Assembly: GCF_900113135.1 (NCBI RefSeq)
Contig: NZ_FOOH01000001.1
Span: 124,001-188,000 of the forward strand
Direction of reading: 5' to 3'
DNA: 64,000 bases
Source: Salegentibacter agarivorans
Lineage (GTDB): Bacteria > Bacteroidota > Bacteroidia > Flavobacteriales > Flavobacteriaceae
How positions within the stretch are numbered: the stretch's first letter is position 1; the number at the start of each line of letters is the position of its first letter. The position numbers and the translations under genes are program-made. A model generated the notes under the pieces. The model saw only the letters and a program-made list of their open reading frames with translations. It was not told the origin of the DNA and made no database searches. Shown in pieces: positions 1 through 64,000 of the stretch.

Positions 1-272
1 ACGAAGATGTTTATATGTATTGGATTAATACCCAAAATTACCACGTAGATTATCTTGCATATAGTTTTGAAGTTAATGAGGGCGGGTTGCGATTTAGAAA
101 GGCTTACAACCCCAGAACTATAGAGGGCATTCGGTTTGTAGATTATGAGAATTACAAAACCGATGATTTGGATACTCCTCTAAATGAACTAGATGATCTT
201 TACGAAGCCCGGCAACTGGAATTACTCTCCAAAATTGAAAACAGAAATATAGAAGTCAATCTTTTGAATTAA
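1..272 (+). CDS. C-terminal part of a DUF6503-like protein (cut by the left edge)
   Basis: The reading frame is already open at base 3 and has no start inside the window, so only the last 90 or so residues are seen; a Met codon at base 15 is internal. The visible part has an alternating beta-rich pattern with the segments YWINTQNYHVDYLAYSF, GGLRFRKAYNPR and GIRFVDYENYK. This resembles the C-terminus of small exported flavobacterial proteins classed as DUF6503, some of which carry the doubtful name deoxyribose-phosphate aldolase. The assignment is from memory of the family pattern and is not certain. It ends 130 bases before the aldehyde dehydrogenase and is probably a separate transcription unit. 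No function is claimed. Confidence 0.5.
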   Translation, partial: EDVYMYWINTQNYHVDYLAYSFEVNEGGLRFRKAYNPRTIEGIRFVDYENYKTDDLDTPLNELDDLYEARQLELLSKIENRNIEVNLLN

Positions 273-402
273 ATTCTGAAGAATATTCTTACGCACACCT
301 GTTAATTCTTCCTAATTAACGTGTTGTTTTAAAAGCTTTAACAACGCCTTAGTTCACATTCTTTGCCTCAGTTCATAACTTTAAATTTCCAAAAAAATAG
401 TT

Positions 403-1788
403 ATGAAAGAGAAAACATTGAAAACCATTAACCCGGCCACGGGTAAAGAATTAGACACTTACGAATATTTTACAGACCAGGAAGCAAAAGATGCCGTGGA
501 AGAATGTCACCAGGCATTTTTAAAATGGCGTGAAAAATCTCCAAAACAAAGAGCTGAGGTAATTAAAGCAATAGGGGAGAAGCTAACCGAATACAAAGCC
601 GAATTGGTAAAATTAATGACTGCCGAAATGGGTAAATTACTCAAGCAAGGAGAACAGGAAATTGATCTTTGTGCAGGAATTTGTGAATGGACAGCAGCCA
701 ATGGTCCCGAAAATTTAAAAGATGAAGAACGTGAGTTGCCAGATGGCGGTCGCGGAATAATCACTTACTCACCTATTGGAGTAATCTACGGAATCCAACC
801 CTGGAATTTCCCCGCTTACCAGGTAATTAGATATACAATTGCCAACCTTATGGCTGGAAATGGAGTTTTACTGAAACACGCTGAAAGTGTGACCGGTTCA
901 GGATTACTTCTCGAAAAAATATTTAAAGAAGCCGGTTTGCCCAAAGACCTTTTTAAAGTGCTTTTAATAGACCACGACCAGTCAGATTCTATAATTGAAC
1001 ACGATCTTGTGAGGGGTGTAACCTTAACCGGAAGCCCGGGAGCCGGGAAAATAATTGGTGAAAAAGCAGGCGCTAACCTTAAGAAAACTGTTTTGGAACT
1101 TGGTTCTAATGATGCTTATTTAGTACTTGAAGATGCCGATATTAAGAAAGCTGTGGAATGGTGCGTAAAAGGTAGAGTTTATAATAATGGCGAAACCTGT
1201 GTGGCTGCCAAAAGATTTGTGGTTACCGAGAAAGTCTACGATGAATTTAAAGAAGCTTTTGTAGAAAAGATGAAGAATTTAAAAGCTGGAGATCCAACCA
1301 GTGATGAGAGCGACCTTGGGCCAATGGCACGAGAAGATCTTCGCGAAGAATTGCACGAACAGGTTGAAGACAGTGTGAAGAAAGGAGCGGCAGTACTATG
1401 CGGCGGTAAAATTCCCGATGGTGATGGCTTTTATTATCCTGCTACCGTTTTGGCAAACGTAAAGCCGGGCCAACCTGCTTACGACGATGAACTTTTTGGA
1501 CCCGTGGCTTCGTTGATAAAAGCTAAAGATGATGAAGATGCAATGCGAATTGCTAATGATAGCCGTTTTGGACTTGGAGGGGGAATTTTCTCTGAAGATG
1601 TAGATAAGGCCGTAGAATTGGCCAGTAAGCACTTTGATACCGGGATGGTATTTATTAATTCATTCGGGCTTGCACAACCAAATATGCCTTTTGGCGGAGT
1701 GAAAAATTCAGGTTACGGCCGTGAACACGGTGGCTTCGGACTTAAAGAATTTGTAAACGCCAAAGCGATTAATATTCTAAACGGATAA
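403..1788 (+). CDS. NAD(P)-dependent succinate-semialdehyde dehydrogenase-type aldehyde dehydrogenase
   Basis: A 461-residue full-length member of the aldehyde dehydrogenase superfamily. The catalytic set is intact: Asn135 in QPWNFP, Glu232 in LELGSND and the nucleophile Cys266 in NNGETCVAAKR; the Glu-Cys distance of 34 residues is the family standard. The LELGSND form (rather than LELGGKS) and the length near 460 match the subgroup usually named NAD-dependent succinate-semialdehyde dehydrogenase, which oxidises succinate semialdehyde to succinate in the cytoplasm. The ATG start follows an AT-rich leader without a Shine-Dalgarno sequence, as usual in this phylum. It stands alone, followed by a hairpin terminator shared with the convergent phosphatase gene. 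Another aliphatic semialdehyde is possible as the true substrate. Confidence 0.88.
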   Translation: MKEKTLKTINPATGKELDTYEYFTDQEAKDAVEECHQAFLKWREKSPKQRAEVIKAIGEKLTEYKAELVKLMTAEMGKLLKQGEQEIDLCAGICEWTAANGPENLKDEERELPDGGRGIITYSPIGVIYGIQPWNFPAYQVIRYTIANLMAGNGVLLKHAESVTGSGLLLEKIFKEAGLPKDLFKVLLIDHDQSDSIIEHDLVRGVTLTGSPGAGKIIGEKAGANLKKTVLELGSNDAYLVLEDADIKKAVEWCVKGRVYNNGETCVAAKRFVVTEKVYDEFKEAFVEKMKNLKAGDPTSDESDLGPMAREDLREELHEQVEDSVKKGAAVLCGGKIPDGDGFYYPATVLANVKPGQPAYDDELFGPVASLIKAKDDEDAMRIANDSRFGLGGGIFSEDVDKAVELASKHFDTGMVFINSFGLAQPNMPFGGVKNSGYGREHGGFGLKEFVNAKAINILNG

Positions 1789-1807
1789 TTTTTCGTAATA
1801 ATTATAT

Positions 1808-1850
1808 AAAAATGTAGTTTGAAAGCTTTTAGTTTTTAAACTACATTTTT
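1808..1850. terminator. Bidirectional hairpin terminator between convergent genes
   Basis: Thirteen-base arms AAAAATGTAGTTT (1808-1820) and AAACTACATTTTT (1838-1850) form a stem with a 17-base loop, with T-runs on both strands. It lies between the aldehyde dehydrogenase (+) and the histidine phosphatase (-) and just touches the stop codon of the latter, so it probably ends transcription from both sides. Confidence 0.8.
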
Positions 1851-2392
1851 TAATTCACATATAAAACTTGTGAAGTTCTTGAATCGTCTGGATGTACGGT
1901 TACTATAAATAAACTACCGTAAACTTTTTCATCAATATCCTGGTATTTTTTTCTTCCTAAGATGTAATTTACCCATTCGGGGTTTAGGTTGCTATGCCCA
2001 ACTACCAAAACTGTTTTATTTTTTGTGTTTTTCTGAAAATCTTTATCGTTTAATTTTTCTGTATTGTAGAACTTAACCTCTTTGTTTTTAGCTTCAGCTA
2101 TAGGCCGGGCGGTATTTAAGGTTCTTTTGTATTCTGAACTATATATAAGATCAAAATCTATATCCTTAAAGGTTTTTACCCAATCCTGGGTTCTTTTTTC
2201 ACCTGTTTCGGTTAATTCGGGGTCTTCGTTTTGAGCATCTGTGGTATCCTTTTCAGCATGCCGTATAAAATAATAGGTGGTAATTGCTTCTGAAGGATCT
2301 TTGGCAGCTTCCATAATTTCCTCTGGTTCTTTATCTTCAAAATTGCAGGAGGTTAAAAAAATAAGACTCAAAACTAAAAGATATGGTTTCAT
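1850..2392 (-). CDS. Lipoprotein of the histidine phosphatase (phosphoglycerate mutase-like) family
   Basis: 180 residues with a lipoprotein signal (hydrophobic stretch, then LTSC with Cys16 as acylation site), so it is membrane-anchored outside the cytoplasm. The histidine phosphatase signature is complete: RHAEK with the phospho-acceptor His45, the SSEYKRTLNTA segment near residue 86, and the second catalytic His133 in VVGHSNLNP. The short size resembles SixA-like or small phosphoglycerate-mutase-type phosphatases. The substrate cannot be read from sequence. It starts two bases after the stop of the upstream phytase-like gene and is probably cotranscribed with it, suggesting a shared role in cleaving phosphate or other esters at the cell surface. 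Confidence 0.85.
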   Translation of the reverse strand: MKPYLLVLSLIFLTSCNFEDKEPEEIMEAAKDPSEAITTYYFIRHAEKDTTDAQNEDPELTETGEKRTQDWVKTFKDIDFDLIYSSEYKRTLNTARPIAEAKNKEVKFYNTEKLNDKDFQKNTKNKTVLVVGHSNLNPEWVNYILGRKKYQDIDEKVYGSLFIVTVHPDDSRTSQVLYVN

Positions 2393-2394
2393 AT

Positions 2395-3492
2395 TTATTT
2401 TATTTCCAGTTCTAAAAGAATAAACTGCGTAATTTGATCACTAAAGCTACTAAAATTATCGTCTGAAACCAGCAACAAAGATTTTTTTCCGTTTAGTAAA
2501 TCGGGGCCAAAGGTCATTCCTTCAATATTATCTATAGTTTCCTCGGTGAGGAAATTTTTAACCGATTTAAAATCGAAAACCAGTCTTTTTTCAGCATACT
2601 GGTAATTAGATTTACGAAGATTTTCCAGTGCTAAAGTATTGGTAGCTTCTGAAGCATCTACATCAAAAATCTTGACCGTATTCCCGTTAGAGCCATACCC
2701 GGCAGAATAAGCGCGTTCCAGAACAAGAAATTTATCTTCAGCATATTCCAAAATTTCGGTAACCCCATTTACAGCAAACCAGTTAATTGGAAACTTTGAA
2801 ATTCCGTCTAATTTATATGCGAATTGTCGTTCTGGCTTTTGCGTATTTTTATTGTATTTGGTAATTCTTACCGGCGAGTTTGTAGCATAGATTTTAGGTT
2901 TAGGACCATCTTTTTCCAGTGGAAGTTCCATTGCTACCCAATAAGCTTTTTTATCAAAACTTTGGGCTAAACCTTCAAAAACTCCATTATTTCTGGGTTT
3001 TTGTTCTCCCGAAGCTTTAAAATAATCCGGAATTTCGTAAGCTGATAAAAATTCTCCCTTGGTAGAAATATGAAAAACGGAGGGATCTTTCCCATTTTGA
3101 ATAGAACCTTCGGCTGATAATACTAATTCATTTTTTTCAGCATCAAATCTAAATCCTTCTAGATCGGGCGTGTGTTGTTTGTAAAACTCATAGTTTCTAT
3201 TCAATTTAATAACTTCAGTAATTAAAACTGTGTCTATAGATCGGTTCAACAAGGGAATTTCAGCTTTATAAACTCGCGGATTGGAAGCCTGGTCGCAAAC
3301 AAGGTAATAACTGCCATTGTGAAAATCTATACCTGAAAGTCCGCCCACTATGGTGCCTTCAACTTCAAGATTTTGCGGGAGTACCACATCGTCTAAATAG
3401 CGCAATTTAATATTTGAATTGTCAATATTTTTTGTTGTAGCGCAGCCAAAAAAGCTTACAGCCACCAGGAGTAAAAGGAGTCTTTTCATCAA
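2395..3492 (-). CDS. Lipoprotein with esterase-like activity of phytase domain
   Basis: 365 residues. The N-terminus is a lipoprotein signal (Leu-rich core, SFFGC with Cys17). The rest has the repeated beta-blade character of the phytase-like family (PF13449 type): GGLSGIDFHNGSYYLVCDQ, PDLEGFRFD, FEGLAQSF and DNIEGMTFGPD are typical acidic Ca-binding blade segments. Proteins of this family are extracytoplasmic and annotated as esterase-like; the true substrate is unknown. It is first in a two-gene unit with the histidine phosphatase lipoprotein, and is divergent from csbD. The family call is firm; the activity is inferred from the family name only. Confidence 0.8.
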   Translation of the reverse strand: MMKRLLLLLVAVSFFGCATTKNIDNSNIKLRYLDDVVLPQNLEVEGTIVGGLSGIDFHNGSYYLVCDQASNPRVYKAEIPLLNRSIDTVLITEVIKLNRNYEFYKQHTPDLEGFRFDAEKNELVLSAEGSIQNGKDPSVFHISTKGEFLSAYEIPDYFKASGEQKPRNNGVFEGLAQSFDKKAYWVAMELPLEKDGPKPKIYATNSPVRITKYNKNTQKPERQFAYKLDGISKFPINWFAVNGVTEILEYAEDKFLVLERAYSAGYGSNGNTVKIFDVDASEATNTLALENLRKSNYQYAEKRLVFDFKSVKNFLTEETIDNIEGMTFGPDLLNGKKSLLLVSDDNFSSFSDQITQFILLELEIK

Positions 3493-3608
3493 GGTATTTT
3501 AGCTTCAAAAATAACAAATCCTTAAGAGAAATATGGGAGTTTATTGAGAGTTTAAGCTGGCTTCATATTGTAAATTGAAATTATTATTAACACCTAAAAC
3601 CATATATT

Positions 3609-3794
3609 ATGAATAATGATCAGTTAGAAGGAAAGTGGAAACAAGTTAGAGGTCAGTTTAAGCAAAAGTATGGTGATGTGACCGATGATGATACCACTTA
3701 TTCTGAAGGAAAATTTGATGAAATGCTTGGTCGTTTACAGGAAAAAACTGGTAAGACTAAGGAAGAATTAAAAAGAGAAATTGATAGTATGTAA
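3609..3794 (+). CDS. CsbD family stress-associated small protein
   Basis: 61 residues, strongly charged, with the classical CsbD pattern: MNNDQLEGKWKQVRGQFKQK at the start, then DDTTYSEGKFDEMLGRLQEKTG. CsbD proteins are small soluble proteins induced by general stress in many bacteria; their molecular role is not known. Monocistronic: a divergent promoter region lies upstream (115 bases to the phytase-like gene) and a strong hairpin terminator follows 20 bases after the stop. Confidence 0.9.
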   Translation: MNNDQLEGKWKQVRGQFKQKYGDVTDDDTTYSEGKFDEMLGRLQEKTGKTKEELKREIDSM

Positions 3795-3814
3795 TTTGCA
3801 ACTATGAAAAAGAG

Positions 3815-3850
3815 AAAAGGCTGGATAAATTTTTATCCAGCCTTTTTTTT
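3815..3850. terminator. Hairpin terminator between csbD and clpB
   Basis: An inverted repeat AAAGGCTGGATAAA / TTTATCCAGCCTTT with a very short loop, followed on the plus strand by a run of eight T. It lies between the convergent csbD and clpB genes and can serve both. Confidence 0.88.
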
Positions 3851-3866
3851 TGATTTTCATCTAAAA

Positions 3867-6473
3867 TTATTCGGTTTCTACCGGGTTGGTTTCATTTCTA
3901 AATACCAACTCCTCGTTAAACTCATCTATTAGAATAATACTGTCGGTTTTAATATTTCCCGCGAGAATTTCTTTAGATAGCTTATTTAAAACTTCCCGCT
4001 GAACTACTCTTTTTACCGGCCTTGCGCCAAACTGTGGATCAAAACCGCGACTGGCAAGGAAACTAATTGCTTCATCTGTAGCATCAAGAACAATGTGCTG
4101 TTTTTCAAGCATTTTCTTCACCTCTTTAAGCTGAAGTGAAACAATTTTCCTGATATCTTTTTGCGTTAAAGGACTAAACATTATAATATCGTCTATCCTG
4201 TTTATAAATTCTGGTCTTACGTTTTGCTTCAATAACGCCAGAACTTCAGTTTTTGCAGATTCCATTGCGGTATCCAGGTCTTTCATATTTTCATATTTAT
4301 CCTGAATAATATGGCTTCCCATATTGGAAGTCATAATAATAATGGTGTTTTTAAAATCGGCCAGGCGTCCTTTATTATCGGTTAGCCTTCCTTCATCCAG
4401 CACTTGCAATAAGATATTGAAAGTATCTGGGTGGGCTTTTTCAATTTCATCTAAAAGCACCACGGAATAAGGTTTTCTTCGCACTGCCTCGGTAAGCTGG
4501 CCACCTTCGTCATAACCTACATACCCTGGAGGCGCTCCTACCAAACGACTCACAGAATGCCTTTCCTGGTATTCACTCATATCAATACGTGTCATTGCAG
4601 ATTCATCATCGAATAAGTATTCTGCAAGCGCTTTAGCCAGCTCGGTTTTTCCAACTCCCGTGGTTCCAAGAAACAAGAAAGAACCAATTGGCCGTTTTTG
4701 ATCCTGTAAACCAGCCCGGCTTCTTCGTACCGCATCACTTACAGCAATTATGGCTTCTTCCTGTCCAACCACACGTTTATGTAATTCGTCTTCAAGTTTT
4801 AATAACTTTTCACGATCGCTTTGCAACATTTTAGTCACCGGGATTCCGGTCCATTTTGCCACAACTTCAGCAATATCTTCGTTGGTTACTTCTTCCTGGA
4901 TAAGTGATTTTTCATTCTGATTCTCGGTTACGGTTTTTTGCAATTCTTCCAGCTTCTCCTGGGCTTCTTTGATCTTTCCGTAGCGAATTTCGGCTACTTT
5001 CCCGTAATCGCCTTCACGCTCTGCACGTTCTGCTTCAACTTTAAAGTTTTCAATATCAGATTTTAAATTCTGAATATTATCTACCACGCCCTTTTCATTC
5101 TGCCAGCGCGCGTGCAACTCGTTTCGCTCTTCTTTTAGGTTTGCCAGTTCAGCCCGTAGTATTTTTAGCTTATTTTCATCTTTTTCGCGTTTTATTGCTT
5201 CAATTTCAATCTCCAGCTGCATAATTCTTCTATCCAGAACATCGAGTTCTTCGGGTTTAGAATTAATCTCCATCCGTAGTTTTGATGCCGCTTCATCCAT
5301 TAAATCAATGGCTTTATCGGGCAAGAAGCGGTTGGTAATATAACGCTGAGATAATTCTACCGCGGCAATAATTGCTTCGTCTTTTATTCTAACCTTGTGG
5401 TGAGTTTCATATTTTTCTTTAATTCCGCGTAAAATAGAAATTGCACTTTCAGTATCTGGTTCATTTACAATAACTTTCTGAAACCTTCTTTCCAGGGCTT
5501 TGTCTTTTTCAAAATATTTTTGATACTCATCTAAAGTAGTGGCACCAATAGCACGCAATTCTCCACGAGCCAAAGCAGGTTTTAAAATATTCGCGGCATC
5601 CATAGCGCCCTGGCCGCCACCGGCACCCACAAGCGTATGAATTTCATCTATAAAAAGCACGATATTCCCATCACTGGAAGTTACTTCTTTAATAACTGCT
5701 TTAAGGCGTTCTTCAAACTCTCCTTTATATTTTGCCCCGGCTATAAGCGCTCCCATATCCAGGTTATAAATCACCTTATTTTTGAGGTTATCTGGAACAT
5801 CGCCGGCAATAATTCTATGTGCCAAACCTTCGGCAATTGCCGTTTTACCGGTTCCCGGCTCTCCAACCAGCATTGGGTTGTTTTTAGTTCTTCGGGAAAG
5901 GATTTGCAAAATTCTACGAATTTCTTCGTCACGGCCAATTACAGGATCCAGTTTTCCTTCTTCGGCCATTCGGTTTAAATTATTGGCGTATTTATCTAAA
6001 GAATTATAGGTTTCTTCTGCGCTTTGTGAAGTTACACGATCACCTTTTCGTAATTCTTCTATTGCTGCTTTTAAAGATTTCTCAGTCGCGCCCTGGTCTT
6101 TTAAGATCTGGGCTACTTTACTGGAAGATTTAAAAATTGCGAGAATAAGATGCTCAATAGAAACATATTCGTCATTCATCTTCTTAGCGATTGTAGAAGC
6201 TTCGTTAACTGCTTTTCCTGCTTCGCGTGAGAGAATAATATCGCCTCCGCTTACTTTGGGAAAACTCTGTAAGGTTTTATCTAAAATTTCGTTGAAGAGG
6301 TTGACGTTTATGTTTAATTTTTTCAATAGAAAAGGCGCTACATTTTCGTCTACAATACTTATTGCTTTAAAAATGTGTTCATTTTCAATTTGCTGATGAC
6401 CTAACTCCTGAGCAAGTTGTTGTGCCTGCTGGATGGCCTCCTGGGATTTTATGGTAAAATTATTAAAATTCAT
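3867..6473 (-). CDS. clpB: ATP-dependent disaggregase ClpB
   Basis: 868 residues, the normal ClpB length. In order: Clp N-terminal repeat domain (1-145), first AAA+ module with Walker A GEPGTGKT (204-211) and Walker B FIDEIH, a long coiled-coil middle domain rich in Glu/Lys/Arg (about 400-525) that separates ClpB from ClpA/ClpC, a second AAA+ module with GTTGVGKT and [11 protein letters not shown], and the C-terminal D2-small domain. It works in the cytoplasm with DnaK to pull proteins out of aggregates. Transcribed alone, divergent from ytxJ over 181 bases; no clear heat-shock operator was recognised there. Confidence 0.97.
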
Positions 6474-6654
6474 AGTCGTTTATTTTTTGAATGAATAAAG
6501 CAATTGATATACCATTAAAAAATTAAGACAAAATGGCTGTTATTATTCAGAAATTAACGCCAAATTGACACTTGGGTTAAAGTTTTGAAAATAATTTTGA
6601 TTTGAGAAGGAGATTAAATTTATTAAGAATTAATTTTATACGAAAGAAATAACT

Positions 6655-7044
6655 ATGGGATTACTAGATAAAATTTTTAAAAGTGATGGGGATGAAGCGA
6701 AAGAAAAAGCTGAATTTCCCTGGACAGATTTAACCGATAAAGACCAAATTACCATTGCGAAGGAAGAATCTAAAGAAAGAACGATAGGAATTTTTAAGCA
6801 TTCCACCAGTTGTGGAATTAGTAAAATGGTGTTGAGGAATTTTGAAAGGGAATATGAAGAAAATGAAAATACGAAACTTTATTTTCTGGATCTAAGAAAG
6901 CATCGTGACGTTTCTAACGCGGTGGCCGATGAGTTGAGTGTGAGACACGAAAGTCCGCAGTTAATTATTCTGCAAAATGAAGAAGTAGTGCACCATGCTT
7001 CTCACCAGGATATTGATGCCACAAAATTGAAGGATTTATCCTAA
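6655..7044 (+). CDS. ytxJ: Bacillithiol system redox-active protein YtxJ
   Basis: 129 residues with a thioredoxin-like fold pattern. The segment GIFKHSTSCGISKMVLRNFE carries a single active-site Cys53 in a TSCG context (monothiol), followed by LYFLDLRKHRDVSNAVA and SPQLIIL with the cis-Pro of thioredoxin folds. This is the YtxJ (bacilliredoxin C-like) family, thought to reduce mixed disulfides with bacillithiol; its presence implies that the organism makes bacillithiol, as many Flavobacteriaceae do. It is divergent from clpB, 180 bases apart, and a small charged gene follows in the same direction. Confidence 0.88.
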   Translation: MGLLDKIFKSDGDEAKEKAEFPWTDLTDKDQITIAKEESKERTIGIFKHSTSCGISKMVLRNFEREYEENENTKLYFLDLRKHRDVSNAVADELSVRHESPQLIILQNEEVVHHASHQDIDATKLKDLS

Positions 7045-7136
7045 AAAATAAATTCTTGTTAAAACTGCCAGTAAGCTGAGTTTGATGAAATTCCATTTGT
7101 ATCTTTTATCTACAAAAACCAATAAATTAAACTGTA

Positions 7137-7385
7137 ATGGCTAAGAAGGAAGATATTAAAAAAATGGAGGAGAACTGGGAGTCTTTAAAAAAGGAGGATA
7201 AAAACCGGGAGCAGGAAGAATTCCGTGATCTTAAGCAAAAAGAACGCGATAGGGATAAAAGCAAATCCAAGAAGCAACCGAATAAAGAAGATTCTACAAA
7301 AACCGGGAAAGCTAATGCCCGTGAAGAGCGCGAGTTTATGGATCAAACCCAGAAAGAGAAAACGGCAAATAAAGATAAATTGTAG
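7137..7385 (+). CDS. Small, highly charged hypothetical protein
   Basis: 82 residues, about half of them Lys, Glu, Asp or Arg, with no Cys and almost no hydrophobic core. The first half looks able to form one charged helix; the second half (KSKSKKQPNKEDS onward) looks disordered. I do not recognise the family. It begins 92 bases after ytxJ and is followed by a hairpin terminator. The start is the only ATG giving this frame and it follows an A-rich leader. It could be a stress-type hydrophilic protein, but that is only a guess from composition. An overlapping frame in the same strand is less protein-like. Confidence 0.6.
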   Translation: MAKKEDIKKMEENWESLKKEDKNREQEEFRDLKQKERDRDKSKSKKQPNKEDSTKTGKANAREEREFMDQTQKEKTANKDKL

Positions 7386-7423
7386 AGGCCTTAGAATACT
7401 TTATATTTAGTTCAAAATTTTAT

Positions 7424-7471
7424 AAGACCTGCCCAGATTATTCAATGGAGCAGGTCTTGCATTTCATTTTT
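7424..7471. terminator. Hairpin terminator
   Basis: Arms AAGACCTGC (7424-7432) and GCAGGTCTT (7450-7458) with a 17-base loop, followed by GCATTTCATTTTTT. It follows the small charged gene and precedes the convergent DUF748 gene. Confidence 0.75.
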
Positions 7472-7490
7472 TCAGGAAAACGATTAAGAG

Positions 7491-8585
7491 TTATTCTTTT
7501 GCACTTTCCTGTTTTGCATCTTCAAACTCAATATCGGCGTCTATAGATCCTTTGAAAGCTTCAATCCAGGCATTCTTAAAGATATTTAAGACTGTTGTCC
7601 AAACGCCAGATTCAACATTATTTAGGTCTCCTTCTAAAGGAACACGGGTTGCCAAAGTATCAGTGCCCTGGTTTTTGAGAGCGAACTTTAAAAAACCGAC
7701 AAAACCTTCCCATAACTTCTTGAAAATTCCGCCATCATCATCTTTTTCAATAAGCTTAGTGTTAATCAACATGGGTTTTATATAACCTTTCAGAAATCCA
7801 TTGGCTATAGCAAGTTCACTGTATAATTCAAAGGTTCCACTTTCAAAATCCACTCCCGCGTAGCGGCGGGTAATTTCGTTTAACGATGTAGCCTCAGCTT
7901 TTTTTAGACTAAATTCCATATCCATATCGGGAATTTGTTTTAGTAAATTTAGATTTCCATGAATTCCTACATCGCCACCGCCCATAGAAACAGCATTGGC
8001 CCATAAATGGGAAGGAAGTTCTTTTTCCCTGTCTACAACATTGCTAAGATTATGTGCTTTTAAACTAATTTTTTCTAAAAACAAACTAATTTGAGGCTCT
8101 GTAGATACTTCTACAAAATTCGCAGTTCCGTTATGTACTACAAAATGGTTTATATCTATAGGTACTAAATTGGTGAGAGCTTTAGTCCAGTCTTCAACAT
8201 CTGCTTCATCTTTCTTTTCCTGGTTTTCAAAAATGTAGTTGAAATTAGGATCTTGCATCTCAATTTCACTCACAATTTTGCCTTTAAACAAAGAGCGCCA
8301 ATCTATTGAAATATCACTATAAGGAAAGTCTAACAGCGGTTTTTCTCCCTGGGAGTTTTCTTCCATTAAGATTAAACCTTCAATTTGGTAAGCGCCACGC
8401 CAAAGGGAAAGATCAACATCTGAAACACTACCTTCATAGCCCGGAATATTATTGAGGGTTTTAGTAACATAATTTTCTAAAATATAGGGAAGTGCAATCC
8501 TACCAATAATCAATAGCACGACGATAAGAACTGGTAACACATACCTTTTCTTAGTGTACTTTTTTCTTTTCTCATTTTTACTCAT
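7491..8585 (-). CDS. DUF748 / AsmA-like membrane-anchored protein
   Basis: 364 residues. A basic N-terminus (NEKRKKYTKKR) is followed by one transmembrane segment (about residues 16-35), so the bulk lies in the periplasm. The sequence then has the DUF748 features: SVSDVDLSLWRGAYQIEGL, ISIDWRSLFKGKIVSEIEM and HFVVHNGTANF. DUF748 belongs to the AsmA/TamB-like group, many of which form elongated beta-structures and are linked to envelope lipid transport; for DUF748 itself the role is not established. Single gene, with convergent neighbours on its 3' side and the epimerase-helicase pair upstream. Confidence 0.75.
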   Translation of the reverse strand: MSKNEKRKKYTKKRYVLPVLIVVLLIIGRIALPYILENYVTKTLNNIPGYEGSVSDVDLSLWRGAYQIEGLILMEENSQGEKPLLDFPYSDISIDWRSLFKGKIVSEIEMQDPNFNYIFENQEKKDEADVEDWTKALTNLVPIDINHFVVHNGTANFVEVSTEPQISLFLEKISLKAHNLSNVVDREKELPSHLWANAVSMGGGDVGIHGNLNLLKQIPDMDMEFSLKKAEATSLNEITRRYAGVDFESGTFELYSELAIANGFLKGYIKPMLINTKLIEKDDDGGIFKKLWEGFVGFLKFALKNQGTDTLATRVPLEGDLNNVESGVWTTVLNIFKNAWIEAFKGSIDADIEFEDAKQESAKE

Positions 8586-8667
8586 GCCCAGAAGTTTATG
8601 CTAAAATGAGATTAAAAATCAGTATGTTAAGTTAAAAAATTTTTAAAAATGCATCAGCAAAAAAAAG

Positions 8668-9540
8668 CTAAGGAATATTAACCGTATAGGACGCTTCAAA
8701 AGTTTTATTGGCTTCTAGAATTTCAATCCCTTCTTTGGTTTTTAGGTTTTGATCGGTGCCCTCAATATCGGCAATTCCTAGCCAGGGTTCAATGCAAACA
8801 TAGGGTGCGCCCGGTTTAGCCCAAATTCCCAGGTTTTTAAAATCTGAATATTCTACTGATAAAATTGCACCAGAATTTTTACTTTTTAATGCAACTTTTT
8901 TAGACCTAATATTTTTGAAAATCAGTGCGTCTTTGGCAAAAAGCTCTTTATGTAGTCTAATTTTATCTTCGTTGTCTAATATTCCCTCGGTGTTATAACT
9001 TACCAGTCCATTTTTGCTTAAAACATGGGTTCGTAAGTCCATTTTTTGATCAAATTCCAGGTAATAATCTTCGTAAACTTCATTTTTACTAATAGGAGTA
9101 TTAAACGCAGGATGCCCGCCCAGTGAAAAATAAAGGGGTTTTTCGTCTAAATTGAAAACTTGATGTTTAATTTTCAGGCTTTTTTCATCCAGAATAAATG
9201 AGATTTCAAACCTAAATTTAAATGGATAAATTTCTAAAGTTTTTTCTGAATATTCCAGTTGAAATGCTAAAGAATTTGAAGTTTTTTCCTTGAATTTAAT
9301 TTCTTCATTATACCTAATAAACCCGTGTTTAGGCATTTTATAAGTTTTTCCGTCAAAAATATATTCCCCGTTTTTTAAGACACCAATTACTGGAAACAAA
9401 TTAGGCGCCTGGCTTGCCCAAAATTCAGGATTTCCCTGCCATAAATGTTCTATTCCGGTTTCCAGGTTTTTAAGGCTGGATATTTCTGCGCCAATGGAAT
9501 TTACGTTAATACTTAAGAACTCGTTCTGTAACTCGTGCAT
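8668..9540 (-). CDS. Aldose 1-epimerase family protein (LacX/YeaD-like)
   Basis: 290 residues of the aldose epimerase fold. Visible marks are SLKNLETGIEHLWQGNPEFW, FPVIG, MPKHGFIR with a conserved His, LGGHPAFN, and the late PYVCIEPWLGIAD. This fits the LacX-like branch, which acts on hexoses or hexose 6-phosphates, more than classical GalM (a GalM-type gene is present at 21523). The exact sugar is unknown. It starts 8 bases after the stop of the DEAD-box helicase gene and is probably translated from the same transcript, though I see no functional link. Confidence 0.82.
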   Translation of the reverse strand: MHELQNEFLSINVNSIGAEISSLKNLETGIEHLWQGNPEFWASQAPNLFPVIGVLKNGEYIFDGKTYKMPKHGFIRYNEEIKFKEKTSNSLAFQLEYSEKTLEIYPFKFRFEISFILDEKSLKIKHQVFNLDEKPLYFSLGGHPAFNTPISKNEVYEDYYLEFDQKMDLRTHVLSKNGLVSYNTEGILDNEDKIRLHKELFAKDALIFKNIRSKKVALKSKNSGAILSVEYSDFKNLGIWAKPGAPYVCIEPWLGIADIEGTDQNLKTKEGIEILEANKTFEASYTVNIP

Positions 9541-9548
9541 TTCAACAA

Positions 9549-10898
9549 TTATTTTTTCTTTCTCCTGTTCGCATTTTTATCCCCGCGAGTTTTTGGCTTT
9601 TTATACTTTTTGGCAATTTCTCTTCGGTAAGATCCGCCAAGATTCTCTTTCCTGTTTTTTTCTTTCTTCTCGTGAAAAGCAGGGCCGGGAGCGTTTTCGT
9701 CCTTATTTTTCCCCGGGTTATTAATTTCAAAAACCTTAGGTTGCTCTTCCGGAATTAATTCTGAAGAAATTTCAATTTCCGCAGGTAATTCTTCCTGCGG
9801 AACTTCCATTTTCATCAGAGCTTCAATTTTTTCAAGTGATTCCAATTCAGCTTCCGTAGTCATTAATATCGAATTCCCTTCCTTTTCGGCCCTTCCGGTA
9901 CGGCCAATTCGGTGCATATAATTTTCAGGATATTTTGGCGTATCAAAATTGATCACGTGGCTTACCGATTCAATATCAAGTCCACGAGCCATAACATCGG
10001 TTGCAACTAAAATTCGGCAAAATCCGCTGCCAAATTGTTTGATACTACGCAAACGATAATTTTGGGTTTTATTGGAATGAATAACCGTGCATTCATCATG
10101 GAAATACTGTTCTAATTCCGGGTAAAGTCGGTCGGCCATTCTTTTATAAGCCACAAAGATCAAGACCTTGGAGTAGGTTTCTTTATCGGCTAAAAGATGT
10201 TTTAGTAAATTTACTTTAGTATAGAAGTTCGGGATTTTATAACCGGTTTGTTTAATATTATCAAGGGGCGTTCCACTGGCAGCGACAGAAATAGTTTGCG
10301 GACTTTTAAAATTAGCCTCGATTAGATTTTCAACATTTTCAGTAATTGTTGCTGAAAACATAATGTTTTGTCGGTTCTGCGGAAGCAATTCAAAGATATT
10401 ATTGATCTGAAATTTAAAACCCAGGTCTAACATCACATCTACTTCATCTATCACTAATTTTTGAATAGATTTTAACTGAAGCGCGCGTCTAAGTACAAGA
10501 TCGTACAATCTTCCCGGTGTGGCTACCACAATATCCTGGCCCTGTAAAAGCGATTGATGCTGCGTGTTCATATTTACACCACCATAAATACCGGTGATAC
10601 GAACATTCATATAAGCGGTTAGTTTTTCAATTTCTTCAACTACCTGCACCACAAGTTCGCGCGTAGGCACCAAAACCAGTACCCGCGGATTTTTTTGTTC
10701 CGAATATTTAAGCATTCGTAATATTGGAAGCATATAGGCAAAGGTTTTCCCGGTACCGGTTTGCGCGATGCCCACCATATCTTTCCCAGACATAATTGTA
10801 GAAAAAGATTCCTCTTGAATAGGTGTAGGCGTGTTAATGCCAATATCTTCCAGCGCATTGCGCAGGGGAGTGGTAATATTTAAATCCTGAAAAGTCAC
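9549..10898 (-). CDS. DEAD-box-family ATP-dependent RNA helicase (RhlE-like), with DEVD in motif II
   Basis: 449 residues. Two RecA-like domains are complete: Q motif TPTPIQ, motif I AQTGTGKT (45-52), PTREL, TPGR, motif II DEVD (151-154, where most family members read DEAD), SAT, then ARGLDIE and HRIGRTGRAEKEG. The C-terminal 90 residues are basic and low-complexity (KEKNRKENLGGSYRREIAKKY and similar), a common RNA-binding tail. Such helicases remodel RNA during ribosome assembly, decay or cold growth. A perfect 15-base hairpin stands 40 bases before the start codon, in the likely 5' leader. Confidence 0.92.
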   Translation of the reverse strand: MTFQDLNITTPLRNALEDIGINTPTPIQEESFSTIMSGKDMVGIAQTGTGKTFAYMLPILRMLKYSEQKNPRVLVLVPTRELVVQVVEEIEKLTAYMNVRITGIYGGVNMNTQHQSLLQGQDIVVATPGRLYDLVLRRALQLKSIQKLVIDEVDVMLDLGFKFQINNIFELLPQNRQNIMFSATITENVENLIEANFKSPQTISVAASGTPLDNIKQTGYKIPNFYTKVNLLKHLLADKETYSKVLIFVAYKRMADRLYPELEQYFHDECTVIHSNKTQNYRLRSIKQFGSGFCRILVATDVMARGLDIESVSHVINFDTPKYPENYMHRIGRTGRAEKEGNSILMTTEAELESLEKIEALMKMEVPQEELPAEIEISSELIPEEQPKVFEINNPGKNKDENAPGPAFHEKKEKNRKENLGGSYRREIAKKYKKPKTRGDKNANRRKKK

Positions 10899-10937
10899 TA
10901 AATGAAGTTTTTATGAACCGGCAAAGTTAGTGAAACT

Positions 10938-10972
10938 CTAATTTAAAATTGCTCCTGGCAATTTTAAATTAG
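10938..10972 (-). promoter_or_regulatory. Perfect 15-base stem in the helicase leader
   Basis: Arms CTAATTTAAAATTGC (10938-10952) and GCAATTTTAAATTAG (10958-10972) pair without mismatch around a 5-base loop, 40 bases before the helicase start codon. It may be an RNA structure in the 5' leader, an operator, or one unit of the neighbouring extragenic repeats. It has no following T-run toward the helicase, so it is not an obvious terminator. Confidence 0.55.
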
Positions 10973-11043
10973 TTAGTTGAACTAATCCCGTGGCAGGACG
11001 GGAAATAATCTATAAAAGTTCTGAATTATTTTATTTTCAAAAA

Positions 11044-11150
11044 CCGTCTTGCTGAACTTGTTTCAGCATCTAAGATGAATAAATGTAAAACTCAACTAAG
11101 ACCTCCGATAGAAATCGGAGCAGGCTCTGAACCTAGTTCAGAGTGACGAG
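11044..11150. repeat. Composite palindromic extragenic repeat, copy 1
   Basis: Outer ends CCGTC and GACGAG are inverted. Inside are three hairpins: GCTGAA/TTCAGC (11051-11067), CTCCGAT/ATCGGAG (11103-11121) and CTCTGAA/TTCAGAG (11125-11143). A second copy with the same GCTGAACTTGTTTCAGC unit and the same end TTCAGARTGACGAG is at 28708-28791. This type of GTCA-TTCTGAA palindrome is scattered in flavobacterial genomes and resembles a REP/BIME or small non-autonomous element. Confidence 0.7.
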
Positions 11151-11251
11151 GAATTACAAACTTAGAATAAAATGAAAGCTCACAAGTTTTTCAATTCTAT
11201 CAATAAGGAATCATTTCATTTATTTCGGTATTTTTGATAAAAATCATTTAG

Positions 11252-11788
11252 ATGAAAAAGATTCTTGCCTTTACCGGTTCCAATAGTAGTACTTCCATTA
11301 ATTTTCAGTTATTAACACATGTAGCTAATCGCATACAGGGGCACGAGGTAAAAGTTCAGGATTTTACCCAGTATGAATTACCAATTTATAGCGTCGATAG
11401 GGAAATGGAGAAGGGTATGCCTATAGGCGCCACCATAATTAATAATATTATTAAGGACCACGACGCATTGGTAATTGCGGTGAATGAGCATAATGGCAAT
11501 GTTTCAGCTTACTTTAAAAATATAATCGATTGGCTTTCCCGATTAGACCGTAATTTCCTTGAGGGAAAAAAGATTTTATTGATCAGTACTTCTCCCGGCA
11601 AACGTGGAGCCGCATCAGCTTTAGAATATACTAAGGGGATTTTACCAAGATTTGGCGGCGAGGTGATAGAAAGCTTCAGTTTACCTTCCTTTAATGATAA
11701 TTTTAAAGACGGGAAGGTGCTAAATGAAGTACTGGATATGGGAATAGAAGATGTGTTAACCACTTTTTCTCATCAACTGGAAGAATAA
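11252..11788 (+). CDS. NADPH-dependent FMN reductase family protein
   Basis: 178 residues with a flavodoxin-like fold. The N-terminal strand and phosphate loop KILAFTGSNSSTSIN, the AVNEHNGNVSAYFKNIIDWLSR segment (family form xPEYNxxxPxxLKNxIDWxSR with changes) and LLISTSPGKRGA identify the FMN_red family. Members reduce FMN, quinones, chromate or azo compounds with NAD(P)H in the cytoplasm. Two bases separate its stop from the stop of the convergent hydroxylase gene, so transcripts of the two must overlap. Confidence 0.85.
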   Translation: MKKILAFTGSNSSTSINFQLLTHVANRIQGHEVKVQDFTQYELPIYSVDREMEKGMPIGATIINNIIKDHDALVIAVNEHNGNVSAYFKNIIDWLSRLDRNFLEGKKILLISTSPGKRGAASALEYTKGILPRFGGEVIESFSLPSFNDNFKDGKVLNEVLDMGIEDVLTTFSHQLEE

Positions 11789-11790
11789 AA

Positions 11791-12741
11791 TTATCTCGCT
11801 TTTTTTATATTGAATTCTTCGTTGGCCTTGCCAATACTGGACAATTCAGTTTCAGATTTCCCTGTAAGTCCCATATCTTCCTTGTGTTTGTCTACCGGGC
11901 TTCCGAATAATATAAGCCAGGCTTCTTTTAGTGATTTAGCCTTCCAGATATCCTTGCCAACCTCAATCCATTCGTGGAAAACGAGGAAAAAAGGATTGTA
12001 GGAGTTTACCGGTTTGGTAATACCATAACGGGGTTTTTCATCTTCTTCCTGGAAAGTTCCGAAAATACGATCCCAGAATATAAAAGTAGAACCATAATTT
12101 TTATCCAGATATCTTTCATTTACCGAATGGTGTACCCGGTGGTGCGAGGGCGTAGTAAAGATATACTCGATTGGCCGGGGTAATTTTTTTATTAATTCGG
12201 TATGAATCCAGAATTGATAAAGTACTTCCAGTTGATGCACAATAAAGAACACCAAGGGATGAAAGCCTAACAATACTACCGGTAAAAAGAAAATGATCTT
12301 TAAATTCTGCGTCCAGGATAATCTAAAAGAAGTTGATAAATTATAATGTTCAGAAGAATGATGAACCACGTGTGTAGACCACCAAAAACGTTGTTCGTGA
12401 GCAAATCTATGTGCCCAATACCTGCTAAAATCCAATAATATTAAACATAATACATAAGACCACCAGGTATGTGGAATTTTAAACGGCGCCAGATTAAAAA
12501 AGAAAAGGAACACCATAAAGACTCCTATTTTCATAAACCCGTTCAGGATTAAATTACCAATCCCAATGGCTGTAGAAGCCAGGAAATCTTTCCCCGAATA
12601 AAGATTTTTGTACTTTTTTCTACCAATAAGGAATTCAAGTAAAACAAAAAAGAACATAAGTGGGGCCACAACCCAAATAACAGTAGTGAAATCAAGGTTT
12701 TCTATATCGGCTAAAGTAAGTTTTTCTGAATCTGTAAACAT
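11791..12741 (-). CDS. Sterol desaturase / fatty acid hydroxylase family membrane protein
   Basis: 316 residues with about four membrane segments. The di-iron histidine clusters of the family are all present: HRFAHE, HVVHHSSEHYN and HHRVHHSVN, with the typical NYGSTFIFWDRIFGTF after the last. Enzymes of this type hydroxylate or desaturate lipids such as fatty acids, carotenoids or sterol-like compounds using oxygen. The bacterial substrate cannot be told from the sequence; in Bacteroidota such genes often act on membrane lipids or carotenoids. Divergent from pabB over 214 bases. Confidence 0.88.
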   Translation of the reverse strand: MFTDSEKLTLADIENLDFTTVIWVVAPLMFFFVLLEFLIGRKKYKNLYSGKDFLASTAIGIGNLILNGFMKIGVFMVFLFFFNLAPFKIPHTWWSYVLCLILLDFSRYWAHRFAHEQRFWWSTHVVHHSSEHYNLSTSFRLSWTQNLKIIFFLPVVLLGFHPLVFFIVHQLEVLYQFWIHTELIKKLPRPIEYIFTTPSHHRVHHSVNERYLDKNYGSTFIFWDRIFGTFQEEDEKPRYGITKPVNSYNPFFLVFHEWIEVGKDIWKAKSLKEAWLILFGSPVDKHKEDMGLTGKSETELSSIGKANEEFNIKKAR

Positions 12742-12955
12742 TGAAAATATTGGATCTTTATATTGAATTTTGCGCTTGGGAGGACTTGTCTTAATATTAA
12801 ACTTTTTTCCTGCGATTTCAAAAGTATTTTTAGTTAATTTTTTTTCTGCTTTAATAAGGCTTTGTTTTCAATTAAATTTTTGGCAAAATCACAAAAGATT
12901 TTAAATATGTGCTACGTTAAATTGTTCTTACCTTTGCGCCCAAAATTGAAGCCAG

Positions 12956-14260
12956 GTGCGTACTAAACTAACTTATACTTTAGAAAAGCCGTTAAAATTC
13001 AAACAGCAACTCTTGCAATGGAGTAAGCAGTTTGAAGAAATTGCCTGGCTGGACAGCAATAATTACCATCAGGAGCATGGCGAATTTGATGCTTTGCTGG
13101 CTGTGGGCGCATTTACCGCAATAAAAACCGATTACCACCAGGCTTTTGCCACACTTCAGGAATACCAGCAAACCACTAAAGATTGGATTTTCGGTTACCT
13201 GTCTTACGATCTTAAAAATGACGTGGAAAGACTTTCTTCTAAAAACCACGACGGATTGGATTTCCCGGATCTCTATTTTTTTCAGCCTCAAAAACTATTC
13301 TTGCTGAAAGGAGACCAGTTGGAAATGCATTATTTAAATATGCTGGACGATGAAATTGAAGAAGATTTTACCGAGATTTCAAATCTATCAATAAACCAGA
13401 TTGAAACCGGAAAACCGGAAACCGAAAACCCGGAATCAAAAATACAGGCTAGAATCTCTAAAGAAGAATATCTTCAAAAAGTCGAAAAAATGCTCGCTTA
13501 TATCCAGCGCGGCGATATTTATGAAGCAAATTTTTGCCAGGAATTTTTTGCTGAAAATAGAGAGATTGAGCCTTTTAAAGTTTTTCAGGACCTTAATGAT
13601 CTCTCGGGCCCGCCATTTGCGACTTTTCTCAAACTGGAAGAACATTATTTGCTTTCGGCTTCGCCAGAGCGCTATTTAAAGAAATCAGGATCAAAATTAA
13701 TTTCCCAACCTATAAAGGGCACAGCCAGGCGCTCGCAGAATTCAGAAGAAGATATCAAAATTGCCGAGGAGCTTTCCAAAGACCCGAAGGAGCAATCTGA
13801 AAATGTGATGATCGTAGACCTGGTGCGAAATGACCTCTCTAAAATTGCGAAAATAGCCAGTGTAAATGTAGATGAACTTTGCAAGGTTTATTCCTTTAAA
13901 CAAGTGCATCAAATGATTTCTACAGTTTCTGCGGAACTTGATGACGGCATTCCGCCGGTAGAAGCTTTACGAGCAACATTTCCTATGGGAAGTATGACGG
14001 GGGCGCCAAAGATTTCAGCAATGAAAATTATTGAAGAGCTGGAAGAAACAAAACGCGGACTCTACAGTGGTGCGGTGGGTTATTTTACTCCAAACGGCGA
14101 TTTCGATTTTAACGTGGTTATACGCAGTATTTTATATAACTCGGCGAAAAAATATGTGTCTTTTTCGGTTGGAGGCGCAATTACTGCCGGTTCTAAACCG
14201 GAGAAAGAGTATGAGGAATGCCTGTTAAAGGCAGCCGCAATGCGGCATGCTTTAGAATAA
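12956..14260 (+). CDS. pabB: Aminodeoxychorismate synthase component I (PabB-like)
   Basis: 434 residues of the chorismate-binding family. The key segment is PIKGTARR with Lys254, the lysine that marks aminodeoxychorismate synthase (anthranilate synthase has PIAGT here). Other family marks are MIVDLVRNDLSKIA, GSMTGAPKISAM and GLYSGAVGYF. It joins ammonia to chorismate in folate synthesis and needs a PabA glutaminase, not seen here. The start is a GTG at 12956: an in-frame stop sits 9 bases upstream and no ATG is near. It is followed by tilS after a 99-base gap holding a nested hairpin repeat. Confidence 0.88.
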   Translation: MRTKLTYTLEKPLKFKQQLLQWSKQFEEIAWLDSNNYHQEHGEFDALLAVGAFTAIKTDYHQAFATLQEYQQTTKDWIFGYLSYDLKNDVERLSSKNHDGLDFPDLYFFQPQKLFLLKGDQLEMHYLNMLDDEIEEDFTEISNLSINQIETGKPETENPESKIQARISKEEYLQKVEKMLAYIQRGDIYEANFCQEFFAENREIEPFKVFQDLNDLSGPPFATFLKLEEHYLLSASPERYLKKSGSKLISQPIKGTARRSQNSEEDIKIAEELSKDPKEQSENVMIVDLVRNDLSKIAKIASVNVDELCKVYSFKQVHQMISTVSAELDDGIPPVEALRATFPMGSMTGAPKISAMKIIEELEETKRGLYSGAVGYFTPNGDFDFNVVIRSILYNSAKKYVSFSVGGAITAGSKPEKEYEECLLKAAAMRHALE

Positions 14261-14303
14261 ATTTTTCAAGAATTTCAAATAATCTTGGCCAAAAAGGTAT
14301 TTT

Positions 14304-14342
14304 AAAGTCCTCCCTTTCGGGGAGGATTTAGGAGGGGCTTTT
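14304..14342. repeat. Nested CCTCC/GGAGG hairpin repeat before tilS
   Basis: An inner stem TCCTCCC/GGGAGGA (14308-14314 and 14320-14326) sits within outer arms AAAGTCCTCC and GGAGGGGCTTT. The sequence AAAG.CCTCCC..GGGAGG..GGGGCTTT is a form of extragenic repeat seen often in Bacteroidota. It lies only 17 bases before the tilS start, so it could also affect tilS translation or end pabB transcripts. Confidence 0.6.
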
Positions 14343-14359
14343 CGTATCTTTGATTTTCT

Positions 14360-15670
14360 ATGGAAAAAGCTTTCAAAAATGAGATCAAATCTCAATTCCC
14401 GTACTTGTGTAACACCAGGCTTTTGCTTGCAGTAAGCGGCGGGGTAGATAGCGTGGTACTGGTCCATTTATGTAATTCGGCTAAACTTGATTTTGCTTTA
14501 GCACATTGCAATTTTAACCTTAGAGATGAAGAAAGTGATGCCGATGAAGATTTTGTAACCGACCTTGCAAAAAGGTTAAAAGTGAAGCTTTTTGTAGAGA
14601 ATTTTGATACCGAGCAATACGCTAAAGATAATGGCCTATCCATTCAAATGGCGGCACGAGATCTTAGGTATGAATGGTTTGAAGAATTAAGAATAAAACA
14701 TCAATTTGATTATACCCTCACGGCTCATCACGCGAACGATAGTTTAGAAACTTTTTTTATTAATTTATTACGAGGTGCCGGTCTGGAAGGTTTAAGCGGT
14801 ATAAATGCTGACAGTAATAAGATAATAAGACCTTTGCTTAATTTCTCCCGAAAAGAAATAGAAGCTTACGCGAGAGATAATAATATTGCCTGGCGAGAAG
14901 ATAGCACGAATGCTTCTACAAAATACCTTCGGAATAAAATTAGGCACGAGCTTGTACCTGTTTTAGAAGAAATAAATCCGCAGTTTTTAGAAACTTTTTT
15001 AATAACTCAATCTCATTTAAAAGAAAATGAGGAATTGGTAGAGGATTATATGAGTTTGCTCTACCCAAAAATTATAGGTAAAACAAAATACGGTTACAGC
15101 CTGGATATAAATTATCTTAAAAAAGTACCGAATACTTCAGCCATTTTATACCAATTGCTTAAATCTTTCGGCTTTACCGAATGGAACGATGTTTACAATT
15201 TATTAGATGCACAACCGGGAAAAATGGTTTTTTCAGCATCACACAGGTTAATAAAAGATCGGGATTATTTGCTGCTTACCGAAATTGATAAAACGGAAAA
15301 TAAAACTTATAAAATTGCGAAAAATGAAGATTTTGCAATGTTGCCAATGGGAACTTTTTCATTTTCAGAAGTTAAAGAAATAACAGAAAAAACTTCAAAT
15401 TGTATTTATGTAGATCCTGAAAAATTGGATTATCCGCTCATGGTAAGAAAATGGCAGGAGGGCGATATATTTTATCCTTTTGGGATGAAAGGAAAGAAGA
15501 AGTTAAGCGACTTCTTTAAAGACAAAAAATTATCTTTGCCCGAGAAAGAAAACAGCTGGTTGCTGTGCTCTGGCGAAAAAATTGTTTGGGTGATTAATCA
15601 GCGTGCCGACAGGCGTTTTTCAATTACTTCACCCGATCAAAAAATTATAAAAATCACTTTCAGTTTATGA
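14360..15670 (+). CDS. tilS: tRNA(Ile)-lysidine synthase TilS
   Basis: 436 residues. The N-type ATP pyrophosphatase loop SGGVDS (26-31) is followed by the family features HCNFNLR, TAHHANDSLETFFINLLRG, and KYLRNKIRHELVP. The C-terminal region has the TilS anticodon-binding part with GDIFYPFGMKGKKKLSDFFKDKK. It converts C34 of the minor Ile-CAU tRNA to lysidine, needed to read AUA codons, and is essential. Its last four bases overlap dsbD (ATGA), showing coupled translation. Confidence 0.95.
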   Translation: MEKAFKNEIKSQFPYLCNTRLLLAVSGGVDSVVLVHLCNSAKLDFALAHCNFNLRDEESDADEDFVTDLAKRLKVKLFVENFDTEQYAKDNGLSIQMAARDLRYEWFEELRIKHQFDYTLTAHHANDSLETFFINLLRGAGLEGLSGINADSNKIIRPLLNFSRKEIEAYARDNNIAWREDSTNASTKYLRNKIRHELVPVLEEINPQFLETFLITQSHLKENEELVEDYMSLLYPKIIGKTKYGYSLDINYLKKVPNTSAILYQLLKSFGFTEWNDVYNLLDAQPGKMVFSASHRLIKDRDYLLLTEIDKTENKTYKIAKNEDFAMLPMGTFSFSEVKEITEKTSNCIYVDPEKLDYPLMVRKWQEGDIFYPFGMKGKKKLSDFFKDKKLSLPEKENSWLLCSGEKIVWVINQRADRRFSITSPDQKIIKITFSL

Positions 15671-17685
15671 AATATCTGGCGAGTCTGCTCTTATTTTTTA
15701 TTCCATTTATCCAATTACAGGCACAATATTTTGACGACGGGAGCGGAGATTCCCAAATGGCAGATCCCATAAGCTGGGAAGCTTCCGTAGAAAAGGAAAA
15801 CGATAGTATCTTCACGCTTATTTTTACTGCAAATCTTGAAGATGGCTGGCATTTATATTCGCAAAAGGAAGCCGATATTGATATTGCGCCTATCGCCACG
15901 ACTTTCTCTTATAATAATACTGAAGAAAATTTTGAACTTATTGGTGAAACTACAGAGCCAGATATAGAACCTATTTACGACAAGGTTTTTGAAGCCGATA
16001 TCACCTATTTTGAACATGAAGCGGTTTTTAGGCAACAAATAAAAGTACAGCCTGAAAGTGATCCTGAAATTATTGCCGAAATTTATTTCTCTGTTTGTGA
16101 TGATGAAAAATGTTTGCCTCCGGAAACCGAACGTTTCAATATTTCTCTTGAAGACAATGAAATAACCGCAGGTTTTACCGACCTGGAAATTTCTGAAAAA
16201 GACAAAGAACTTACCGAAGCATTAAACATTAATGTTTCAGGAATGGAAAAATTTGCCCCTGAAGAGGAAGAGGGCAATAATTTTCTAAATATTTTTCTGC
16301 TTGGTTTTATTGGTGGTTTAATCGCTTTGCTTACACCTTGTGTTTTTCCTATGATTCCGCTTACGGTTTCATTTTTTACCAAGGGCGCTAAAAACCGACA
16401 AAAAGGATTGGTTAACGCGATTTTATACGGTTTTTTCATATTCATTATCTATGTTTTGCTCAGCTTACCTTTTCATTTACTGGACAGTGTAAATCCTGAA
16501 ATTCTCAATAATATCTCCACAAATGTTACGCTGAATATTATTTTCTTTATCATTTTCATCATTTTCGCGTTCTCTTTTTTCGGTTATTATGAGATCACCT
16601 TACCGAGTTCCTGGAGTAATAAGATGGACGATAAAGCTTCTAGCGTGGGAGGTTTTGTAGGCATCTTTTTTATGGCACTTACATTAGCTTTAGTTTCTTT
16701 TTCCTGTACCGGCCCTATTTTAGGTTCACTCCTTGGTGGATCGCTTACCAGTGATGGTGGTGCGATGCAGCTTTCTATGGGAATGGCTGGTTTTGGTCTT
16801 GCGCTGGCGCTTCCTTTTGCACTTTTCGCTCTATTTCCTAACTGGCTTAATTCTTTGCCAAAAAGTGGCGGTTGGCTAAATACGGTAAAAGTAACCTTAG
16901 GTTTTATAGAATTAGGACTGGCCTTTAAATTCCTTTCTAACGCCGATCTTGTGGAACATTGGGGACTTCTAAAGCGTGAAATTTTCCTTGGAATATGGAT
17001 TCTTGTAGGTTTAGGACTTATGGCTTATTTATTCGGATTTATTCGTTTTCCTCACGATGGGCCTAAAAAGAAAATCAGTAAAGTTAGATTTGGTGTGGGC
17101 GTGCTTACTTTCTTATTTGTACTTTATTTAATTCCCGGTTTAACCAATACTTCTGCAGCCAACCTTAAATTATTAAGTGGTTTTCCTCCACCATTATTTT
17201 ATAGCATTTACGACAAAGGTACCGAAGCACCTTTAGGCCTGGAAGCATACAAAGACTGGGATAAAGGCCTTGAAGCCGCCCGGGAGCAAAACAAACCTAT
17301 AATCCTGGATTTTACCGGTTGGGCCTGTGTAAACTGCCGGAAAATGGAGGAGCAGGTTTGGAGTAATCCAGAAGTTTTTGACGTTTTAAATGAAGAATAT
17401 ATTCTTATTTCCCTGTATGTAGACGATAGAAAGGAACTCCCCGAGGCAGCGCAGTTTAATTATCTAAAACCAAAAGGAGGAATAAAACCTATTGAAACTA
17501 TTGGTGATAAATGGGCAACTTTTCAAACCCTTAATTTTAAAAATAATTCCCAACCATTTTATGTGTTGCTGGATAATGATGTAAATCTTCTTAACGAACC
17601 TGTTGGTTACACGCCAAACGAGTCAGAATATCTTACCTGGCTTCAAGAAGGTCTTACTAAATTCCAGGAGACAGCGGTAAAATAA
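15667..17685 (+). CDS. dsbD: Thiol:disulfide interchange protein DsbD
   Basis: 672 residues with the three DsbD parts: a signal peptide and periplasmic N-terminal domain with a Cys pair (Cys144 and Cys149 in VCDDEKCLPP), a central membrane domain of eight or so helices with Cys225 (LTPCVFPM) and Cys347 (SFSCTGPILG), and a C-terminal thioredoxin domain with Cys554-Val-Asn-Cys557. All six cysteines of the electron relay are present. It moves electrons from cytoplasmic thioredoxin to periplasmic thiol enzymes and cytochrome maturation. Overlaps tilS by four bases. Confidence 0.93.
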   Translation: MKYLASLLLFFIPFIQLQAQYFDDGSGDSQMADPISWEASVEKENDSIFTLIFTANLEDGWHLYSQKEADIDIAPIATTFSYNNTEENFELIGETTEPDIEPIYDKVFEADITYFEHEAVFRQQIKVQPESDPEIIAEIYFSVCDDEKCLPPETERFNISLEDNEITAGFTDLEISEKDKELTEALNINVSGMEKFAPEEEEGNNFLNIFLLGFIGGLIALLTPCVFPMIPLTVSFFTKGAKNRQKGLVNAILYGFFIFIIYVLLSLPFHLLDSVNPEILNNISTNVTLNIIFFIIFIIFAFSFFGYYEITLPSSWSNKMDDKASSVGGFVGIFFMALTLALVSFSCTGPILGSLLGGSLTSDGGAMQLSMGMAGFGLALALPFALFALFPNWLNSLPKSGGWLNTVKVTLGFIELGLAFKFLSNADLVEHWGLLKREIFLGIWILVGLGLMAYLFGFIRFPHDGPKKKISKVRFGVGVLTFLFVLYLIPGLTNTSAANLKLLSGFPPPLFYSIYDKGTEAPLGLEAYKDWDKGLEAAREQNKPIILDFTGWACVNCRKMEEQVWSNPEVFDVLNEEYILISLYVDDRKELPEAAQFNYLKPKGGIKPIETIGDKWATFQTLNFKNNSQPFYVLLDNDVNLLNEPVGYTPNESEYLTWLQEGLTKFQETAVK

Positions 17686-17837
17686 TCTAAAGCGGGTTAA
17701 GCCAGGAAGGCATAAAAGGGAAAATGTTTTTAATTTAGAAGCAGGCCTTGACGCATTTAAAACTCGATTATCGACTAAAATTCCTTTAGGTTTGTCGGGG
17801 TAATTTCTATCTTAGGGGCTTAAAATATCCCTTAACT

Positions 17838-19685
17838 ATGAAATTACTCCGTTTAAGTTTTATTCTTCTGTTTTTGAGTTTTTTACCCGTTCATCTTATT
17901 TCACAAGAAGAATATGATGTAAAAGAACATTATAACAAAACAGAAGTAGATATCCCAATGCGGGACGGAACTTTGTTACACACTACCATCTATTCCCCAA
18001 AAGATACTACTAAAGAATATCCTATTTTAATGCAACGAACTCCATATAGCTCCCGGCCTTATGGAAAAGATCAATTTCGTTCGCTTATTAGCCCGAATGA
18101 ATATTTGATGAAAGAAGGGAATATAGTGGTTTACCAGGATGTACGGGGCCGCTGGATGAGTGAAGGGAGGTATGATAATATGCGGGCAATTATTCCGAAA
18201 AAATCTGGAAATGAATTTGACGAATCCAGCGATACTTATGATACTATTGAATGGCTTATTGAGAATGTAGATAATAATAATGGTAGGGTAGGAACCTGGG
18301 GAATTTCGTATCCCGGTCACTACGCTGTTGCTTCTTTAGTAGATGCTCACCCAGCTCTAAAAGCCTCATCTCCACAAGCCGGAATAGGTGATTTCTTTTT
18401 TGACGATTTTCATCACAATGGGGCTTATTTATTGAGTTACTGGAGAGCAACCGCACTTTTTGGATATGACAAAACCAGCCCTACTACCGAAGCCTGGTAC
18501 GAATTGCCGGGTCTTGGTACCCAGGATCAGTACCAGTTTTTTTTAGATGTGGGACCACTTAGTAATCTGGACGAATATTATGGAGAAGACAATATATTTT
18601 GGCAACAACTAAAAGAGCATCCAAATTATGATGAATTTTGGCAGAGTCGCGGGATTATTCAGCATTTAGAAGATATTGAACCCGCCGTAATGGTTGTGGG
18701 CGGATTGTTTGATGCTGAAGATCTTTACGGTCCTTTTAATACTTACAAGAAAATTGAAGAAACCAGTGATAATTATAATATCATGGTTTTTGGCCCGTGG
18801 AGCCACGGCGATTGGGCGAGACAAACCGAAAGGCAGGCTGTAGGAAATGTTTATTTTGGCGATAATATTTCTGAAAATTATCAAAGAAATATTGAAACAA
18901 AATTCTTTAACCACTTTTTAAAAGAAGACGGCGATGGTGATGTAGATCTAGCTGAAGCTTATGTTTACGATACCGGAGCCCGAAAATGGAATTCTTATGA
19001 AGCCTGGCCTCCAAAAGAAGCAGAATCTAAAGTTTTTTACCTGGGAGATAACCAGGAATTAACCAACGAAGCTACCAATAATGAAGAAAGCTTTGTAAGT
19101 GACCCTGCAAAACCTGTATCATATAATAATGAAATTAAAGCGGTGTTCACTCCAAGAGAATATATGACAGGCGACCAGCGTTTTGCCGCCAGGAGACCAG
19201 ATGTTTTGGTTTTTGAAACCGAAGTACTGGAAGAAGATATGAAACTTACCGGTGAGATTTTGGCACGTTTAAACGTGGCAACCACAGGAACTGCGGCAGA
19301 TTGGGTGGTAAAAGTAATAGATGTTTACCCGGCCGACTCAGAAGATTACGAAGAAACCATGGACCATCTTGATATGGACAACTACCATATGATGGTGCGT
19401 AGTGAAGTGATGCGAGGCAGATTTAGAAACAGTTTTGAAAATCCCGAGCCATTTGAGCCTAACAAGAAGACCCCGGTAAATATTACGCTGCAGGATATTA
19501 ACCATACCTTTAAAAAAGGACATAAATTACAAATTCAGGTGCAAAGTACCTGGTTTCCGCTTATAGACAGAAATCCTCAAACTTTTGTGCCAAATATTTT
19601 TGAAGCCGAAGAAGAAGATTTTCAGAAACAAACCCACACCATTTATGGAGATTCTGCAATAGAATTTTCAATATTAAAAGAATAG
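17838..19685 (+). CDS. Exported CocE/NonD family hydrolase (X-Pro dipeptidyl-peptidase-like acyl hydrolase)
   Basis: 615 residues. After a signal peptide (residues 1-22) comes an alpha/beta-hydrolase domain with VDIPMRDGTLLHTTIY, YQDVRGRWMSEG and the nucleophile elbow GISYPG (Ser157), then the Asp and His region around GPWSHGDW, and a C-terminal jelly-roll PepX_C domain (KVIDVYP, then TPVNITLQDINHTFKKGHKLQIQV). Family members include cocaine esterase, alpha-amino acid ester hydrolase and glutaryl-7-ACA acylase. The natural substrate is probably a peptide or amino acid ester in the periplasm. It is followed after 3 bases by a DUF885 hydrolase gene, probably in one operon. Confidence 0.88.
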   Translation: MKLLRLSFILLFLSFLPVHLISQEEYDVKEHYNKTEVDIPMRDGTLLHTTIYSPKDTTKEYPILMQRTPYSSRPYGKDQFRSLISPNEYLMKEGNIVVYQDVRGRWMSEGRYDNMRAIIPKKSGNEFDESSDTYDTIEWLIENVDNNNGRVGTWGISYPGHYAVASLVDAHPALKASSPQAGIGDFFFDDFHHNGAYLLSYWRATALFGYDKTSPTTEAWYELPGLGTQDQYQFFLDVGPLSNLDEYYGEDNIFWQQLKEHPNYDEFWQSRGIIQHLEDIEPAVMVVGGLFDAEDLYGPFNTYKKIEETSDNYNIMVFGPWSHGDWARQTERQAVGNVYFGDNISENYQRNIETKFFNHFLKEDGDGDVDLAEAYVYDTGARKWNSYEAWPPKEAESKVFYLGDNQELTNEATNNEESFVSDPAKPVSYNNEIKAVFTPREYMTGDQRFAARRPDVLVFETEVLEEDMKLTGEILARLNVATTGTAADWVVKVIDVYPADSEDYEETMDHLDMDNYHMMVRSEVMRGRFRNSFENPEPFEPNKKTPVNITLQDINHTFKKGHKLQIQVQSTWFPLIDRNPQTFVPNIFEAEEEDFQKQTHTIYGDSAIEFSILKE

Positions 19686-19688
19686 CCT

Positions 19689-21512
19689 ATGAGTATTAGA
19701 TTTATTCATAAAATCCTTCTAATCAGTTTCCTGTTTTTAGGTATTTCATGTAGTCAAAAAGAAGGAAATTATTCCGAAGAAGAAATAGCAGAACATTCGG
19801 CAGAATTAAATGAATATTTTGAAAAAGAATTTCAAAAAGACGTGGAAGAATCGCCTATGATGCAAACCCAATTGGGACAAAAAACCAATTATGGGAAGTG
19901 GGACGATTTTTCACACCTTAAATATGCCGAAGATCGAAAAAAAGCTAAAAAGCGTTTAGAATATTTAAAGAAAGTAGATGCTTCAGCCCTAAACGAGCAA
20001 ACGCGTTTGAGTTACGATTTATACCTTCAGAAATTAGAAAATGAAGTCGCCGATTATGATTTTCGGTTTTATAATTATCCGGTAAACCAGATGTTTGGGC
20101 GCCATGCCGAGCTGCCAGCTTTTTTAATTAATATGCACCGTATAGATTCTATAAGCGATGCCGAAGCTTATATATCCAGGCTAAAGGGGATTCCCAAGGT
20201 TATGGAAGAGGTTATTGGAAATCTAAAAATTAGGGAACAAAATGGGATTGTTCCGCCGGTTTTTGTTTTTGACAGGGTTTTGGAATCCAGTAGAAATGTA
20301 ATTAAAGGCAAACCCTTCGGCAAATCTGTAGAAAACAGTGCCTTACTCAACGACTTTAAATCTAAGCTATCTAAGCTGGAAATTACAAAAGCGCAGGAAA
20401 AAGAACTCATTTCAAAAGCTGAAAATGCTCTGGTTAAAGAAGTAAAACCCGCTTACGAAAATTTAATTTCTTTTCTGGAAACTCAACAAAAACGTGCAAA
20501 TAATGATGCTGGCGCGTGGAAATTTCCAAAAGGAGACGAGTTTTATGCCAATGCTCTTAAAAGAACTACAACTACTAATCTTTCGGCCCAGGAAATTCAT
20601 CAAATAGGGTTGGATGAAGTAGCACGTATTCACGGCGAAATGGAAAAAATAAAAGAAGAGGTAGGCTTTGAAGGCACACTACAGGACTTCTTTGAGTTTA
20701 TGCGTACTAATGAGCAATTTTATTACGCCAACGATTCTCTTGGTAAACAAAAATATCTTGCTGAAGCTACCGAAATTATAAACACAATGAAGGCGAATTT
20801 AGACGAACTTTTTCTCACAGAACCTGAAGCAGAACTGGTAGTAAAAGCGGTAGAACCTTTTAGAGAAAAAAGTGCCGGGAAAGCATTTTACCAACAACCT
20901 GCAAAAGATGGTTCAAGGCCGGGAACTTATTATGCTAATTTATACGATATGGCTGCTATGCCTACTTACCAAATGGAAGCTTTGGCATACCACGAAGGTA
21001 TCCCAGGCCACCATATGCAAATTGCCATAGCCCAGGAGTTGGAGGATATTCCGCAGTTTAGAAAGTTTAGTTTTTACACCGCTTATGTGGAAGGTTGGGG
21101 CCTCTACAGCGAATTATTACCAAAGGAAATAGGGTTTTACAAAGACCCTTATTCTAATTTTGGTAGATTGGCAATGGAACTCTGGCGTTCTTGCAGGCTA
21201 GTGGTAGATACGGGAATTCACGCTAAAAAATGGACCAGGCAGGAAGGAATAGAATATTATAAAGCGAATACGCCCAATGCAGAAAGTGACTGCGTGAAAA
21301 TGGTAGAACGACACATTGTTATGCCGGGGCAGGCTACAGCCTATAAAATAGGAATGAATAAAATACTGGAGTTAAGGGAAGAAGCAGAACAAAAACTAGA
21401 TGATGATTTTGATATTAGGGAATTCCATGATGTAATTCTATTAGATGGAGCTTTACCTTTGAATATTCTGGAAGAAAAAGTAGATAACTGGATTTCCGGT
21501 AAAACCAACTAA
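19689..21512 (+). CDS. DUF885 family lipoprotein, putative zinc peptidase
   Basis: 607 residues. Lipoprotein signal with Cys21 (FLGISC). The DUF885 domain carries the metal-binding-like motif LAYHEGIPGHHMQ (His435-Glu436), and FYTAYVEGWGLYSE with a third ligand candidate, an arrangement like that of M32/M3-type zinc peptidases. DUF885 proteins are common and large in Bacteroidota and are thought to be peptidases, with no well-defined substrate. It begins three bases after the CocE-type gene, and together they look like a unit for breaking down peptides or amino acid esters. Confidence 0.85.
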   Translation: MSIRFIHKILLISFLFLGISCSQKEGNYSEEEIAEHSAELNEYFEKEFQKDVEESPMMQTQLGQKTNYGKWDDFSHLKYAEDRKKAKKRLEYLKKVDASALNEQTRLSYDLYLQKLENEVADYDFRFYNYPVNQMFGRHAELPAFLINMHRIDSISDAEAYISRLKGIPKVMEEVIGNLKIREQNGIVPPVFVFDRVLESSRNVIKGKPFGKSVENSALLNDFKSKLSKLEITKAQEKELISKAENALVKEVKPAYENLISFLETQQKRANNDAGAWKFPKGDEFYANALKRTTTTNLSAQEIHQIGLDEVARIHGEMEKIKEEVGFEGTLQDFFEFMRTNEQFYYANDSLGKQKYLAEATEIINTMKANLDELFLTEPEAELVVKAVEPFREKSAGKAFYQQPAKDGSRPGTYYANLYDMAAMPTYQMEALAYHEGIPGHHMQIAIAQELEDIPQFRKFSFYTAYVEGWGLYSELLPKEIGFYKDPYSNFGRLAMELWRSCRLVVDTGIHAKKWTRQEGIEYYKANTPNAESDCVKMVERHIVMPGQATAYKIGMNKILELREEAEQKLDDDFDIREFHDVILLDGALPLNILEEKVDNWISGKTN

Positions 21513-21522
21513 AAAAAATAAT

Positions 21523-22518
21523 TTGAAAACTCAAAAAGAAGATTTAAAAACGGTAGCTATTGTTAATAATAACGGGAGTGAACTCCAGGTTCTTAACTAT
21601 GGTGCTGCTGTTATAAGCCTTAAAATAAAAGATAAGGCCGGGAATAAAGTGAATGTGGTGGTTAGCCCGCGGGCAGAAGAATTTATAACTTCGGCCTATA
21701 AAGAGCATAATAAATGTTTTGGTGCTTCGGTGGGGCGTTATGCCGGTAGAATTTCCAATGGGGAGTTTCAGTTGGATAATACTACCTATAAATTAAATGA
21801 AACCAATAATGTTCATCTTCACGGCGGCGAGAATGGATTTCAGTATAAAATATGGAAAATTGAAGAAGAGGAAGTGGCGCCCAATCCTTCAGTAAAACTA
21901 ACTTATTTCAGCAAGGACGGGGAAGAATATTATCCTGGGAATTTACAGGTTGAGGTTAAATATACGCTTACTGAAAATGATGAATTGCTTATAGAATATT
22001 CGGCTAAAACCGATAAAAAAACTGTGATTAATCTTACCAATCATACTTATTTTAACCTTAATGGAGGTGGCAGTATAAGCGATCATTTTTTAAAGATTGA
22101 AGCTGAAAAAATCCTTGAAGTAGATAAAAACTTATTGCCTACCGGTAATTTAACCAAACTTAAAAAGCATCCTAAAAACTTTATTGAAGGTAAATTAATT
22201 GGAAACAGGAGCCTGGATGATACCTATGTTTTAAAATCTGATAAAGATGAAGTTGCGGCAAGGCTTTTTGCTCCTTTAACCGGAATAAAGATGGAAGTAA
22301 AAACCAATCAAAAAGCACTGGTGGCTTATGCTCCAGAAAACCTTCCGGAAGATTTGAATTACCATACCGAAATCGCTGAAGAATATCCTTCGTTATGTTT
22401 AGAGGCACAAAATTTCCCTGATGCTCCTAATTTTAGAAACTTTCCTGAAGCGGTTTTAAAACCGGGAGATCAGTACTACAATTGGATCTCATATAACTTC
22501 TCGGTTAGCGGTCAATAA
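21523..22518 (+). CDS. galM: Aldose 1-epimerase (galactose mutarotase, GalM-like)
   Basis: 331 residues with the GalM landmarks: GAAVISLKIKDKAGN, CFGASVGRYAGRISNG, NVHLHGG with the first catalytic His, LTNHTYFNLNG with the second His, and a C-terminal LCLEAQNFPDAPN carrying the catalytic Glu. It interconverts alpha and beta forms of hexoses such as galactose or glucose. The start is TTG at 21523 and no in-frame ATG exists before the conserved LQVLNYGAA part, so a non-ATG start is likely. It begins 10 bases after the DUF885 gene and is followed after 70 bases by a sodium/sugar symporter, matching a sugar-uptake role. Confidence 0.9.
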   Translation: MKTQKEDLKTVAIVNNNGSELQVLNYGAAVISLKIKDKAGNKVNVVVSPRAEEFITSAYKEHNKCFGASVGRYAGRISNGEFQLDNTTYKLNETNNVHLHGGENGFQYKIWKIEEEEVAPNPSVKLTYFSKDGEEYYPGNLQVEVKYTLTENDELLIEYSAKTDKKTVINLTNHTYFNLNGGGSISDHFLKIEAEKILEVDKNLLPTGNLTKLKKHPKNFIEGKLIGNRSLDDTYVLKSDKDEVAARLFAPLTGIKMEVKTNQKALVAYAPENLPEDLNYHTEIAEEYPSLCLEAQNFPDAPNFRNFPEAVLKPGDQYYNWISYNFSVSGQ

Positions 22519-22588
22519 TAAGTTTATGCCTTAAGTAGGATCAAAACTCATATATAATTTTATATTTAACAAAATTTTTAAATAAGCT

Positions 22589-24178
22589 ATGGTTGGAATT
22601 TTATCATTCATTGGTTTTACCCTATTAGTGGCTGTAATTGCCTATTTAGCCACCAGAAAAACCGATGAAAGTACAAGTGATGGATATTTTCTTGGTGGAA
22701 GGAGCCTTACTGCAGGAGTTATTGCAGGTTCGGTTTTACTCACAAATTTATCTACAGAACAAATTGTAGGTTTAAATGGCCAGGCTTTTAGTGAAGGAAT
22801 TTTAGTAATGGCCTGGGAAACCCTTGCAGCCATAGCCATAGTAATAACCGCATTATTCTTACTACCACGTTATTTAAAAGGAGGGCTAACCACAGTACCA
22901 CAATTTTTAGAAAAACGTTTTGATAGAGGAACCAAAACCCTGGTTTCGGCGCTATTCCTATCGGGGTATATGATTATTTTCTTACCTATTGTTTTGTATT
23001 CCGGTGCATTAGCAATTAGTACGATGTTCGGAATTCCTGAAATGTTGGGAGTTAGTGCAAATACCGCCTTATGGCTTACGGTATGGGGGATAGGGATCGT
23101 AGGATCTATTTACGCAATTTTTGGAGGGTTAAAAGCTGTAGCAGTTTCAGATACTATTAATGCTGTAGGTTTACTCGTAGGAGGTTTGTTAATTCCCATT
23201 TTTGGACTTATGGCTATTGGAGACGGCGGAATTATTAATGGGCTGGAAGTTTTAGTAGATTCTAATCCCGAGAAGTTTAATTCTATTGGAGAGCCTGAAG
23301 CTTCGGTTCCTTTTTCAACAATATTTACCGGAATGATGCTTGTGCAATTATTTTACTGGGGAACCAACCAGGCAATTATTCAGCGAGCTCTGGCGGCTAA
23401 AAACCTTAGGGAAGGCCAAAAAGGTCTAATGCTAGCTGCTTTTATAAAGATTCTCGGGCCAATTATCGTAGTTCTTCCGGGTATTATTGCCTGGCATATG
23501 TTTCAGGGCGATTTAGAGAATGCCGACCAGGCATATCCTGCTTTGGTAAATGCGGTACTACCACCGGTGCTTACAGGATTTTTTGCGGCTGTACTTTTCG
23601 GTGCAATTTTGAGTTCTTTCAATTCAGCATTAAACAGTTCGGTTACCCTTTTTGGAATAGATATTTACAAACAATATTTTAACCAGGAAGCCAGTGAAGC
23701 GAAAGTAGTAAAACAAGGAAAACGCTTTGGAATATTCCTGGCCATTGGAGCTATGCTTATTGCGCCTTTTATAGCCAATGCGCCCCAGGGGCTTTTTGGG
23801 TATTTGCAGGAAGTAAACGGAAGTTACAGTATTCCAATTTTAACTATTGTTATTGTAGGTTATCTTACTAAACGAATTCCAGCGATTGCGGCTAAAGTGG
23901 CTATTTTTAGTGGGGTTGGGTTCTATTTAATCTATTTAGGACTAAAGTATTTTGTGGTAGGAGAAGATGCACTACCGCATTACCTTCACGTAATGGCGAT
24001 ATTATTTGTTCTGAACGTACTTATTATGTTTATAATCGGTAAATGGAAACCAAGAATTGAACCTTTTATTTTAGATTATACCAGGCAGGTAGATATTCAA
24101 CCCTGGAAACTGGTAAAACCGGTTGGGCTTGGAATTGTGGTACTCGTGGTATTTATCTATGTATATTTTGCTCAATAA
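22589..24178 (+). CDS. Sodium/solute symporter family (SSS) sugar transporter
   Basis: 529 residues with 13-14 membrane helices. SSS family marks are YFLGGRSLTAGVIAGSVLLT in helix 1-2, NLSTEQIVGLNGQAF, and ALNSSVTLFGIDIYKQYF in helix 8-9 near the Na site. The form matches the SGLT-like branch that imports galactose, glucose or related sugars with Na+. Placement between galM and a NUDIX-type sugar regulator supports a sugar substrate. Inner membrane. Confidence 0.87.
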   Translation: MVGILSFIGFTLLVAVIAYLATRKTDESTSDGYFLGGRSLTAGVIAGSVLLTNLSTEQIVGLNGQAFSEGILVMAWETLAAIAIVITALFLLPRYLKGGLTTVPQFLEKRFDRGTKTLVSALFLSGYMIIFLPIVLYSGALAISTMFGIPEMLGVSANTALWLTVWGIGIVGSIYAIFGGLKAVAVSDTINAVGLLVGGLLIPIFGLMAIGDGGIINGLEVLVDSNPEKFNSIGEPEASVPFSTIFTGMMLVQLFYWGTNQAIIQRALAAKNLREGQKGLMLAAFIKILGPIIVVLPGIIAWHMFQGDLENADQAYPALVNAVLPPVLTGFFAAVLFGAILSSFNSALNSSVTLFGIDIYKQYFNQEASEAKVVKQGKRFGIFLAIGAMLIAPFIANAPQGLFGYLQEVNGSYSIPILTIVIVGYLTKRIPAIAAKVAIFSGVGFYLIYLGLKYFVVGEDALPHYLHVMAILFVLNVLIMFIIGKWKPRIEPFILDYTRQVDIQPWKLVKPVGLGIVVLVVFIYVYFAQ

Positions 24179-24237
24179 TTAAGTGCAAAATCCGAGCTTA
24201 AAGAATTTTTATATCTTAGTTTAAACTTCAATTTTTA

Positions 24238-24942
24238 ATGAAACCGTTTCAAAAGGATTTCTACATTCAAGAAGATAAAATGTACGTGGCTACAGACTGC
24301 GTAATTTTTGGATTTGATGAAGGAAACCTGAAGCTTCTCATTTTTAAAAGAAGGGTTAAACCACTTATGGGAACCTGGTCTCTTATAGGAAGTTTTGTGA
24401 AATTGGATGAAGATGTGAAAGAAGCCGCAAAACGTGTTTTAAAGGAAATAACCGGCCTGGAAAACGTGTTTATGGAAGAACTAAAAACCTATGGCACCAC
24501 GTTTCGTGATCCTGGATATAGAACTATTTCTATTGCCCAGTATGCTTTAATAAGAATTGGCGAGTATGATAAGGAACTGGTAGAGAGACATGGAGCGCAT
24601 TGGTATGATATAGAAGATGTGCCAGATTTGGTGCTGGAACATAATCAAATGGTAAAAGATGCCCTGCTTAGAATACGCAGAAAAGCCAGGTATAAACCCA
24701 TAGGATTCGAATTACTTCCAGAGAAATTTACCATTCCGCAATTACAAAAGCTTTATGAGGCCGTTTATCATAAAGAAATCGATTCCCGAAACTTTAGAAA
24801 AAAAGTACTTTCCTTAAATGTGTTGGTTAAATTAGACGAAAAAGATATGTCTACTTCGCGGCGCGGTGCATTTTTATACAAATTTGACCGCAAAAAATAC
24901 CTGAAACTTCAAGAGTCCGGCTTCAATTTTGAAATCGCCTAA
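24238..24942 (+). CDS. NUDIX-domain transcriptional regulator (NrtR/AraR-like)
   Basis: 234 residues. A NUDIX fold (about 15-145) is followed by a winged-helix domain (about 150-230, GFELLPEKFTIPQLQKLYEAVY then FRKKVLSL). The NUDIX box at residues 51-74 reads GSFVKLDEDVKEAAKR then VLKEITGL: of the usual REXXEE glutamates, two are replaced (Val and Ile), so hydrolase activity is unlikely. This is the layout of NrtR-type regulators, which in Bacteroidota include AraR-type controllers of sugar genes. Its ligand would be a sugar or sugar phosphate from the surrounding galM-symporter-GH5 cluster. It is 59 bases after the symporter gene. Confidence 0.85.
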   Translation: MKPFQKDFYIQEDKMYVATDCVIFGFDEGNLKLLIFKRRVKPLMGTWSLIGSFVKLDEDVKEAAKRVLKEITGLENVFMEELKTYGTTFRDPGYRTISIAQYALIRIGEYDKELVERHGAHWYDIEDVPDLVLEHNQMVKDALLRIRRKARYKPIGFELLPEKFTIPQLQKLYEAVYHKEIDSRNFRKKVLSLNVLVKLDEKDMSTSRRGAFLYKFDRKKYLKLQESGFNFEIA

Positions 24943-25199
24943 TTGAAGTTTTTTCTTCTAAAATGTGTTAAGAAAATTTTAAAAAAAATCTATTCCGAAA
25001 AATTTGTTTTCTGAAAATTAATTGTAAATTTTACGTTTATAATAATTTGCGAAGAAAAGATAGTTGTGGAATACATATTTGAGTCAATCGTTTTTCCTTC
25101 AGCCTTGTTTTTATAATTAAAGTCTTATTCCTGGTGAGTTTCACCTGAATTTTGACTTTTCTATTTTCTATTTTATTATACCAACTTAATATATAAATA

Positions 25200-26096
25200 A
25201 TGGACAAGAAATTCACAAGACGTAATGCGTTAAAAAGTATAGCCATTGGTTCAGGGGTTTTGAGCCTGGGTGGAGTAGCATCTTCTTTTGCTGCTATGAA
25301 ATATATAGATAACAACAGCTTACCTAATAGAAAAAAGAACAATGTTAAGCATTCGGTTTGCCGATGGTGTTTTCAGAATATTCCTTTAGATGAATTTGCA
25401 AAAACCTGTGCGAGTATGGGAATTCAGGCAATAGATCTTTTAAAACCTTCAGAATGGGATACAGTGGAAAAATATGGCCTGGTTTGTTCTATGGCAACAG
25501 ACGATTTTGCCATTATTGAAAATGGATTTAATGAGCCAAAAAACCATAAAGATCTTCAGGAAAAATATAAGGGTTTAATTGATAAAGCTTCAAAACATAA
25601 CATTAAAAACGTAATTGTTTTCTCGGGAAATAGACGCGGAATGGATGAGAAAACCGGAATTAAAAATTGCTCAAAAGGTTTAAAGCCGCTGCTTAAATAC
25701 GCTATAAAGAAAAATGTAAACCTGGTAATGGAGTTGCTTAACAGTAAGGTTAATCATCCAGATTATATGGCAGATCATACCGAATGGGGTGTTGCCCTGG
25801 CTGAAGAAATGGGAGCAGATAACTTTAAATTGCTCTACGACATTTACCATATGCAGGTAATGGAAGGAGATATTATTGCTACAATTAAAAAGCACCATAA
25901 ACACATAAATCATTATCACACTGCCGGAGTTCCCGGTCGTAACGAAATTGGTGATACCCAGGAACTTTTTTATCCTGCAATTATGAAAGCCATTGTAGAA
26001 ACCGGTTTTGAAGGTTTTGTTGCCCAGGAATTTATTCCTACCAATTCCGATGAAATTTCTTCATTAAAGAAAGCTATTGAAATTTGTGATGTTTAA
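25200..26096 (+). CDS. Tat-exported TIM-barrel protein (hydroxypyruvate isomerase / sugar isomerase-epimerase family)
   Basis: 298 residues. The N-terminus has a twin-arginine pattern (KFTRRNALKSIA, then a hydrophobic stretch GSGVLSLGGVASSFAA). The rest is an AP-endonuclease-2-type TIM barrel: VCRWCFQNIPLDEFA, MGIQAIDLL, VMELLNSK with a metal-ligand Glu, LLYDIYHMQVMEGD, HYHTAGVPGRNEIGD, and AQEFIP with the last Glu. These are the marks of the Hyi subgroup. As an exported member, its role is probably on a sugar outside the cytoplasm, but the reaction is not known. It starts after a 257-base gap and is 9 bases before the GH5-like gene, so the two are cotranscribed. Confidence 0.83.
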   Translation: MDKKFTRRNALKSIAIGSGVLSLGGVASSFAAMKYIDNNSLPNRKKNNVKHSVCRWCFQNIPLDEFAKTCASMGIQAIDLLKPSEWDTVEKYGLVCSMATDDFAIIENGFNEPKNHKDLQEKYKGLIDKASKHNIKNVIVFSGNRRGMDEKTGIKNCSKGLKPLLKYAIKKNVNLVMELLNSKVNHPDYMADHTEWGVALAEEMGADNFKLLYDIYHMQVMEGDIIATIKKHHKHINHYHTAGVPGRNEIGDTQELFYPAIMKAIVETGFEGFVAQEFIPTNSDEISSLKKAIEICDV

Positions 26097-26105
26097 AATT
26101 TATAT

Positions 26106-28676
26106 ATGAAGAAGAGATTTTTGCTGAGTTTTATATTTTTTGTAATCAGTTTTATAAGTTTTGCCCAGGAAAAAGAAGATGTTTACGTAGATAATGAAGG
26201 CCTGATGCGTTGGGGGCATAACGATGCAGAAGTCAAAGGTTTTGGAGTCAATTATTCGGTACCTTTTGCGCACGGCTATCGAAGTGGTGAGAAATTAGGT
26301 ATAGATCTAAAAAAAGCGATAGATAAGGATGTTTATCATTTTTCCCGACTCGGTTTTGATCTTTATAGAATTCACGTTTGGGATACTGAAATTAGTGATG
26401 AAGAAGGCAATTTAATAGTAAACGAACATCTCGAGTTATTTGATTATTTATTGAAAAAGCTCAAGGAACGTGATATAAATTTCGTGGTTACACCCATTGC
26501 TTATTGGGGAAATGGCTGGCCGGAACCCGATGAAGATACTCCCGGATTTTCTAACAAATACGAAAAAGCCGGAAGCTTAACTGAGCCCGGTGCTATTAAA
26601 GCTCAGGAAAATTATTTGAAGCAATTCCTGAATCACGTGAATCCGCATACGGGCGTAGCTTATAAAAATGAGCCAAACCTTATTGCTTTTGAAATTAGCA
26701 ACGAACCGCACCATAAAGGAGAGCCTGAAGAAGTGCAGGAATTCATTGAGAAAATGGTGAAATCAATGAAAAGCACCGGCTCTAAGAAACCAATTTTCTA
26801 TAATGTAAGTCATAGTATTCATCTCGCCGAATCTTATTTTGATGCTGGAATAGATGGCGGAACTTTTCAATGGTACCCAACAGGATTGGGGTTTCAGAAG
26901 GAATTGGAAGGGAATTTGTTACCAAATGTAAACGATTATCATATTCCGTTTAATGATGTAATTGAAGAAAATAACGCGGCGAAACTCGTGTACGAATTTG
27001 ATGCCGCCGATGTGATGAAATCTTATATCTATCCTGCAATGGCAAGGAGTTTCCGGGAAGCCGGAATCCAGATAGGAACTCACTTCGCTTACGATCCTAC
27101 TTATTTGGCGTTTGGAAATACCGAATACAATACGCACTATATGAACCTGGCCTACACGCCACAAAAAGCCCTCTCCTTAATGATGGTGGGAGAGATTTTT
27201 CATCAGGTTCCTGTAAATGGTGATTTTGGTATTTATCCAGAAAACCTGGAATTTCAGGATTTTACGATTGATTATGAAAAGGATCTCGCGGTATTAAATT
27301 CTGAAGAAAAATTTATTTATACCAATACGAATGATAATCAGCCAAAATCCTTAAAAAACCTCAAGCAAGTTGCCGGTTTTGGTAATTCTGAAGTGGTTAA
27401 ATATGAAGGTAAAGGCGCCTATTTTCTCGATAAATTAGACGACGGTGTTTGGCGATTGGAAGTAATGCCTGATGCTATTTTGGTCGATAATCCTTTTGGA
27501 AGCAACAGCCTTGAAAAAACCGTTGCGGTGATCAAATGGAATGAATGGGAAATGACTTTAGATCTTGCCGGTTTAAATGAAGACTTTAGCCTGAAAGTTT
27601 TAAACAAAGACAATGAGTTTACACCTGAAGTTAAGGGGAAAACTTTTAAAATTCGTCCCGGAACTTATCTTTTGAAAAATAAAGGAGCCGAAATTGATGA
27701 AAATTCAGATATAAATTTAAGGTTCGAGCTGGAAGAGTTTACCGCTCCCGAAAGTACCGTAGCGCAAACTTATGTTATGCACCATCCGATAAAAGAACTT
27801 ACCGAGAATTCTTCAGCAGAAATTAATGCAGAGATCGTTTCAGACAAAGAAATAGAAAAAGTAGAAGCCTGGCTGCAAAACGGGAATACTTATGAAGCTA
27901 TTGAGCTTAAGAATAATAACGCTTATAATTATTCGGCGGAAATTCCGGAAAATGTGTTGAAAAATGGCTTTTTGGAGTATCGAATTATCGTTACTACTAA
28001 TAAAGGAAAAGAAACTTTCCCCGGTGAAGTTTCTGGAAGTCCTGAAGATTGGGATTTTTATTTTGAAGAGGTATATACCACACAAATTGTAAAAGAGACT
28101 AAACCGCTTTATATTTTTAATGCTTCAGAAGACGAAGATTATGTAGTAGGCGAGTGGAGCCCTGAAAATAAGCTCGTGCCAACTGATATTCCGGGCGAAG
28201 CAGATTATCAGGTAAAAGTGGAGAAACTTTTTGAAAAAGATGTTGAAAACCCTGAGGCAGAACCGGTTTACGATTACTCTTTTCGATATAATTTCAATAG
28301 AAAAATTACGGGTCGTAAAAGCGAGTTAAATTCCAAAAATAGCCTTGTGATCAAAGCCAGAGCATTAACCGAAAGAACAGATAAACTTCAAATTGCCTTG
28401 GTAATGAAAAACGGAGCGGCTTTTGGAACTACATTAGATCTTGACCAGGAGACCAAAACTTATAAAATTGATCTTTCCGCTTTAAAACCGGTTAAAACAG
28501 TGAGTCTGCCAAGACCTTATCCTTCATTTTTACCGTATTATTTCGAACATTCTTATGAAGGCGATTTTGAATTAGAAAATACAGAAGCGCTGCAATTTTC
28601 AATCGGCCCGGGAATTGAAGATATTAAGCTGGAAAAGCCGCAGGGAGTTGGGATTATTTCGGTGAGTTTGGAATAA
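26106..28676 (+). CDS. Large secreted GH5-like (cellulase family) glycoside hydrolase
   Basis: 856 residues with a signal peptide (1-20). An N-terminal TIM barrel (about 40-430) carries RWGHNDAEVKGFGVNY, LGFDLYRIHVWDTE, and the clan GH-A acid/base motif FEISNEPHH with Glu200; the likely nucleophile is Glu297 in LVYEFDAAD. The second half (430-856) is beta-rich, with no catalytic motif I know, and probably has one or more binding or Ig-like domains. GH5 covers mannanases, glucanases, galactanases and others, and the subfamily cannot be told. It is the last gene of the galM-symporter-regulator-TIM-barrel cluster. Confidence 0.78.
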   Translation: MKKRFLLSFIFFVISFISFAQEKEDVYVDNEGLMRWGHNDAEVKGFGVNYSVPFAHGYRSGEKLGIDLKKAIDKDVYHFSRLGFDLYRIHVWDTEISDEEGNLIVNEHLELFDYLLKKLKERDINFVVTPIAYWGNGWPEPDEDTPGFSNKYEKAGSLTEPGAIKAQENYLKQFLNHVNPHTGVAYKNEPNLIAFEISNEPHHKGEPEEVQEFIEKMVKSMKSTGSKKPIFYNVSHSIHLAESYFDAGIDGGTFQWYPTGLGFQKELEGNLLPNVNDYHIPFNDVIEENNAAKLVYEFDAADVMKSYIYPAMARSFREAGIQIGTHFAYDPTYLAFGNTEYNTHYMNLAYTPQKALSLMMVGEIFHQVPVNGDFGIYPENLEFQDFTIDYEKDLAVLNSEEKFIYTNTNDNQPKSLKNLKQVAGFGNSEVVKYEGKGAYFLDKLDDGVWRLEVMPDAILVDNPFGSNSLEKTVAVIKWNEWEMTLDLAGLNEDFSLKVLNKDNEFTPEVKGKTFKIRPGTYLLKNKGAEIDENSDINLRFELEEFTAPESTVAQTYVMHHPIKELTENSSAEINAEIVSDKEIEKVEAWLQNGNTYEAIELKNNNAYNYSAEIPENVLKNGFLEYRIIVTTNKGKETFPGEVSGSPEDWDFYFEEVYTTQIVKETKPLYIFNASEDEDYVVGEWSPENKLVPTDIPGEADYQVKVEKLFEKDVENPEAEPVYDYSFRYNFNRKITGRKSELNSKNSLVIKARALTERTDKLQIALVMKNGAAFGTTLDLDQETKTYKIDLSALKPVKTVSLPRPYPSFLPYYFEHSYEGDFELENTEALQFSIGPGIEDIKLEKPQGVGIISVSLE

Positions 28677-28707
28677 TAAAATGAAAAAGGCGGTTTGAAT
28701 AAACTTC

Positions 28708-28791
28708 ATTCGTCAAGCTGAACTTGTTTCAGCTTCTAACTTGTTCTAATTGCTAGCATCTTAGATTCTGAAATGAATTCAGAATGACGAG
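28708..28791. repeat. Composite palindromic extragenic repeat, copy 2
   Basis: Shares with the element at 11044-11150 the unit GCTGAACTTGTTTCAGC (28717-28733) and the end TTCAGAATGACGAG (28778-28791). Here two hairpins are present: GCTGAA/TTCAGC and TTCTGAA/TTCAGAA (28766-28772 and 28778-28784), flanked by inverted CGTC and GACG. It lies just after the GH5-like gene. Confidence 0.72.
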
Positions 28792-28815
28792 TTAAAAATA
28801 TTTTCCTTCCTACAA

Positions 28816-28854
28816 ACAAAAATGCCTTTTGAAAATTTTCAAAAGGCATTTTTT
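28816..28854. terminator. Perfect-palindrome bidirectional terminator
   Basis: AAAAATGCCTTTTGAAAA and its exact complement TTTTCAAAAGGCATTTTT abut with no spacer, ending in T-runs in both directions. It separates the GH5-like gene (+) and the ribonucleotide reductase gene (-), and is 19 bases from the end of the latter. Confidence 0.88.
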
Positions 28855-28873
28855 ATCTAATCTAAACAAGAGA

Positions 28874-31429
28874 CTATCCGCATTTGGAAGAGCCGCAATC
28901 CTGACAGGTAAGGCAGCCTTCCTGATAGATAAGATTAGATGAATTACAATTGGTACATTTTTGTTTCTTGGCAACGGTACCATCGGCGATAAAGCGTTTT
29001 AGCGCCCTGGCAACTCCGTTTTTCCAGGTGTTTATAGATTCACTGTCTAGCTGCAGGCTGCTTATTAAATCTACAACCTTTTCAATTGGCATCCCGTGTC
29101 TAAGCGTGGTAGAGATCAATTTAGCATAATTCCAGTATTCCGGGTTGAATTTATGCGATAAGCCTTCTATAGTTGTCTTGTAACCTCGTTTGTTTTCATA
29201 TTGGAAATCGTAACGAGAAGTTCCATCTTCATTTCTAGCTTTTATAATTGTCCCTTCAGTTACCCAGCGTGGAAGCAGAATTCCTTCTTCATCATCGGCA
29301 AAACCGGTGAAGATCTCGTAAGGTCTATCGTCAATTAAGCCAATGAAAGCAATCCATTTGTCTTTGTTATTCTGAAAACGAACCACATCTGCAGTTAAGC
29401 TTTGCGGACGAGTAGTTGGGAATGGCGTATTGTTTTCTTCTTCAGCCTCTTCTTTTTTCTCTTCGTTAGAAATTAGAACTCCAGAGCGAGAACCATCACG
29501 ATACACGGTAACTCCTTTGCAACCGGCTTGCCAGGCTTCTAAATATAGCTGACCAACCAATTCTTCGGTAGCATCGTTTGGTAAATTAATGGTCACACTA
29601 ATAGAGTGATCTACCCATTTTTGTACAGCTCCCTGCATTCTTACTTTACTCAGCCAATCAACATCGTTAGAAGTGGCTTTGTAGTAAGGAGAAGCTTTTA
29701 CAAGTTTGTCCAGCTCGGCTTGTGTATAATCATCGGTTATTTCGTGGCCATTAACCTTCATCCATTCTTTAAATCGATGGTGGAAAACCACGTATTCTTC
29801 CCAGGAATCGCCAACTTCATCTACAAAATCTACACGGGAATCTTTATCGTTAGGATTTACTTTTCTTCTTCGTTTGTAAACAGGCATAAATACCGGCTCA
29901 ATTCCAGAACTGGTTTGCGTCATTAAACTCGTAGTACCTGTAGGAGCAATAGTAAGTAAAGCAATATTACGGCGGCCGTATTCCAGCATATCATAATACA
30001 ATTTCTCATCTGCCTCTTTAAGTCGAAGAATAAAAGGATTTTCTTTTTCTCTTTCTGAATCAAAAATTCCGAAAGCACCTCTTTCTTTTGCTGCATAAAC
30101 TGAAGCTCTGTAAGCTTCAATAGCGATGTGCTTATGGATTTTTACTGAAAAATCTACACCTTCATCACTTCCGTATTTAATACCTAAAGCGGCAAGCATA
30201 TCACCTTCAGCAGTGATGCCAATTCCGGTTCTTCTACCTTCTTTAGCTTTGGTTTGAATGTTTTTCCAAAGATTATATTCTACACCTTTAATTTCTGAAC
30301 CTTCAGGATCTGCTTCAATTTTAGCAAGAATTGCATCAATTTTTTCTAATTCAAGATCAATGATATCGTCCATAATGCGCTGTGCAGCGGCAATATGTTT
30401 TTTGAAAAGTTCAAAATTGAAAGAAGCCTCTTTAGTAAACGGATTTTCTACATAAGAAAATAAGTTTATAGCTAACAGCCTACATGAATCATAAGGACAA
30501 AGCGGAATCTCCCCACATGGGTTGGTAGAAACCGTTTTGTAACCAAGATCGGCATAACAATCTGGGACCGATTCGTTAATTACGGTATCCCAGAAAAGAA
30601 TTCCAGGCTCAGCCGATTTCCAGGCGTTATGTACTATTTTTTTCCAAAGCTTATTAGCTTCGATCTCTTTAGATTTCTTCGGATTTTCGCTAAAAATTGG
30701 ATATTTCTGAACATAATTGCGATCTTCTTTAACCGAGCGCATAAATTCGTCATCAATTCTTACCGATACATTGGCGCCGGTTACTTTTCCCTGCTCCATT
30801 TTTGCATCTATAAAGTCTTCAGAATCTGGGTGATTAATAGAAACAGAAAGCATAAGCGCTCCACGACGCCCATCCTGCGCAACTTCACGAGTGGAGTTAG
30901 AATATCGTTCCATAAAAGGAACGATACCGGTAGAAGTAAGGGCAGAGTTTTTTACCGCCGAGCCTTTTGGGCGAATGTGGGAAAGGTCATGACCAACACC
31001 ACCACGGCGTTTCATAAGCTGAACCTGTTCCTGGTCTATTTTCATAATCCCTCCATAAGAATCTGAATCGCCATCGTTACCAATTACGAAACAGTTAGAA
31101 AGGGAAGCAATTTGGTAAGGGTTACCTATACCGGCCATTGGGCTACCTTGAGGGACAATATATTTAAAGTCTTTAATAAGGTCAAAAACCTCATCTTCAC
31201 TCATTGGGTTTGGGTAGCGTTGCTCTACACGGGAAATTTCTTTTGCAATTCTACGATGCATATCGTTTGGCGTAAGCTCATAAATATTCCCCTGGGAATC
31301 TTTAAGCGCATACTTATTTACCCACACCCGTGCGGCTAAATCATCTCCTTTAAAATAGTCTAACGAAGCTTTAAAAGCCTCATCCTGGCTATAAGTCTTA
31401 GGAGCGGCGGTAGTAGTGTTCACACCCAT
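28874..31429 (-). CDS. nrdJ: Adenosylcobalamin-dependent (class II) ribonucleotide reductase
   Basis: About 851 residues from the chosen start. It has the class II core: SLSNCFVIGNDGDSDSYGGI, RRGGVGHDLSHIRPKGS, the active-site Cys within STNPCGEIPLCPYDSCR, TGIGITAEGDMLAALG and LTIAPTGTTSLMTQTSSGIEP, then a TSCPD-like region (GCKGVTVYRDGSRSG) and a Cys-rich tail with CTNC, CLTC and SSKCG that serves to re-reduce the active site. It makes deoxyribonucleotides with B12 and without oxygen. The frame extends 22 residues further upstream, but MYFFVYIYIPLETIT is unlike the family; the ATG at 31429 before GVNTTTAAPKTYSQDEAF is preferred. No B12 riboswitch is recognisable upstream. Confidence 0.93.
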   Translation of the reverse strand: MGVNTTTAAPKTYSQDEAFKASLDYFKGDDLAARVWVNKYALKDSQGNIYELTPNDMHRRIAKEISRVEQRYPNPMSEDEVFDLIKDFKYIVPQGSPMAGIGNPYQIASLSNCFVIGNDGDSDSYGGIMKIDQEQVQLMKRRGGVGHDLSHIRPKGSAVKNSALTSTGIVPFMERYSNSTREVAQDGRRGALMLSVSINHPDSEDFIDAKMEQGKVTGANVSVRIDDEFMRSVKEDRNYVQKYPIFSENPKKSKEIEANKLWKKIVHNAWKSAEPGILFWDTVINESVPDCYADLGYKTVSTNPCGEIPLCPYDSCRLLAINLFSYVENPFTKEASFNFELFKKHIAAAQRIMDDIIDLELEKIDAILAKIEADPEGSEIKGVEYNLWKNIQTKAKEGRRTGIGITAEGDMLAALGIKYGSDEGVDFSVKIHKHIAIEAYRASVYAAKERGAFGIFDSEREKENPFILRLKEADEKLYYDMLEYGRRNIALLTIAPTGTTSLMTQTSSGIEPVFMPVYKRRRKVNPNDKDSRVDFVDEVGDSWEEYVVFHHRFKEWMKVNGHEITDDYTQAELDKLVKASPYYKATSNDVDWLSKVRMQGAVQKWVDHSISVTINLPNDATEELVGQLYLEAWQAGCKGVTVYRDGSRSGVLISNEEKKEEAEEENNTPFPTTRPQSLTADVVRFQNNKDKWIAFIGLIDDRPYEIFTGFADDEEGILLPRWVTEGTIIKARNEDGTSRYDFQYENKRGYKTTIEGLSHKFNPEYWNYAKLISTTLRHGMPIEKVVDLISSLQLDSESINTWKNGVARALKRFIADGTVAKKQKCTNCNSSNLIYQEGCLTCQDCGSSKCG

Positions 31430-31878
31430 ATTAATTTTAGATTTTGGATTAGTAATAGTTTCAAGCGGAATGTAAATATAGACAAAGAAGTACAAGAATA
31501 TAAAATCTTGTTAAAAAAAGTTATCAAACAAAAATTGTTAATAAGCTTATTATCAGTTAAATATGAATTTATCAACATTTGAAAGTTGACAAATTTGTAA
31601 AAAAATAGAATTAAAGTTTGTGCGGGAGTAAATTGCTGAAGCTGAAGTAGAGAAAGTGATTTTTACTGGATAATCGGTACTAAATGCTCCGAAGACTGCC
31701 TCGAAATCAAATTAAATTTTTCAATAATAATGCGTGAATTTGCTCCAAAATTCTTTACTGAATTATAGCTTAAAATCTACGAATATTTTAGTGGAATTTA
31801 AACAAAAACGGTCACCTATGTAATAACATCTTTAAAGAAAGATGCTATTACATAACCACAAAGATTTATAGAAAGCTA
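31430..31878. other. Gene-free AT-rich region between nrdJ and the permease
   Basis: No plausible gene is found in this stretch. Toward 31430-31620 it should hold the nrdJ promoter; it is very AT-rich with several TTGTTAA-type direct repeats. Bases 31670-31683 hold GATAATCGGTAC, which recurs upstream of the permease at 33211. A long hairpin is at 31817-31854. Confidence 0.6.
31817..31854 (-). terminator. 17-base hairpin downstream of the permease gene
   Basis: Arms TATGTAATAACATCTTT (31817-31833) and AAAGATGCTATTACATA (31838-31854) pair with a single mismatch around the loop AAAG. It begins 25 bases after the permease stop. In the permease direction the stem is followed by GGTGACCGTTTTTG, so it is a probable though imperfect terminator. 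Confidence 0.55.
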
Positions 31879-33123
31879 TTATTTAATTTTATGTCCTTTA
31901 ACTGCAAAAAACCATATATATAAATAACTTGGGATAACAATCCAGTAAGCTGATTGCGGATCAAAGGTATCAGCAAGATAGCCATAAATAAGTGGTAAGA
32001 TTGCACCTCCCGCCAGGGCCATAATTAAAAATGAAGATCCAATTTTAGTAAACCTACCCAATCCGTGTAGTGCAAGTGGCCATATGGCCGGGAATACCAG
32101 GGCATTAGCAAGACCTAACAAAGAAATACTTAAGACCGATATGTATCCATTTGTAAAAATGGCGACCAGGCCCAATATTATTCCTAATATTCCAGAGAGC
32201 TGTAAGGCATTCTGCTGACTAATATATTTTGGAATCGTTACGGTACCAATTAGATAACCAACGATCATTGCAATTAATGTATAAGTGGTGAAAAATTTAG
32301 CTACATTGGTAGGGATATCGTGGGCATCTCGGGCATAGCTAATCACTGTATCCCCGGCAATTACTTCCACACCAACGTAAAGAAACATTGCAAGGGTACC
32401 CAATAATAAATTAGGGAATTGTAAAACATTGGTTTTATTTTTATTGGCGGCTGCGAGTGTTTCATCTTCTTCATCAGTTTTAATTTCAGGTAATGATGAA
32501 TAGTAAATTAAAACAGAAAGGCCTATAAGGATTATTGCCATTACAATATATGGTGTTATTACCCGTGCTGAAAGCGCATCCAGTTCAGCGGCTTTTTCTA
32601 CCGCATTCATCCCAGTAAGGCTCGCTTCCACTTTGTCCATATTTTTAAGCAAAATAGCACCAAAGATGATTGGGGCCAGTGCTCCTGCAAGTTTGTTACA
32701 GATTCCCATTATACTCATCCGTTTTGCCGCACTTTCAATAGGACCTAAAATGGTAATATAAGGGTTAGCAGCAGATTGCAGCAGGGCTAAACCAGTGCCT
32801 TGAACAAATAATCCGAATAAGAATAAAACGTAAGTTCTTGATATAGCCGCTGGAATAAAAATTAGGGCACCAACAGCCATAACAACTAATCCCGTAGACA
32901 TACCCTTTTTAAATCCTATTTTTTTTAGAACCCATGCCGAAGGTATTGCCATAACCAGATAGGAGATGTATGAGGCGAAAGCTACAAGGTAGGATTCAAA
33001 ATTATTGAGCTGACTCGCTGTTTTGAGATATGGAATTAAGACAGAGTTCAACCAGGTAACGAAGCCGAAAATGAAAAATAATACTCCAATTATGATGATG
33101 GATTTGTTTGTTTCTTTAGTCAT
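31879..33123 (-). CDS. FucP-family sugar MFS permease, candidate GalNAc importer
   Basis: 414 residues with 12 membrane helices of the major facilitator superfamily. The marks FFIFGFVTWLNSVLIPYLK in helix 1, FASYISYLVMAIPSAWVLKKIGFKKGM, LLQSAANPYITILGP and ANALVFPAIWPLALHGLG are those of the FucP/GGP group, which includes L-fucose, glucose/galactose and N-acetylglucosamine (NagP) permeases. It is the only inner-membrane sugar transporter in the PUL half of the window, so the substrate is inferred to be the released monosaccharide, perhaps GalNAc or galactose. It is last in the minus-strand operon, 186 bases after the GH123-like gene, with a hairpin between. Confidence 0.88.
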   Translation of the reverse strand: MTKETNKSIIIIGVLFFIFGFVTWLNSVLIPYLKTASQLNNFESYLVAFASYISYLVMAIPSAWVLKKIGFKKGMSTGLVVMAVGALIFIPAAISRTYVLFLFGLFVQGTGLALLQSAANPYITILGPIESAAKRMSIMGICNKLAGALAPIIFGAILLKNMDKVEASLTGMNAVEKAAELDALSARVITPYIVMAIILIGLSVLIYYSSLPEIKTDEEDETLAAANKNKTNVLQFPNLLLGTLAMFLYVGVEVIAGDTVISYARDAHDIPTNVAKFFTTYTLIAMIVGYLIGTVTIPKYISQQNALQLSGILGIILGLVAIFTNGYISVLSISLLGLANALVFPAIWPLALHGLGRFTKIGSSFLIMALAGGAILPLIYGYLADTFDPQSAYWIVIPSYLYIWFFAVKGHKIK

Positions 33124-33249
33124 GGATTTATTTTTAATATTCTATTTACTTAAAACAGTATTGTGATAAAGGCTTAGCTCATTGCTCAATTTGCCTTTGG
33201 GTTATTTTATGATAATCGGTACATATTAGAATTTTAAGCGAAAAATTTA

Positions 33250-33269
33250 CCAGTAACCCCGGTTACTGG
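33250..33269 (-). promoter_or_regulatory. Perfect hairpin between the GH123-like gene and the permease
   Basis: Arms CCAGTAACC (33250-33258) and GGTTACTGG (33261-33269) pair perfectly around two bases. In the direction of transcription a short TAAATTTTT follows. It may be a weak terminator or processing site that reduces read-through into the permease gene, 127 bases further on. Confidence 0.5.
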
Positions 33270-33309
33270 ATTTATAAAGAATACACTTAAAATTTTCATA
33301 GCAATATTT

Positions 33310-35136
33310 TTATAAGTTCTGTAAAGCCTTTTGAGCTTTATCTATCATTACAGAAGCTGATTTATTGTTAAGCTCATCTATTGTGAAAGAGGACAGTATT
33401 TTATCAATTTGTAAAAGCGCTTCAGTATTATTATTCCTTTTAAATTCAGACTTTAAGATTTGAATTTTTTCATAGGCTTGTATTCCAGCTAATAGCTTTT
33501 CAAAGCGTATAGATGTTCTTCCGCCCGGATAAATAAAATAGGTGTCTCCAGCTGCCCAGGTGGTAAACCTGCTGTCTAAAAGTGGCTCCAGAACCCAACT
33601 GTTGTAAGCCCAACGTAAAAAACCATCTAACTTTTTATTGGCGGCATACCAGCCATACCATTCGGTTTCTGAAGGCTCACTAAAAGTGAAGCTATTGGGA
33701 TAGGGATGGGAGCAACTGGTATAGAAAGTACTTGTTTTCCCCTGTTTTTTACGGGATTCAATAATTTTATCGGGATAATTTTCACTTAATGTAATGGAAT
33801 AATCATCTATAGCATCAAACAATTCAGGATGACTATTACCTGCAAAAGATATTTTAAAATTCTTATCAGCATTTTTTATAACTTTCATAGCCGCTTCCAT
33901 AGATTCCATAGGGCGTTCATCCATAGCGATATAAGTTTTATCAAACCATCCTTTTTCTTTTAAATGGGCAGCGAAGGCTTTAAGCATAGCTGTCCAGGAA
34001 TTTTTGTATTCTTCCTCTCCGGGTTTGGTTTTAAGGTGTTTTGTAGTATTGGCAGCTTCATCAAAATAAGCAAAGCTTAGTTTCCAGGGAATCATACTGT
34101 AGGCATTAATTTGTTTGGTCACGCCTGAATCCATCATAAATTCTACCCACTTATCAAAAACATCAAAACTAAAATCCCATTTGCCATCAAGCTTCTTAGT
34201 CCACCGAACCATAGAATGAAAAGCATCCTGTGTTTGGCCATCCCAGGGACGGTCAATAATACTTGCTGTAATAGATTTTCCTCCAGCATTTACATAATGA
34301 TGAATATCCTCTTCCATAGCTTTAAAGTGTTCATCACTCCATAAATCGGTTTTATAATATCGGGCTGCAGCATATGGATTTTGCCATAGATCCAGATGGA
34401 AGTTCCATTCTTTTGGAGCTGACAAACGGCGTTCTTCTACCGTAATAGTTATAAATAACTTTTTTAAAATTTTACTACCATCCTTTATTTTTAAAGTTCC
34501 CGAATAAAGCCCTGGTTTGGTATTCCGGGGAACCTGAATGGATAACCAGCCGGGTCTTGTAGTTTGTTTTAATACCTTGAAATCTTTTATTTTATGATCT
34601 ATAACATCGGCCACTAAAGTTGAATCAAAGTTTGCCGGGACGCGATGGCCACAGGCTCCTTTTTGATCTTTATTAAGTTCATCGGTTAATACATAGCGAA
34701 CAAATGCACTTTCTATTTGCTCCTTTGAAATAACCTGGTTATTATTTCTGTTTTTTAAATCTGATATTTCTACACTTAGGCTTAAATCTTTTTTTCCTGC
34801 TGAAACTACCCATTGGGCAGAAAGTTTTTCTCCCCTCCAGCCTTGCAGGTTTAAATCAGTTGAAAGTGAATCTTTCGATACCGGTTTTTCTTTCTCGTAC
34901 CTCTTACTGGTTTTACCCCATCCCACTATAGTTCTTTGAGAATCATTCCAAAGTTTAACAGGAGTGGGAGTTGGGTTTGCTAATTCGTGATACGAATCAA
35001 CTGGAAAAGGCATCTGGTTTGTGTGTTGCCCGGAGTGAGTGACTCCTTCCGGACTTTGTGCCTGAGAAAAATTGAACCAACCCAGGAGAATAATAGCGCT
35101 CCAGGTTTTTATTATTCTGAATTTTTTGAAAGTCAT
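33310..35136 (-). CDS. Secreted DUF4091 / GH123-like glycoside hydrolase
   Basis: 608 residues with a signal peptide (about 1-27). An N-terminal beta domain (about 95-235, with WLSIQVPRNTKPGLYSGTLKI) is followed by a TIM-barrel-like part with WNFHLDLWQNPYAAARYY, then AMDERPMESM, in which Asp406-Glu407 match the adjacent Asp-Glu pair of GH123 beta-N-acetylgalactosaminidases, and a DUF4091-type C-terminal segment (GFLRWAYNSW, then GDTYFIYPGG). GH123 cleaves terminal beta-GalNAc with help of the substrate acetamido group. This fits the aga-type genes across the locus. It belongs to the minus-strand operon; a perfect 16-base palindrome stands 67 bases before its start. Confidence 0.75.
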   Translation of the reverse strand: MTFKKFRIIKTWSAIILLGWFNFSQAQSPEGVTHSGQHTNQMPFPVDSYHELANPTPTPVKLWNDSQRTIVGWGKTSKRYEKEKPVSKDSLSTDLNLQGWRGEKLSAQWVVSAGKKDLSLSVEISDLKNRNNNQVISKEQIESAFVRYVLTDELNKDQKGACGHRVPANFDSTLVADVIDHKIKDFKVLKQTTRPGWLSIQVPRNTKPGLYSGTLKIKDGSKILKKLFITITVEERRLSAPKEWNFHLDLWQNPYAAARYYKTDLWSDEHFKAMEEDIHHYVNAGGKSITASIIDRPWDGQTQDAFHSMVRWTKKLDGKWDFSFDVFDKWVEFMMDSGVTKQINAYSMIPWKLSFAYFDEAANTTKHLKTKPGEEEYKNSWTAMLKAFAAHLKEKGWFDKTYIAMDERPMESMEAAMKVIKNADKNFKISFAGNSHPELFDAIDDYSITLSENYPDKIIESRKKQGKTSTFYTSCSHPYPNSFTFSEPSETEWYGWYAANKKLDGFLRWAYNSWVLEPLLDSRFTTWAAGDTYFIYPGGRTSIRFEKLLAGIQAYEKIQILKSEFKRNNNTEALLQIDKILSSFTIDELNNKSASVMIDKAQKALQNL

Positions 35137-35203
35137 ATGATGAAATTGAATATTATAATCAATTTAGCTTCTTGTAGCGCTAAATACTGCTTTTAGTGGA
35201 TTA

Positions 35204-35219
35204 AAATCAATATTGATTT
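35204..35219. promoter_or_regulatory. 16-base perfect palindrome AAATCAATATTGATTT
   Basis: A spacer-free palindrome in the 124-base gap between the TDH-like gene and the GH123-like gene. Twelve bases later, TCAATTTGGTATTGA repeats the half sites around a 5-base spacer. It may be an operator for a promoter within the operon that serves the GH123-like and permease genes. Confidence 0.45.
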
Positions 35220-35260
35220 AGACCCTCAATTTGGTATTGATTGAACCACCATTCACCAGG

Positions 35261-36205
35261 TTAATAGGCTTCACATTTTATATTTTTAAGCATATCTATA
35301 GTTATTTTCTTAAGATCGTATTTAGGTTTCCAACCCCATTCCTGTTCGGCCACCTCATCATTAATGCTCTGTGGCCAGCTGTCTGCAATATGTTGTCGAA
35401 AATCAGGTTCATATAAAATTTTGAAATCTGCGATATGTTTATTGATTTCTTCAGCAAGTTCAGCCGGTGTAAAACTTACTCCGGAAACGTTATAGGATGT
35501 ACGTGTTTTAATTTCTGAAGCAGGTGCTTCCATCAATTCCAATGTGGCTCTTATGGCATCGGGCATATACATCATGGGTAGACGGGTATCTTTACTAAGA
35601 AAACAGGTGTATTTTTTATCTTCTTTAGATTTATAAAATATATCTACAGCATAATCGGTAGTACCACCACCAGGTTGGGCTGAATAAGATATTAAGCCAG
35701 GGTAACGCAGGCTTCTCACATCAACTTTAAATTTTTTAGCATAGTAATTACACCACTGCTCGCCGGCCTGCTTAGAGATTCCATATACTGTACCTGGAAT
35801 CATTCTAGGGTTTTGGGGGGTATTTTTACGCGGAGTGTCATTTCCAAAAACAGCAATAGATGACGGCCAGAATATTTTAAGCTGGTATTTTCTGGCAGCC
35901 TCTAAAATTCCTAAGAGACTCCGCATATTTAAATCCCAGGTAAAAAGAGGATTATCTTCCCCTTTGGCTGAAAGGATAGCAGCTAAATGATATATCTGGG
36001 TAATATTTTCAGTTACAATAATATTTTCAATGTGCTTAGAATCGGTAGCATCTAAGGTTAGAAATTTTACTGAATTAAATTTTTTAGCTGATTCTGAGTT
36101 AATATCACTGGCCAGAATATTACTGGCTCCATATTTTGAAGCTAAAGCAGTGGTGAGTTCAACTCCTAATTGTCCCGCTGCGCCCGTAATTAATATTTTT
36201 TCCAT
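35261..36205 (-). CDS. NAD-dependent epimerase/dehydratase of the short-chain L-threonine 3-dehydrogenase type
   Basis: 314 residues of the extended short-chain dehydrogenase fold. NAD-binding ITGAAGQLG at the start, acidic Asp at the end of strand 2 (ASDINS), YHLAAILSAKGE, SSIAVFG and the catalytic Tyr-Lys pair in VYGISKQAGE are present. The segments NPLFTWDLNM, PGTVYGISK, RYPGLISY and PGGGTTDYAV match the UDP-galactose-4-epimerase-like threonine dehydrogenases known in Flavobacterium. It oxidises L-threonine to 2-amino-3-ketobutyrate. Its place inside a glycan operon is odd: it may handle threonine from O-glycosylated peptides, or act on a sugar. 42 bases separate it from the DUF3472 gene. 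Confidence 0.8.
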   Translation of the reverse strand: MEKILITGAAGQLGVELTTALASKYGASNILASDINSESAKKFNSVKFLTLDATDSKHIENIIVTENITQIYHLAAILSAKGEDNPLFTWDLNMRSLLGILEAARKYQLKIFWPSSIAVFGNDTPRKNTPQNPRMIPGTVYGISKQAGEQWCNYYAKKFKVDVRSLRYPGLISYSAQPGGGTTDYAVDIFYKSKEDKKYTCFLSKDTRLPMMYMPDAIRATLELMEAPASEIKTRTSYNVSGVSFTPAELAEEINKHIADFKILYEPDFRQHIADSWPQSINDEVAEQEWGWKPKYDLKKITIDMLKNIKCEAY

Positions 36206-36247
36206 TAAAAAAGTAGTGAAAGTATTTTTAAGATTGATTTAGAGTTG

Positions 36248-37549
36248 TTAAGGTAAATTTTCAAAATTTATTTGTGGTGCATTCCCGGTTGCTTCCCTTT
36301 CAAAATTAGTATTGACTTCGGTTGTTTCATTAAAAAAGCCACAATTTTTCAAATAATATCCTCCTGTGGTCTCTCCTCCGGCATAATCAAGCCTATGTTT
36401 TTGATTGGCGGTGGCATCAGCTGTGAAAATGGTCTCAGTGAATTCTATCCAGCCCTGTTCCTCATCATAAAGCCATTGGTTTTTATAGTGAGCCTTACGG
36501 GAAATATCTCCAGTAGCAGGGACAAAATTTTCCAGGAAAGAATATAAACGGCCTAAATAATTACTGGATTTTGGCCTTCTAAAGCTTGCAATAAGTTCCC
36601 ATTCGTTATTTTCTGGCGTATAGAAATATGCGGAATAATCTGTATGATTTGGACCTGCGGGCTCACCTTTCAGTAGGAATTTGTAAGTGGTATTGGTTTT
36701 CCACATAAATTTTTTAAAACTCTGTCCTCCAGAGCCTTCATTGCCAAACTCGCCGGTATAGACATCATCTCCTTTTTTAAGCATAATAATTTTTTGATCT
36801 TCCGGAATTTCATCAGGGTTTTGCGTCTCGTAAGGACTCCAAACCGAAAATAGGATTCGACGTTCATTTTCTGAATTTACCTGCATGCCAAAATAACCGT
36901 GAGAAAATCCATTTGCCATATAGTAAGAACCTATCACATCTTCTCCCTGTGGTACCACTATTTCATTGTAAAAATAAGTGGGTTTTTTACTTTCTTCCGG
37001 GATGGGGTAACGCAAATGAACTGAAGGGCCACGACGACCAAAATGGAAATTGTCTTCTACGAAATTCACTTCCCCCTCGGTAACAGATCCAGCCAAAAGG
37101 AGTTCTTTGATTGTTATTTTTTCATTTGATTCCGGTTCTATAACTTTAATAGATACTTGCTGGTAACCTGAATCTTCAAGTTCAAATTCACCTAAATAAA
37201 CCTTCTGGAAGTCTTTGTTTTTAACCTGAATTTCGTGGCTTTCTCCAGCCAGTGATACTTTTAGTTTGGTATTTCCTGAAGTTGATTTCAGGTTAAGTCC
37301 AAGTTTTACCAATCCTGATTTGTTGGTTCTAAAATAACTTTGAATAGGTTTTTTGCCATCCCAATTATGTACACCTTCTTTTTTAATAATTTTTCTATCT
37401 TCTTCCTGATTGTTGGAAATCCACGAATTTTCACCTAAAGGAATTTGATAGGTATATTCTGGTTCCTCTTTATCCTGTGTACAAGAAGTTAAAAATATAC
37501 CCAGATAGGTTATTAATATAGCAACTTTGTATATGTTGAATTTCATCAA
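36248..37549 (-). CDS. DUF3472 lipoprotein with an N-terminal DUF5077-type domain
   Basis: 433 residues. Lipoprotein signal with Cys23 (FLTSC). An N-terminal beta-sandwich (about 30-160; TKLKVSLAGESHEIQV, QQVSIKVIEP) looks carbohydrate-binding and matches DUF5077. The rest is DUF3472: GPSVHLRYPIPE, YYMANGFSHGYFGMQVNS, RILFSVWSPYETQNPDEIP, NTTYKFLLKGEPAGPNHTDYSAYF. DUF3472 proteins are secreted, common in PULs, and have no proven activity. It comes after SusD1 and a perfect stem-loop, and is probably a surface protein that binds or cleaves the glycan. Confidence 0.8.
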   Translation of the reverse strand: MMKFNIYKVAILITYLGIFLTSCTQDKEEPEYTYQIPLGENSWISNNQEEDRKIIKKEGVHNWDGKKPIQSYFRTNKSGLVKLGLNLKSTSGNTKLKVSLAGESHEIQVKNKDFQKVYLGEFELEDSGYQQVSIKVIEPESNEKITIKELLLAGSVTEGEVNFVEDNFHFGRRGPSVHLRYPIPEESKKPTYFYNEIVVPQGEDVIGSYYMANGFSHGYFGMQVNSENERRILFSVWSPYETQNPDEIPEDQKIIMLKKGDDVYTGEFGNEGSGGQSFKKFMWKTNTTYKFLLKGEPAGPNHTDYSAYFYTPENNEWELIASFRRPKSSNYLGRLYSFLENFVPATGDISRKAHYKNQWLYDEEQGWIEFTETIFTADATANQKHRLDYAGGETTGGYYLKNCGFFNETTEVNTNFEREATGNAPQINFENLP

Positions 37550-37562
37550 TTTTTATTTTAAG

Positions 37563-37591
37563 GAAACCCCAATTAATATTATTGGGGTTTC
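37563..37591 (-). promoter_or_regulatory. Stem-loop between susD and the enzyme genes
   Basis: Arms GAAACCCCAAT (37563-37573) and ATTGGGGTTTC (37581-37591) pair perfectly with a 7-base loop. No T-run follows in the direction of transcription, so it looks like an mRNA-stabilising or processing structure that keeps susCD transcript more abundant than the downstream part. Confidence 0.55.
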
Positions 37592-37661
37592 ATATTAGTT
37601 TGGGGGGAAAGCAGCTTGTTTAGAGATTAATTCTAATTATTCTTTCTCATACTCAAATAAA

Positions 37662-39257
37662 TTAATATCCTGTATTATTAGGTGTCAGTTTGGGATTCTT
37701 ATCGATCGCACTTTGTGGAATAGGCAAAAGATTATTTTTAGGAGCTTGAAATTCCCTGGTCTCGATTAAATTTCGTGGTAACGTCATCGAAACATGATGA
37801 TCTCCATTTGGTTGAGTAGTCTCAAGAACCCTTCCTCTTTTTGCGCCCAATAATTCACCATTCATAACTATAGACGCTATATCCCAGCGTATAATATCAT
37901 CTCTACGAAGTCCTTCCATTGCAAACTCAACTCTTCGTTCATTTCTAATAAGTTTTCTCACGCTTTCCTGATCAGCATATTTTTGCTTATCCACTGCAGG
38001 CATCCCTGCTCTTAATCTCACCGCATCTATTGCTTCATAAAGTTCACTGTCTATTTGCCCTAATTCTACTTTTGCCTCTGCAATAGTCAGGAGAACTTCT
38101 GCATATCGAAAAAGAAAGATATCATTTCCCATATTCCAGAAAGGAGCACTGGGATCTATATCTATAAAAGTGGTATATTTTTTAAAATTATATCCCGTTT
38201 TTGAAGCGTTATCAGCTGTATTATAGTAATCTGGGTCATCTTCTTCAATTGAGCGGTAAACCCTGCCGGCAAATACCTGCCCGGGATAAACGACTGTGGC
38301 TCTTAACCTGGGATCACGATTTATAAATGGATTTTCAGGATCATAGTCTCCCTGGCTTTGAGCTTCCTGAATAGTTCTTCCGTCTGCCATCTCAAACGCA
38401 TCAACCAAAGACTGAGTAGGAACTACAGATGACCAGCCACCAATACTATTGGGTAAGAATGGAGTAAAACTCATTGCATAAATATCAGGCGTATGCTGTA
38501 CAGATAGAATGATTTCGTTATTCTGTTCATTAGCTGGATCAAAAAGGCCTTTAAAACTTGGGTGTAATGAATAGCCAGTGATGCTTTTTGCTGTTGTTAA
38601 GGCTTGTTCATAATTTTTAAAATATAGATAGTAGCGCATAAGGAGAGCTTGAGCGGCCCCTTTTGTAGCTTTTCCAAATTCTGAACCTGAATATGATTCG
38701 GGTAGAATATCGATTACTGCAGTTAATTCATTTTCAATAAATGTGCGAATTTCTGCTTGTGGATTTCGTGGCACTTTAGCTTCTTCGGGTGTAGCAAAAT
38801 TTTCAGTAATTAAAGGGATATCACCATAATTTGTGGTAAGCACATAATATTCATATGCGCGAATAAAGCGGGCTTGAGCCTTATAAATTATTCTATCTTC
38901 TTCCGGAACTTCAACTGCATTATCTGCATTTTCCAGAAATTCATTACATCGGTTTATTGTGGCAAAGTTGTAATACGATGCTCCGGGATCTGCTGGTGAT
39001 AATTTTCCATTCCCAATATTCGTCCATCCTTCCCAGGGGAAATTATTGAAAGCATTATCAGAACCAGCATCGCGATATAATATTGAGTTACCACTTTCAA
39101 AGCCGTTATAACAGCCTGTTAGCGCCAGATCTAAATCTTTTTTGCTTTTCCAAAAAGTGGAAGGGGAAAGTGCATCATTAGGTGCTGTGTCTAAAAAAGA
39201 ATCTTCGCAAGAGGTGAATATAAAAACGATTCCTATAAAGTAAATTAATTTTTTCAT
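37662..39257 (-). CDS. SusD/RagB family glycan-binding outer-membrane lipoprotein (pair 1)
   Basis: 531 residues. Lipoprotein signal with Cys17 (FTSC), followed by the acidic EDSFLDTAPNDALSPSTFW typical of SusD starts. TPR-like helices with INRCNEFLENAD, AQARFIRAYEYYVLTTNYGDIPLIT and the C-terminal ERRVEFAMEGLRRDDIIRW and NLLPIPQSAIDKNPKLTPNN are standard. It sits on the cell surface as the lid of its SusC and captures oligosaccharides. The start is 10 bases after the susC1 stop. Confidence 0.95.
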   Translation of the reverse strand: MKKLIYFIGIVFIFTSCEDSFLDTAPNDALSPSTFWKSKKDLDLALTGCYNGFESGNSILYRDAGSDNAFNNFPWEGWTNIGNGKLSPADPGASYYNFATINRCNEFLENADNAVEVPEEDRIIYKAQARFIRAYEYYVLTTNYGDIPLITENFATPEEAKVPRNPQAEIRTFIENELTAVIDILPESYSGSEFGKATKGAAQALLMRYYLYFKNYEQALTTAKSITGYSLHPSFKGLFDPANEQNNEIILSVQHTPDIYAMSFTPFLPNSIGGWSSVVPTQSLVDAFEMADGRTIQEAQSQGDYDPENPFINRDPRLRATVVYPGQVFAGRVYRSIEEDDPDYYNTADNASKTGYNFKKYTTFIDIDPSAPFWNMGNDIFLFRYAEVLLTIAEAKVELGQIDSELYEAIDAVRLRAGMPAVDKQKYADQESVRKLIRNERRVEFAMEGLRRDDIIRWDIASIVMNGELLGAKRGRVLETTQPNGDHHVSMTLPRNLIETREFQAPKNNLLPIPQSAIDKNPKLTPNNTGY

Positions 39258-39267
39258 CTTGTAATAA

Positions 39268-42200
39268 TTAAAAAGTTAGATTAAAACCGATAGAATTGGT
39301 CATTACAACCGGGTATCCACTACCACGCCCGGAAGGCGCTTCAGGGTCCCATCCTTTGAGATAATTCGTAATAGTAAATAAATTCTGAGCAGTATAATAA
39401 ACTCTTAGTTTTGAAATATTCCAGCCGTCTAAAACGTTGGTTGGAATGTTATATCCAAGTTGAAGATTTTTCATTCTTAAATAATCTGTACTTCTTAACC
39501 AATAGCTTGTGGTAGAATTTTGAGGCATGCTTGGTCCATTAATTGCATCAATGAGTCTTGGCACGTTAGTGTTTGTGTTTTCTGGAGTCCATCGGTTTAA
39601 CCACATTGCAGATGGTTTTTGTCCGTCTCCATTAACGGCGCCAATAGCATCAAAATCCATATAGCCATAGCCACCTGTGGCTCCCTGAAAGATTGCCAGT
39701 AAATCAAAATTTTTGTAAGCTAAACTTAAATTAGCTCCAAAATTTAGAGTAGGAGTAGAGTTGCCTAGTAACACACGATCGTTGGCATCTACCTTGCCAT
39801 CGTTTGTGATATCAACATAACGTAAGTCTCCTGGTTGAATCTGTCCTGGATACAAGGTATTGGTAGGATATGCATCAATATCTTCCTGGTTTTGATGTAA
39901 ACCATCGGTTTTATAGCCATACCAGGAATCAAGTGATTCACCTAACTTCCGGATTTGACGTCCACTAATAACTTCATTTGTACCTGCAAGTTCTACTAAT
40001 TCATTTTTATTGTAGGCTACATTACCGCCAAAACCAAAATCTATTTCGCCAAAGGTCTCTGTATAGTCAAGACTAACTTCAATTCCTTTATTATCTAACT
40101 TACCTACGTTATCATAAAAGTTATTTAATGCAAATTCGTTGGGAGCGGGCACTTGCATAATAATACCTTCGGTAAGTTTTTTATATATATCTATGGTGAC
40201 ATTTAATTTATAAAGTAACCTGGCATCTATACCTAATCCATAGCTTGTAGTTTTTTCCCAAATTAATGCTGCATTTTTCGCATTCGCAATGGCTGCTCCA
40301 GAATTAATTTCACTATTAAACGGATAGTCTATTCCAAGACCTAAAGTTGGTACAGTAGGATAATAGTCATTTAGGGCATCCTGGTTACCAAGTTGACCCC
40401 AGGAACCTCTAAGTTTTAAATTGTTCACAGTACTTTTTATTCCTTCAAAGAAATTTTCATCAGATATTCTCCAACCTGCAGAGAAAGAAGGAAAGACTCC
40501 AACTCTATTATCTTCTGCAAAACGAGATGATGCATCTGCTCTTAAGTTTGCTTCAAATAAATAGCGGCCTTGGTAATCGTAATTTAATCTACCAAACCAG
40601 GAGGTCATATTTAGTTCTCTTGTATAGCCTGTATTTTTCATGCCGTTTGTGGAGCCGGCATCTAAATTAGGAAGTTCATTACTTGGAAAGTTTTCACGGT
40701 AAGCTGTTGTTCTTTTAAAATTATAAGATTCAGCATGGTATCCAACCAAAGCACCTACATTATGTACATTTTCAAAAGTTTTATTGTAATTAGCCGTTAA
40801 ATCAAGCGTATTTCGAGTAGTTGTTCTAAGGTCTTCGGTGAGTTTTGTTGGACCGTGGTATTTGTTCTCGTTATATTGGATTTCTTTATTCATTTCTGAA
40901 TTATCCTCTTCTACATTTCTATGGGACATAAGGGCTTTAACATTAAATCCTTCGAAAAGGTCGGCTTGTATAGAACCAATTCCCACAAAGGTTTTCCGGT
41001 TATAATTAATTTGAGGCCCCATATCTATCCAGGAAATAGGGTTGCCGTCTGAAATGGTCCCATAACTGCCATCTTCATTTTTATAAGGAATCCAGGGTGC
41101 AATTCTGTTTGTTTGCCTAATAATTTGATCTAAACCGCCGCCAACATATGTATTGTTAGGCTGTTCACGATCCATTTGTGTGTAGGACAGGTTTAAATTG
41201 GTGGTTAACCATTTTTTAGGGGTGATTGTAAGATTTACTCGAGCATTATACTCATCTTTCCCTGTGTGCTTTATTATCCCATCCTGTTTTTGATAATTTA
41301 GGGATGCTCGATATTTAGTGTATTCTGTACCACCTGATATGCCTAAATTATTTGTGGTGACAAATCCCGATCCCTGGTACAGTAAATCCTGCCAATCTGT
41401 ATTTGGATGGCTGTAAGGGGCACTTCCATTTTGAAAAAGTTCAAGGTCATTTTCATCAAATTTTGGGGCTTTACCACTATTTGTTAAGGCTTCATTATAA
41501 AGCACAGCATAGTCGTACGATCCCAGATAATCTGGTAATCTAGTAGCAGATTGCCATCCAAAATTACTTGTTAGTCGTACTGAAGGTTCTCCTGTTTTTC
41601 CGGTTTTAGTTGTAATTAAAATGACACCGTTAGCAGCTTTTGAACCATAAATAGCAGCTGAAGCAGCATCTTTTAGTACTGAAATATTTGCAATATCGTT
41701 TGGCTGAACATCATTCAAGGAACCTTCAACTCCATCTATTACTACCATAGGAGACGCCTGGTTTAAAGTACCAGTACCACGAATTCTTATAGTACCACCA
41801 TCGTTACCCGGCATACCTGATGATTGGTTTACCGAAACACCCGGCAACAATCCAGAAAGTCCGGCAGATACACTGGTCATAGGTCTATCCTCAAGCATAT
41901 CCCCATCTACAGATGCTACGGAACCTGTTAAGTTTACTTTCTTTTGGGTGCCAAATCCTACCACAACCACTTCGTCTAAAGCTGCAGCATCTTGCTCCAG
42001 AACAATGTCGATATTAGTTTTGCCATTAACCTCTATTTCTTTTGTAGCATAGCCCATATAGCTGATAACTAAAACTGCATTACTGGGCGTTTGAATAGTG
42101 TAGTTTCCATCAAAATCTGTCATTGTGCCGTTGTTGGTACCTTTTTCTACGATGTTAACACCAGGAAGGCTCATACTGTTGTCTGTAACAGTCCCTGTAA

Positions 42201-42273
42201 TTTCAATGGTTTCCTGCCCTAACATTATGTAAGGCAAAAACACGACAATGAAGGTTAGTAGTAATTTTTTCAT
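39268..42273 (-). CDS. SusC/RagA family TonB-dependent receptor (pair 1)
   Basis: 1001 residues. Signal peptide (1-19), a carboxypeptidase-like regulatory (CNA-B-type) domain (20-95, ITGTVTDNSMSLPGVNIVEKG), a TonB-box-like LDEVVVVGFGTQKK, plug domain with IRIRGTGTLNQASPMVVIDGV and VLKDAASAAIYGSKAANGVILITTK, then a 22-strand barrel ending in a C-terminal Phe (IGFNLTF). It moves oligosaccharides into the periplasm with TonB energy. First gene of the operon that also includes SusD1, DUF3472, TDH-like, GH123-like and permease genes. Confidence 0.96.
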   Translation of the reverse strand: MKKLLLTFIVVFLPYIMLGQETIEITGTVTDNSMSLPGVNIVEKGTNNGTMTDFDGNYTIQTPSNAVLVISYMGYATKEIEVNGKTNIDIVLEQDAAALDEVVVVGFGTQKKVNLTGSVASVDGDMLEDRPMTSVSAGLSGLLPGVSVNQSSGMPGNDGGTIRIRGTGTLNQASPMVVIDGVEGSLNDVQPNDIANISVLKDAASAAIYGSKAANGVILITTKTGKTGEPSVRLTSNFGWQSATRLPDYLGSYDYAVLYNEALTNSGKAPKFDENDLELFQNGSAPYSHPNTDWQDLLYQGSGFVTTNNLGISGGTEYTKYRASLNYQKQDGIIKHTGKDEYNARVNLTITPKKWLTTNLNLSYTQMDREQPNNTYVGGGLDQIIRQTNRIAPWIPYKNEDGSYGTISDGNPISWIDMGPQINYNRKTFVGIGSIQADLFEGFNVKALMSHRNVEEDNSEMNKEIQYNENKYHGPTKLTEDLRTTTRNTLDLTANYNKTFENVHNVGALVGYHAESYNFKRTTAYRENFPSNELPNLDAGSTNGMKNTGYTRELNMTSWFGRLNYDYQGRYLFEANLRADASSRFAEDNRVGVFPSFSAGWRISDENFFEGIKSTVNNLKLRGSWGQLGNQDALNDYYPTVPTLGLGIDYPFNSEINSGAAIANAKNAALIWEKTTSYGLGIDARLLYKLNVTIDIYKKLTEGIIMQVPAPNEFALNNFYDNVGKLDNKGIEVSLDYTETFGEIDFGFGGNVAYNKNELVELAGTNEVISGRQIRKLGESLDSWYGYKTDGLHQNQEDIDAYPTNTLYPGQIQPGDLRYVDITNDGKVDANDRVLLGNSTPTLNFGANLSLAYKNFDLLAIFQGATGGYGYMDFDAIGAVNGDGQKPSAMWLNRWTPENTNTNVPRLIDAINGPSMPQNSTTSYWLRSTDYLRMKNLQLGYNIPTNVLDGWNISKLRVYYTAQNLFTITNYLKGWDPEAPSGRGSGYPVVMTNSIGFNLTF

Positions 42274-42697
42274 AAAATTTATTAGTTATTATTTAAAGGT
42301 AAATTAATAAAATGAAAGTTTTAACTTTCGTATAGTTTGCAATTTCAAACGTTTTCTTTACTTATCCAAAATAAATTATTAAAAAATTGTTTTTTGTAAG
42401 TTTAATTTTTTTAATTCTTTTTTATTGAAATATTTTATGTAAGATTTTTGTTTAATTAATTTTTAAACTATTTAAAAACAAGGTGTTGGAATTATCTTAA
42501 GAGTAGGTGTATATATTAAAGGTTTTTAAAATTATATTCGTTAAGAGAAGAAGGGGAAATTTGGATAAGAGAAAGTTTAAATTTTATAAGTTCAATTTTA
42601 AGTTGACAGAAGTATTCTTTTGGCGAGAAGAATTAAATGAAACTCTAAACAAGGTTTTGATTGTTTTATATGAATAATTATAAAATATGTATTAAAT
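42274..42697. other. Promoter region of the susC1 operon
   Basis: A 424-base, very AT-rich stretch without a gene. Near the gene it holds GAAAGTT-TT-AACTTTC (42314-42329) and GTTTG-CAATTT-CAAAC (42336-42351), two small inverted repeats that are candidate regulator sites. Further out I see only AT-rich sequence. Confidence 0.65.
42314..42330. promoter_or_regulatory. Candidate operator GAAAGTT-TT-AACTTTCG upstream of susC1
   Basis: A perfect 7-base inverted repeat with 2-base spacer, 41 bases before the susC1 start. The right arm AACTTTCG recurs upstream of susC2 (47617-47625), agaS (52409-52417) and, as AAACTTTCA, upstream of the DeoR gene (59019-59027). Confidence 0.5.
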
Positions 42698-42738
42698 AAA
42701 AGCGTCTCGTTAAAATTTTAAACGAGACGCTTTTTAAA
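42698..42738. terminator. Strong terminator between the two SusCD operons
   Basis: Arms AAAAGCGTCTCGTT (42698-42711) and AACGAGACGCTTTT (42721-42734) form a 14-base perfect stem. In the minus direction it lies about 100 bases after the susD2 stop and is followed by TTTTATTTAAT. It separates susC2D2 from the promoter of susC1. Confidence 0.88.
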
Positions 42739-42835
42739 AAGAATAGAATTTGGCTAATTCTATATTTGAAAGTAAAACGTTACCTTCTTTTAGAGCAACA
42801 AGTCTTAACAGGTTGCAATTAAATATTTACGCTTA

Positions 42836-44530
42836 CTATTGGGTTGGATTTTGCGTAAGGGTACCCGGGTATGAATTGATGGCATCCTGCGGAATATAAA
42901 ACAGCACACGGAAATCGGTAGCGGGAATCACCTCATTTTGGTTGTGTGGTCCTGGATATTCCCGTGTTAGTGCCTTTCCATTTCGGAAAACATCATAGCT
43001 TCGTTCAGCCTGGTAAGCTAATTCAAGCTGACGTTCTTTATCAATTCTTTCACTGGCATTTGAAGCATCTAGCGAGCTGTAACCTCCGTCTACAATAGAA
43101 CGCTCCCTGATCGTGTTAAGATCTTCCAGTGCTGCGCTGTAATTACCAAGTTTTGCATAAGCCTCAGCACGGTTCAGGTAAATTTCACCTAAACGACTAA
43201 TGACTGGAGAGTGTAAGTGAGATTCTTCTCCTTCTAGAGAAGCTTTAGTAATGTAAAATTGTGGGTAAACCCGGTTTAATGAAATATAGTTGTCTATCAC
43301 ACCTGTATAAGTCTTTCCATCTCTATATTGAATAGAATAAATCTCCTGATTAGCGTCAACAGGAGTGAGTGTATAAGAATCTGTGTCGTCCTCCGCAATT
43401 ATCGTGTTCCCACTACGAGTAATCTCTGCCTGTACATAATTTAAATCGTCACCATCTTCCTTGATAAAGCGGAAAACTTCAGGAGCACTATTATCATAGG
43501 TTGGCTGGATAAAGGCTGCACGAGCATCTACTAAACTGTAGCTTTCCGGGCGCCAGTCATTACGACCTGTTTCGTCTAACAAATCAATATATTTTGCACT
43601 GGCATACATTTCTCCCCAGCCCATACCGCCTATATTGGCGTACATGCCTCCAACACCATAATAGTGATCGTAACCTGAAAATTCTGATGCAACTCTTTTT
43701 ATTGCGAATATGGTTTCTGCATTATTTTCGGGAATAAAGGTGTTATACTCCATAAATTCCTCTCTTGGCAATAACGAATACTTGCCGGAACCGATCACTT
43801 CGGTTGCATAATCTACAGCCAGTTGAGTATATTCAGTATTAGGAGATTCATAAGTGCCACTCATAAAAAGATAAACACGGGATAACATAGCTTGTGCTGC
43901 TTCTTTTGTGGCATAAATTGATTCTTTTTCTATTGTAAGTAATTCTTCAGCCCTTTTTAGATCAGTAATAGCTTGTTGGTAACTTTCCTCTACTGTAGCA
44001 CGATCTTCAAGCTCTAAATTTATTACATCATCAGGTGTACCATTAACTATAGGAACCCCAAGGTTTGTTTGAGGATTTTGATAGTAAGGACGGCCAAAAG
44101 CACGGGTTAAGTAAAAGTACATCATTCCCCGAACGTAGTAAGCTTCGCCAAGGTTGTTATCTATCTCTTCACTTTGTCCCTCTTCAATCATATCAATAAT
44201 ATTTGAAGCTTGTGCGATGGCTTTATAGCCTGAGTCCCAAAATTGTGTCAGGCGATAATTGTTTGGCGTGCGAGAATATGATATAAATTCATAAAACGCA
44301 TCAGTAGATGAGCCGCGAATCATCATATTGTCGCCTGCATATTCACCCATACGGTGCATAGGATCTGACCAGCTTTTTAACTGGGCATACATCCCATTCA
44401 GCAGGGATTCAAGAGAAGCATCGGGATCATTGACTATGGTCTCGGAATCCAGGCTTCCTTGAGGTAGACGGTCAATATCGCAGGCTAAAAGTACTGTCGT
44501 GGCCAAAAAGGCTATAAGTATTTTTTTCAT
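42836..44530 (-). CDS. SusD/RagB family glycan-binding outer-membrane lipoprotein (pair 2)
   Basis: 564 residues. Lipoprotein signal with Cys17 (VLLAC) and then DIDRLPQGSLDSETIVND. SusD features include YKAIAQASNIIDMIEE, AYYVRGMMYFYLTRAFGRPYY with NLGVPIV, RLGEIYLNRAEAYAKLGNY, ERQLELAYQAERSYDVFRNGK and FYIPQDAINSYPGTLTQNP. It is 11 bases after the susC2 stop. It differs clearly from SusD1, suggesting a different oligosaccharide or a different part of the same glycan. Confidence 0.95.
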   Translation of the reverse strand: MKKILIAFLATTVLLACDIDRLPQGSLDSETIVNDPDASLESLLNGMYAQLKSWSDPMHRMGEYAGDNMMIRGSSTDAFYEFISYSRTPNNYRLTQFWDSGYKAIAQASNIIDMIEEGQSEEIDNNLGEAYYVRGMMYFYLTRAFGRPYYQNPQTNLGVPIVNGTPDDVINLELEDRATVEESYQQAITDLKRAEELLTIEKESIYATKEAAQAMLSRVYLFMSGTYESPNTEYTQLAVDYATEVIGSGKYSLLPREEFMEYNTFIPENNAETIFAIKRVASEFSGYDHYYGVGGMYANIGGMGWGEMYASAKYIDLLDETGRNDWRPESYSLVDARAAFIQPTYDNSAPEVFRFIKEDGDDLNYVQAEITRSGNTIIAEDDTDSYTLTPVDANQEIYSIQYRDGKTYTGVIDNYISLNRVYPQFYITKASLEGEESHLHSPVISRLGEIYLNRAEAYAKLGNYSAALEDLNTIRERSIVDGGYSSLDASNASERIDKERQLELAYQAERSYDVFRNGKALTREYPGPHNQNEVIPATDFRVLFYIPQDAINSYPGTLTQNPTQ

Positions 44531-44541
44531 GATATTTTTTA

Positions 44542-47500
44542 TTAAAATGTTAAGTTAAGTCCCAGCATAAATTTACGTGTGGATGGGTAAACTCCAGGTC
44601 CGGTAGAGCCCATCACTGCTCCATTACTCGCGGGAATTTCAGGATCTACTCCTGAATAATCTGTTATAACGAACAGGTTTTCACCAGTTAAGGAAATACG
44701 TGCATTACTTATAGCAAACTGGCTAAGGTCAATATTATAACCCAGGCTTAGTGAGCGTAGTTTTAAGAAATCACCGTTTTCCAGATAGCGAGTAGAAGTA
44801 GCATTACCTTGATCAGGATTATTATACTTAGCGATTGGATGGGTGGCTATATCCCCTGGTTGTTGCCATCGGCTCCATCCAGGTCTAAGTTTCATTTGGT
44901 TACGATCTGTATATGTTCCGTCTGAATCATATTCCTGACGAGAATAGTTATATATTTTACCACCTAAAGCATAACCGAACATAGCATCAAGGTCGAATTG
45001 TTTGTATGATAGTCCAGTAGAAAATCCACCAAAAACATCAGGAGATACTCTTCCAGTTTTTTCAAATGTTGCTTCTGAGTAGTTGGAAGTGGTAGTTCTT
45101 GAAATTTCATTTCCCTGATCATCCCTTTCCACATTGTACCACAGTGGAGCTCCATTCTCAGGATCCACCCCGGCCCACTCTTTTAAGTAATAGGTGTCTA
45201 TAGGCCTTCCAGGTTCTAACATGCGTTGTGCAGAACCGGCAATTCCCAACCCATCACTTATAATAATTGGTCTTACAGTATAATTTCCGCTGGCATCTTT
45301 TGTTTCGTAGAGTTTTGTGAGTTTATTTACATTATGCCCTAAATTTAAGTCTACACTCCAGGTTAGATCTTCGTTTCGGATTATATCACCGCCAATGGCA
45401 ATTTCAATTCCTTTATTTTCCATTTCCCCAATGTTCTGCCAAATACTGGTCACACCTGTTAATCCCGTAATAGGAACCCGATACAGGATATTTTCAGTAT
45501 TCTTTTCATAATAATCAAAGGTTAGTCTTGCTCGGTCATTAAGAAATCTTGCATCAAATCCTACGCCGCTCGTAAACGTTTTTTCCCAGGTTAGGTCATC
45601 GTTTCCTATCTGACTAATTAATGCTCCTGGGTTTTCATTGTAACTTGCATTAGTCGAGATTGAATATAGATCGTATTGCGGGTAAAGGGAACCTGGACGG
45701 TTTCCTACAGAACCATAGGCAAGACGTAGTTTTAGTGCGTCTACCCAATCTGCATTAAACCAATTTTCTTTGTGAATATTCCATCCTCCACTAATCGAGT
45801 AGAAATTTCCATATTTAGCATTATCTCCAAAATTGGATGCACCATCCCTACGAAAAGAAACCTGAGCATGGTATTTGGTGTCATAGGAATAATTTGCGTT
45901 AAAAAGACCAGACTGTACAGCCCATTCACTAATACCTCCTCTGGTTCGTTCCGGTACAGATACAACATCTAATACCTCAAAACCAGGTATAAATCCGGTT
46001 CCATAAGCATCAAGGGTTTCACCGCGGTAGTCATTGAATTCATAAGCAAGAATTCCGTTAAGTTCATGCTTGCCCCAACTTTGGTCAAATCGTAAAATTT
46101 GGTTGGTGTATCTGCGTGTGGATTCCGATCGATAATCGGTTATTCGTCCATTAACACTCTGGCCTCCATTAGAACGCGGGTCGGTATAGCCTTTAGATTT
46201 ATAGCTGTTGTAGCGATAGTTGTTAACAGAAGAAAACGTTAACCAATCGGTCAGTTCAATATCAAAATCCATATTCCCCATAAACTCATAGTTTTTGTTT
46301 GAGGAATGATTCCATTGAAGATCATACAGGTAATTCGTGCTGGCACTATTTACCCAGTTGCTAGAACGATGAGGTTCTAAATTCCCGTCTTCATCATAAG
46401 GACTGTCCCACGGAAAGTTGGAATACATAGCCGTTGTAGAATACTGCCGATCTTCCACATCTCGAAGTGAACCATTTATTGATGGTTTTATAGTCAACCA
46501 ATCAGTAGGTTTATATTCAGTTCTGAATCTGAAATTGTAGCGGGTATAATCATAGCCCTTAACAGCGCCCTGCTCATCATACAAACCTACAGACATATAA
46601 GACCTAAGTGTTTCAGAACCACCCTGAACAGAAACATTGTAATTTTGTGTAAACCCGGTAGTAGTGGCTAGATCCCACCAATCGAAATTACTGTTGCGTA
46701 ATTCTTCGTTCCAGCGGGGAAATGAAATCTGATCAGCGTTTTCAAATGAAGCGTAATAATCATATAACTCCGCTCCATTCATCATTTCCAAATTCCCGTT
46801 ATTCAATTCATTAAAACCTATATTAGAAGAGGCGCTTATTGTTGTTTTTCCTAGTTTCGCCCTCTTCGTGGTTACCACAACAACTCCGTTAGCACCTTGA
46901 GAACCGTAAATAGCAGTTGAGGCTGCATCTTTTAGTACGGTCATAGTTTCAATATCATCCGGATTTAATTCTCCAGGCCCAGATCCAACTATAACCCCAT
47001 CAATAACCCATAGTGGGCTGGTAGTTCCGCTTAAGGTTGCCTGTCCCCGAATTACCACACTTCCTCTGGACCCAGGTTGGCCAGATCCTGGCGCTACGTA
47101 TACTCCTGCCGCTTTTCCGTTTAGCATATTTTCAACCGAAGGTGTTGTGATATCTCTAAGTTCATCTCCTTCCACGGTTTGTAGGGATCCTGTTAAACTT
47201 TCTCTTTTCTGTGAGCCATATCCAACTACAACAACTTCATCCAGTGCCGCGGCGTCCTGTTCTAACGAAACCTGGATTTCGGTTTGGCTATTCACTTTTA
47301 CCTCTTGCGTAGCATAACCTAAAAAAGAAATTTCCAGCGTTGCATCTCTGGGAACGTCAATTTTAAAGTTACCGTCAAAATCTGTTAAAACCCCGTTTGT
47401 TGTACCTTTTTCAATAACATTGGCACTAGGTACGGGAATACCCGTTTCAGCATCCAGAACTGTTCCTTCTACCTCTATTTTCTCCTGACTGTAAGCCGAA

Positions 47501-47550
47501 GAAGAAAACATTATGCAGAAAAAAAGTATTAATGAATAGCAGTTTTTCAT
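44542..47550 (-). CDS. SusC/RagA family TonB-dependent receptor (pair 2)
   Basis: 1002 residues. Signal peptide (1-21), CNA-B-type domain (VEGTVLDAETGIPVPSANVIEKG), LDEVVVVGYGSQKRESLTGS, plug with VVIRGQATLSGTTSPLWVIDGV and VLKDAASTAIYGSQGANGVVVVTTK, then barrel and C-terminal LGLNLTF. Transcribed as a two-gene unit with SusD2, ended by the terminator at 42698. Divergent from the beta-galactosidase gene over 268 bases, and the gap holds GAAAACTTTCG near the receptor start. Confidence 0.96.
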   Translation of the reverse strand: MKNCYSLILFFCIMFSSSAYSQEKIEVEGTVLDAETGIPVPSANVIEKGTTNGVLTDFDGNFKIDVPRDATLEISFLGYATQEVKVNSQTEIQVSLEQDAAALDEVVVVGYGSQKRESLTGSLQTVEGDELRDITTPSVENMLNGKAAGVYVAPGSGQPGSRGSVVIRGQATLSGTTSPLWVIDGVIVGSGPGELNPDDIETMTVLKDAASTAIYGSQGANGVVVVTTKRAKLGKTTISASSNIGFNELNNGNLEMMNGAELYDYYASFENADQISFPRWNEELRNSNFDWWDLATTTGFTQNYNVSVQGGSETLRSYMSVGLYDEQGAVKGYDYTRYNFRFRTEYKPTDWLTIKPSINGSLRDVEDRQYSTTAMYSNFPWDSPYDEDGNLEPHRSSNWVNSASTNYLYDLQWNHSSNKNYEFMGNMDFDIELTDWLTFSSVNNYRYNSYKSKGYTDPRSNGGQSVNGRITDYRSESTRRYTNQILRFDQSWGKHELNGILAYEFNDYRGETLDAYGTGFIPGFEVLDVVSVPERTRGGISEWAVQSGLFNANYSYDTKYHAQVSFRRDGASNFGDNAKYGNFYSISGGWNIHKENWFNADWVDALKLRLAYGSVGNRPGSLYPQYDLYSISTNASYNENPGALISQIGNDDLTWEKTFTSGVGFDARFLNDRARLTFDYYEKNTENILYRVPITGLTGVTSIWQNIGEMENKGIEIAIGGDIIRNEDLTWSVDLNLGHNVNKLTKLYETKDASGNYTVRPIIISDGLGIAGSAQRMLEPGRPIDTYYLKEWAGVDPENGAPLWYNVERDDQGNEISRTTTSNYSEATFEKTGRVSPDVFGGFSTGLSYKQFDLDAMFGYALGGKIYNYSRQEYDSDGTYTDRNQMKLRPGWSRWQQPGDIATHPIAKYNNPDQGNATSTRYLENGDFLKLRSLSLGYNIDLSQFAISNARISLTGENLFVITDYSGVDPEIPASNGAVMGSTGPGVYPSTRKFMLGLNLTF

Positions 47551-47614
47551 GATATAATTTTGTTTTTGTTAGTAAATTAGCGGTAATTATCTATAAAAGC
47601 AAATAAAAACCTTC

Positions 47615-47625
47615 GAAAACTTTCG
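47615..47625. promoter_or_regulatory. Candidate operator CTTCGAAAACTTTCG upstream of susC2
   Basis: GAAAACTTTCG lies 65 bases before the susC2 start and shares AAACTTTCG exactly with the agaS upstream region. It is in the 268-base gap to the divergent beta-galactosidase gene, which itself has TTTCGTAACATTG at 47787-47799 near its start. Confidence 0.42.
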
Positions 47626-47794
47626 CTAATATATTGATAATAATTTATTAACAAAAAAATTAACAAAAAAAATAGAAAATAAAGATGGTTGGGGTCTGTT
47701 AGTCATAGTTTCGGAAGAATAATAATAGTATGTATAAGAAAAGTATTTATAAAATTTAAAAAATTGATATAATGAAAAATAAAAAATTTCGTAA

Positions 47795-50938
<3,144 letters not shown>

Positions 50939-50969
50939 CAAGGATTATTAACAGGCTTAAAAATTTAAA

Positions 50970-52382
50970 ATGAAAAAAATAATTCATCTACTTGGGTTAA
51001 GTTTTCTTATTCTGGCTTGTGGAGATAACGCTAAGCACCAAGAGGAGAAATCACAAAAATCAATGCCAAATATAGTTTTTATTATGGCTGATGATTTAGG
51101 TATTGGAGATATCGGGGTCTATGGTCAGAATATTATTAAGACTCCCAATATTGACCAACTGGCGACAAATGGGATGAAATTTGAAAACTTTTACGCAGGT
51201 AGTACCGTTTGTGCGCCGTCTAGAGCGGCATTGTTAACAGGGCAACATACTGGAAATACTGAAGTAAGAGGGAATGGGGAATTTCCGCTAAATCCCGACA
51301 AGAAAATTATCCCCGAAATTTTAAAGGAGCAGGGATATACCACTGCAATGTATGGGAAGTGGGGGCTAGGGCTTGCCGGTAGCACTGGTTCACCCGAAAA
51401 AAGGGACTGGGATGAATTTCTTGGCCATTTGCACCATGTAGACGCCCATTATCAACAACCCGATTCCCTGGATGTGATAGAAAACGGACTATTAACTAAA
51501 GAGAAAACCCCTCCTAATAGTTACGCCAATGAACTGTTTACCGATGCTGCAGTTAACTTTATTGAAGAACGGAAAAAAAATGTTCCATTTTTTCTGTATT
51601 TATCGTTTACCATTCCTCACGCAGAACTTGTTGTCCCTAACACATATATAGAGCCGCATTTAAACAAAGATGGCTCAAGCAAATATGAGCCGGAGAAAGC
51701 CTGGCCTGAAGGACGACATTACGGTTCACAAGAATATCCTAAAGCGGCCTATGCGGCGTTGGTGGAAAGTATAGATGCTTACGTAGGGAAGGTGATAACC
51801 CAATTAAAAAAACAGGGGCTTGAAGAGAACACTATAGTCATTTTCACTAGTGATAACGGTACCCACCTGGAAGGCGGACGACGCCAGGCAGATGTTGACT
51901 TTTTTAGAAGTAGCGGTGATTATCGTGGAGTGAAAAGAGATTTATATGAAGGAGGAATTAAGGAGCCATTTATTGTTCAGTGGCCGGGAGTAGTAGAAGC
52001 CGGTAGTACCAGCAATTTTAAAGGAGCATTTTGGGATGTTTATCCTACTCTTGCAGAAATTACTGAGGCCAAAATTAAAGGAAATTCAATTGACGGCCTT
52101 TCTTTTTTACCGACACTTACGGGAAAAGGAAATCAAGAACAACACGAATATTTATACTGGGAGTTTCACGAGTTTGGTGGGAAACAAGCTTTATTACAAG
52201 AAGACTGGAAAGTTATTCGTCTTAATGTAAATGAAAATCCAAATGCTCCGGTAGCGCTATTTAATATTGAATCAGATCCAGGGGAACAAACGAATCTCGC
52301 AGAAGAATATCCTCAAAAAACTCTTGAACTATCGCAATTAATGAATTCTGTAAGAACACCGAACAAGAACTTTAATTTTTAG
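50970..52382 (+). CDS. S1-family sulfatase, lipoprotein
   Basis: 470 residues. Lipoprotein signal with Cys17 (LILAC). The alkaline-phosphatase-like sulfatase fold starts with NIVFIMADDLGIGDIGVYG (two metal Asp). The maturation signature is Cys81-Ala-Pro-Ser-Arg85 in TVCAPSRAALLTGQ, the Cys being converted to formylglycine by an anaerobic-type or FGE enzyme not seen here. TSDNGTHLEGG supplies the later Asp-Asn metal ligands. It removes sulfate esters, presumably from galactose or GalNAc, before the glycosidases act. Downstream of the GH2 gene and followed by the agaS promoter region. Confidence 0.93.
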   Translation: MKKIIHLLGLSFLILACGDNAKHQEEKSQKSMPNIVFIMADDLGIGDIGVYGQNIIKTPNIDQLATNGMKFENFYAGSTVCAPSRAALLTGQHTGNTEVRGNGEFPLNPDKKIIPEILKEQGYTTAMYGKWGLGLAGSTGSPEKRDWDEFLGHLHHVDAHYQQPDSLDVIENGLLTKEKTPPNSYANELFTDAAVNFIEERKKNVPFFLYLSFTIPHAELVVPNTYIEPHLNKDGSSKYEPEKAWPEGRHYGSQEYPKAAYAALVESIDAYVGKVITQLKKQGLEENTIVIFTSDNGTHLEGGRRQADVDFFRSSGDYRGVKRDLYEGGIKEPFIVQWPGVVEAGSTSNFKGAFWDVYPTLAEITEAKIKGNSIDGLSFLPTLTGKGNQEQHEYLYWEFHEFGGKQALLQEDWKVIRLNVNENPNAPVALFNIESDPGEQTNLAEEYPQKTLELSQLMNSVRTPNKNFNF

Positions 52383-52408
52383 AAAAAATACCATTAATAT
52401 CTAAATCA

Positions 52409-52473
52409 AAACTTTCGTTTCGTTAATTAAAAGTTTAAAAAAATCTGTAAAACGAAAAAAAATTTTTCGTTTT
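52409..52473. promoter_or_regulatory. Two candidate DeoR/AgaR-type operators upstream of agaS
   Basis: AAACTTTCGTTTCGTTA (52409-52425) resembles the TTTCRTTT repeat of Escherichia coli AgaR sites as I remember it. Downstream, AAAACGAAAAA (52449-52459) and TTTTTCGTTTT (52463-52473) form a perfect 11-base inverted repeat with 3-base spacer. Both are within 120 bases of the agaS start, so the aga genes should have their own regulated promoter here. Confidence 0.55.
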
Positions 52474-52527
52474 CAATTTTTTTTGTTTTATTTGAAAAAA
52501 GAAAGTTGGAGGTAACTTATAATATAT

Positions 52528-53691
52528 ATGAAGGAGAATAAATCAGGAGAACAAAGTGTCTCACATACCAAACAAGAAATAGAAGGTCAACCAGAATTAT
52601 GGCAATCGGTTTTTGATCTAATTCAAGCACAACAAAAAGAAATCAAAGCTTTTTTAGACCCAATCTTGAATAAGAATGGTTTAGAAATAATTTTAACCGG
52701 GGCTGGGTCTTCAGCTTTCGTAGGAGAAGCAGCTCAAGGGCTGGTTCAAAAAAACAGCAAACGTACTACACGTGCCATTGCTACAACCGATTTAGTCACC
52801 CATCCTGAGCTTTTTTTTCCTAAAGATCATCCAGTGCTTTTAGTATCTTTTGCTCGTTCCGGTAACAGTCCGGAAAGTGTTGAAACTGTAAATTTAGCCG
52901 ACAGTTTTTGCTCTGAAATTTTTCATTTAGTGATTACCTGCAATAAAGAAGGGGAGTTATTTAAATATACCAGAGCTAATACAAAAACCGCTTTAGCCAT
53001 TTTACTCCCGGAAAAAGCGAATGACAAAAGCCTTGCAATGACTGGGAGTTTTACTTCAATGTTACTAAGTATATTATTGGTTAGTGATCTAAAGAATTTG
53101 GAAAGTCATAAACTGGAATTGCAACGAATAATGAACCAGGGGAATCTTCTTCTGGATAGTGCAAAGGCTTTTAAAGAAATTTCGGCGAAATATTTTGAAC
53201 GCGTGGTATTTTTGGGTTCTGGACCTATGCTAGCAATTGCCCGGGAATGTCATTTAAAACTTCAGGAATTAACAGATGGTCAGATTATTTGTAAACATGA
53301 TTCCTTTTTAGGTTTTAGACACGGTCCGCGTGCAGTGACTAATGAACAAACCTTATTGGTTTATCTTTTCTCGCCTAGTGACCATGTTTATAAATATGAA
53401 TTAGATCTTGCAAAATCTATTGCAAAAGATCCCAGAACGATAGAATGTGTAAGTATTGGTCGTTCAGAAGATAAAGTCCTCCATTCCTGTCTAAATATAG
53501 ATTTAAATTTAAATTCAAATCAGCAGTTAAATATTGTACCTGCGACTCTGGTGGGCCAGATTATGGGTTATTATAAATCTTTACAGTTAGGTCTAAATCC
53601 AGATAACCCCTCGATTTCTGGAGCAATAAGCCGGGTAGTGCAAGGCGTGAAAATTTATGAATATCCTGAAAAAATAGAGCATGATTCTTAA
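52528..53691 (+). CDS. agaS: Galactosamine-6-phosphate deaminase/isomerase AgaS (SIS domain protein)
   Basis: 387 residues with two SIS (sugar isomerase) domains: the first has LTGAGSSAFVGEA, ATTDLVTHPELFF and SFARSGNSPESVE; the second has FLGSGPMLAIARECHLKLQELTDG and FLGFRHGPRAV. The order and motifs match AgaS, which converts galactosamine 6-phosphate to tagatose 6-phosphate and ammonia in the cytoplasm. It leads a tight operon: 11 bases overlap with the LacC-like kinase, and the next genes also overlap. The upstream region has two putative DeoR-type operators. Confidence 0.9.
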   Translation: MKENKSGEQSVSHTKQEIEGQPELWQSVFDLIQAQQKEIKAFLDPILNKNGLEIILTGAGSSAFVGEAAQGLVQKNSKRTTRAIATTDLVTHPELFFPKDHPVLLVSFARSGNSPESVETVNLADSFCSEIFHLVITCNKEGELFKYTRANTKTALAILLPEKANDKSLAMTGSFTSMLLSILLVSDLKNLESHKLELQRIMNQGNLLLDSAKAFKEISAKYFERVVFLGSGPMLAIARECHLKLQELTDGQIICKHDSFLGFRHGPRAVTNEQTLLVYLFSPSDHVYKYELDLAKSIAKDPRTIECVSIGRSEDKVLHSCLNIDLNLNSNQQLNIVPATLVGQIMGYYKSLQLGLNPDNPSISGAISRVVQGVKIYEYPEKIEHDS

Positions 53692-54607
53692 TCTTTGTCC
53701 TAATCCTTCTATAGATAGTTACGCCTGGATGAATAATCTTGTTGCCGGCCAATCAAATAGAATATCAAATATAAAAGAATATCCAGGCGGTAAAGCCACC
53801 CATATAGCCCTGGCCCTTGCAGAACTAGGAACAGAATCTATGTTATACGCCTTTTGGGGTGGATCCTCTGGAGAATGGATAAAAAAGGAATGCCTAAAGA
53901 AGGGTGTTTATATAAATGGAATTGGTTTAAAAGACAATAACAGGAAGTGTTATACATTTTTATCGGAAAATAAAGCATTTAATAATACCGAGATTTTAGA
54001 ACCGGGCCCCAGCCTTAATAAAAAGAACTGGGAAGATTTTAAACAGGGATATGTACGTTTAATTGAACATACCAGCATTATTTGTCTGGCTGGATCCTGG
54101 CCCAGGGGAATTTCTGCAGATACTTATGCCGAATTAATCCAGATAGGAAATAATTTTGGAAAGCGAAGTATACTTGATTGTACCGGTAAACAGCTTCAAA
54201 ATGCACTTGAAATAGGTTTTTTTGGTTTGCACCTTAATGAGCACGAAGCCATGAGTCTTTGTGGTAGTGCTAATATGGAGGATTTGTTGAAGACTTTGAA
54301 CGGCAGGGTAGAGCTAGTGGCTTTAACCCGCGGTAGTAAAGGATTGGAACTTTTTTATAGGGGAAAACTTATCACAGCAAATGTAAAAATAGATGAGGTA
54401 ATAAGCCCAGTAGGGAGTGGTGACTGTCTTACTGCAGGTATTGCCTATGGTGTGGCAAATAACTTCTCACCATCTAAAATTGCCACCTATGGAGTGGCTT
54501 GTGGGGCAGCAAACTGTTTAAACGAAGATTTGGGAATGTTACATTTAGAAGATGTAAACCGGTTATTACCTCAGGTAGAAGTAAAAGAGATAATATATGA
54601 GCAATAA
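53681..54607 (+). CDS. Tagatose-6-phosphate kinase-like (LacC/FruK, PfkB family)
   Basis: 308 residues starting MILNLCPNPSIDSY, as in the LacC/1-phosphofructokinase branch of the PfkB family. EYPGGKATHIALALAELG is the N-terminal signature and GSGD (245-248) with catalytic Asp248 is the anion-hole motif. It phosphorylates tagatose 6-phosphate to tagatose 1,6-bisphosphate with ATP, fitting its position between AgaS and an aldolase. The 11-base overlaps on both sides show coupled translation. Confidence 0.85.
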   Translation: MILNLCPNPSIDSYAWMNNLVAGQSNRISNIKEYPGGKATHIALALAELGTESMLYAFWGGSSGEWIKKECLKKGVYINGIGLKDNNRKCYTFLSENKAFNNTEILEPGPSLNKKNWEDFKQGYVRLIEHTSIICLAGSWPRGISADTYAELIQIGNNFGKRSILDCTGKQLQNALEIGFFGLHLNEHEAMSLCGSANMEDLLKTLNGRVELVALTRGSKGLELFYRGKLITANVKIDEVISPVGSGDCLTAGIAYGVANNFSPSKIATYGVACGAANCLNEDLGMLHLEDVNRLLPQVEVKEIIYEQ

Positions 54608-55541
54608 AAAACTATTGGTGGTTGGAGAGTTGAATATTGATCTTATTTTGAATCAAATTCAGGGTTTTCCGGAAATAGGTGCTGAAAAAATTGCTGAAAA
54701 CATGGATTTTACCCTGGGTAGTTCTTCAGCAATTTTAGCTTCGAATATTGCTGCTCTGGGTGTTCCTACTTCCTTTTGTGGATTGCTTGGAGAGGATAAT
54801 TTTGGTGATTTTATTTTGAAAGAATTACGAGGAAAAAATGTGGATACTCGGTTTATTAGTCGTTCTGAACACCACAAAACCGGTATTACCGTAGTGATGA
54901 ATTATGATCAGGATAGGGCCAATGTAACTTATTGCGGAGCAATGAGTGTGCTAAGTATAGAACATATACCCTGGGAAAATATTTCAACATTTTCACATCT
55001 TCATTTTTCAAATTATTTTCTGCAGCCTGGTATGCAGCCTTATATTACTGAACTATTTAAGAAAGCAAAGGAAGCTGGACTTAGTACTTCTCTAGATTTA
55101 CAGGTAGACCCACAGGATAAATGGGATTTTGATTATAAAAATTGTTTACCATTTGTAGATGTTTTTCTTCCTAACGAGAATGAGCTTTTGAAACTTACGG
55201 GAAAGAAAAATCTAAAAGGTGCTATTGAAGCGATAAAAAACCATACTAATATTCTGGCTTTAAAATTAGGAGATAAAGGTGGTAGGGTGGTATCCGGATC
55301 TGAAGATATTACAATAAAACCTTATTTAAACAACACATATAAAGATGCCATTGGTGCCGGTGATTCCTTTAATGCAGGTTTCTTAAAGAAATTCCTAAGC
55401 GGAGCATCTTTACGGGAGTGCCTTGATTATGCTAATCTCACAGGCTCAGTAAGTACAACGGCGGCCGGAGGTACTGGTGCTTTTAGTAATGAGAAAGAAA
55501 TTAAAAGCAAAATTCAACAAATCGTGAATAAGAAATTATAA
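54597..55541 (+). CDS. PfkB-family carbohydrate kinase, candidate GalNAc or galactosamine kinase
   Basis: 314 residues of the ribokinase/PfkB family: VVGELNIDLILNQI at the start, GSSSAILASNIAALG as first signature and AIGAGDSFNAGF with catalytic Asp256 as second. Its sequence is of the general ribokinase type, different from the LacC-like kinase before it. In the galactosamine pathway a hexose 6-kinase is needed if entry is by a permease without phosphorylation; this protein is the only other kinase in the locus, so GalNAc or galactosamine 6-phosphorylation is inferred. It overlaps the kinase before it by 11 bases and the aldolase after it by one base. Confidence 0.78.
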   Translation: MSNKKLLVVGELNIDLILNQIQGFPEIGAEKIAENMDFTLGSSSAILASNIAALGVPTSFCGLLGEDNFGDFILKELRGKNVDTRFISRSEHHKTGITVVMNYDQDRANVTYCGAMSVLSIEHIPWENISTFSHLHFSNYFLQPGMQPYITELFKKAKEAGLSTSLDLQVDPQDKWDFDYKNCLPFVDVFLPNENELLKLTGKKNLKGAIEAIKNHTNILALKLGDKGGRVVSGSEDITIKPYLNNTYKDAIGAGDSFNAGFLKKFLSGASLRECLDYANLTGSVSTTAAGGTGAFSNEKEIKSKIQQIVNKKL

Positions 55542-56365
55542 TGAAATTAAAAGAAAAATTACAACAGTTGAGAAGTGAAGGCCGTGGAATTCTGGCTACT
55601 AATTTTTATAACCTAGAAACCTTGCATGGGGTATTAGGTGCCGCTTCAGAAATGAATGAACCTTTAATTTTACAACTTACCCAGAGCTCTATAGATTATA
55701 TGGGATTGGAAACAGCGGTAAATTTAGGAAGAACTGGATTAAAACAGTTTGGAGTAGAAGGTTGGATTCATTTAGATCACGGTGGTTCGGTAGATTTAGC
55801 GCAGCGTTGCCTGGATGCAGGTTTTGATTCAGTAATGATAGATGGTAGTGAATTAGCTTTTGAAGAGAATATTCAAATTACCCGGGAAGTTGTAGAACGG
55901 GCTAAAAAATATGGAGCACATGTAGAAGCTGAATTGGGGTACGTTGCTAAGTTAGGACAATCTCACGATGAAGAAGTTTTTACTCAACCCGAAGAAGCCA
56001 AACAATTTGTAGAAGAAACGGGAATTGATGCCCTGGCAGTTGCTATTGGTACTGCACATGGATTTTACCAAAAAGAACCTGAGCTACAATTAGATTTACT
56101 GGAGAAAATTGCAAAAGCTACTCCTGTAGGATTGGTATTGCACGGTGGTTCTGGAGTGCCAGGTTCCCAGATGCAGGCAGCCATTTCCAGAGGGATTTGT
56201 AAAGTAAACCTTGCTACAGAAATCAAGAATATCTTTATGAAAACCTTGCAAAGTGAATTGCGTAATAATGAAGAGATAGACTTAAGAAAGGTATTTCCCG
56301 TAGCAACTGAAGAAATTACAAAACTGGTTAAAGGTAAATTAGAAATTGTAAAGAATAATAGGTAA
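55541..56365 (+). CDS. Class II tagatose-bisphosphate / fructose-bisphosphate aldolase (AgaY/GatY-like)
   Basis: 274 residues. Class II aldolase zinc ligands and surroundings are present: HLDHGGSVD (Asp79, His80), GTAHGFY (His173) and LHGGSGVPG (His201). The short length near 275-285 fits the GatY/KbaY group of tagatose-1,6-bisphosphate aldolases rather than the longer FbaA. It splits the bisphosphate into dihydroxyacetone phosphate and glyceraldehyde 3-phosphate. It ends the overlapping agaS-kinase-kinase-aldolase block. No separate GatZ/KbaZ subunit is seen. Confidence 0.87.
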   Translation: MKLKEKLQQLRSEGRGILATNFYNLETLHGVLGAASEMNEPLILQLTQSSIDYMGLETAVNLGRTGLKQFGVEGWIHLDHGGSVDLAQRCLDAGFDSVMIDGSELAFEENIQITREVVERAKKYGAHVEAELGYVAKLGQSHDEEVFTQPEEAKQFVEETGIDALAVAIGTAHGFYQKEPELQLDLLEKIAKATPVGLVLHGGSGVPGSQMQAAISRGICKVNLATEIKNIFMKTLQSELRNNEEIDLRKVFPVATEEITKLVKGKLEIVKNNR

Positions 56366-56453
56366 AAGCTGTTAGAATAAAGTGCAGCCAAAATCTATTT
56401 CCTATGAAGAGGAAAAAAATTAAGTGCAAATAGAATTAAAAAAAGAAAACAAT

Positions 56454-57443
56454 ATGATATCAAAATTTATAGATGCGCACGTGCATTTAAACACGCTTTC
56501 TGCAGAAAAAATGGAGAAAATGATGGAATATAATTCGGGTTTTCTTTCTATAAACACCAATATCCCATTTTTTGATGAAATTGAAGAACAGGAAAAGATC
56601 ATTCTTAAGCTTCAGAAAAAATATCCGGGAAGAATAAAATATTTTACCACGTTCAATTTTAAAAAATGGGGAACTTCAGAGTTTGTAGATGATGCTATCA
56701 ATCAGATAAAGCGAGGGATAGATAATGGGGCAGTAGGGGTGAAGATATGGAAAGATGTAGGTTTTGATTATCATCACGAAGACGGCAGTTTTGTAATGAT
56801 AGATGATCCTGTCTTTGATCCAATTTTTGATTTTATTCAAAAGAATAAAATTATGCTTATAGGTCATCAGGGAGAGCCTCGAAATTGTTGGTTACCTCTG
56901 GATGAAATGACCGTAGATTCAGATAGAAACTATTTTAAAGACCATCCCGAATATCATATGTTTCTTCAAAAGCAATATCCCTCTTATGAAGATCAAATGC
57001 AGGCCAGGGATAATATGCTAGAAAAATTCCCCGAAATAACCTATGTGGGGCTTCATTTGTTTAGCATGGAGTGGAGCATCAAAGAAGTTGCTGCTCGTTT
57101 GGAGGCATATCCAAATACTTTAACCGATGTAGCTGAGCGTGTTTGCCATTTACAATTGCAGGCTAAAGATAATTGGGAAGCTGTACGCAACTTCTGCATA
57201 AAATATCAGGATAGAATTATATACGGCACCGATGTGATTGACGACGGTAATACGCCAGCAGACGAAATCGCCGGAAGGTTTGAAAATTTGTGGCAATTTC
57301 ATTACGATTTTTTCGCCACAGCAAAAACATTGAGCGCTCCGGAATTTCAAGGAGATTTCAAAGGTCTCGATCTCCCCAAAGATGTTGTGGAAAAGATATT
57401 CTATACTAATGCGAAAGAAACTTATGGTTTTTCCGATTTTTAA
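56454..57443 (+). CDS. Amidohydrolase-superfamily (Amidohydro_2-type) metal-dependent hydrolase
   Basis: 329 residues from the ATG at 56454; the frame also has a GTG at 56424 that would add ten hydrophilic residues (less likely). The TIM-barrel metal site is complete: DAHVHL (His9, His11), GVKIWKD with a Lys, LIGHQGEP, VGLHLFSMEW and IYGTDVIDD with the last Asp. It is not of the NagA family. In this operon the missing step is deacetylation of GalNAc 6-phosphate, an amidohydrolase reaction, so this protein is a candidate by position; lactonase or other hydrolase activity is equally possible. Confidence 0.8.
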   Translation: MISKFIDAHVHLNTLSAEKMEKMMEYNSGFLSINTNIPFFDEIEEQEKIILKLQKKYPGRIKYFTTFNFKKWGTSEFVDDAINQIKRGIDNGAVGVKIWKDVGFDYHHEDGSFVMIDDPVFDPIFDFIQKNKIMLIGHQGEPRNCWLPLDEMTVDSDRNYFKDHPEYHMFLQKQYPSYEDQMQARDNMLEKFPEITYVGLHLFSMEWSIKEVAARLEAYPNTLTDVAERVCHLQLQAKDNWEAVRNFCIKYQDRIIYGTDVIDDGNTPADEIAGRFENLWQFHYDFFATAKTLSAPEFQGDFKGLDLPKDVVEKIFYTNAKETYGFSDF

Positions 57444-57562
57444 ATTGCTAATGTTTGTTTTTCCGGGTTCGCTTTAAATAGTATGAAAACATATCTTTTA
57501 TGATCTGCTACTTCTTAAGTACTTAATAACTATACAGATTTTCTAGAATTAAAACTTTTATT

Positions 57563-58972
57563 ATGAAAAATAACCGAAGAGATTTTTTAAGAATAACCGG
57601 TCTTGGCGGGCTTGGACTGGTAAGCAGTAGCTTTTTAAACTGCAAAGGGCCTGAAGCATTTTTAGCAAATGCTCCTACCGGTCCCCAACAGTTTAATATG
57701 AGCGGTTATGCCGCTCCCAAATTAGATACCGTTCGTATTGGTTTTATTGGTCTGGGAATGAGAGGTCCGGGTGCGGTAAACCGTATGAGTCAGATTGAAG
57801 GAGTGGAGATTAAAGCACTGTGTGATTTAAGACCTAAACAGGCTGAAAAAGCAAAAGAACTTTTAAAGGGAACTTCCCATAATCCCGATTTATATTCGGG
57901 GAGTGATGATGCGTGGAAAGAAATGGTAGACAGGGAAGACCTGGATTTAATTTACATTGCAACCCCGTGGGACTGGCATACGCCAATGGCAGTATACGCT
58001 ATGGAAGCCGGAAAACATGCTGCAGTAGAAGTTCCAGCGGCAAAGACTATAGATGAATGTTGGGAGCTTGTGGAAACATCTGAAAGAACTAAGAAGCATT
58101 GTATGATGCTTGAAAATTGCTGTTATGATTTCTTTGAACTTTTAACTTTGAATATGGCACGCCAAGGTTATTTTGGAGAAATTATTCACGGAGAAGGAGC
58201 GTATATCCATGATCTATTAGATCTAAATTTTCAGAAAAATGCTTATGAAGATATGTGGCGTCTAAGAGAGAACTATGAAAGAGATGGAAACCTTTATCCA
58301 ACTCATGGTTTAGGCCCAATTTGCCAGATAATGAATGTAAACAGGGGTGACCAAATGGATTATTTAACGTCCCTATCCAGTAATGATTTTCATATGGCTG
58401 GGAAAGCTAAAGAATTAGCTAAAGATGATTCTTTTTATGACCAATTTGTTGGTAAAGATTATGCTGGAAATATGAATACCACCATGATTAAGACCAAAAA
58501 TGGAAAAAGTATAATGGTGCAGCATGATGTTACTTCTCCACGCCCTTATTCTAGAATACACTTAGTAAGCGGGACTAAAGCTTTTGCGAGAAAATGGCCA
58601 AGCCCTGAGAGAGTAGCTAAGGGACATAGTTGGTTAAATGAGAACGAAATGTCTGAACTTGAAAGTAAATATACTCCTGAAATAGTGAAAAAAGTAGGTG
58701 ATATGGCGAAGAAAGTCGGTGGCCATGGAGGAATGGATTTTATCATGGACTGGAGATTGATTGATTGTCTTAGAAATGGCCTTCCTTTAGACCAGGATGT
58801 ATACGATGCAGCTTTATGGAGCGCAATCACCCCTCTTTCAGTAGATTCTGTTACCAATAGAGCTCAGTCTATGGACGTGCCTGATTTTACAAGAGGAGCA
58901 TGGAAGAATAATAAGCCTGTAGATGTAACTTTAAAAGGAGGTGGAACAACCAATGTAATATTAAAAGCTTAG
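57563..58972 (+). CDS. GH109-type alpha-N-acetylgalactosaminidase (Gfo/Idh/MocA fold)
   Basis: 469 residues. The N-terminus has a twin-arginine signal (NNRRDFLRITGLGGLG) and a Cys at residue 27 (SSFLNC) that could make it a lipoprotein. The NAD-binding core GFIGLGMRG (60-68) and the segments ATPWDWHTPMAVYAMEAGKH, MLENCCYDFFELLTLNM, GYFGEIIHGEGAYIHDL, LYPTHGLGPICQIMNVNRGD, VQHDVTSPRPYS and GGHGGMDFIMDW match the GH109 group by eye. GH109 hydrolyses alpha-GalNAc through a transient NAD oxidation. It follows the amidohydrolase gene by 119 bases and is followed by a terminator. Confidence 0.85.
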   Translation: MKNNRRDFLRITGLGGLGLVSSSFLNCKGPEAFLANAPTGPQQFNMSGYAAPKLDTVRIGFIGLGMRGPGAVNRMSQIEGVEIKALCDLRPKQAEKAKELLKGTSHNPDLYSGSDDAWKEMVDREDLDLIYIATPWDWHTPMAVYAMEAGKHAAVEVPAAKTIDECWELVETSERTKKHCMMLENCCYDFFELLTLNMARQGYFGEIIHGEGAYIHDLLDLNFQKNAYEDMWRLRENYERDGNLYPTHGLGPICQIMNVNRGDQMDYLTSLSSNDFHMAGKAKELAKDDSFYDQFVGKDYAGNMNTTMIKTKNGKSIMVQHDVTSPRPYSRIHLVSGTKAFARKWPSPERVAKGHSWLNENEMSELESKYTPEIVKKVGDMAKKVGGHGGMDFIMDWRLIDCLRNGLPLDQDVYDAALWSAITPLSVDSVTNRAQSMDVPDFTRGAWKNNKPVDVTLKGGGTTNVILKA

Positions 58973-59017
58973 AAATTATTTATTCATTATTACGAAAAAA
59001 CTTGTATATTTTGGAAT

Positions 59018-59034
59018 AAAACTTTCAAACGAAA
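59018..59034. promoter_or_regulatory. Candidate AgaR-type site before the DeoR gene
   Basis: AAACTTTCAAACGAAA, with TTTC-AAAC-GAAA as inverted repeat, shares AAACTTTC with the regions before susC1, susC2 and agaS. Another TACGAAAAAACTT is at 58991-59003. It lies between the GH109 stop and a terminator hairpin, upstream of the regulator gene. Confidence 0.42.
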
Positions 59035-59047
59035 TATAATATTTTTT

Positions 59048-59096
59048 AAATTCCTGTTTTGTTGTCTATAACTAACAGGAATTTTTTATTTTTTGT
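59048..59096 (+). terminator. Terminator after the GH109 gene
   Basis: Arms AAATTCCTGTT (59048-59058) and AACAGGAATTT (59074-59084) form an 11-base stem with a 15-base loop and are followed by TTATTTTTT. It probably ends the aga-GH109 operon or a short leader before the regulator gene. Confidence 0.8.
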
Positions 59097-59176
59097 CTAA
59101 TTTTGGAATAAATAATAAAAAAGTAACTATACCTCTAATAGGGAAAATAGTTAACTAAATAAATCAAAGCTAATCT

Positions 59177-59947
59177 ATGAGAAAAGCCGCAGCACGCCGA
59201 TCTAAAATTTTGGAAATTTTAGATGAAACAAATAAAGTGAATGTAACCGAATTAAGTGAGCACTTTAGTGTGAGTGAAGTTACTATTCGTAACGATTTAG
59301 ATAAATTAGAAAAAAATAAACTCCTTGTTAGGGCTCATGGAGGTGCTTTTAAGACAAATAACCTGGCCTTAGCGGTATCAGAAAAGAAAAGTATTAATCG
59401 CGATCTTAAACGGCTAATTGGGAAGACCGCTGTTGGTCTTATCCAGGAAAATGATTCTATTATTCTGGACTCAGGAACAACTACTTTTGAAATTGCGAGT
59501 AATCTGGGGAAGTTTAAGGAAATTACGGTTATTTCTAATGCACTGGACATTGTTAACAATCTTGCTCAGTTTGATAATTTAAAAGTTTATATGCCTGGCG
59601 GATATTTAAAGGAATTTTCCATGTCCTTAGTGGGGCCAATGGCGGAGCGAAATTTAAAACAGCTTTTTTGTAATAAATTGTTTCTTGGAGTAGATAGTAT
59701 TAGAAGTAATGTCGGTTTTTTCACCCACCATATGGAAGAGGCATATCTAAATCAAATAATGATTGAGATTGCTGAAGAAGTAATTGTGGTGGCAGATTCT
59801 ACTAAGTTCAAAAAAACCGGCCTGGCTTTTATTCAGAATTTTGAACATATAGATAAGGTTATTACCGACGATGGAATTGATGAGAACGACCTTAAGATGT
59901 TACAAAAGAATAACGTGGAAGTTTTAATTGCAGGAAAAGGTGAATAA
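59177..59947 (+). CDS. DeoR/GlpR-family transcriptional regulator (AgaR-like)
   Basis: 256 residues. The N-terminal winged helix-turn-helix (about 6-57) reads ARRSKILEILDETNKVNVTE, then LSEHFSVSEVTIRNDLDKLE, and HGGA, the DeoR signature. The rest is the DeoRC sensor domain with LDSGTTTFEIA (phosphosugar-binding loop), VISNALDI, MPGGYLKE and VVADSTKF. Regulators of this type repress sugar genes until a sugar phosphate binds. It is between the aga genes and the nan gene; repeated AACTTTC(G/A) motifs near five promoters are candidate binding sites. Its inducer is inferred to be an intermediate of the galactosamine/tagatose pathway. Confidence 0.9.
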   Translation: MRKAAARRSKILEILDETNKVNVTELSEHFSVSEVTIRNDLDKLEKNKLLVRAHGGAFKTNNLALAVSEKKSINRDLKRLIGKTAVGLIQENDSIILDSGTTTFEIASNLGKFKEITVISNALDIVNNLAQFDNLKVYMPGGYLKEFSMSLVGPMAERNLKQLFCNKLFLGVDSIRSNVGFFTHHMEEAYLNQIMIEIAEEVIVVADSTKFKKTGLAFIQNFEHIDKVITDDGIDENDLKMLQKNNVEVLIAGKGE

Positions 59948-59965
59948 AAGATAATATTTTATATA

Positions 59966-59995
59966 TTTGATATGTAATACATAATACATATCAAA
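59966..59995 (+). promoter_or_regulatory. 11-base inverted repeat overlapping the start codon of the lyase
   Basis: TTTGATATGTA (59966-59976) and TACATATCAAA (59985-59995) are exact inverses with an 8-base spacer, and the last A is the A of the start codon. Inside, TATGTA-A-TACATA is another inverted repeat. It may be an operator or an RNA hairpin that covers the start. ATGTA..ACAT recurs before susC3. Confidence 0.55.
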
Positions 59996-60891
59996 TGAAA
60001 AACTTGTTTGCGGCGACTTATGCGCCTATGAAAGATGATTGGAGCATTAATCCTGGGATGGTTGGTTCGTATGCCGATTTCCTTAAAAGGAATAAACTAT
60101 CTGGAGTTTTTATTAATGGTTCAACTGGTGACTTTGTTTCATTAACCACTAATGAGCGTACAGAGCTACTGGAAGCCTGGGCAGATCATAAATCAAATGG
60201 CTTATACTTAATAAATCACGTGGGAAGCAATAGCCTGAAAGAGGCAGAAATTCTTGCAGCTTCTTCAGTGGGAAGGGCAGATGCAGTGGCAGCAATAGCT
60301 CCTTTTTATTTTACACCTTCAAATATCCAGCAATTAATTGACTATTGTAAATCAATTGCATTAAAGGCAAAAGACCTTCCTTTCTACTACTATCACTTAC
60401 CTGTTTTAACCGGTGTAAATTTTCCAATGCTGAGTTTTGCTGAAAAAGCTAAGGGGCAAATTCCCAATTTTGCTGGTATTAAATTTACTGAGAATAATCT
60501 CGTAGAATTTCAAAAAACGAGTCTTGGTCATCCTGATTTGGATATTTTCTTTGGAGTAGATGAAGCTTTTTATTCTTCACTAGGCTTACAGGCTGGTGGT
60601 TGGGTTGGAAGTACTTACAATCATTTATCACCACTTTTTTATAAAATAAAGGAAGAATTTGATAAAGGTAATCTTCAGAAAGCTGCACAATTACAGAGTT
60701 TTGTAGCAAAATTTGTAGAAACATTGAGTAGCTATGGAAGCTTCAACGGATCTGGGAAAAGTTTTATGAAGAAACTTGGCATAGATTGTGGCCCCTCTCG
60801 TTATCCGCATCCTACTTTAAAAGATTCTGAAATAAAAAATGCTTTCGAAACTTTTGAAAACATTGGCTTATCCGAATATTTTTCATCATAA
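59995..60891 (+). CDS. nanA: N-acetylneuraminate lyase (NanA/NPL type)
   Basis: 298 residues of the DapA/NanA aldolase superfamily. FINGSTGDFVSLTTNER is the substrate carboxylate loop; FYYYHLPVLTGV gives the catalytic Tyr133, and GIKFTENNLVEFQ gives the Schiff-base Lys163. FGVDEAFYSSLGLQAGGWVGSTYNHL is close in pattern to vertebrate and Bacteroides-type neuraminate lyases. This argues against dihydrodipicolinate synthase. It cleaves sialic acid to N-acetylmannosamine and pyruvate in the cytoplasm. It is 47 bases after the regulator gene. The rest of the sialic acid pathway (epimerase, kinase, sialidase) is not in the window. Confidence 0.9.
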   Translation: MKNLFAATYAPMKDDWSINPGMVGSYADFLKRNKLSGVFINGSTGDFVSLTTNERTELLEAWADHKSNGLYLINHVGSNSLKEAEILAASSVGRADAVAAIAPFYFTPSNIQQLIDYCKSIALKAKDLPFYYYHLPVLTGVNFPMLSFAEKAKGQIPNFAGIKFTENNLVEFQKTSLGHPDLDIFFGVDEAFYSSLGLQAGGWVGSTYNHLSPLFYKIKEEFDKGNLQKAAQLQSFVAKFVETLSSYGSFNGSGKSFMKKLGIDCGPSRYPHPTLKDSEIKNAFETFENIGLSEYFSS

Positions 60892-60929
60892 CGAAAAATT
60901 TTTTATTAAATTATTATGTATAACATAAT
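60890..60929. promoter_or_regulatory. Candidate operators upstream of susC3
   Basis: ATTATGT-ATA-ACATAAT (60913-60929), a 7-base inverted repeat, is 52 bases before the susC3 start and shares ATGTA..ACAT with the palindrome at the nanA start. AACGAAAAATTTTTT (60890-60904) resembles half of the agaS inverted repeat. Confidence 0.45.
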
Positions 60930-60981
60930 GCTTTTATTTATATTAGCAGTGTTAAAAACAAACAAATTAAATCCTAATTTT

Positions 60982-63900
60982 ATGAAAAAAAGATTAATTA
61001 TGGATGATTGGAGATACCTTTTGAATAAGGTATTACAATTATCCCGGCCAGATTTCACTAATAAAGTACTATTGGGTGGGCTTGTATTTTTGTGTTTTGG
61101 CTTTACGATGCAATCTCAGGATTTCGAAGTTTCAGGAGTTGTTTCAGATGAAGCAGGAATCCCTATACCAGGAGTTAATGTATTAGTGAAAAATACTAAT
61201 CGTGGTGTTCAAACCGATTTTGATGGAGCATATAATATAGAAGTATCCCAGGGAGAAACTTTATCCTTTAGTTATATAGGTTTCAAAACTACCGAAATCG
61301 TTGTAGAAGACGGGGATTCTGAAATTAATGTTATTCTTGAAGAAGATCTATCCAGCCTGGATGAAGTGGTTGTTACCGGGTATTCCACCCAGTTGAGGAG
61401 TAATATGGCTACAGCAGTTTCCAAATTAGATACTAAGGTACTGGAAAGCGCGCCTAGATCTAATGCGGCTACAGCGCTTCAGGGTACTATTGCAGGTTTA
61501 CGTGTAACTCAAAACACTGGACAACCCGGAGCTACACCAAGTATCTCCCTACGTGGGGGGAGTGATTTTGGTGGTGGCGGTAGTCCATTAATTTTAATTG
61601 ACGGAGTTCCTGGATCCTTTTATGCTTTAAATTCCGACGATATTGAATCTATGGAAGTCTTAAAGGATGCTGCTTCTACTGCCGTATATGGTGCGCGAGC
61701 TGCAAACGGAGTTATTCTGGTAACTACCAAAAAAGGAAAAGCTGGACGTTCTAACATTACCTATAGGCATAGGTATACTATCAATGAAAGACGGGACACC
61801 CCAGAATATCTTGGGGCCGAAGATTTTATTATTTATAATCGTAGGGCCATTAGAAATACACAAAGAGTACTTGGTGAAGGCGCATTTAATAATTTTCTAG
61901 TAGGACCCCAGGGGATGGGAACTGGCAATAACACTACAAACTCTCCTTTTACTACAATGATTTTAGGAGAGGATAATAGATATTTGCTAGATCAGCCAGG
62001 TTGGAGTTCCATTCAAGATCCTATAAATCCGTCGCAGCAGTTAATTTTTCAAGAAAATGATATGAGTGAGTTGTTTTTTCAAAATAGTCATTCAAAAGAT
62101 CATTCTCTTTCTTTTGATGGCGGTAATGAGAAAGGTACTTATTATGCCGGTTTGGGATATCTTGATGATCAAGGTATTGTTATTGGTTCTGGTTTTGAAC
62201 GGTTTTCAGGAACGTTTAACGGATCCTATAACGTAAAAGATAATTTTAAAGTTTCTTCAAATTTACTTTATGCGCATTCCGAAGTTAATGGTACTTATTT
62301 GGGTAATGATAATCAAATATTCGAACGTGCGGCGGGGCAACCACCTACGTCCAGGATTTATAATAATAATCCCGATGGGAGTTTAAGTGATGATCCAAAC
62401 CCTGGTACAAATACTAGTTTTGGTAATCCATTATACTATAAGGATAAATTTTTAAGTGAGAATTTGGAGCAGCGTCTTACTGCATCAGTACAATTGGACT
62501 GGCAGTTTATAGAAAATTTCAACTTAATGCTTAGGGGTTCCCATTTTACTATTAATAACACTAATGAGAGTTTTAATAAAGCGTACTTAAATGCGGGATC
62601 ATTAGTAACCACTAGAAATGCTTCTGCCAGCCATCAAAAAACATTGAGGAATCAGGCCACGGCCACGGTTACTTATGATAATGTTTTTAATGAAAAACAC
62701 AATGTTAATGCAATGTTGGGTGGAGAATTTTTTCGAGAAGACTATTTTGTATTGAGTGGAGCAACAAGGTTATCTCCTACCGATTTAATTACTACTCTGA
62801 ATGCGGGAGCAGAAGCTAATGGAGTGCCTTCTTCCTCAAAAACTAATTATGCTATTGCTTCAGTTTTTGGGCAGGTAAATTATGATTATGATAATAGATA
62901 TTTACTAGGTCTTACTTTTAGACAAGACGGAACTTCGAGATTAGGGACTGAAAAATATGATTTCTTCCCAGGGGTATCATTTGGTTGGAATCTTCATAAT
63001 GAAAACTTTTATGAAAGTTCAAATGTTGAAAGCTTAGTATCGCGTATTAAGCCACGTGTAAGTTATGGGGTGAATGGGAATATAGATGTATTGAGTAATT
63101 ATGGTGTTTATGGTTTATATGCGGAAACCGCTGTGTATGGTGGTCAAACCGGTTACGCTAATACCAATTTACCAACACTTGGTCTAAAATGGGAACGTGC
63201 CACTACACTCAATTTTGGATTGGATTTAGGCCTGTTTAAAAATCGTGTGAATCTTTTAGTAGATTATTTTATTCGAGATGTGGATGATAAACTTGCAGGT
63301 TTAACTTTACCTCAATGGACTGGATTTAGTTCTATCCTTGTGAATAACGGGACCTTAAGAAATAAAGGTTTTGAATTAGAATTGGATGCAACAATTGTCA
63401 ATAACGACAATTGGAACTGGAATATTGGTGGTACTTATTTTACACAAAAAAGATATGTGGAATCTTTACCTGATAACGGGGTAGAAAACAACCGTCAAGG
63501 AGGGATTGAGGTTTATGACCCTGAAACCGATGGTACCCGATATATAGGTGGTTTACAGGAAGGACAACGAGTGGGAACTGATATTGTTACGGCTTATATT
63601 CAAGAAGGAGTTTATCAAACTGAAGCAGATCTGGCAGAGCACGAAGGTCGTAGAGTAGAAATGGCAACCAACCCAGAATTTCAGCAGTTAGGGGATTCTC
63701 GTTGGAGGGATGTGAATGGTGATAATATTATAGATTTTCGCGACAGGGTGAAAATTGGTAGAATTACACCAGATTTCTTTGGAGGATTCACCTCAGATCT
63801 TACCTATAAAAACTTTAACTTGTTTATAAAGACTGACTTTGCTTTAGGCCATCTAATACAAAACAATGCAAGATCCCGGGGAATGGCGCAAGTTCAAGGA

Positions 63901-64000
63901 AATATGAACTGGACTAACGAATTGTTAGATACCTGGACGGAAGAAAATCCAAATACAAACGTTCCCAGATACGATTTCACTGATCCACAACGTAACCACT
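60982..64000 (+). CDS. SusC/RagA family TonB-dependent receptor (third), cut by the right edge
   Basis: 1006 residues are visible and the frame is still open at the end. A 30-residue basic N-terminal extension (MKKRLIMDDWRYLLNKVLQL) precedes the signal-peptide hydrophobic stretch (LLGGLVFLCFGFTMQSQ). Then come the CNA-B-type domain (VSGVVSDEAGIPIPGVNVLVK), LDEVVVTGYSTQLRSN, plug with ISLRGGSDFGGGGSPLILIDGV and VLKDAASTAVYGARAANGVILVTTK, and the barrel. It follows nanA after 90 bases, so sialylated oligosaccharides or sialic acid are plausible ligands; its SusD should lie just beyond the window. Confidence 0.95.
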   Translation, partial: MKKRLIMDDWRYLLNKVLQLSRPDFTNKVLLGGLVFLCFGFTMQSQDFEVSGVVSDEAGIPIPGVNVLVKNTNRGVQTDFDGAYNIEVSQGETLSFSYIGFKTTEIVVEDGDSEINVILEEDLSSLDEVVVTGYSTQLRSNMATAVSKLDTKVLESAPRSNAATALQGTIAGLRVTQNTGQPGATPSISLRGGSDFGGGGSPLILIDGVPGSFYALNSDDIESMEVLKDAASTAVYGARAANGVILVTTKKGKAGRSNITYRHRYTINERRDTPEYLGAEDFIIYNRRAIRNTQRVLGEGAFNNFLVGPQGMGTGNNTTNSPFTTMILGEDNRYLLDQPGWSSIQDPINPSQQLIFQENDMSELFFQNSHSKDHSLSFDGGNEKGTYYAGLGYLDDQGIVIGSGFERFSGTFNGSYNVKDNFKVSSNLLYAHSEVNGTYLGNDNQIFERAAGQPPTSRIYNNNPDGSLSDDPNPGTNTSFGNPLYYKDKFLSENLEQRLTASVQLDWQFIENFNLMLRGSHFTINNTNESFNKAYLNAGSLVTTRNASASHQKTLRNQATATVTYDNVFNEKHNVNAMLGGEFFREDYFVLSGATRLSPTDLITTLNAGAEANGVPSSSKTNYAIASVFGQVNYDYDNRYLLGLTFRQDGTSRLGTEKYDFFPGVSFGWNLHNENFYESSNVESLVSRIKPRVSYGVNGNIDVLSNYGVYGLYAETAVYGGQTGYANTNLPTLGLKWERATTLNFGLDLGLFKNRVNLLVDYFIRDVDDKLAGLTLPQWTGFSSILVNNGTLRNKGFELELDATIVNNDNWNWNIGGTYFTQKRYVESLPDNGVENNRQGGIEVYDPETDGTRYIGGLQEGQRVGTDIVTAYIQEGVYQTEADLAEHEGRRVEMATNPEFQQLGDSRWRDVNGDNIIDFRDRVKIGRITPDFFGGFTSDLTYKNFNLFIKTDFALGHLIQNNARSRGMAQVQGNMNWTNELLDTWTEENPNTNVPRYDFTDPQRNH

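Follow-up and report, generated by a model that had tools for sequence, protein, structure and literature searches.

A cluster of about 50 kb in Salegentibacter agarivorans is probably a compound PUL. The animal glycans that it would target are sialylated and 3-O-sulfated and contain galactose and GalNAc, mucin-type O-glycans being the simplest case. The cluster starts at position 31879 of the window, the 64,000-nucleotide stretch analysed here, and the contig beyond places its far end about 18 kb past the window. The cluster has the architecture of a PUL, with three SusC/SusD pairs (the third SusD lying outside the window) and contiguous carbohydrate enzymes, and it is read as a compound mucin-type locus because each enzyme has family and PDB matches and a sialic-acid arm follows outside the window. 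Genes in the window were identified by Pfam matches above cut-off, with subfamily scores taken from NCBIfam. Profile searches verified the GH123, GH109, GH2, S1 sulfatase, AgaS, kinase, aldolase, DeoR and neuraminate lyase genes of the initial annotation. Its proposed target, a sulfated, GalNAc- and galactose-containing, possibly sialylated glycan of mucin-like or marine animal kind, is supported by the family and PDB matches, from which we infer the substrate.

Oligosaccharides would be brought in by two SusC/SusD pairs on the minus strand, all four being Pfam matches: SusD-like 1 (37662-39257) with SusC-like 1 (39268-42273), and SusD-like 2 (42836-44530) with SusC-like 2 (44542-47550). SusC-like 3 (60916 to the window end at 64000, plus strand) belongs to a frame of 1117 aa that finishes outside the window, and its partner, the NanU-like SusD3, follows just past the window end, bearing out the earlier count of three SusC and two SusD within the window. 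The gene at 31879-33123 (minus strand; Pfam MFS_1) had been called a FucP-type permease; it is indeed an MFS permease, but its gluP (glucose/galactose) score clears the threshold (307.9 bits, cut-off 202.55) and its NagP score (395.8 bits, cut-off 625) exceeds its FucP score (202.2 bits, cut-off 280.4). This NagP/gluP-like protein is a candidate GalNAc importer. The DeoR-family regulator (59177-59947, plus strand) can be narrowed to the transcriptional repressor AgaR (NF040755, 263.7 bits, cut-off 260) and would govern the GalNAc steps; operator-like repeats ahead of AgaS (52408-52425, plus strand) are no more than suggestive of an AgaR operator.

The predicted trimming enzymes can be arranged in a plausible order of action. 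A GH33 sialidase encoded past the window would take off sialic acid, and the S1 sulfatase (50970-52382, plus strand; lipoprotein-like start) would take the 3-O-sulfate off terminal galactose. By sequence this sulfatase is nearest to BT1636, the mucin 3S-galactose enzyme of subfamily S1_20 (7an1/7oqd, E 2.3e-101, against 7ana, E 6.6e-86). It carries CxPSR at residue 81 (C81), and its H160, E301 and R323 match the Gal-recognition residues; motif and residues together agree with S1_20 (3S-Gal). According to PMC10154612, a His serves galactose O4 and a Glu and an Arg serve O2. The GH2 LacZ-type beta-galactosidase (47819-50938, plus strand; Pfam; signal-peptide-like start), with an NCBIfam Bga2A score of 967 bits just under the cut-off of 999, would then release beta-galactose, and GH123 together with GH20 enzymes would release beta-HexNAc. 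The GH123 beta-N-acetylgalactosaminidase (33310-35136, minus strand; GH123_cat E 1.3e-110; signal-peptide-like start) matches the solved enzyme 5l7r over nearly its full length (E 1.4e-197), and its MDERP from residue 405 aligns with 5l7r, supplying the Asp-Glu pair that we take to be catalytic. Finally, the GH109 alpha-N-acetylgalactosaminidase (57563-58972, plus strand; Tat-type start by eye) would release alpha-GalNAc, the sugar on Ser/Thr. It combines a GFO_IDH_MocA fold with the GH109 C-terminal domain (GH109_C E 2.2e-43) and matches 6t2b (E 2.3e-100) and 2ixa (E 1.5e-72). Both hexosaminidases, annotated at first as GH123-like and GH109-like, thus fall inside their families by profile search; they are strong, nearly full-length matches to 5l7r and 6t2b with no notable sequence difference, and their activities are predicted.

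Two window genes, an L-threonine dehydrogenase (TDH) and an Amidohydro_2 protein, were absent from the initial annotation. The TDH (35261-36205, minus strand; no signal peptide seen by eye) is of the short-chain type, matching solved L-threonine 3-dehydrogenases over its full length (best E 1.2e-134) with YGISK from residue 141 as its YxxxK. A housekeeping copy elsewhere (C13:58789) is 55% identical to it, and in a tree all six locus TDHs fall outside the 16-row housekeeping clade. A second TDH at some of these loci, distinct from the housekeeping one, suggests that glycan-bearing threonine is also consumed: threonine remaining after GH109 action would be oxidised by a dedicated enzyme. There is an even chance that the gene is instead a passenger with no connection to the glycan. 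It occurs in only 6 of 17 regions that carry Amidohydro_2, the locus copies do not form one clade, the Gramella copy sits on a long branch, and no threonine-releasing peptidase was found among the genes scanned, nor an O-glycopeptidase or GH101. Against a passenger, the gene recurs at different positions in three genera, and Salegentibacter keeps it beside the housekeeping copy only in AgaS genomes: 4 of 15 Salegentibacter genomes have the locus type, always on the AgaS contig at a distance of 8-44 kb from AgaS, and in each of the four the housekeeping copy lies apart from it. The neighbouring lipoprotein-like protein (36248-37549, minus strand; Pfam DUF5077 and DUF3472), which matches the uncharacterised solved structure 4qhw (E 6.4e-104), shows a strong association with loci of this kind, DUF3472 lying about 6-41 kb from AgaS in 7/7 DUF3472-positive cassette genomes of a family sample.

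Released GalNAc would be catabolised by a cassette on the plus strand. It comprises AgaS, a galactosamine-6-phosphate deaminase/isomerase (52528-53691; Pfam SIS; TIGR02815 371 bits, under the cut-off of 529), a tagatose-6-phosphate-kinase-like PfkB kinase (53681-54607; Pfam PfkB), a second, ribokinase-like PfkB kinase (54597-55541; Pfam PfkB; NCBIfam) and a class II tagatose/fructose-bisphosphate aldolase (55541-56365; F_bP_aldolase E 6.8e-88; cbbA 236.9 bits, above the cut-off of 215.6). The first kinase scores 190 bits with the 1-PFK subfamily and 127 and 147 bits with the tagatose-6-phosphate kinase models, all under cut-offs. The canonical aga core of AgaS, Tag6P kinase and aldolase is present, with AgaS and kinase scores under the NCBIfam cut-offs, but the route is not complete as first described: an AgaA/NagA-family deacetylase was not found, NagA-family matches in the own genome staying at or below about 33 bits and the locus genes scanned giving none. 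GalNAc would be phosphorylated by the ribokinase-like PfkB, deacetylated by the Amidohydro_2 protein and deaminated and isomerised by AgaS; the LacC-like PfkB would phosphorylate again and the aldolase split the product. Among the 17 Amidohydro_2 regions, chosen by AgaS or Amidohydro_2 matches, the ribokinase-like PfkB is present in all 17, AgaS and the aldolase in 16 each, and an adjacent GH109 in 13. One Salegentibacter genome (G299) has the cassette reduced to AgaS, the ribokinase-like PfkB, Amidohydro_2 and AgaR only, which fits three steps from GalNAc to tagatose-6-phosphate; retention of the ribokinase-like PfkB with AgaS and Amidohydro_2 makes it the candidate GalNAc kinase.

That the Amidohydro_2 protein (56424-57443, plus strand; Pfam; no signal peptide seen) is the missing, non-orthologous GalNAc-6-phosphate deacetylase is predicted from context at about even odds. 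It has an amidohydrolase fold with conserved metal-site-like residues. Of 299 Flavobacteriaceae genomes, eight carry an orthologue, each of them AgaS-positive and with the gene within about 4 kb of AgaS; none of 286 AgaS-negative genomes carries one (Fisher 9e-13, a value that ignores kinship). NagA is absent from 10 of 14 Amidohydro_2-cassette genomes examined and present in 5/5 AgaS genomes that lack the orthologue; its absence alone is uninformative, since AgaS-negative relatives rarely have it either (3/13 in one sample, 0/6 in another). Only slightly less probable is another deacetylase, with Amidohydro_2 catalysing some side reaction, for example the hydrolysis of a lactone. A frame at C16:38515 with a PIG-L domain could be such a source; its 642 aa are presumably the size of NagB-PIG-L fusions, and 20 of 26 genomes tested have PIG-L frames in the range of 639-683 aa. 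Among the best 50 fold matches of the Amidohydro_2 model, decarboxylases, hydratases and a lactonase come first; dihydroorotases, which are amide hydrolases, rank lower, and NagA was not found. In a set of 17 loci that hold relatives at 41-47% identity (L043-L059, some of them no longer than 3-4 kb), AgaS was seen only in L044. The deacetylase role is favoured by the strict AgaS linkage of the orthologue, by its retention in the minimal cassette, and by a genome (G250) that has the cassette with neither NagA nor any PIG-L frame of 639-683 aa seen.

The target glycan is very probably sialylated, a firmer reading than the earlier 'possibly' because sialic-acid genes lie in the next 18 kb: a NanU-type SusD, the GH33 sialidase, two GH20, an AGE epimerase, a SASA acetylesterase and a NanM-symporter fusion. 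With the N-acetylneuraminate lyase NanA (59995-60891, plus strand), these provide the sialidase, lyase, epimerase, NanU-type SusD and transporter of a nan operon. NanA matches 6arh (E 9.2e-47), scores 155.6 bits with PRK04147 (cut-off 281) and stays below the NCBIfam nanA cut-offs; YYYHLP, GIKFTEN, GVDEAF and GSTYN align with 6arh and keep the Tyr, Lys, Asp-Glu and Ser that we take to form the sialic-acid site, and GSTGD stands where 6arh has GTTGE. The NanO/NanU-like third pair and the NanM-symporter fusion would import sialic acid, and NanA and AGE would convert it to GlcNAc. It is unlikely that two independent loci merely adjoin here, a GalNAc/galactose PUL (31879-59947) and a nan locus (59995 onward). 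The sialic arm is modular, GH33 being linked to AgaS in 4 of 9 AgaS-positive Salegentibacter genomes (15 searched), and of the five without linked GH33 one (G299) has it on another contig; the arms also have separate regulators, a FadR-type one within the sialic arm and AgaR in the GalNAc arm. Yet NanA begins 47 bp after AgaR on the same strand, and the order AgaR-NanA-SusC3-SusD3-GH33 is identical in four genomes (G000, G305, G301 and G257), so the joined form is conserved.

Equally doubtful is that the same enzymes serve another glycan (an echinoderm or marine animal glycosaminoglycan, a ganglioside-like glycolipid or a sialylated glycoprotein), with beta-GalNAc in chondroitin-like or ganglio-series chains as the substrate of GH123: GH123 and two GH20 do act on beta-HexNAc, and Salegentibacter holothuriorum (L041, G301), whose name presumably points to sea cucumber, has the right arm including the sialic genes (GH123, TDH and DUF3472 orthologues were not seen in the 60 kb read), but neither PL8 nor GH88 turned up in the scan of the locus genes, 13/17 cassettes have GH109, the alpha-GalNAc enzyme, as an adjacent gene, and the sulfatase belongs to the 3S-Gal type.

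Mucin and sialic-acid PULs are already a known kind of locus, on which the Salegentibacter locus is a variation. The Bacteroidetes nan operon (NanO/NanU type), which we take to comprise a NanU-like SusD beside SusC, NanA, an AGE-type epimerase, GH33, GH20, SASA, a NanM-type mutarotase and a symporter, shares this gene set; here, in contrast, it is joined to a sulfatase-bearing GalNAc/galactose PUL, a single protein combines the NanM and symporter domains, and a DUF1080/AP_endonuc_2/Gfo-Idh set sits within it. The colonic mucin O-glycan PUL of Bacteroides thetaiotaomicron contains BT1636, to which the present sulfatase is closest and with which it shares the His/Glu/Arg residues for galactose recognition, whereas here there is one sulfatase gene among the genes scanned and GalNAc catabolism is built in. 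AgaS, the tagatose kinase-like PfkB, the class II aldolase and AgaR are common to the proteobacterial and firmicute aga pathway; the present cassette differs in lacking AgaA/NagA and in holding the Amidohydro_2 protein. In the part of the survey by Ravcheev and Thiele (2017, PMC5583593) that concerns GalNAc, the catabolic pathway is given for 76 gut genomes, every one of them from Actinobacteria, Firmicutes or Proteobacteria.

Taken jointly, and tentatively, these features may describe a flavobacterial GalNAc cassette, with an Amidohydro_2 deacetylase outside AgaA/NagA and a ribokinase-like PfkB as GalNAc kinase, to which some species would add a dedicated TDH so that the O-glycan is eaten including its amino acid, with DUF3472 acting extracellularly on the same GalNAc glycans. 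With this locus, the use of mucin-type glycans would extend beyond gut symbionts to marine flavobacteria, and the GalNAc-6-phosphate deacetylase role in Bacteroidota gains a candidate. The locus also places DUF3472, with its solved relative, as a candidate for a role at GalNAc-glycan loci, and ties a candidate TDH role to O-glycan loci. If true, one locus would metabolise a glycoprotein as both sugar and attachment amino acid.

The locus of Salegentibacter agarivorans had been read in the initial annotation as a polysaccharide utilisation locus (PUL) for a sulfated, GalNAc- and galactose-containing, possibly sialylated glycan, and Pfam matches bear out its gene list. The GH123-like and GH109-like proteins fall within their families (matching 5l7r, E 1.4e-197, and 6t2b, E 2.3e-100, respectively); with AgaR, which scores above its curated cut-off, they are the strongest identity checks. 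AgaS, both kinases and NanA match their families, yet score below the NCBIfam cut-offs, and the aldolase is above the cut-off of the cbbA subfamily only. Two genes had been missed, encoding a threonine dehydrogenase (TDH, window 35261-36205) and an Amidohydro_2 protein (56424-57443). The permease is not of the FucP (fucose) type: it scores higher with the gluP and NagP models, and the scanned locus genes include no fucosidase. Neither Rfam nor tRNA scanning gave any match in the window. In the S. agarivorans genome, G000, the window corresponds to contig C20:124001-188000, and the continuation was examined in C20:185500-225000; because the sialic-arm genes carry on past the window end, the whole locus extends from position 31879 of the window to what would be about position 82100.

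An algal galactan is not favoured as the target, because sialidase, NanA, a NanU-type SusD, GH109 and GH123 do not suit one. The third SusD, past the window, has NanU as its best match (4l7t, E 3.1e-76), and the GH33 sialidase, also past the window, matches 1eur (E 1.1e-49) and carries four Asp boxes and the RIP motif. GH33 is followed, in order, by DUF1080, FadR, AGE, GH20, AP_endonuc_2, a protein with an FGE-sulfatase domain, Gfo/Idh, GH20, SASA and a NanM-symporter fusion. Within this arm, the genes for DUF1080 (3-keto-disaccharide hydrolase family; L002:5726-6523), AP_endonuc_2 (10298-11224) and Gfo/Idh/MocA (12174-13565) form a trio that resembles an oxidative 3-keto-glycoside breakdown set. 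The sialic arm is modular, since among 15 Salegentibacter genomes AgaS is present in nine, whereas GH33 orthologues occur in five and are linked to AgaS, 13-14 kb off, in four. Genome G301 has two tandem sialidase genes (L065, G301:C11:86069-88299). A sialic PUL is no novelty among marine flavobacteria, because work on North Sea flavobacterial PULs lists polysaccharides containing sialic acid as further potential substrates (PMC6298971). Directly after the sialic arm lies a second locus (L003:1832-19600; C20:207232-225000), whose genes, scanned to L003:11067, comprise a LytTR/His-kinase pair, GH92, an SSF symporter, GH130, CBM9 and GHL10, and which looks like one for mannose-rich N-glycan use.

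The closest solved relative of the S1 sulfatase is the sequence common to 7an1, 7oqd and 9thu-9thw (E 2.3e-101), with 7ana less close (E 6.6e-86). Entries 9THU, 9THV and 9THW are assigned to BT1636 in PMC13383068. In BT1636 a His contacts galactose O4 while a Glu and an Arg contact O2, and BT1622 is without these O2-recognising residues, according to PMC10154612. H160, E301 and R323 of the sulfatase align with their His, Glu and Arg counterparts in the 7an1 chain. At the same columns the 7ana chain, which we take to be BT1622, keeps the His and has Asn and Cys in the other two. The sulfatase is thereby predicted, from aligned residues, to be an exo 3-O-sulfo-galactose enzyme.

Among the gut genomes of Ravcheev and Thiele, the GalNAc pathway is confined to Actinobacteria, Firmicutes and Proteobacteria (PMC5583593). 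Among 299 Flavobacteriaceae genomes, 13 carry a true AgaS orthologue (at least 288 bits), the weaker matches listed reaching at most 44 bits. Eight genomes, all among those 13, have an Amidohydro_2 orthologue (at least 459 bits, 61% identity), which adjoins AgaS; the next match drops to 344 bits and 44% identity. Eighteen labelled regions were fetched around AgaS or Amidohydro_2 matches, 17 with Amidohydro_2 and one (G225) without; the 17 include L044 (Chitinophagaceae), which has an outside relative instead of an orthologue. Within these 17, in counts not independent of how the regions were picked, AgaS is found in 16 (the exception, L042, has only a 10-kb flank), a ribokinase-like PfkB in all 17, a LacC-like PfkB in 15, the aldolase in 16, an adjacent GH109 in 13, DUF3472 in 10, TDH in six and NanA in four. 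AgaS stands beside Amidohydro_2 in 7 of 24 loci (L036-L041, L044) and not in the other 17. The minimal set, in G299, consists of AgaS, a ribokinase-like PfkB, Amidohydro_2 and AgaR only, and matches the kinase, deacetylase and deaminase/isomerase steps. A second type of AgaS locus (L022-L023, L028-L033, L044) encodes a membrane protein of ∼290-300 aa, EamA transporter-like by eye, and, L044 apart, lacks an Amidohydro_2 orthologue next to AgaS.

The Amidohydro_2 protein is a candidate deacetylase, with chances close to even. NagA was counted from TIGR00221 matches of at least 194 bits, several of them below the curated cut-off of 225.65. On this count four of the 14 cassette genomes have it (G031, G142, G300, G305), and it was not found in G000, G257, G241, G021, G250, G030, G299, G301, G302 and G308; it is present in all five AgaS genomes without an Amidohydro_2 orthologue (G225, G212, G037, G289, G011), lying in G011 on the AgaS contig, ∼27 kb from AgaS. 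For the 13 AgaS genomes of the family sample this gives 2/8 versus 5/5 (Fisher p = 0.021, kinship ignored). The absence of NagA is nevertheless weak proof for Amidohydro_2, because NagA is scarce in AgaS-negative relatives too (3/13 in one control set, 0/6 in another). Speaking against a deacetylase role, PIG-L frames of 639-683 aa, similar in size to NagB-PIG-L fusions, occur in 20 of 26 genomes, S. agarivorans included. Seven residues are kept across 25 aligned relatives (H19, H21, H148, H178, H211, H242, D270) and may serve as metal ligands. No PDB sequence matches the protein at E 0.001. Its AlphaFold model is good (pLDDT 88). In Foldseek, at TM about 0.4-0.5, it comes nearest to decarboxylases, hydratases and a lactonase, and dihydroorotases follow further down; the modelled fold points to the superfamily only. 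Relatives of 41-47% identity adjoin AP_endonuc_2 (L046, L049 and L059, those checked) or melibiase-like genes (L045, L046, L049), surroundings which, in these and other loci, differ from the AgaS context.

DUF3472 (window 36248-37549), whose solved relative 4qhw is uncharacterised, is carried by 32 of the 299 family genomes: 7 of the 8 with Amidohydro_2 (not G031) versus 25 of 291 others (Fisher 6e-7). Those seven copies lie ∼6-41 kb from AgaS. The family has additional uses elsewhere, because DUF3472 and AgaS are on separate contigs in G212 and 24 AgaS-negative genomes also carry it.

CTTTCG(TTTCG)-like repeats, suggestive as putative AgaR operators, occur before SusC1 (window 42305-42338), in the divergent promoter (47616-47633) and before AgaS (52408-52425). 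With patterns derived from the candidate sites themselves, the first gave 4 matches versus 0.35 expected, and the strict repeat with three mismatches allowed gave 5 versus 3.1. An 11-base repeat has 19 matches over the 18 regions, versus ∼12.6 expected from plain shuffles; five are intergenic, four of these before AgaS (G000, G305) or SusC (G021, G250).

A mostly superficial survey of part of the open-access literature found neither this combination of features nor the Amidohydro_2 and TDH links, nothing on N-acetylgalactosamine-6-phosphate deacetylase together with Flavobacteri, and nothing joining threonine dehydrogenase, mucin and polysaccharide utilization.

The best PDB match of window 35261-36205 is a threonine dehydrogenase (E 1.2e-134), which rules out an NAD-epimerase. 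Locus-type TDH (at least 77% identity) occurs in 4 of 15 Salegentibacter genomes (G000, G305, G257, G302), each time on the AgaS contig, 8-44 kb away, and with a separate housekeeping copy in the genome; the G302 gene has one TGA flagged in one match and an open frame in the region reading. In G142 the AgaS-linked TDH is the sole close match in the genome, and in Gramella jeungdoensis (L039) it directly follows GH109. In a tree of 26 proteins, all six locus TDHs, a G030 copy and three further non-locus rows fall outside a 16-row housekeeping clade (support 100/99). Five of the six locus TDHs group together (87/88), the Gramella one on a long branch, whereas the sixth, from G142, pairs with the G030 copy, which is 67 kb from its AgaS; locus TDHs thus make up more than one clade. 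Of 133 columns that do not vary across the 16 housekeeping rows (four non-locus rows left out), the locus TDHs keep 103-112. Mucin-type glycans are joined to Ser/Thr by alpha-GalNAc, the bond that GH109 is taken to cut, so that threonine use would be a natural, though unproven, link between the TDH and the glycan locus.
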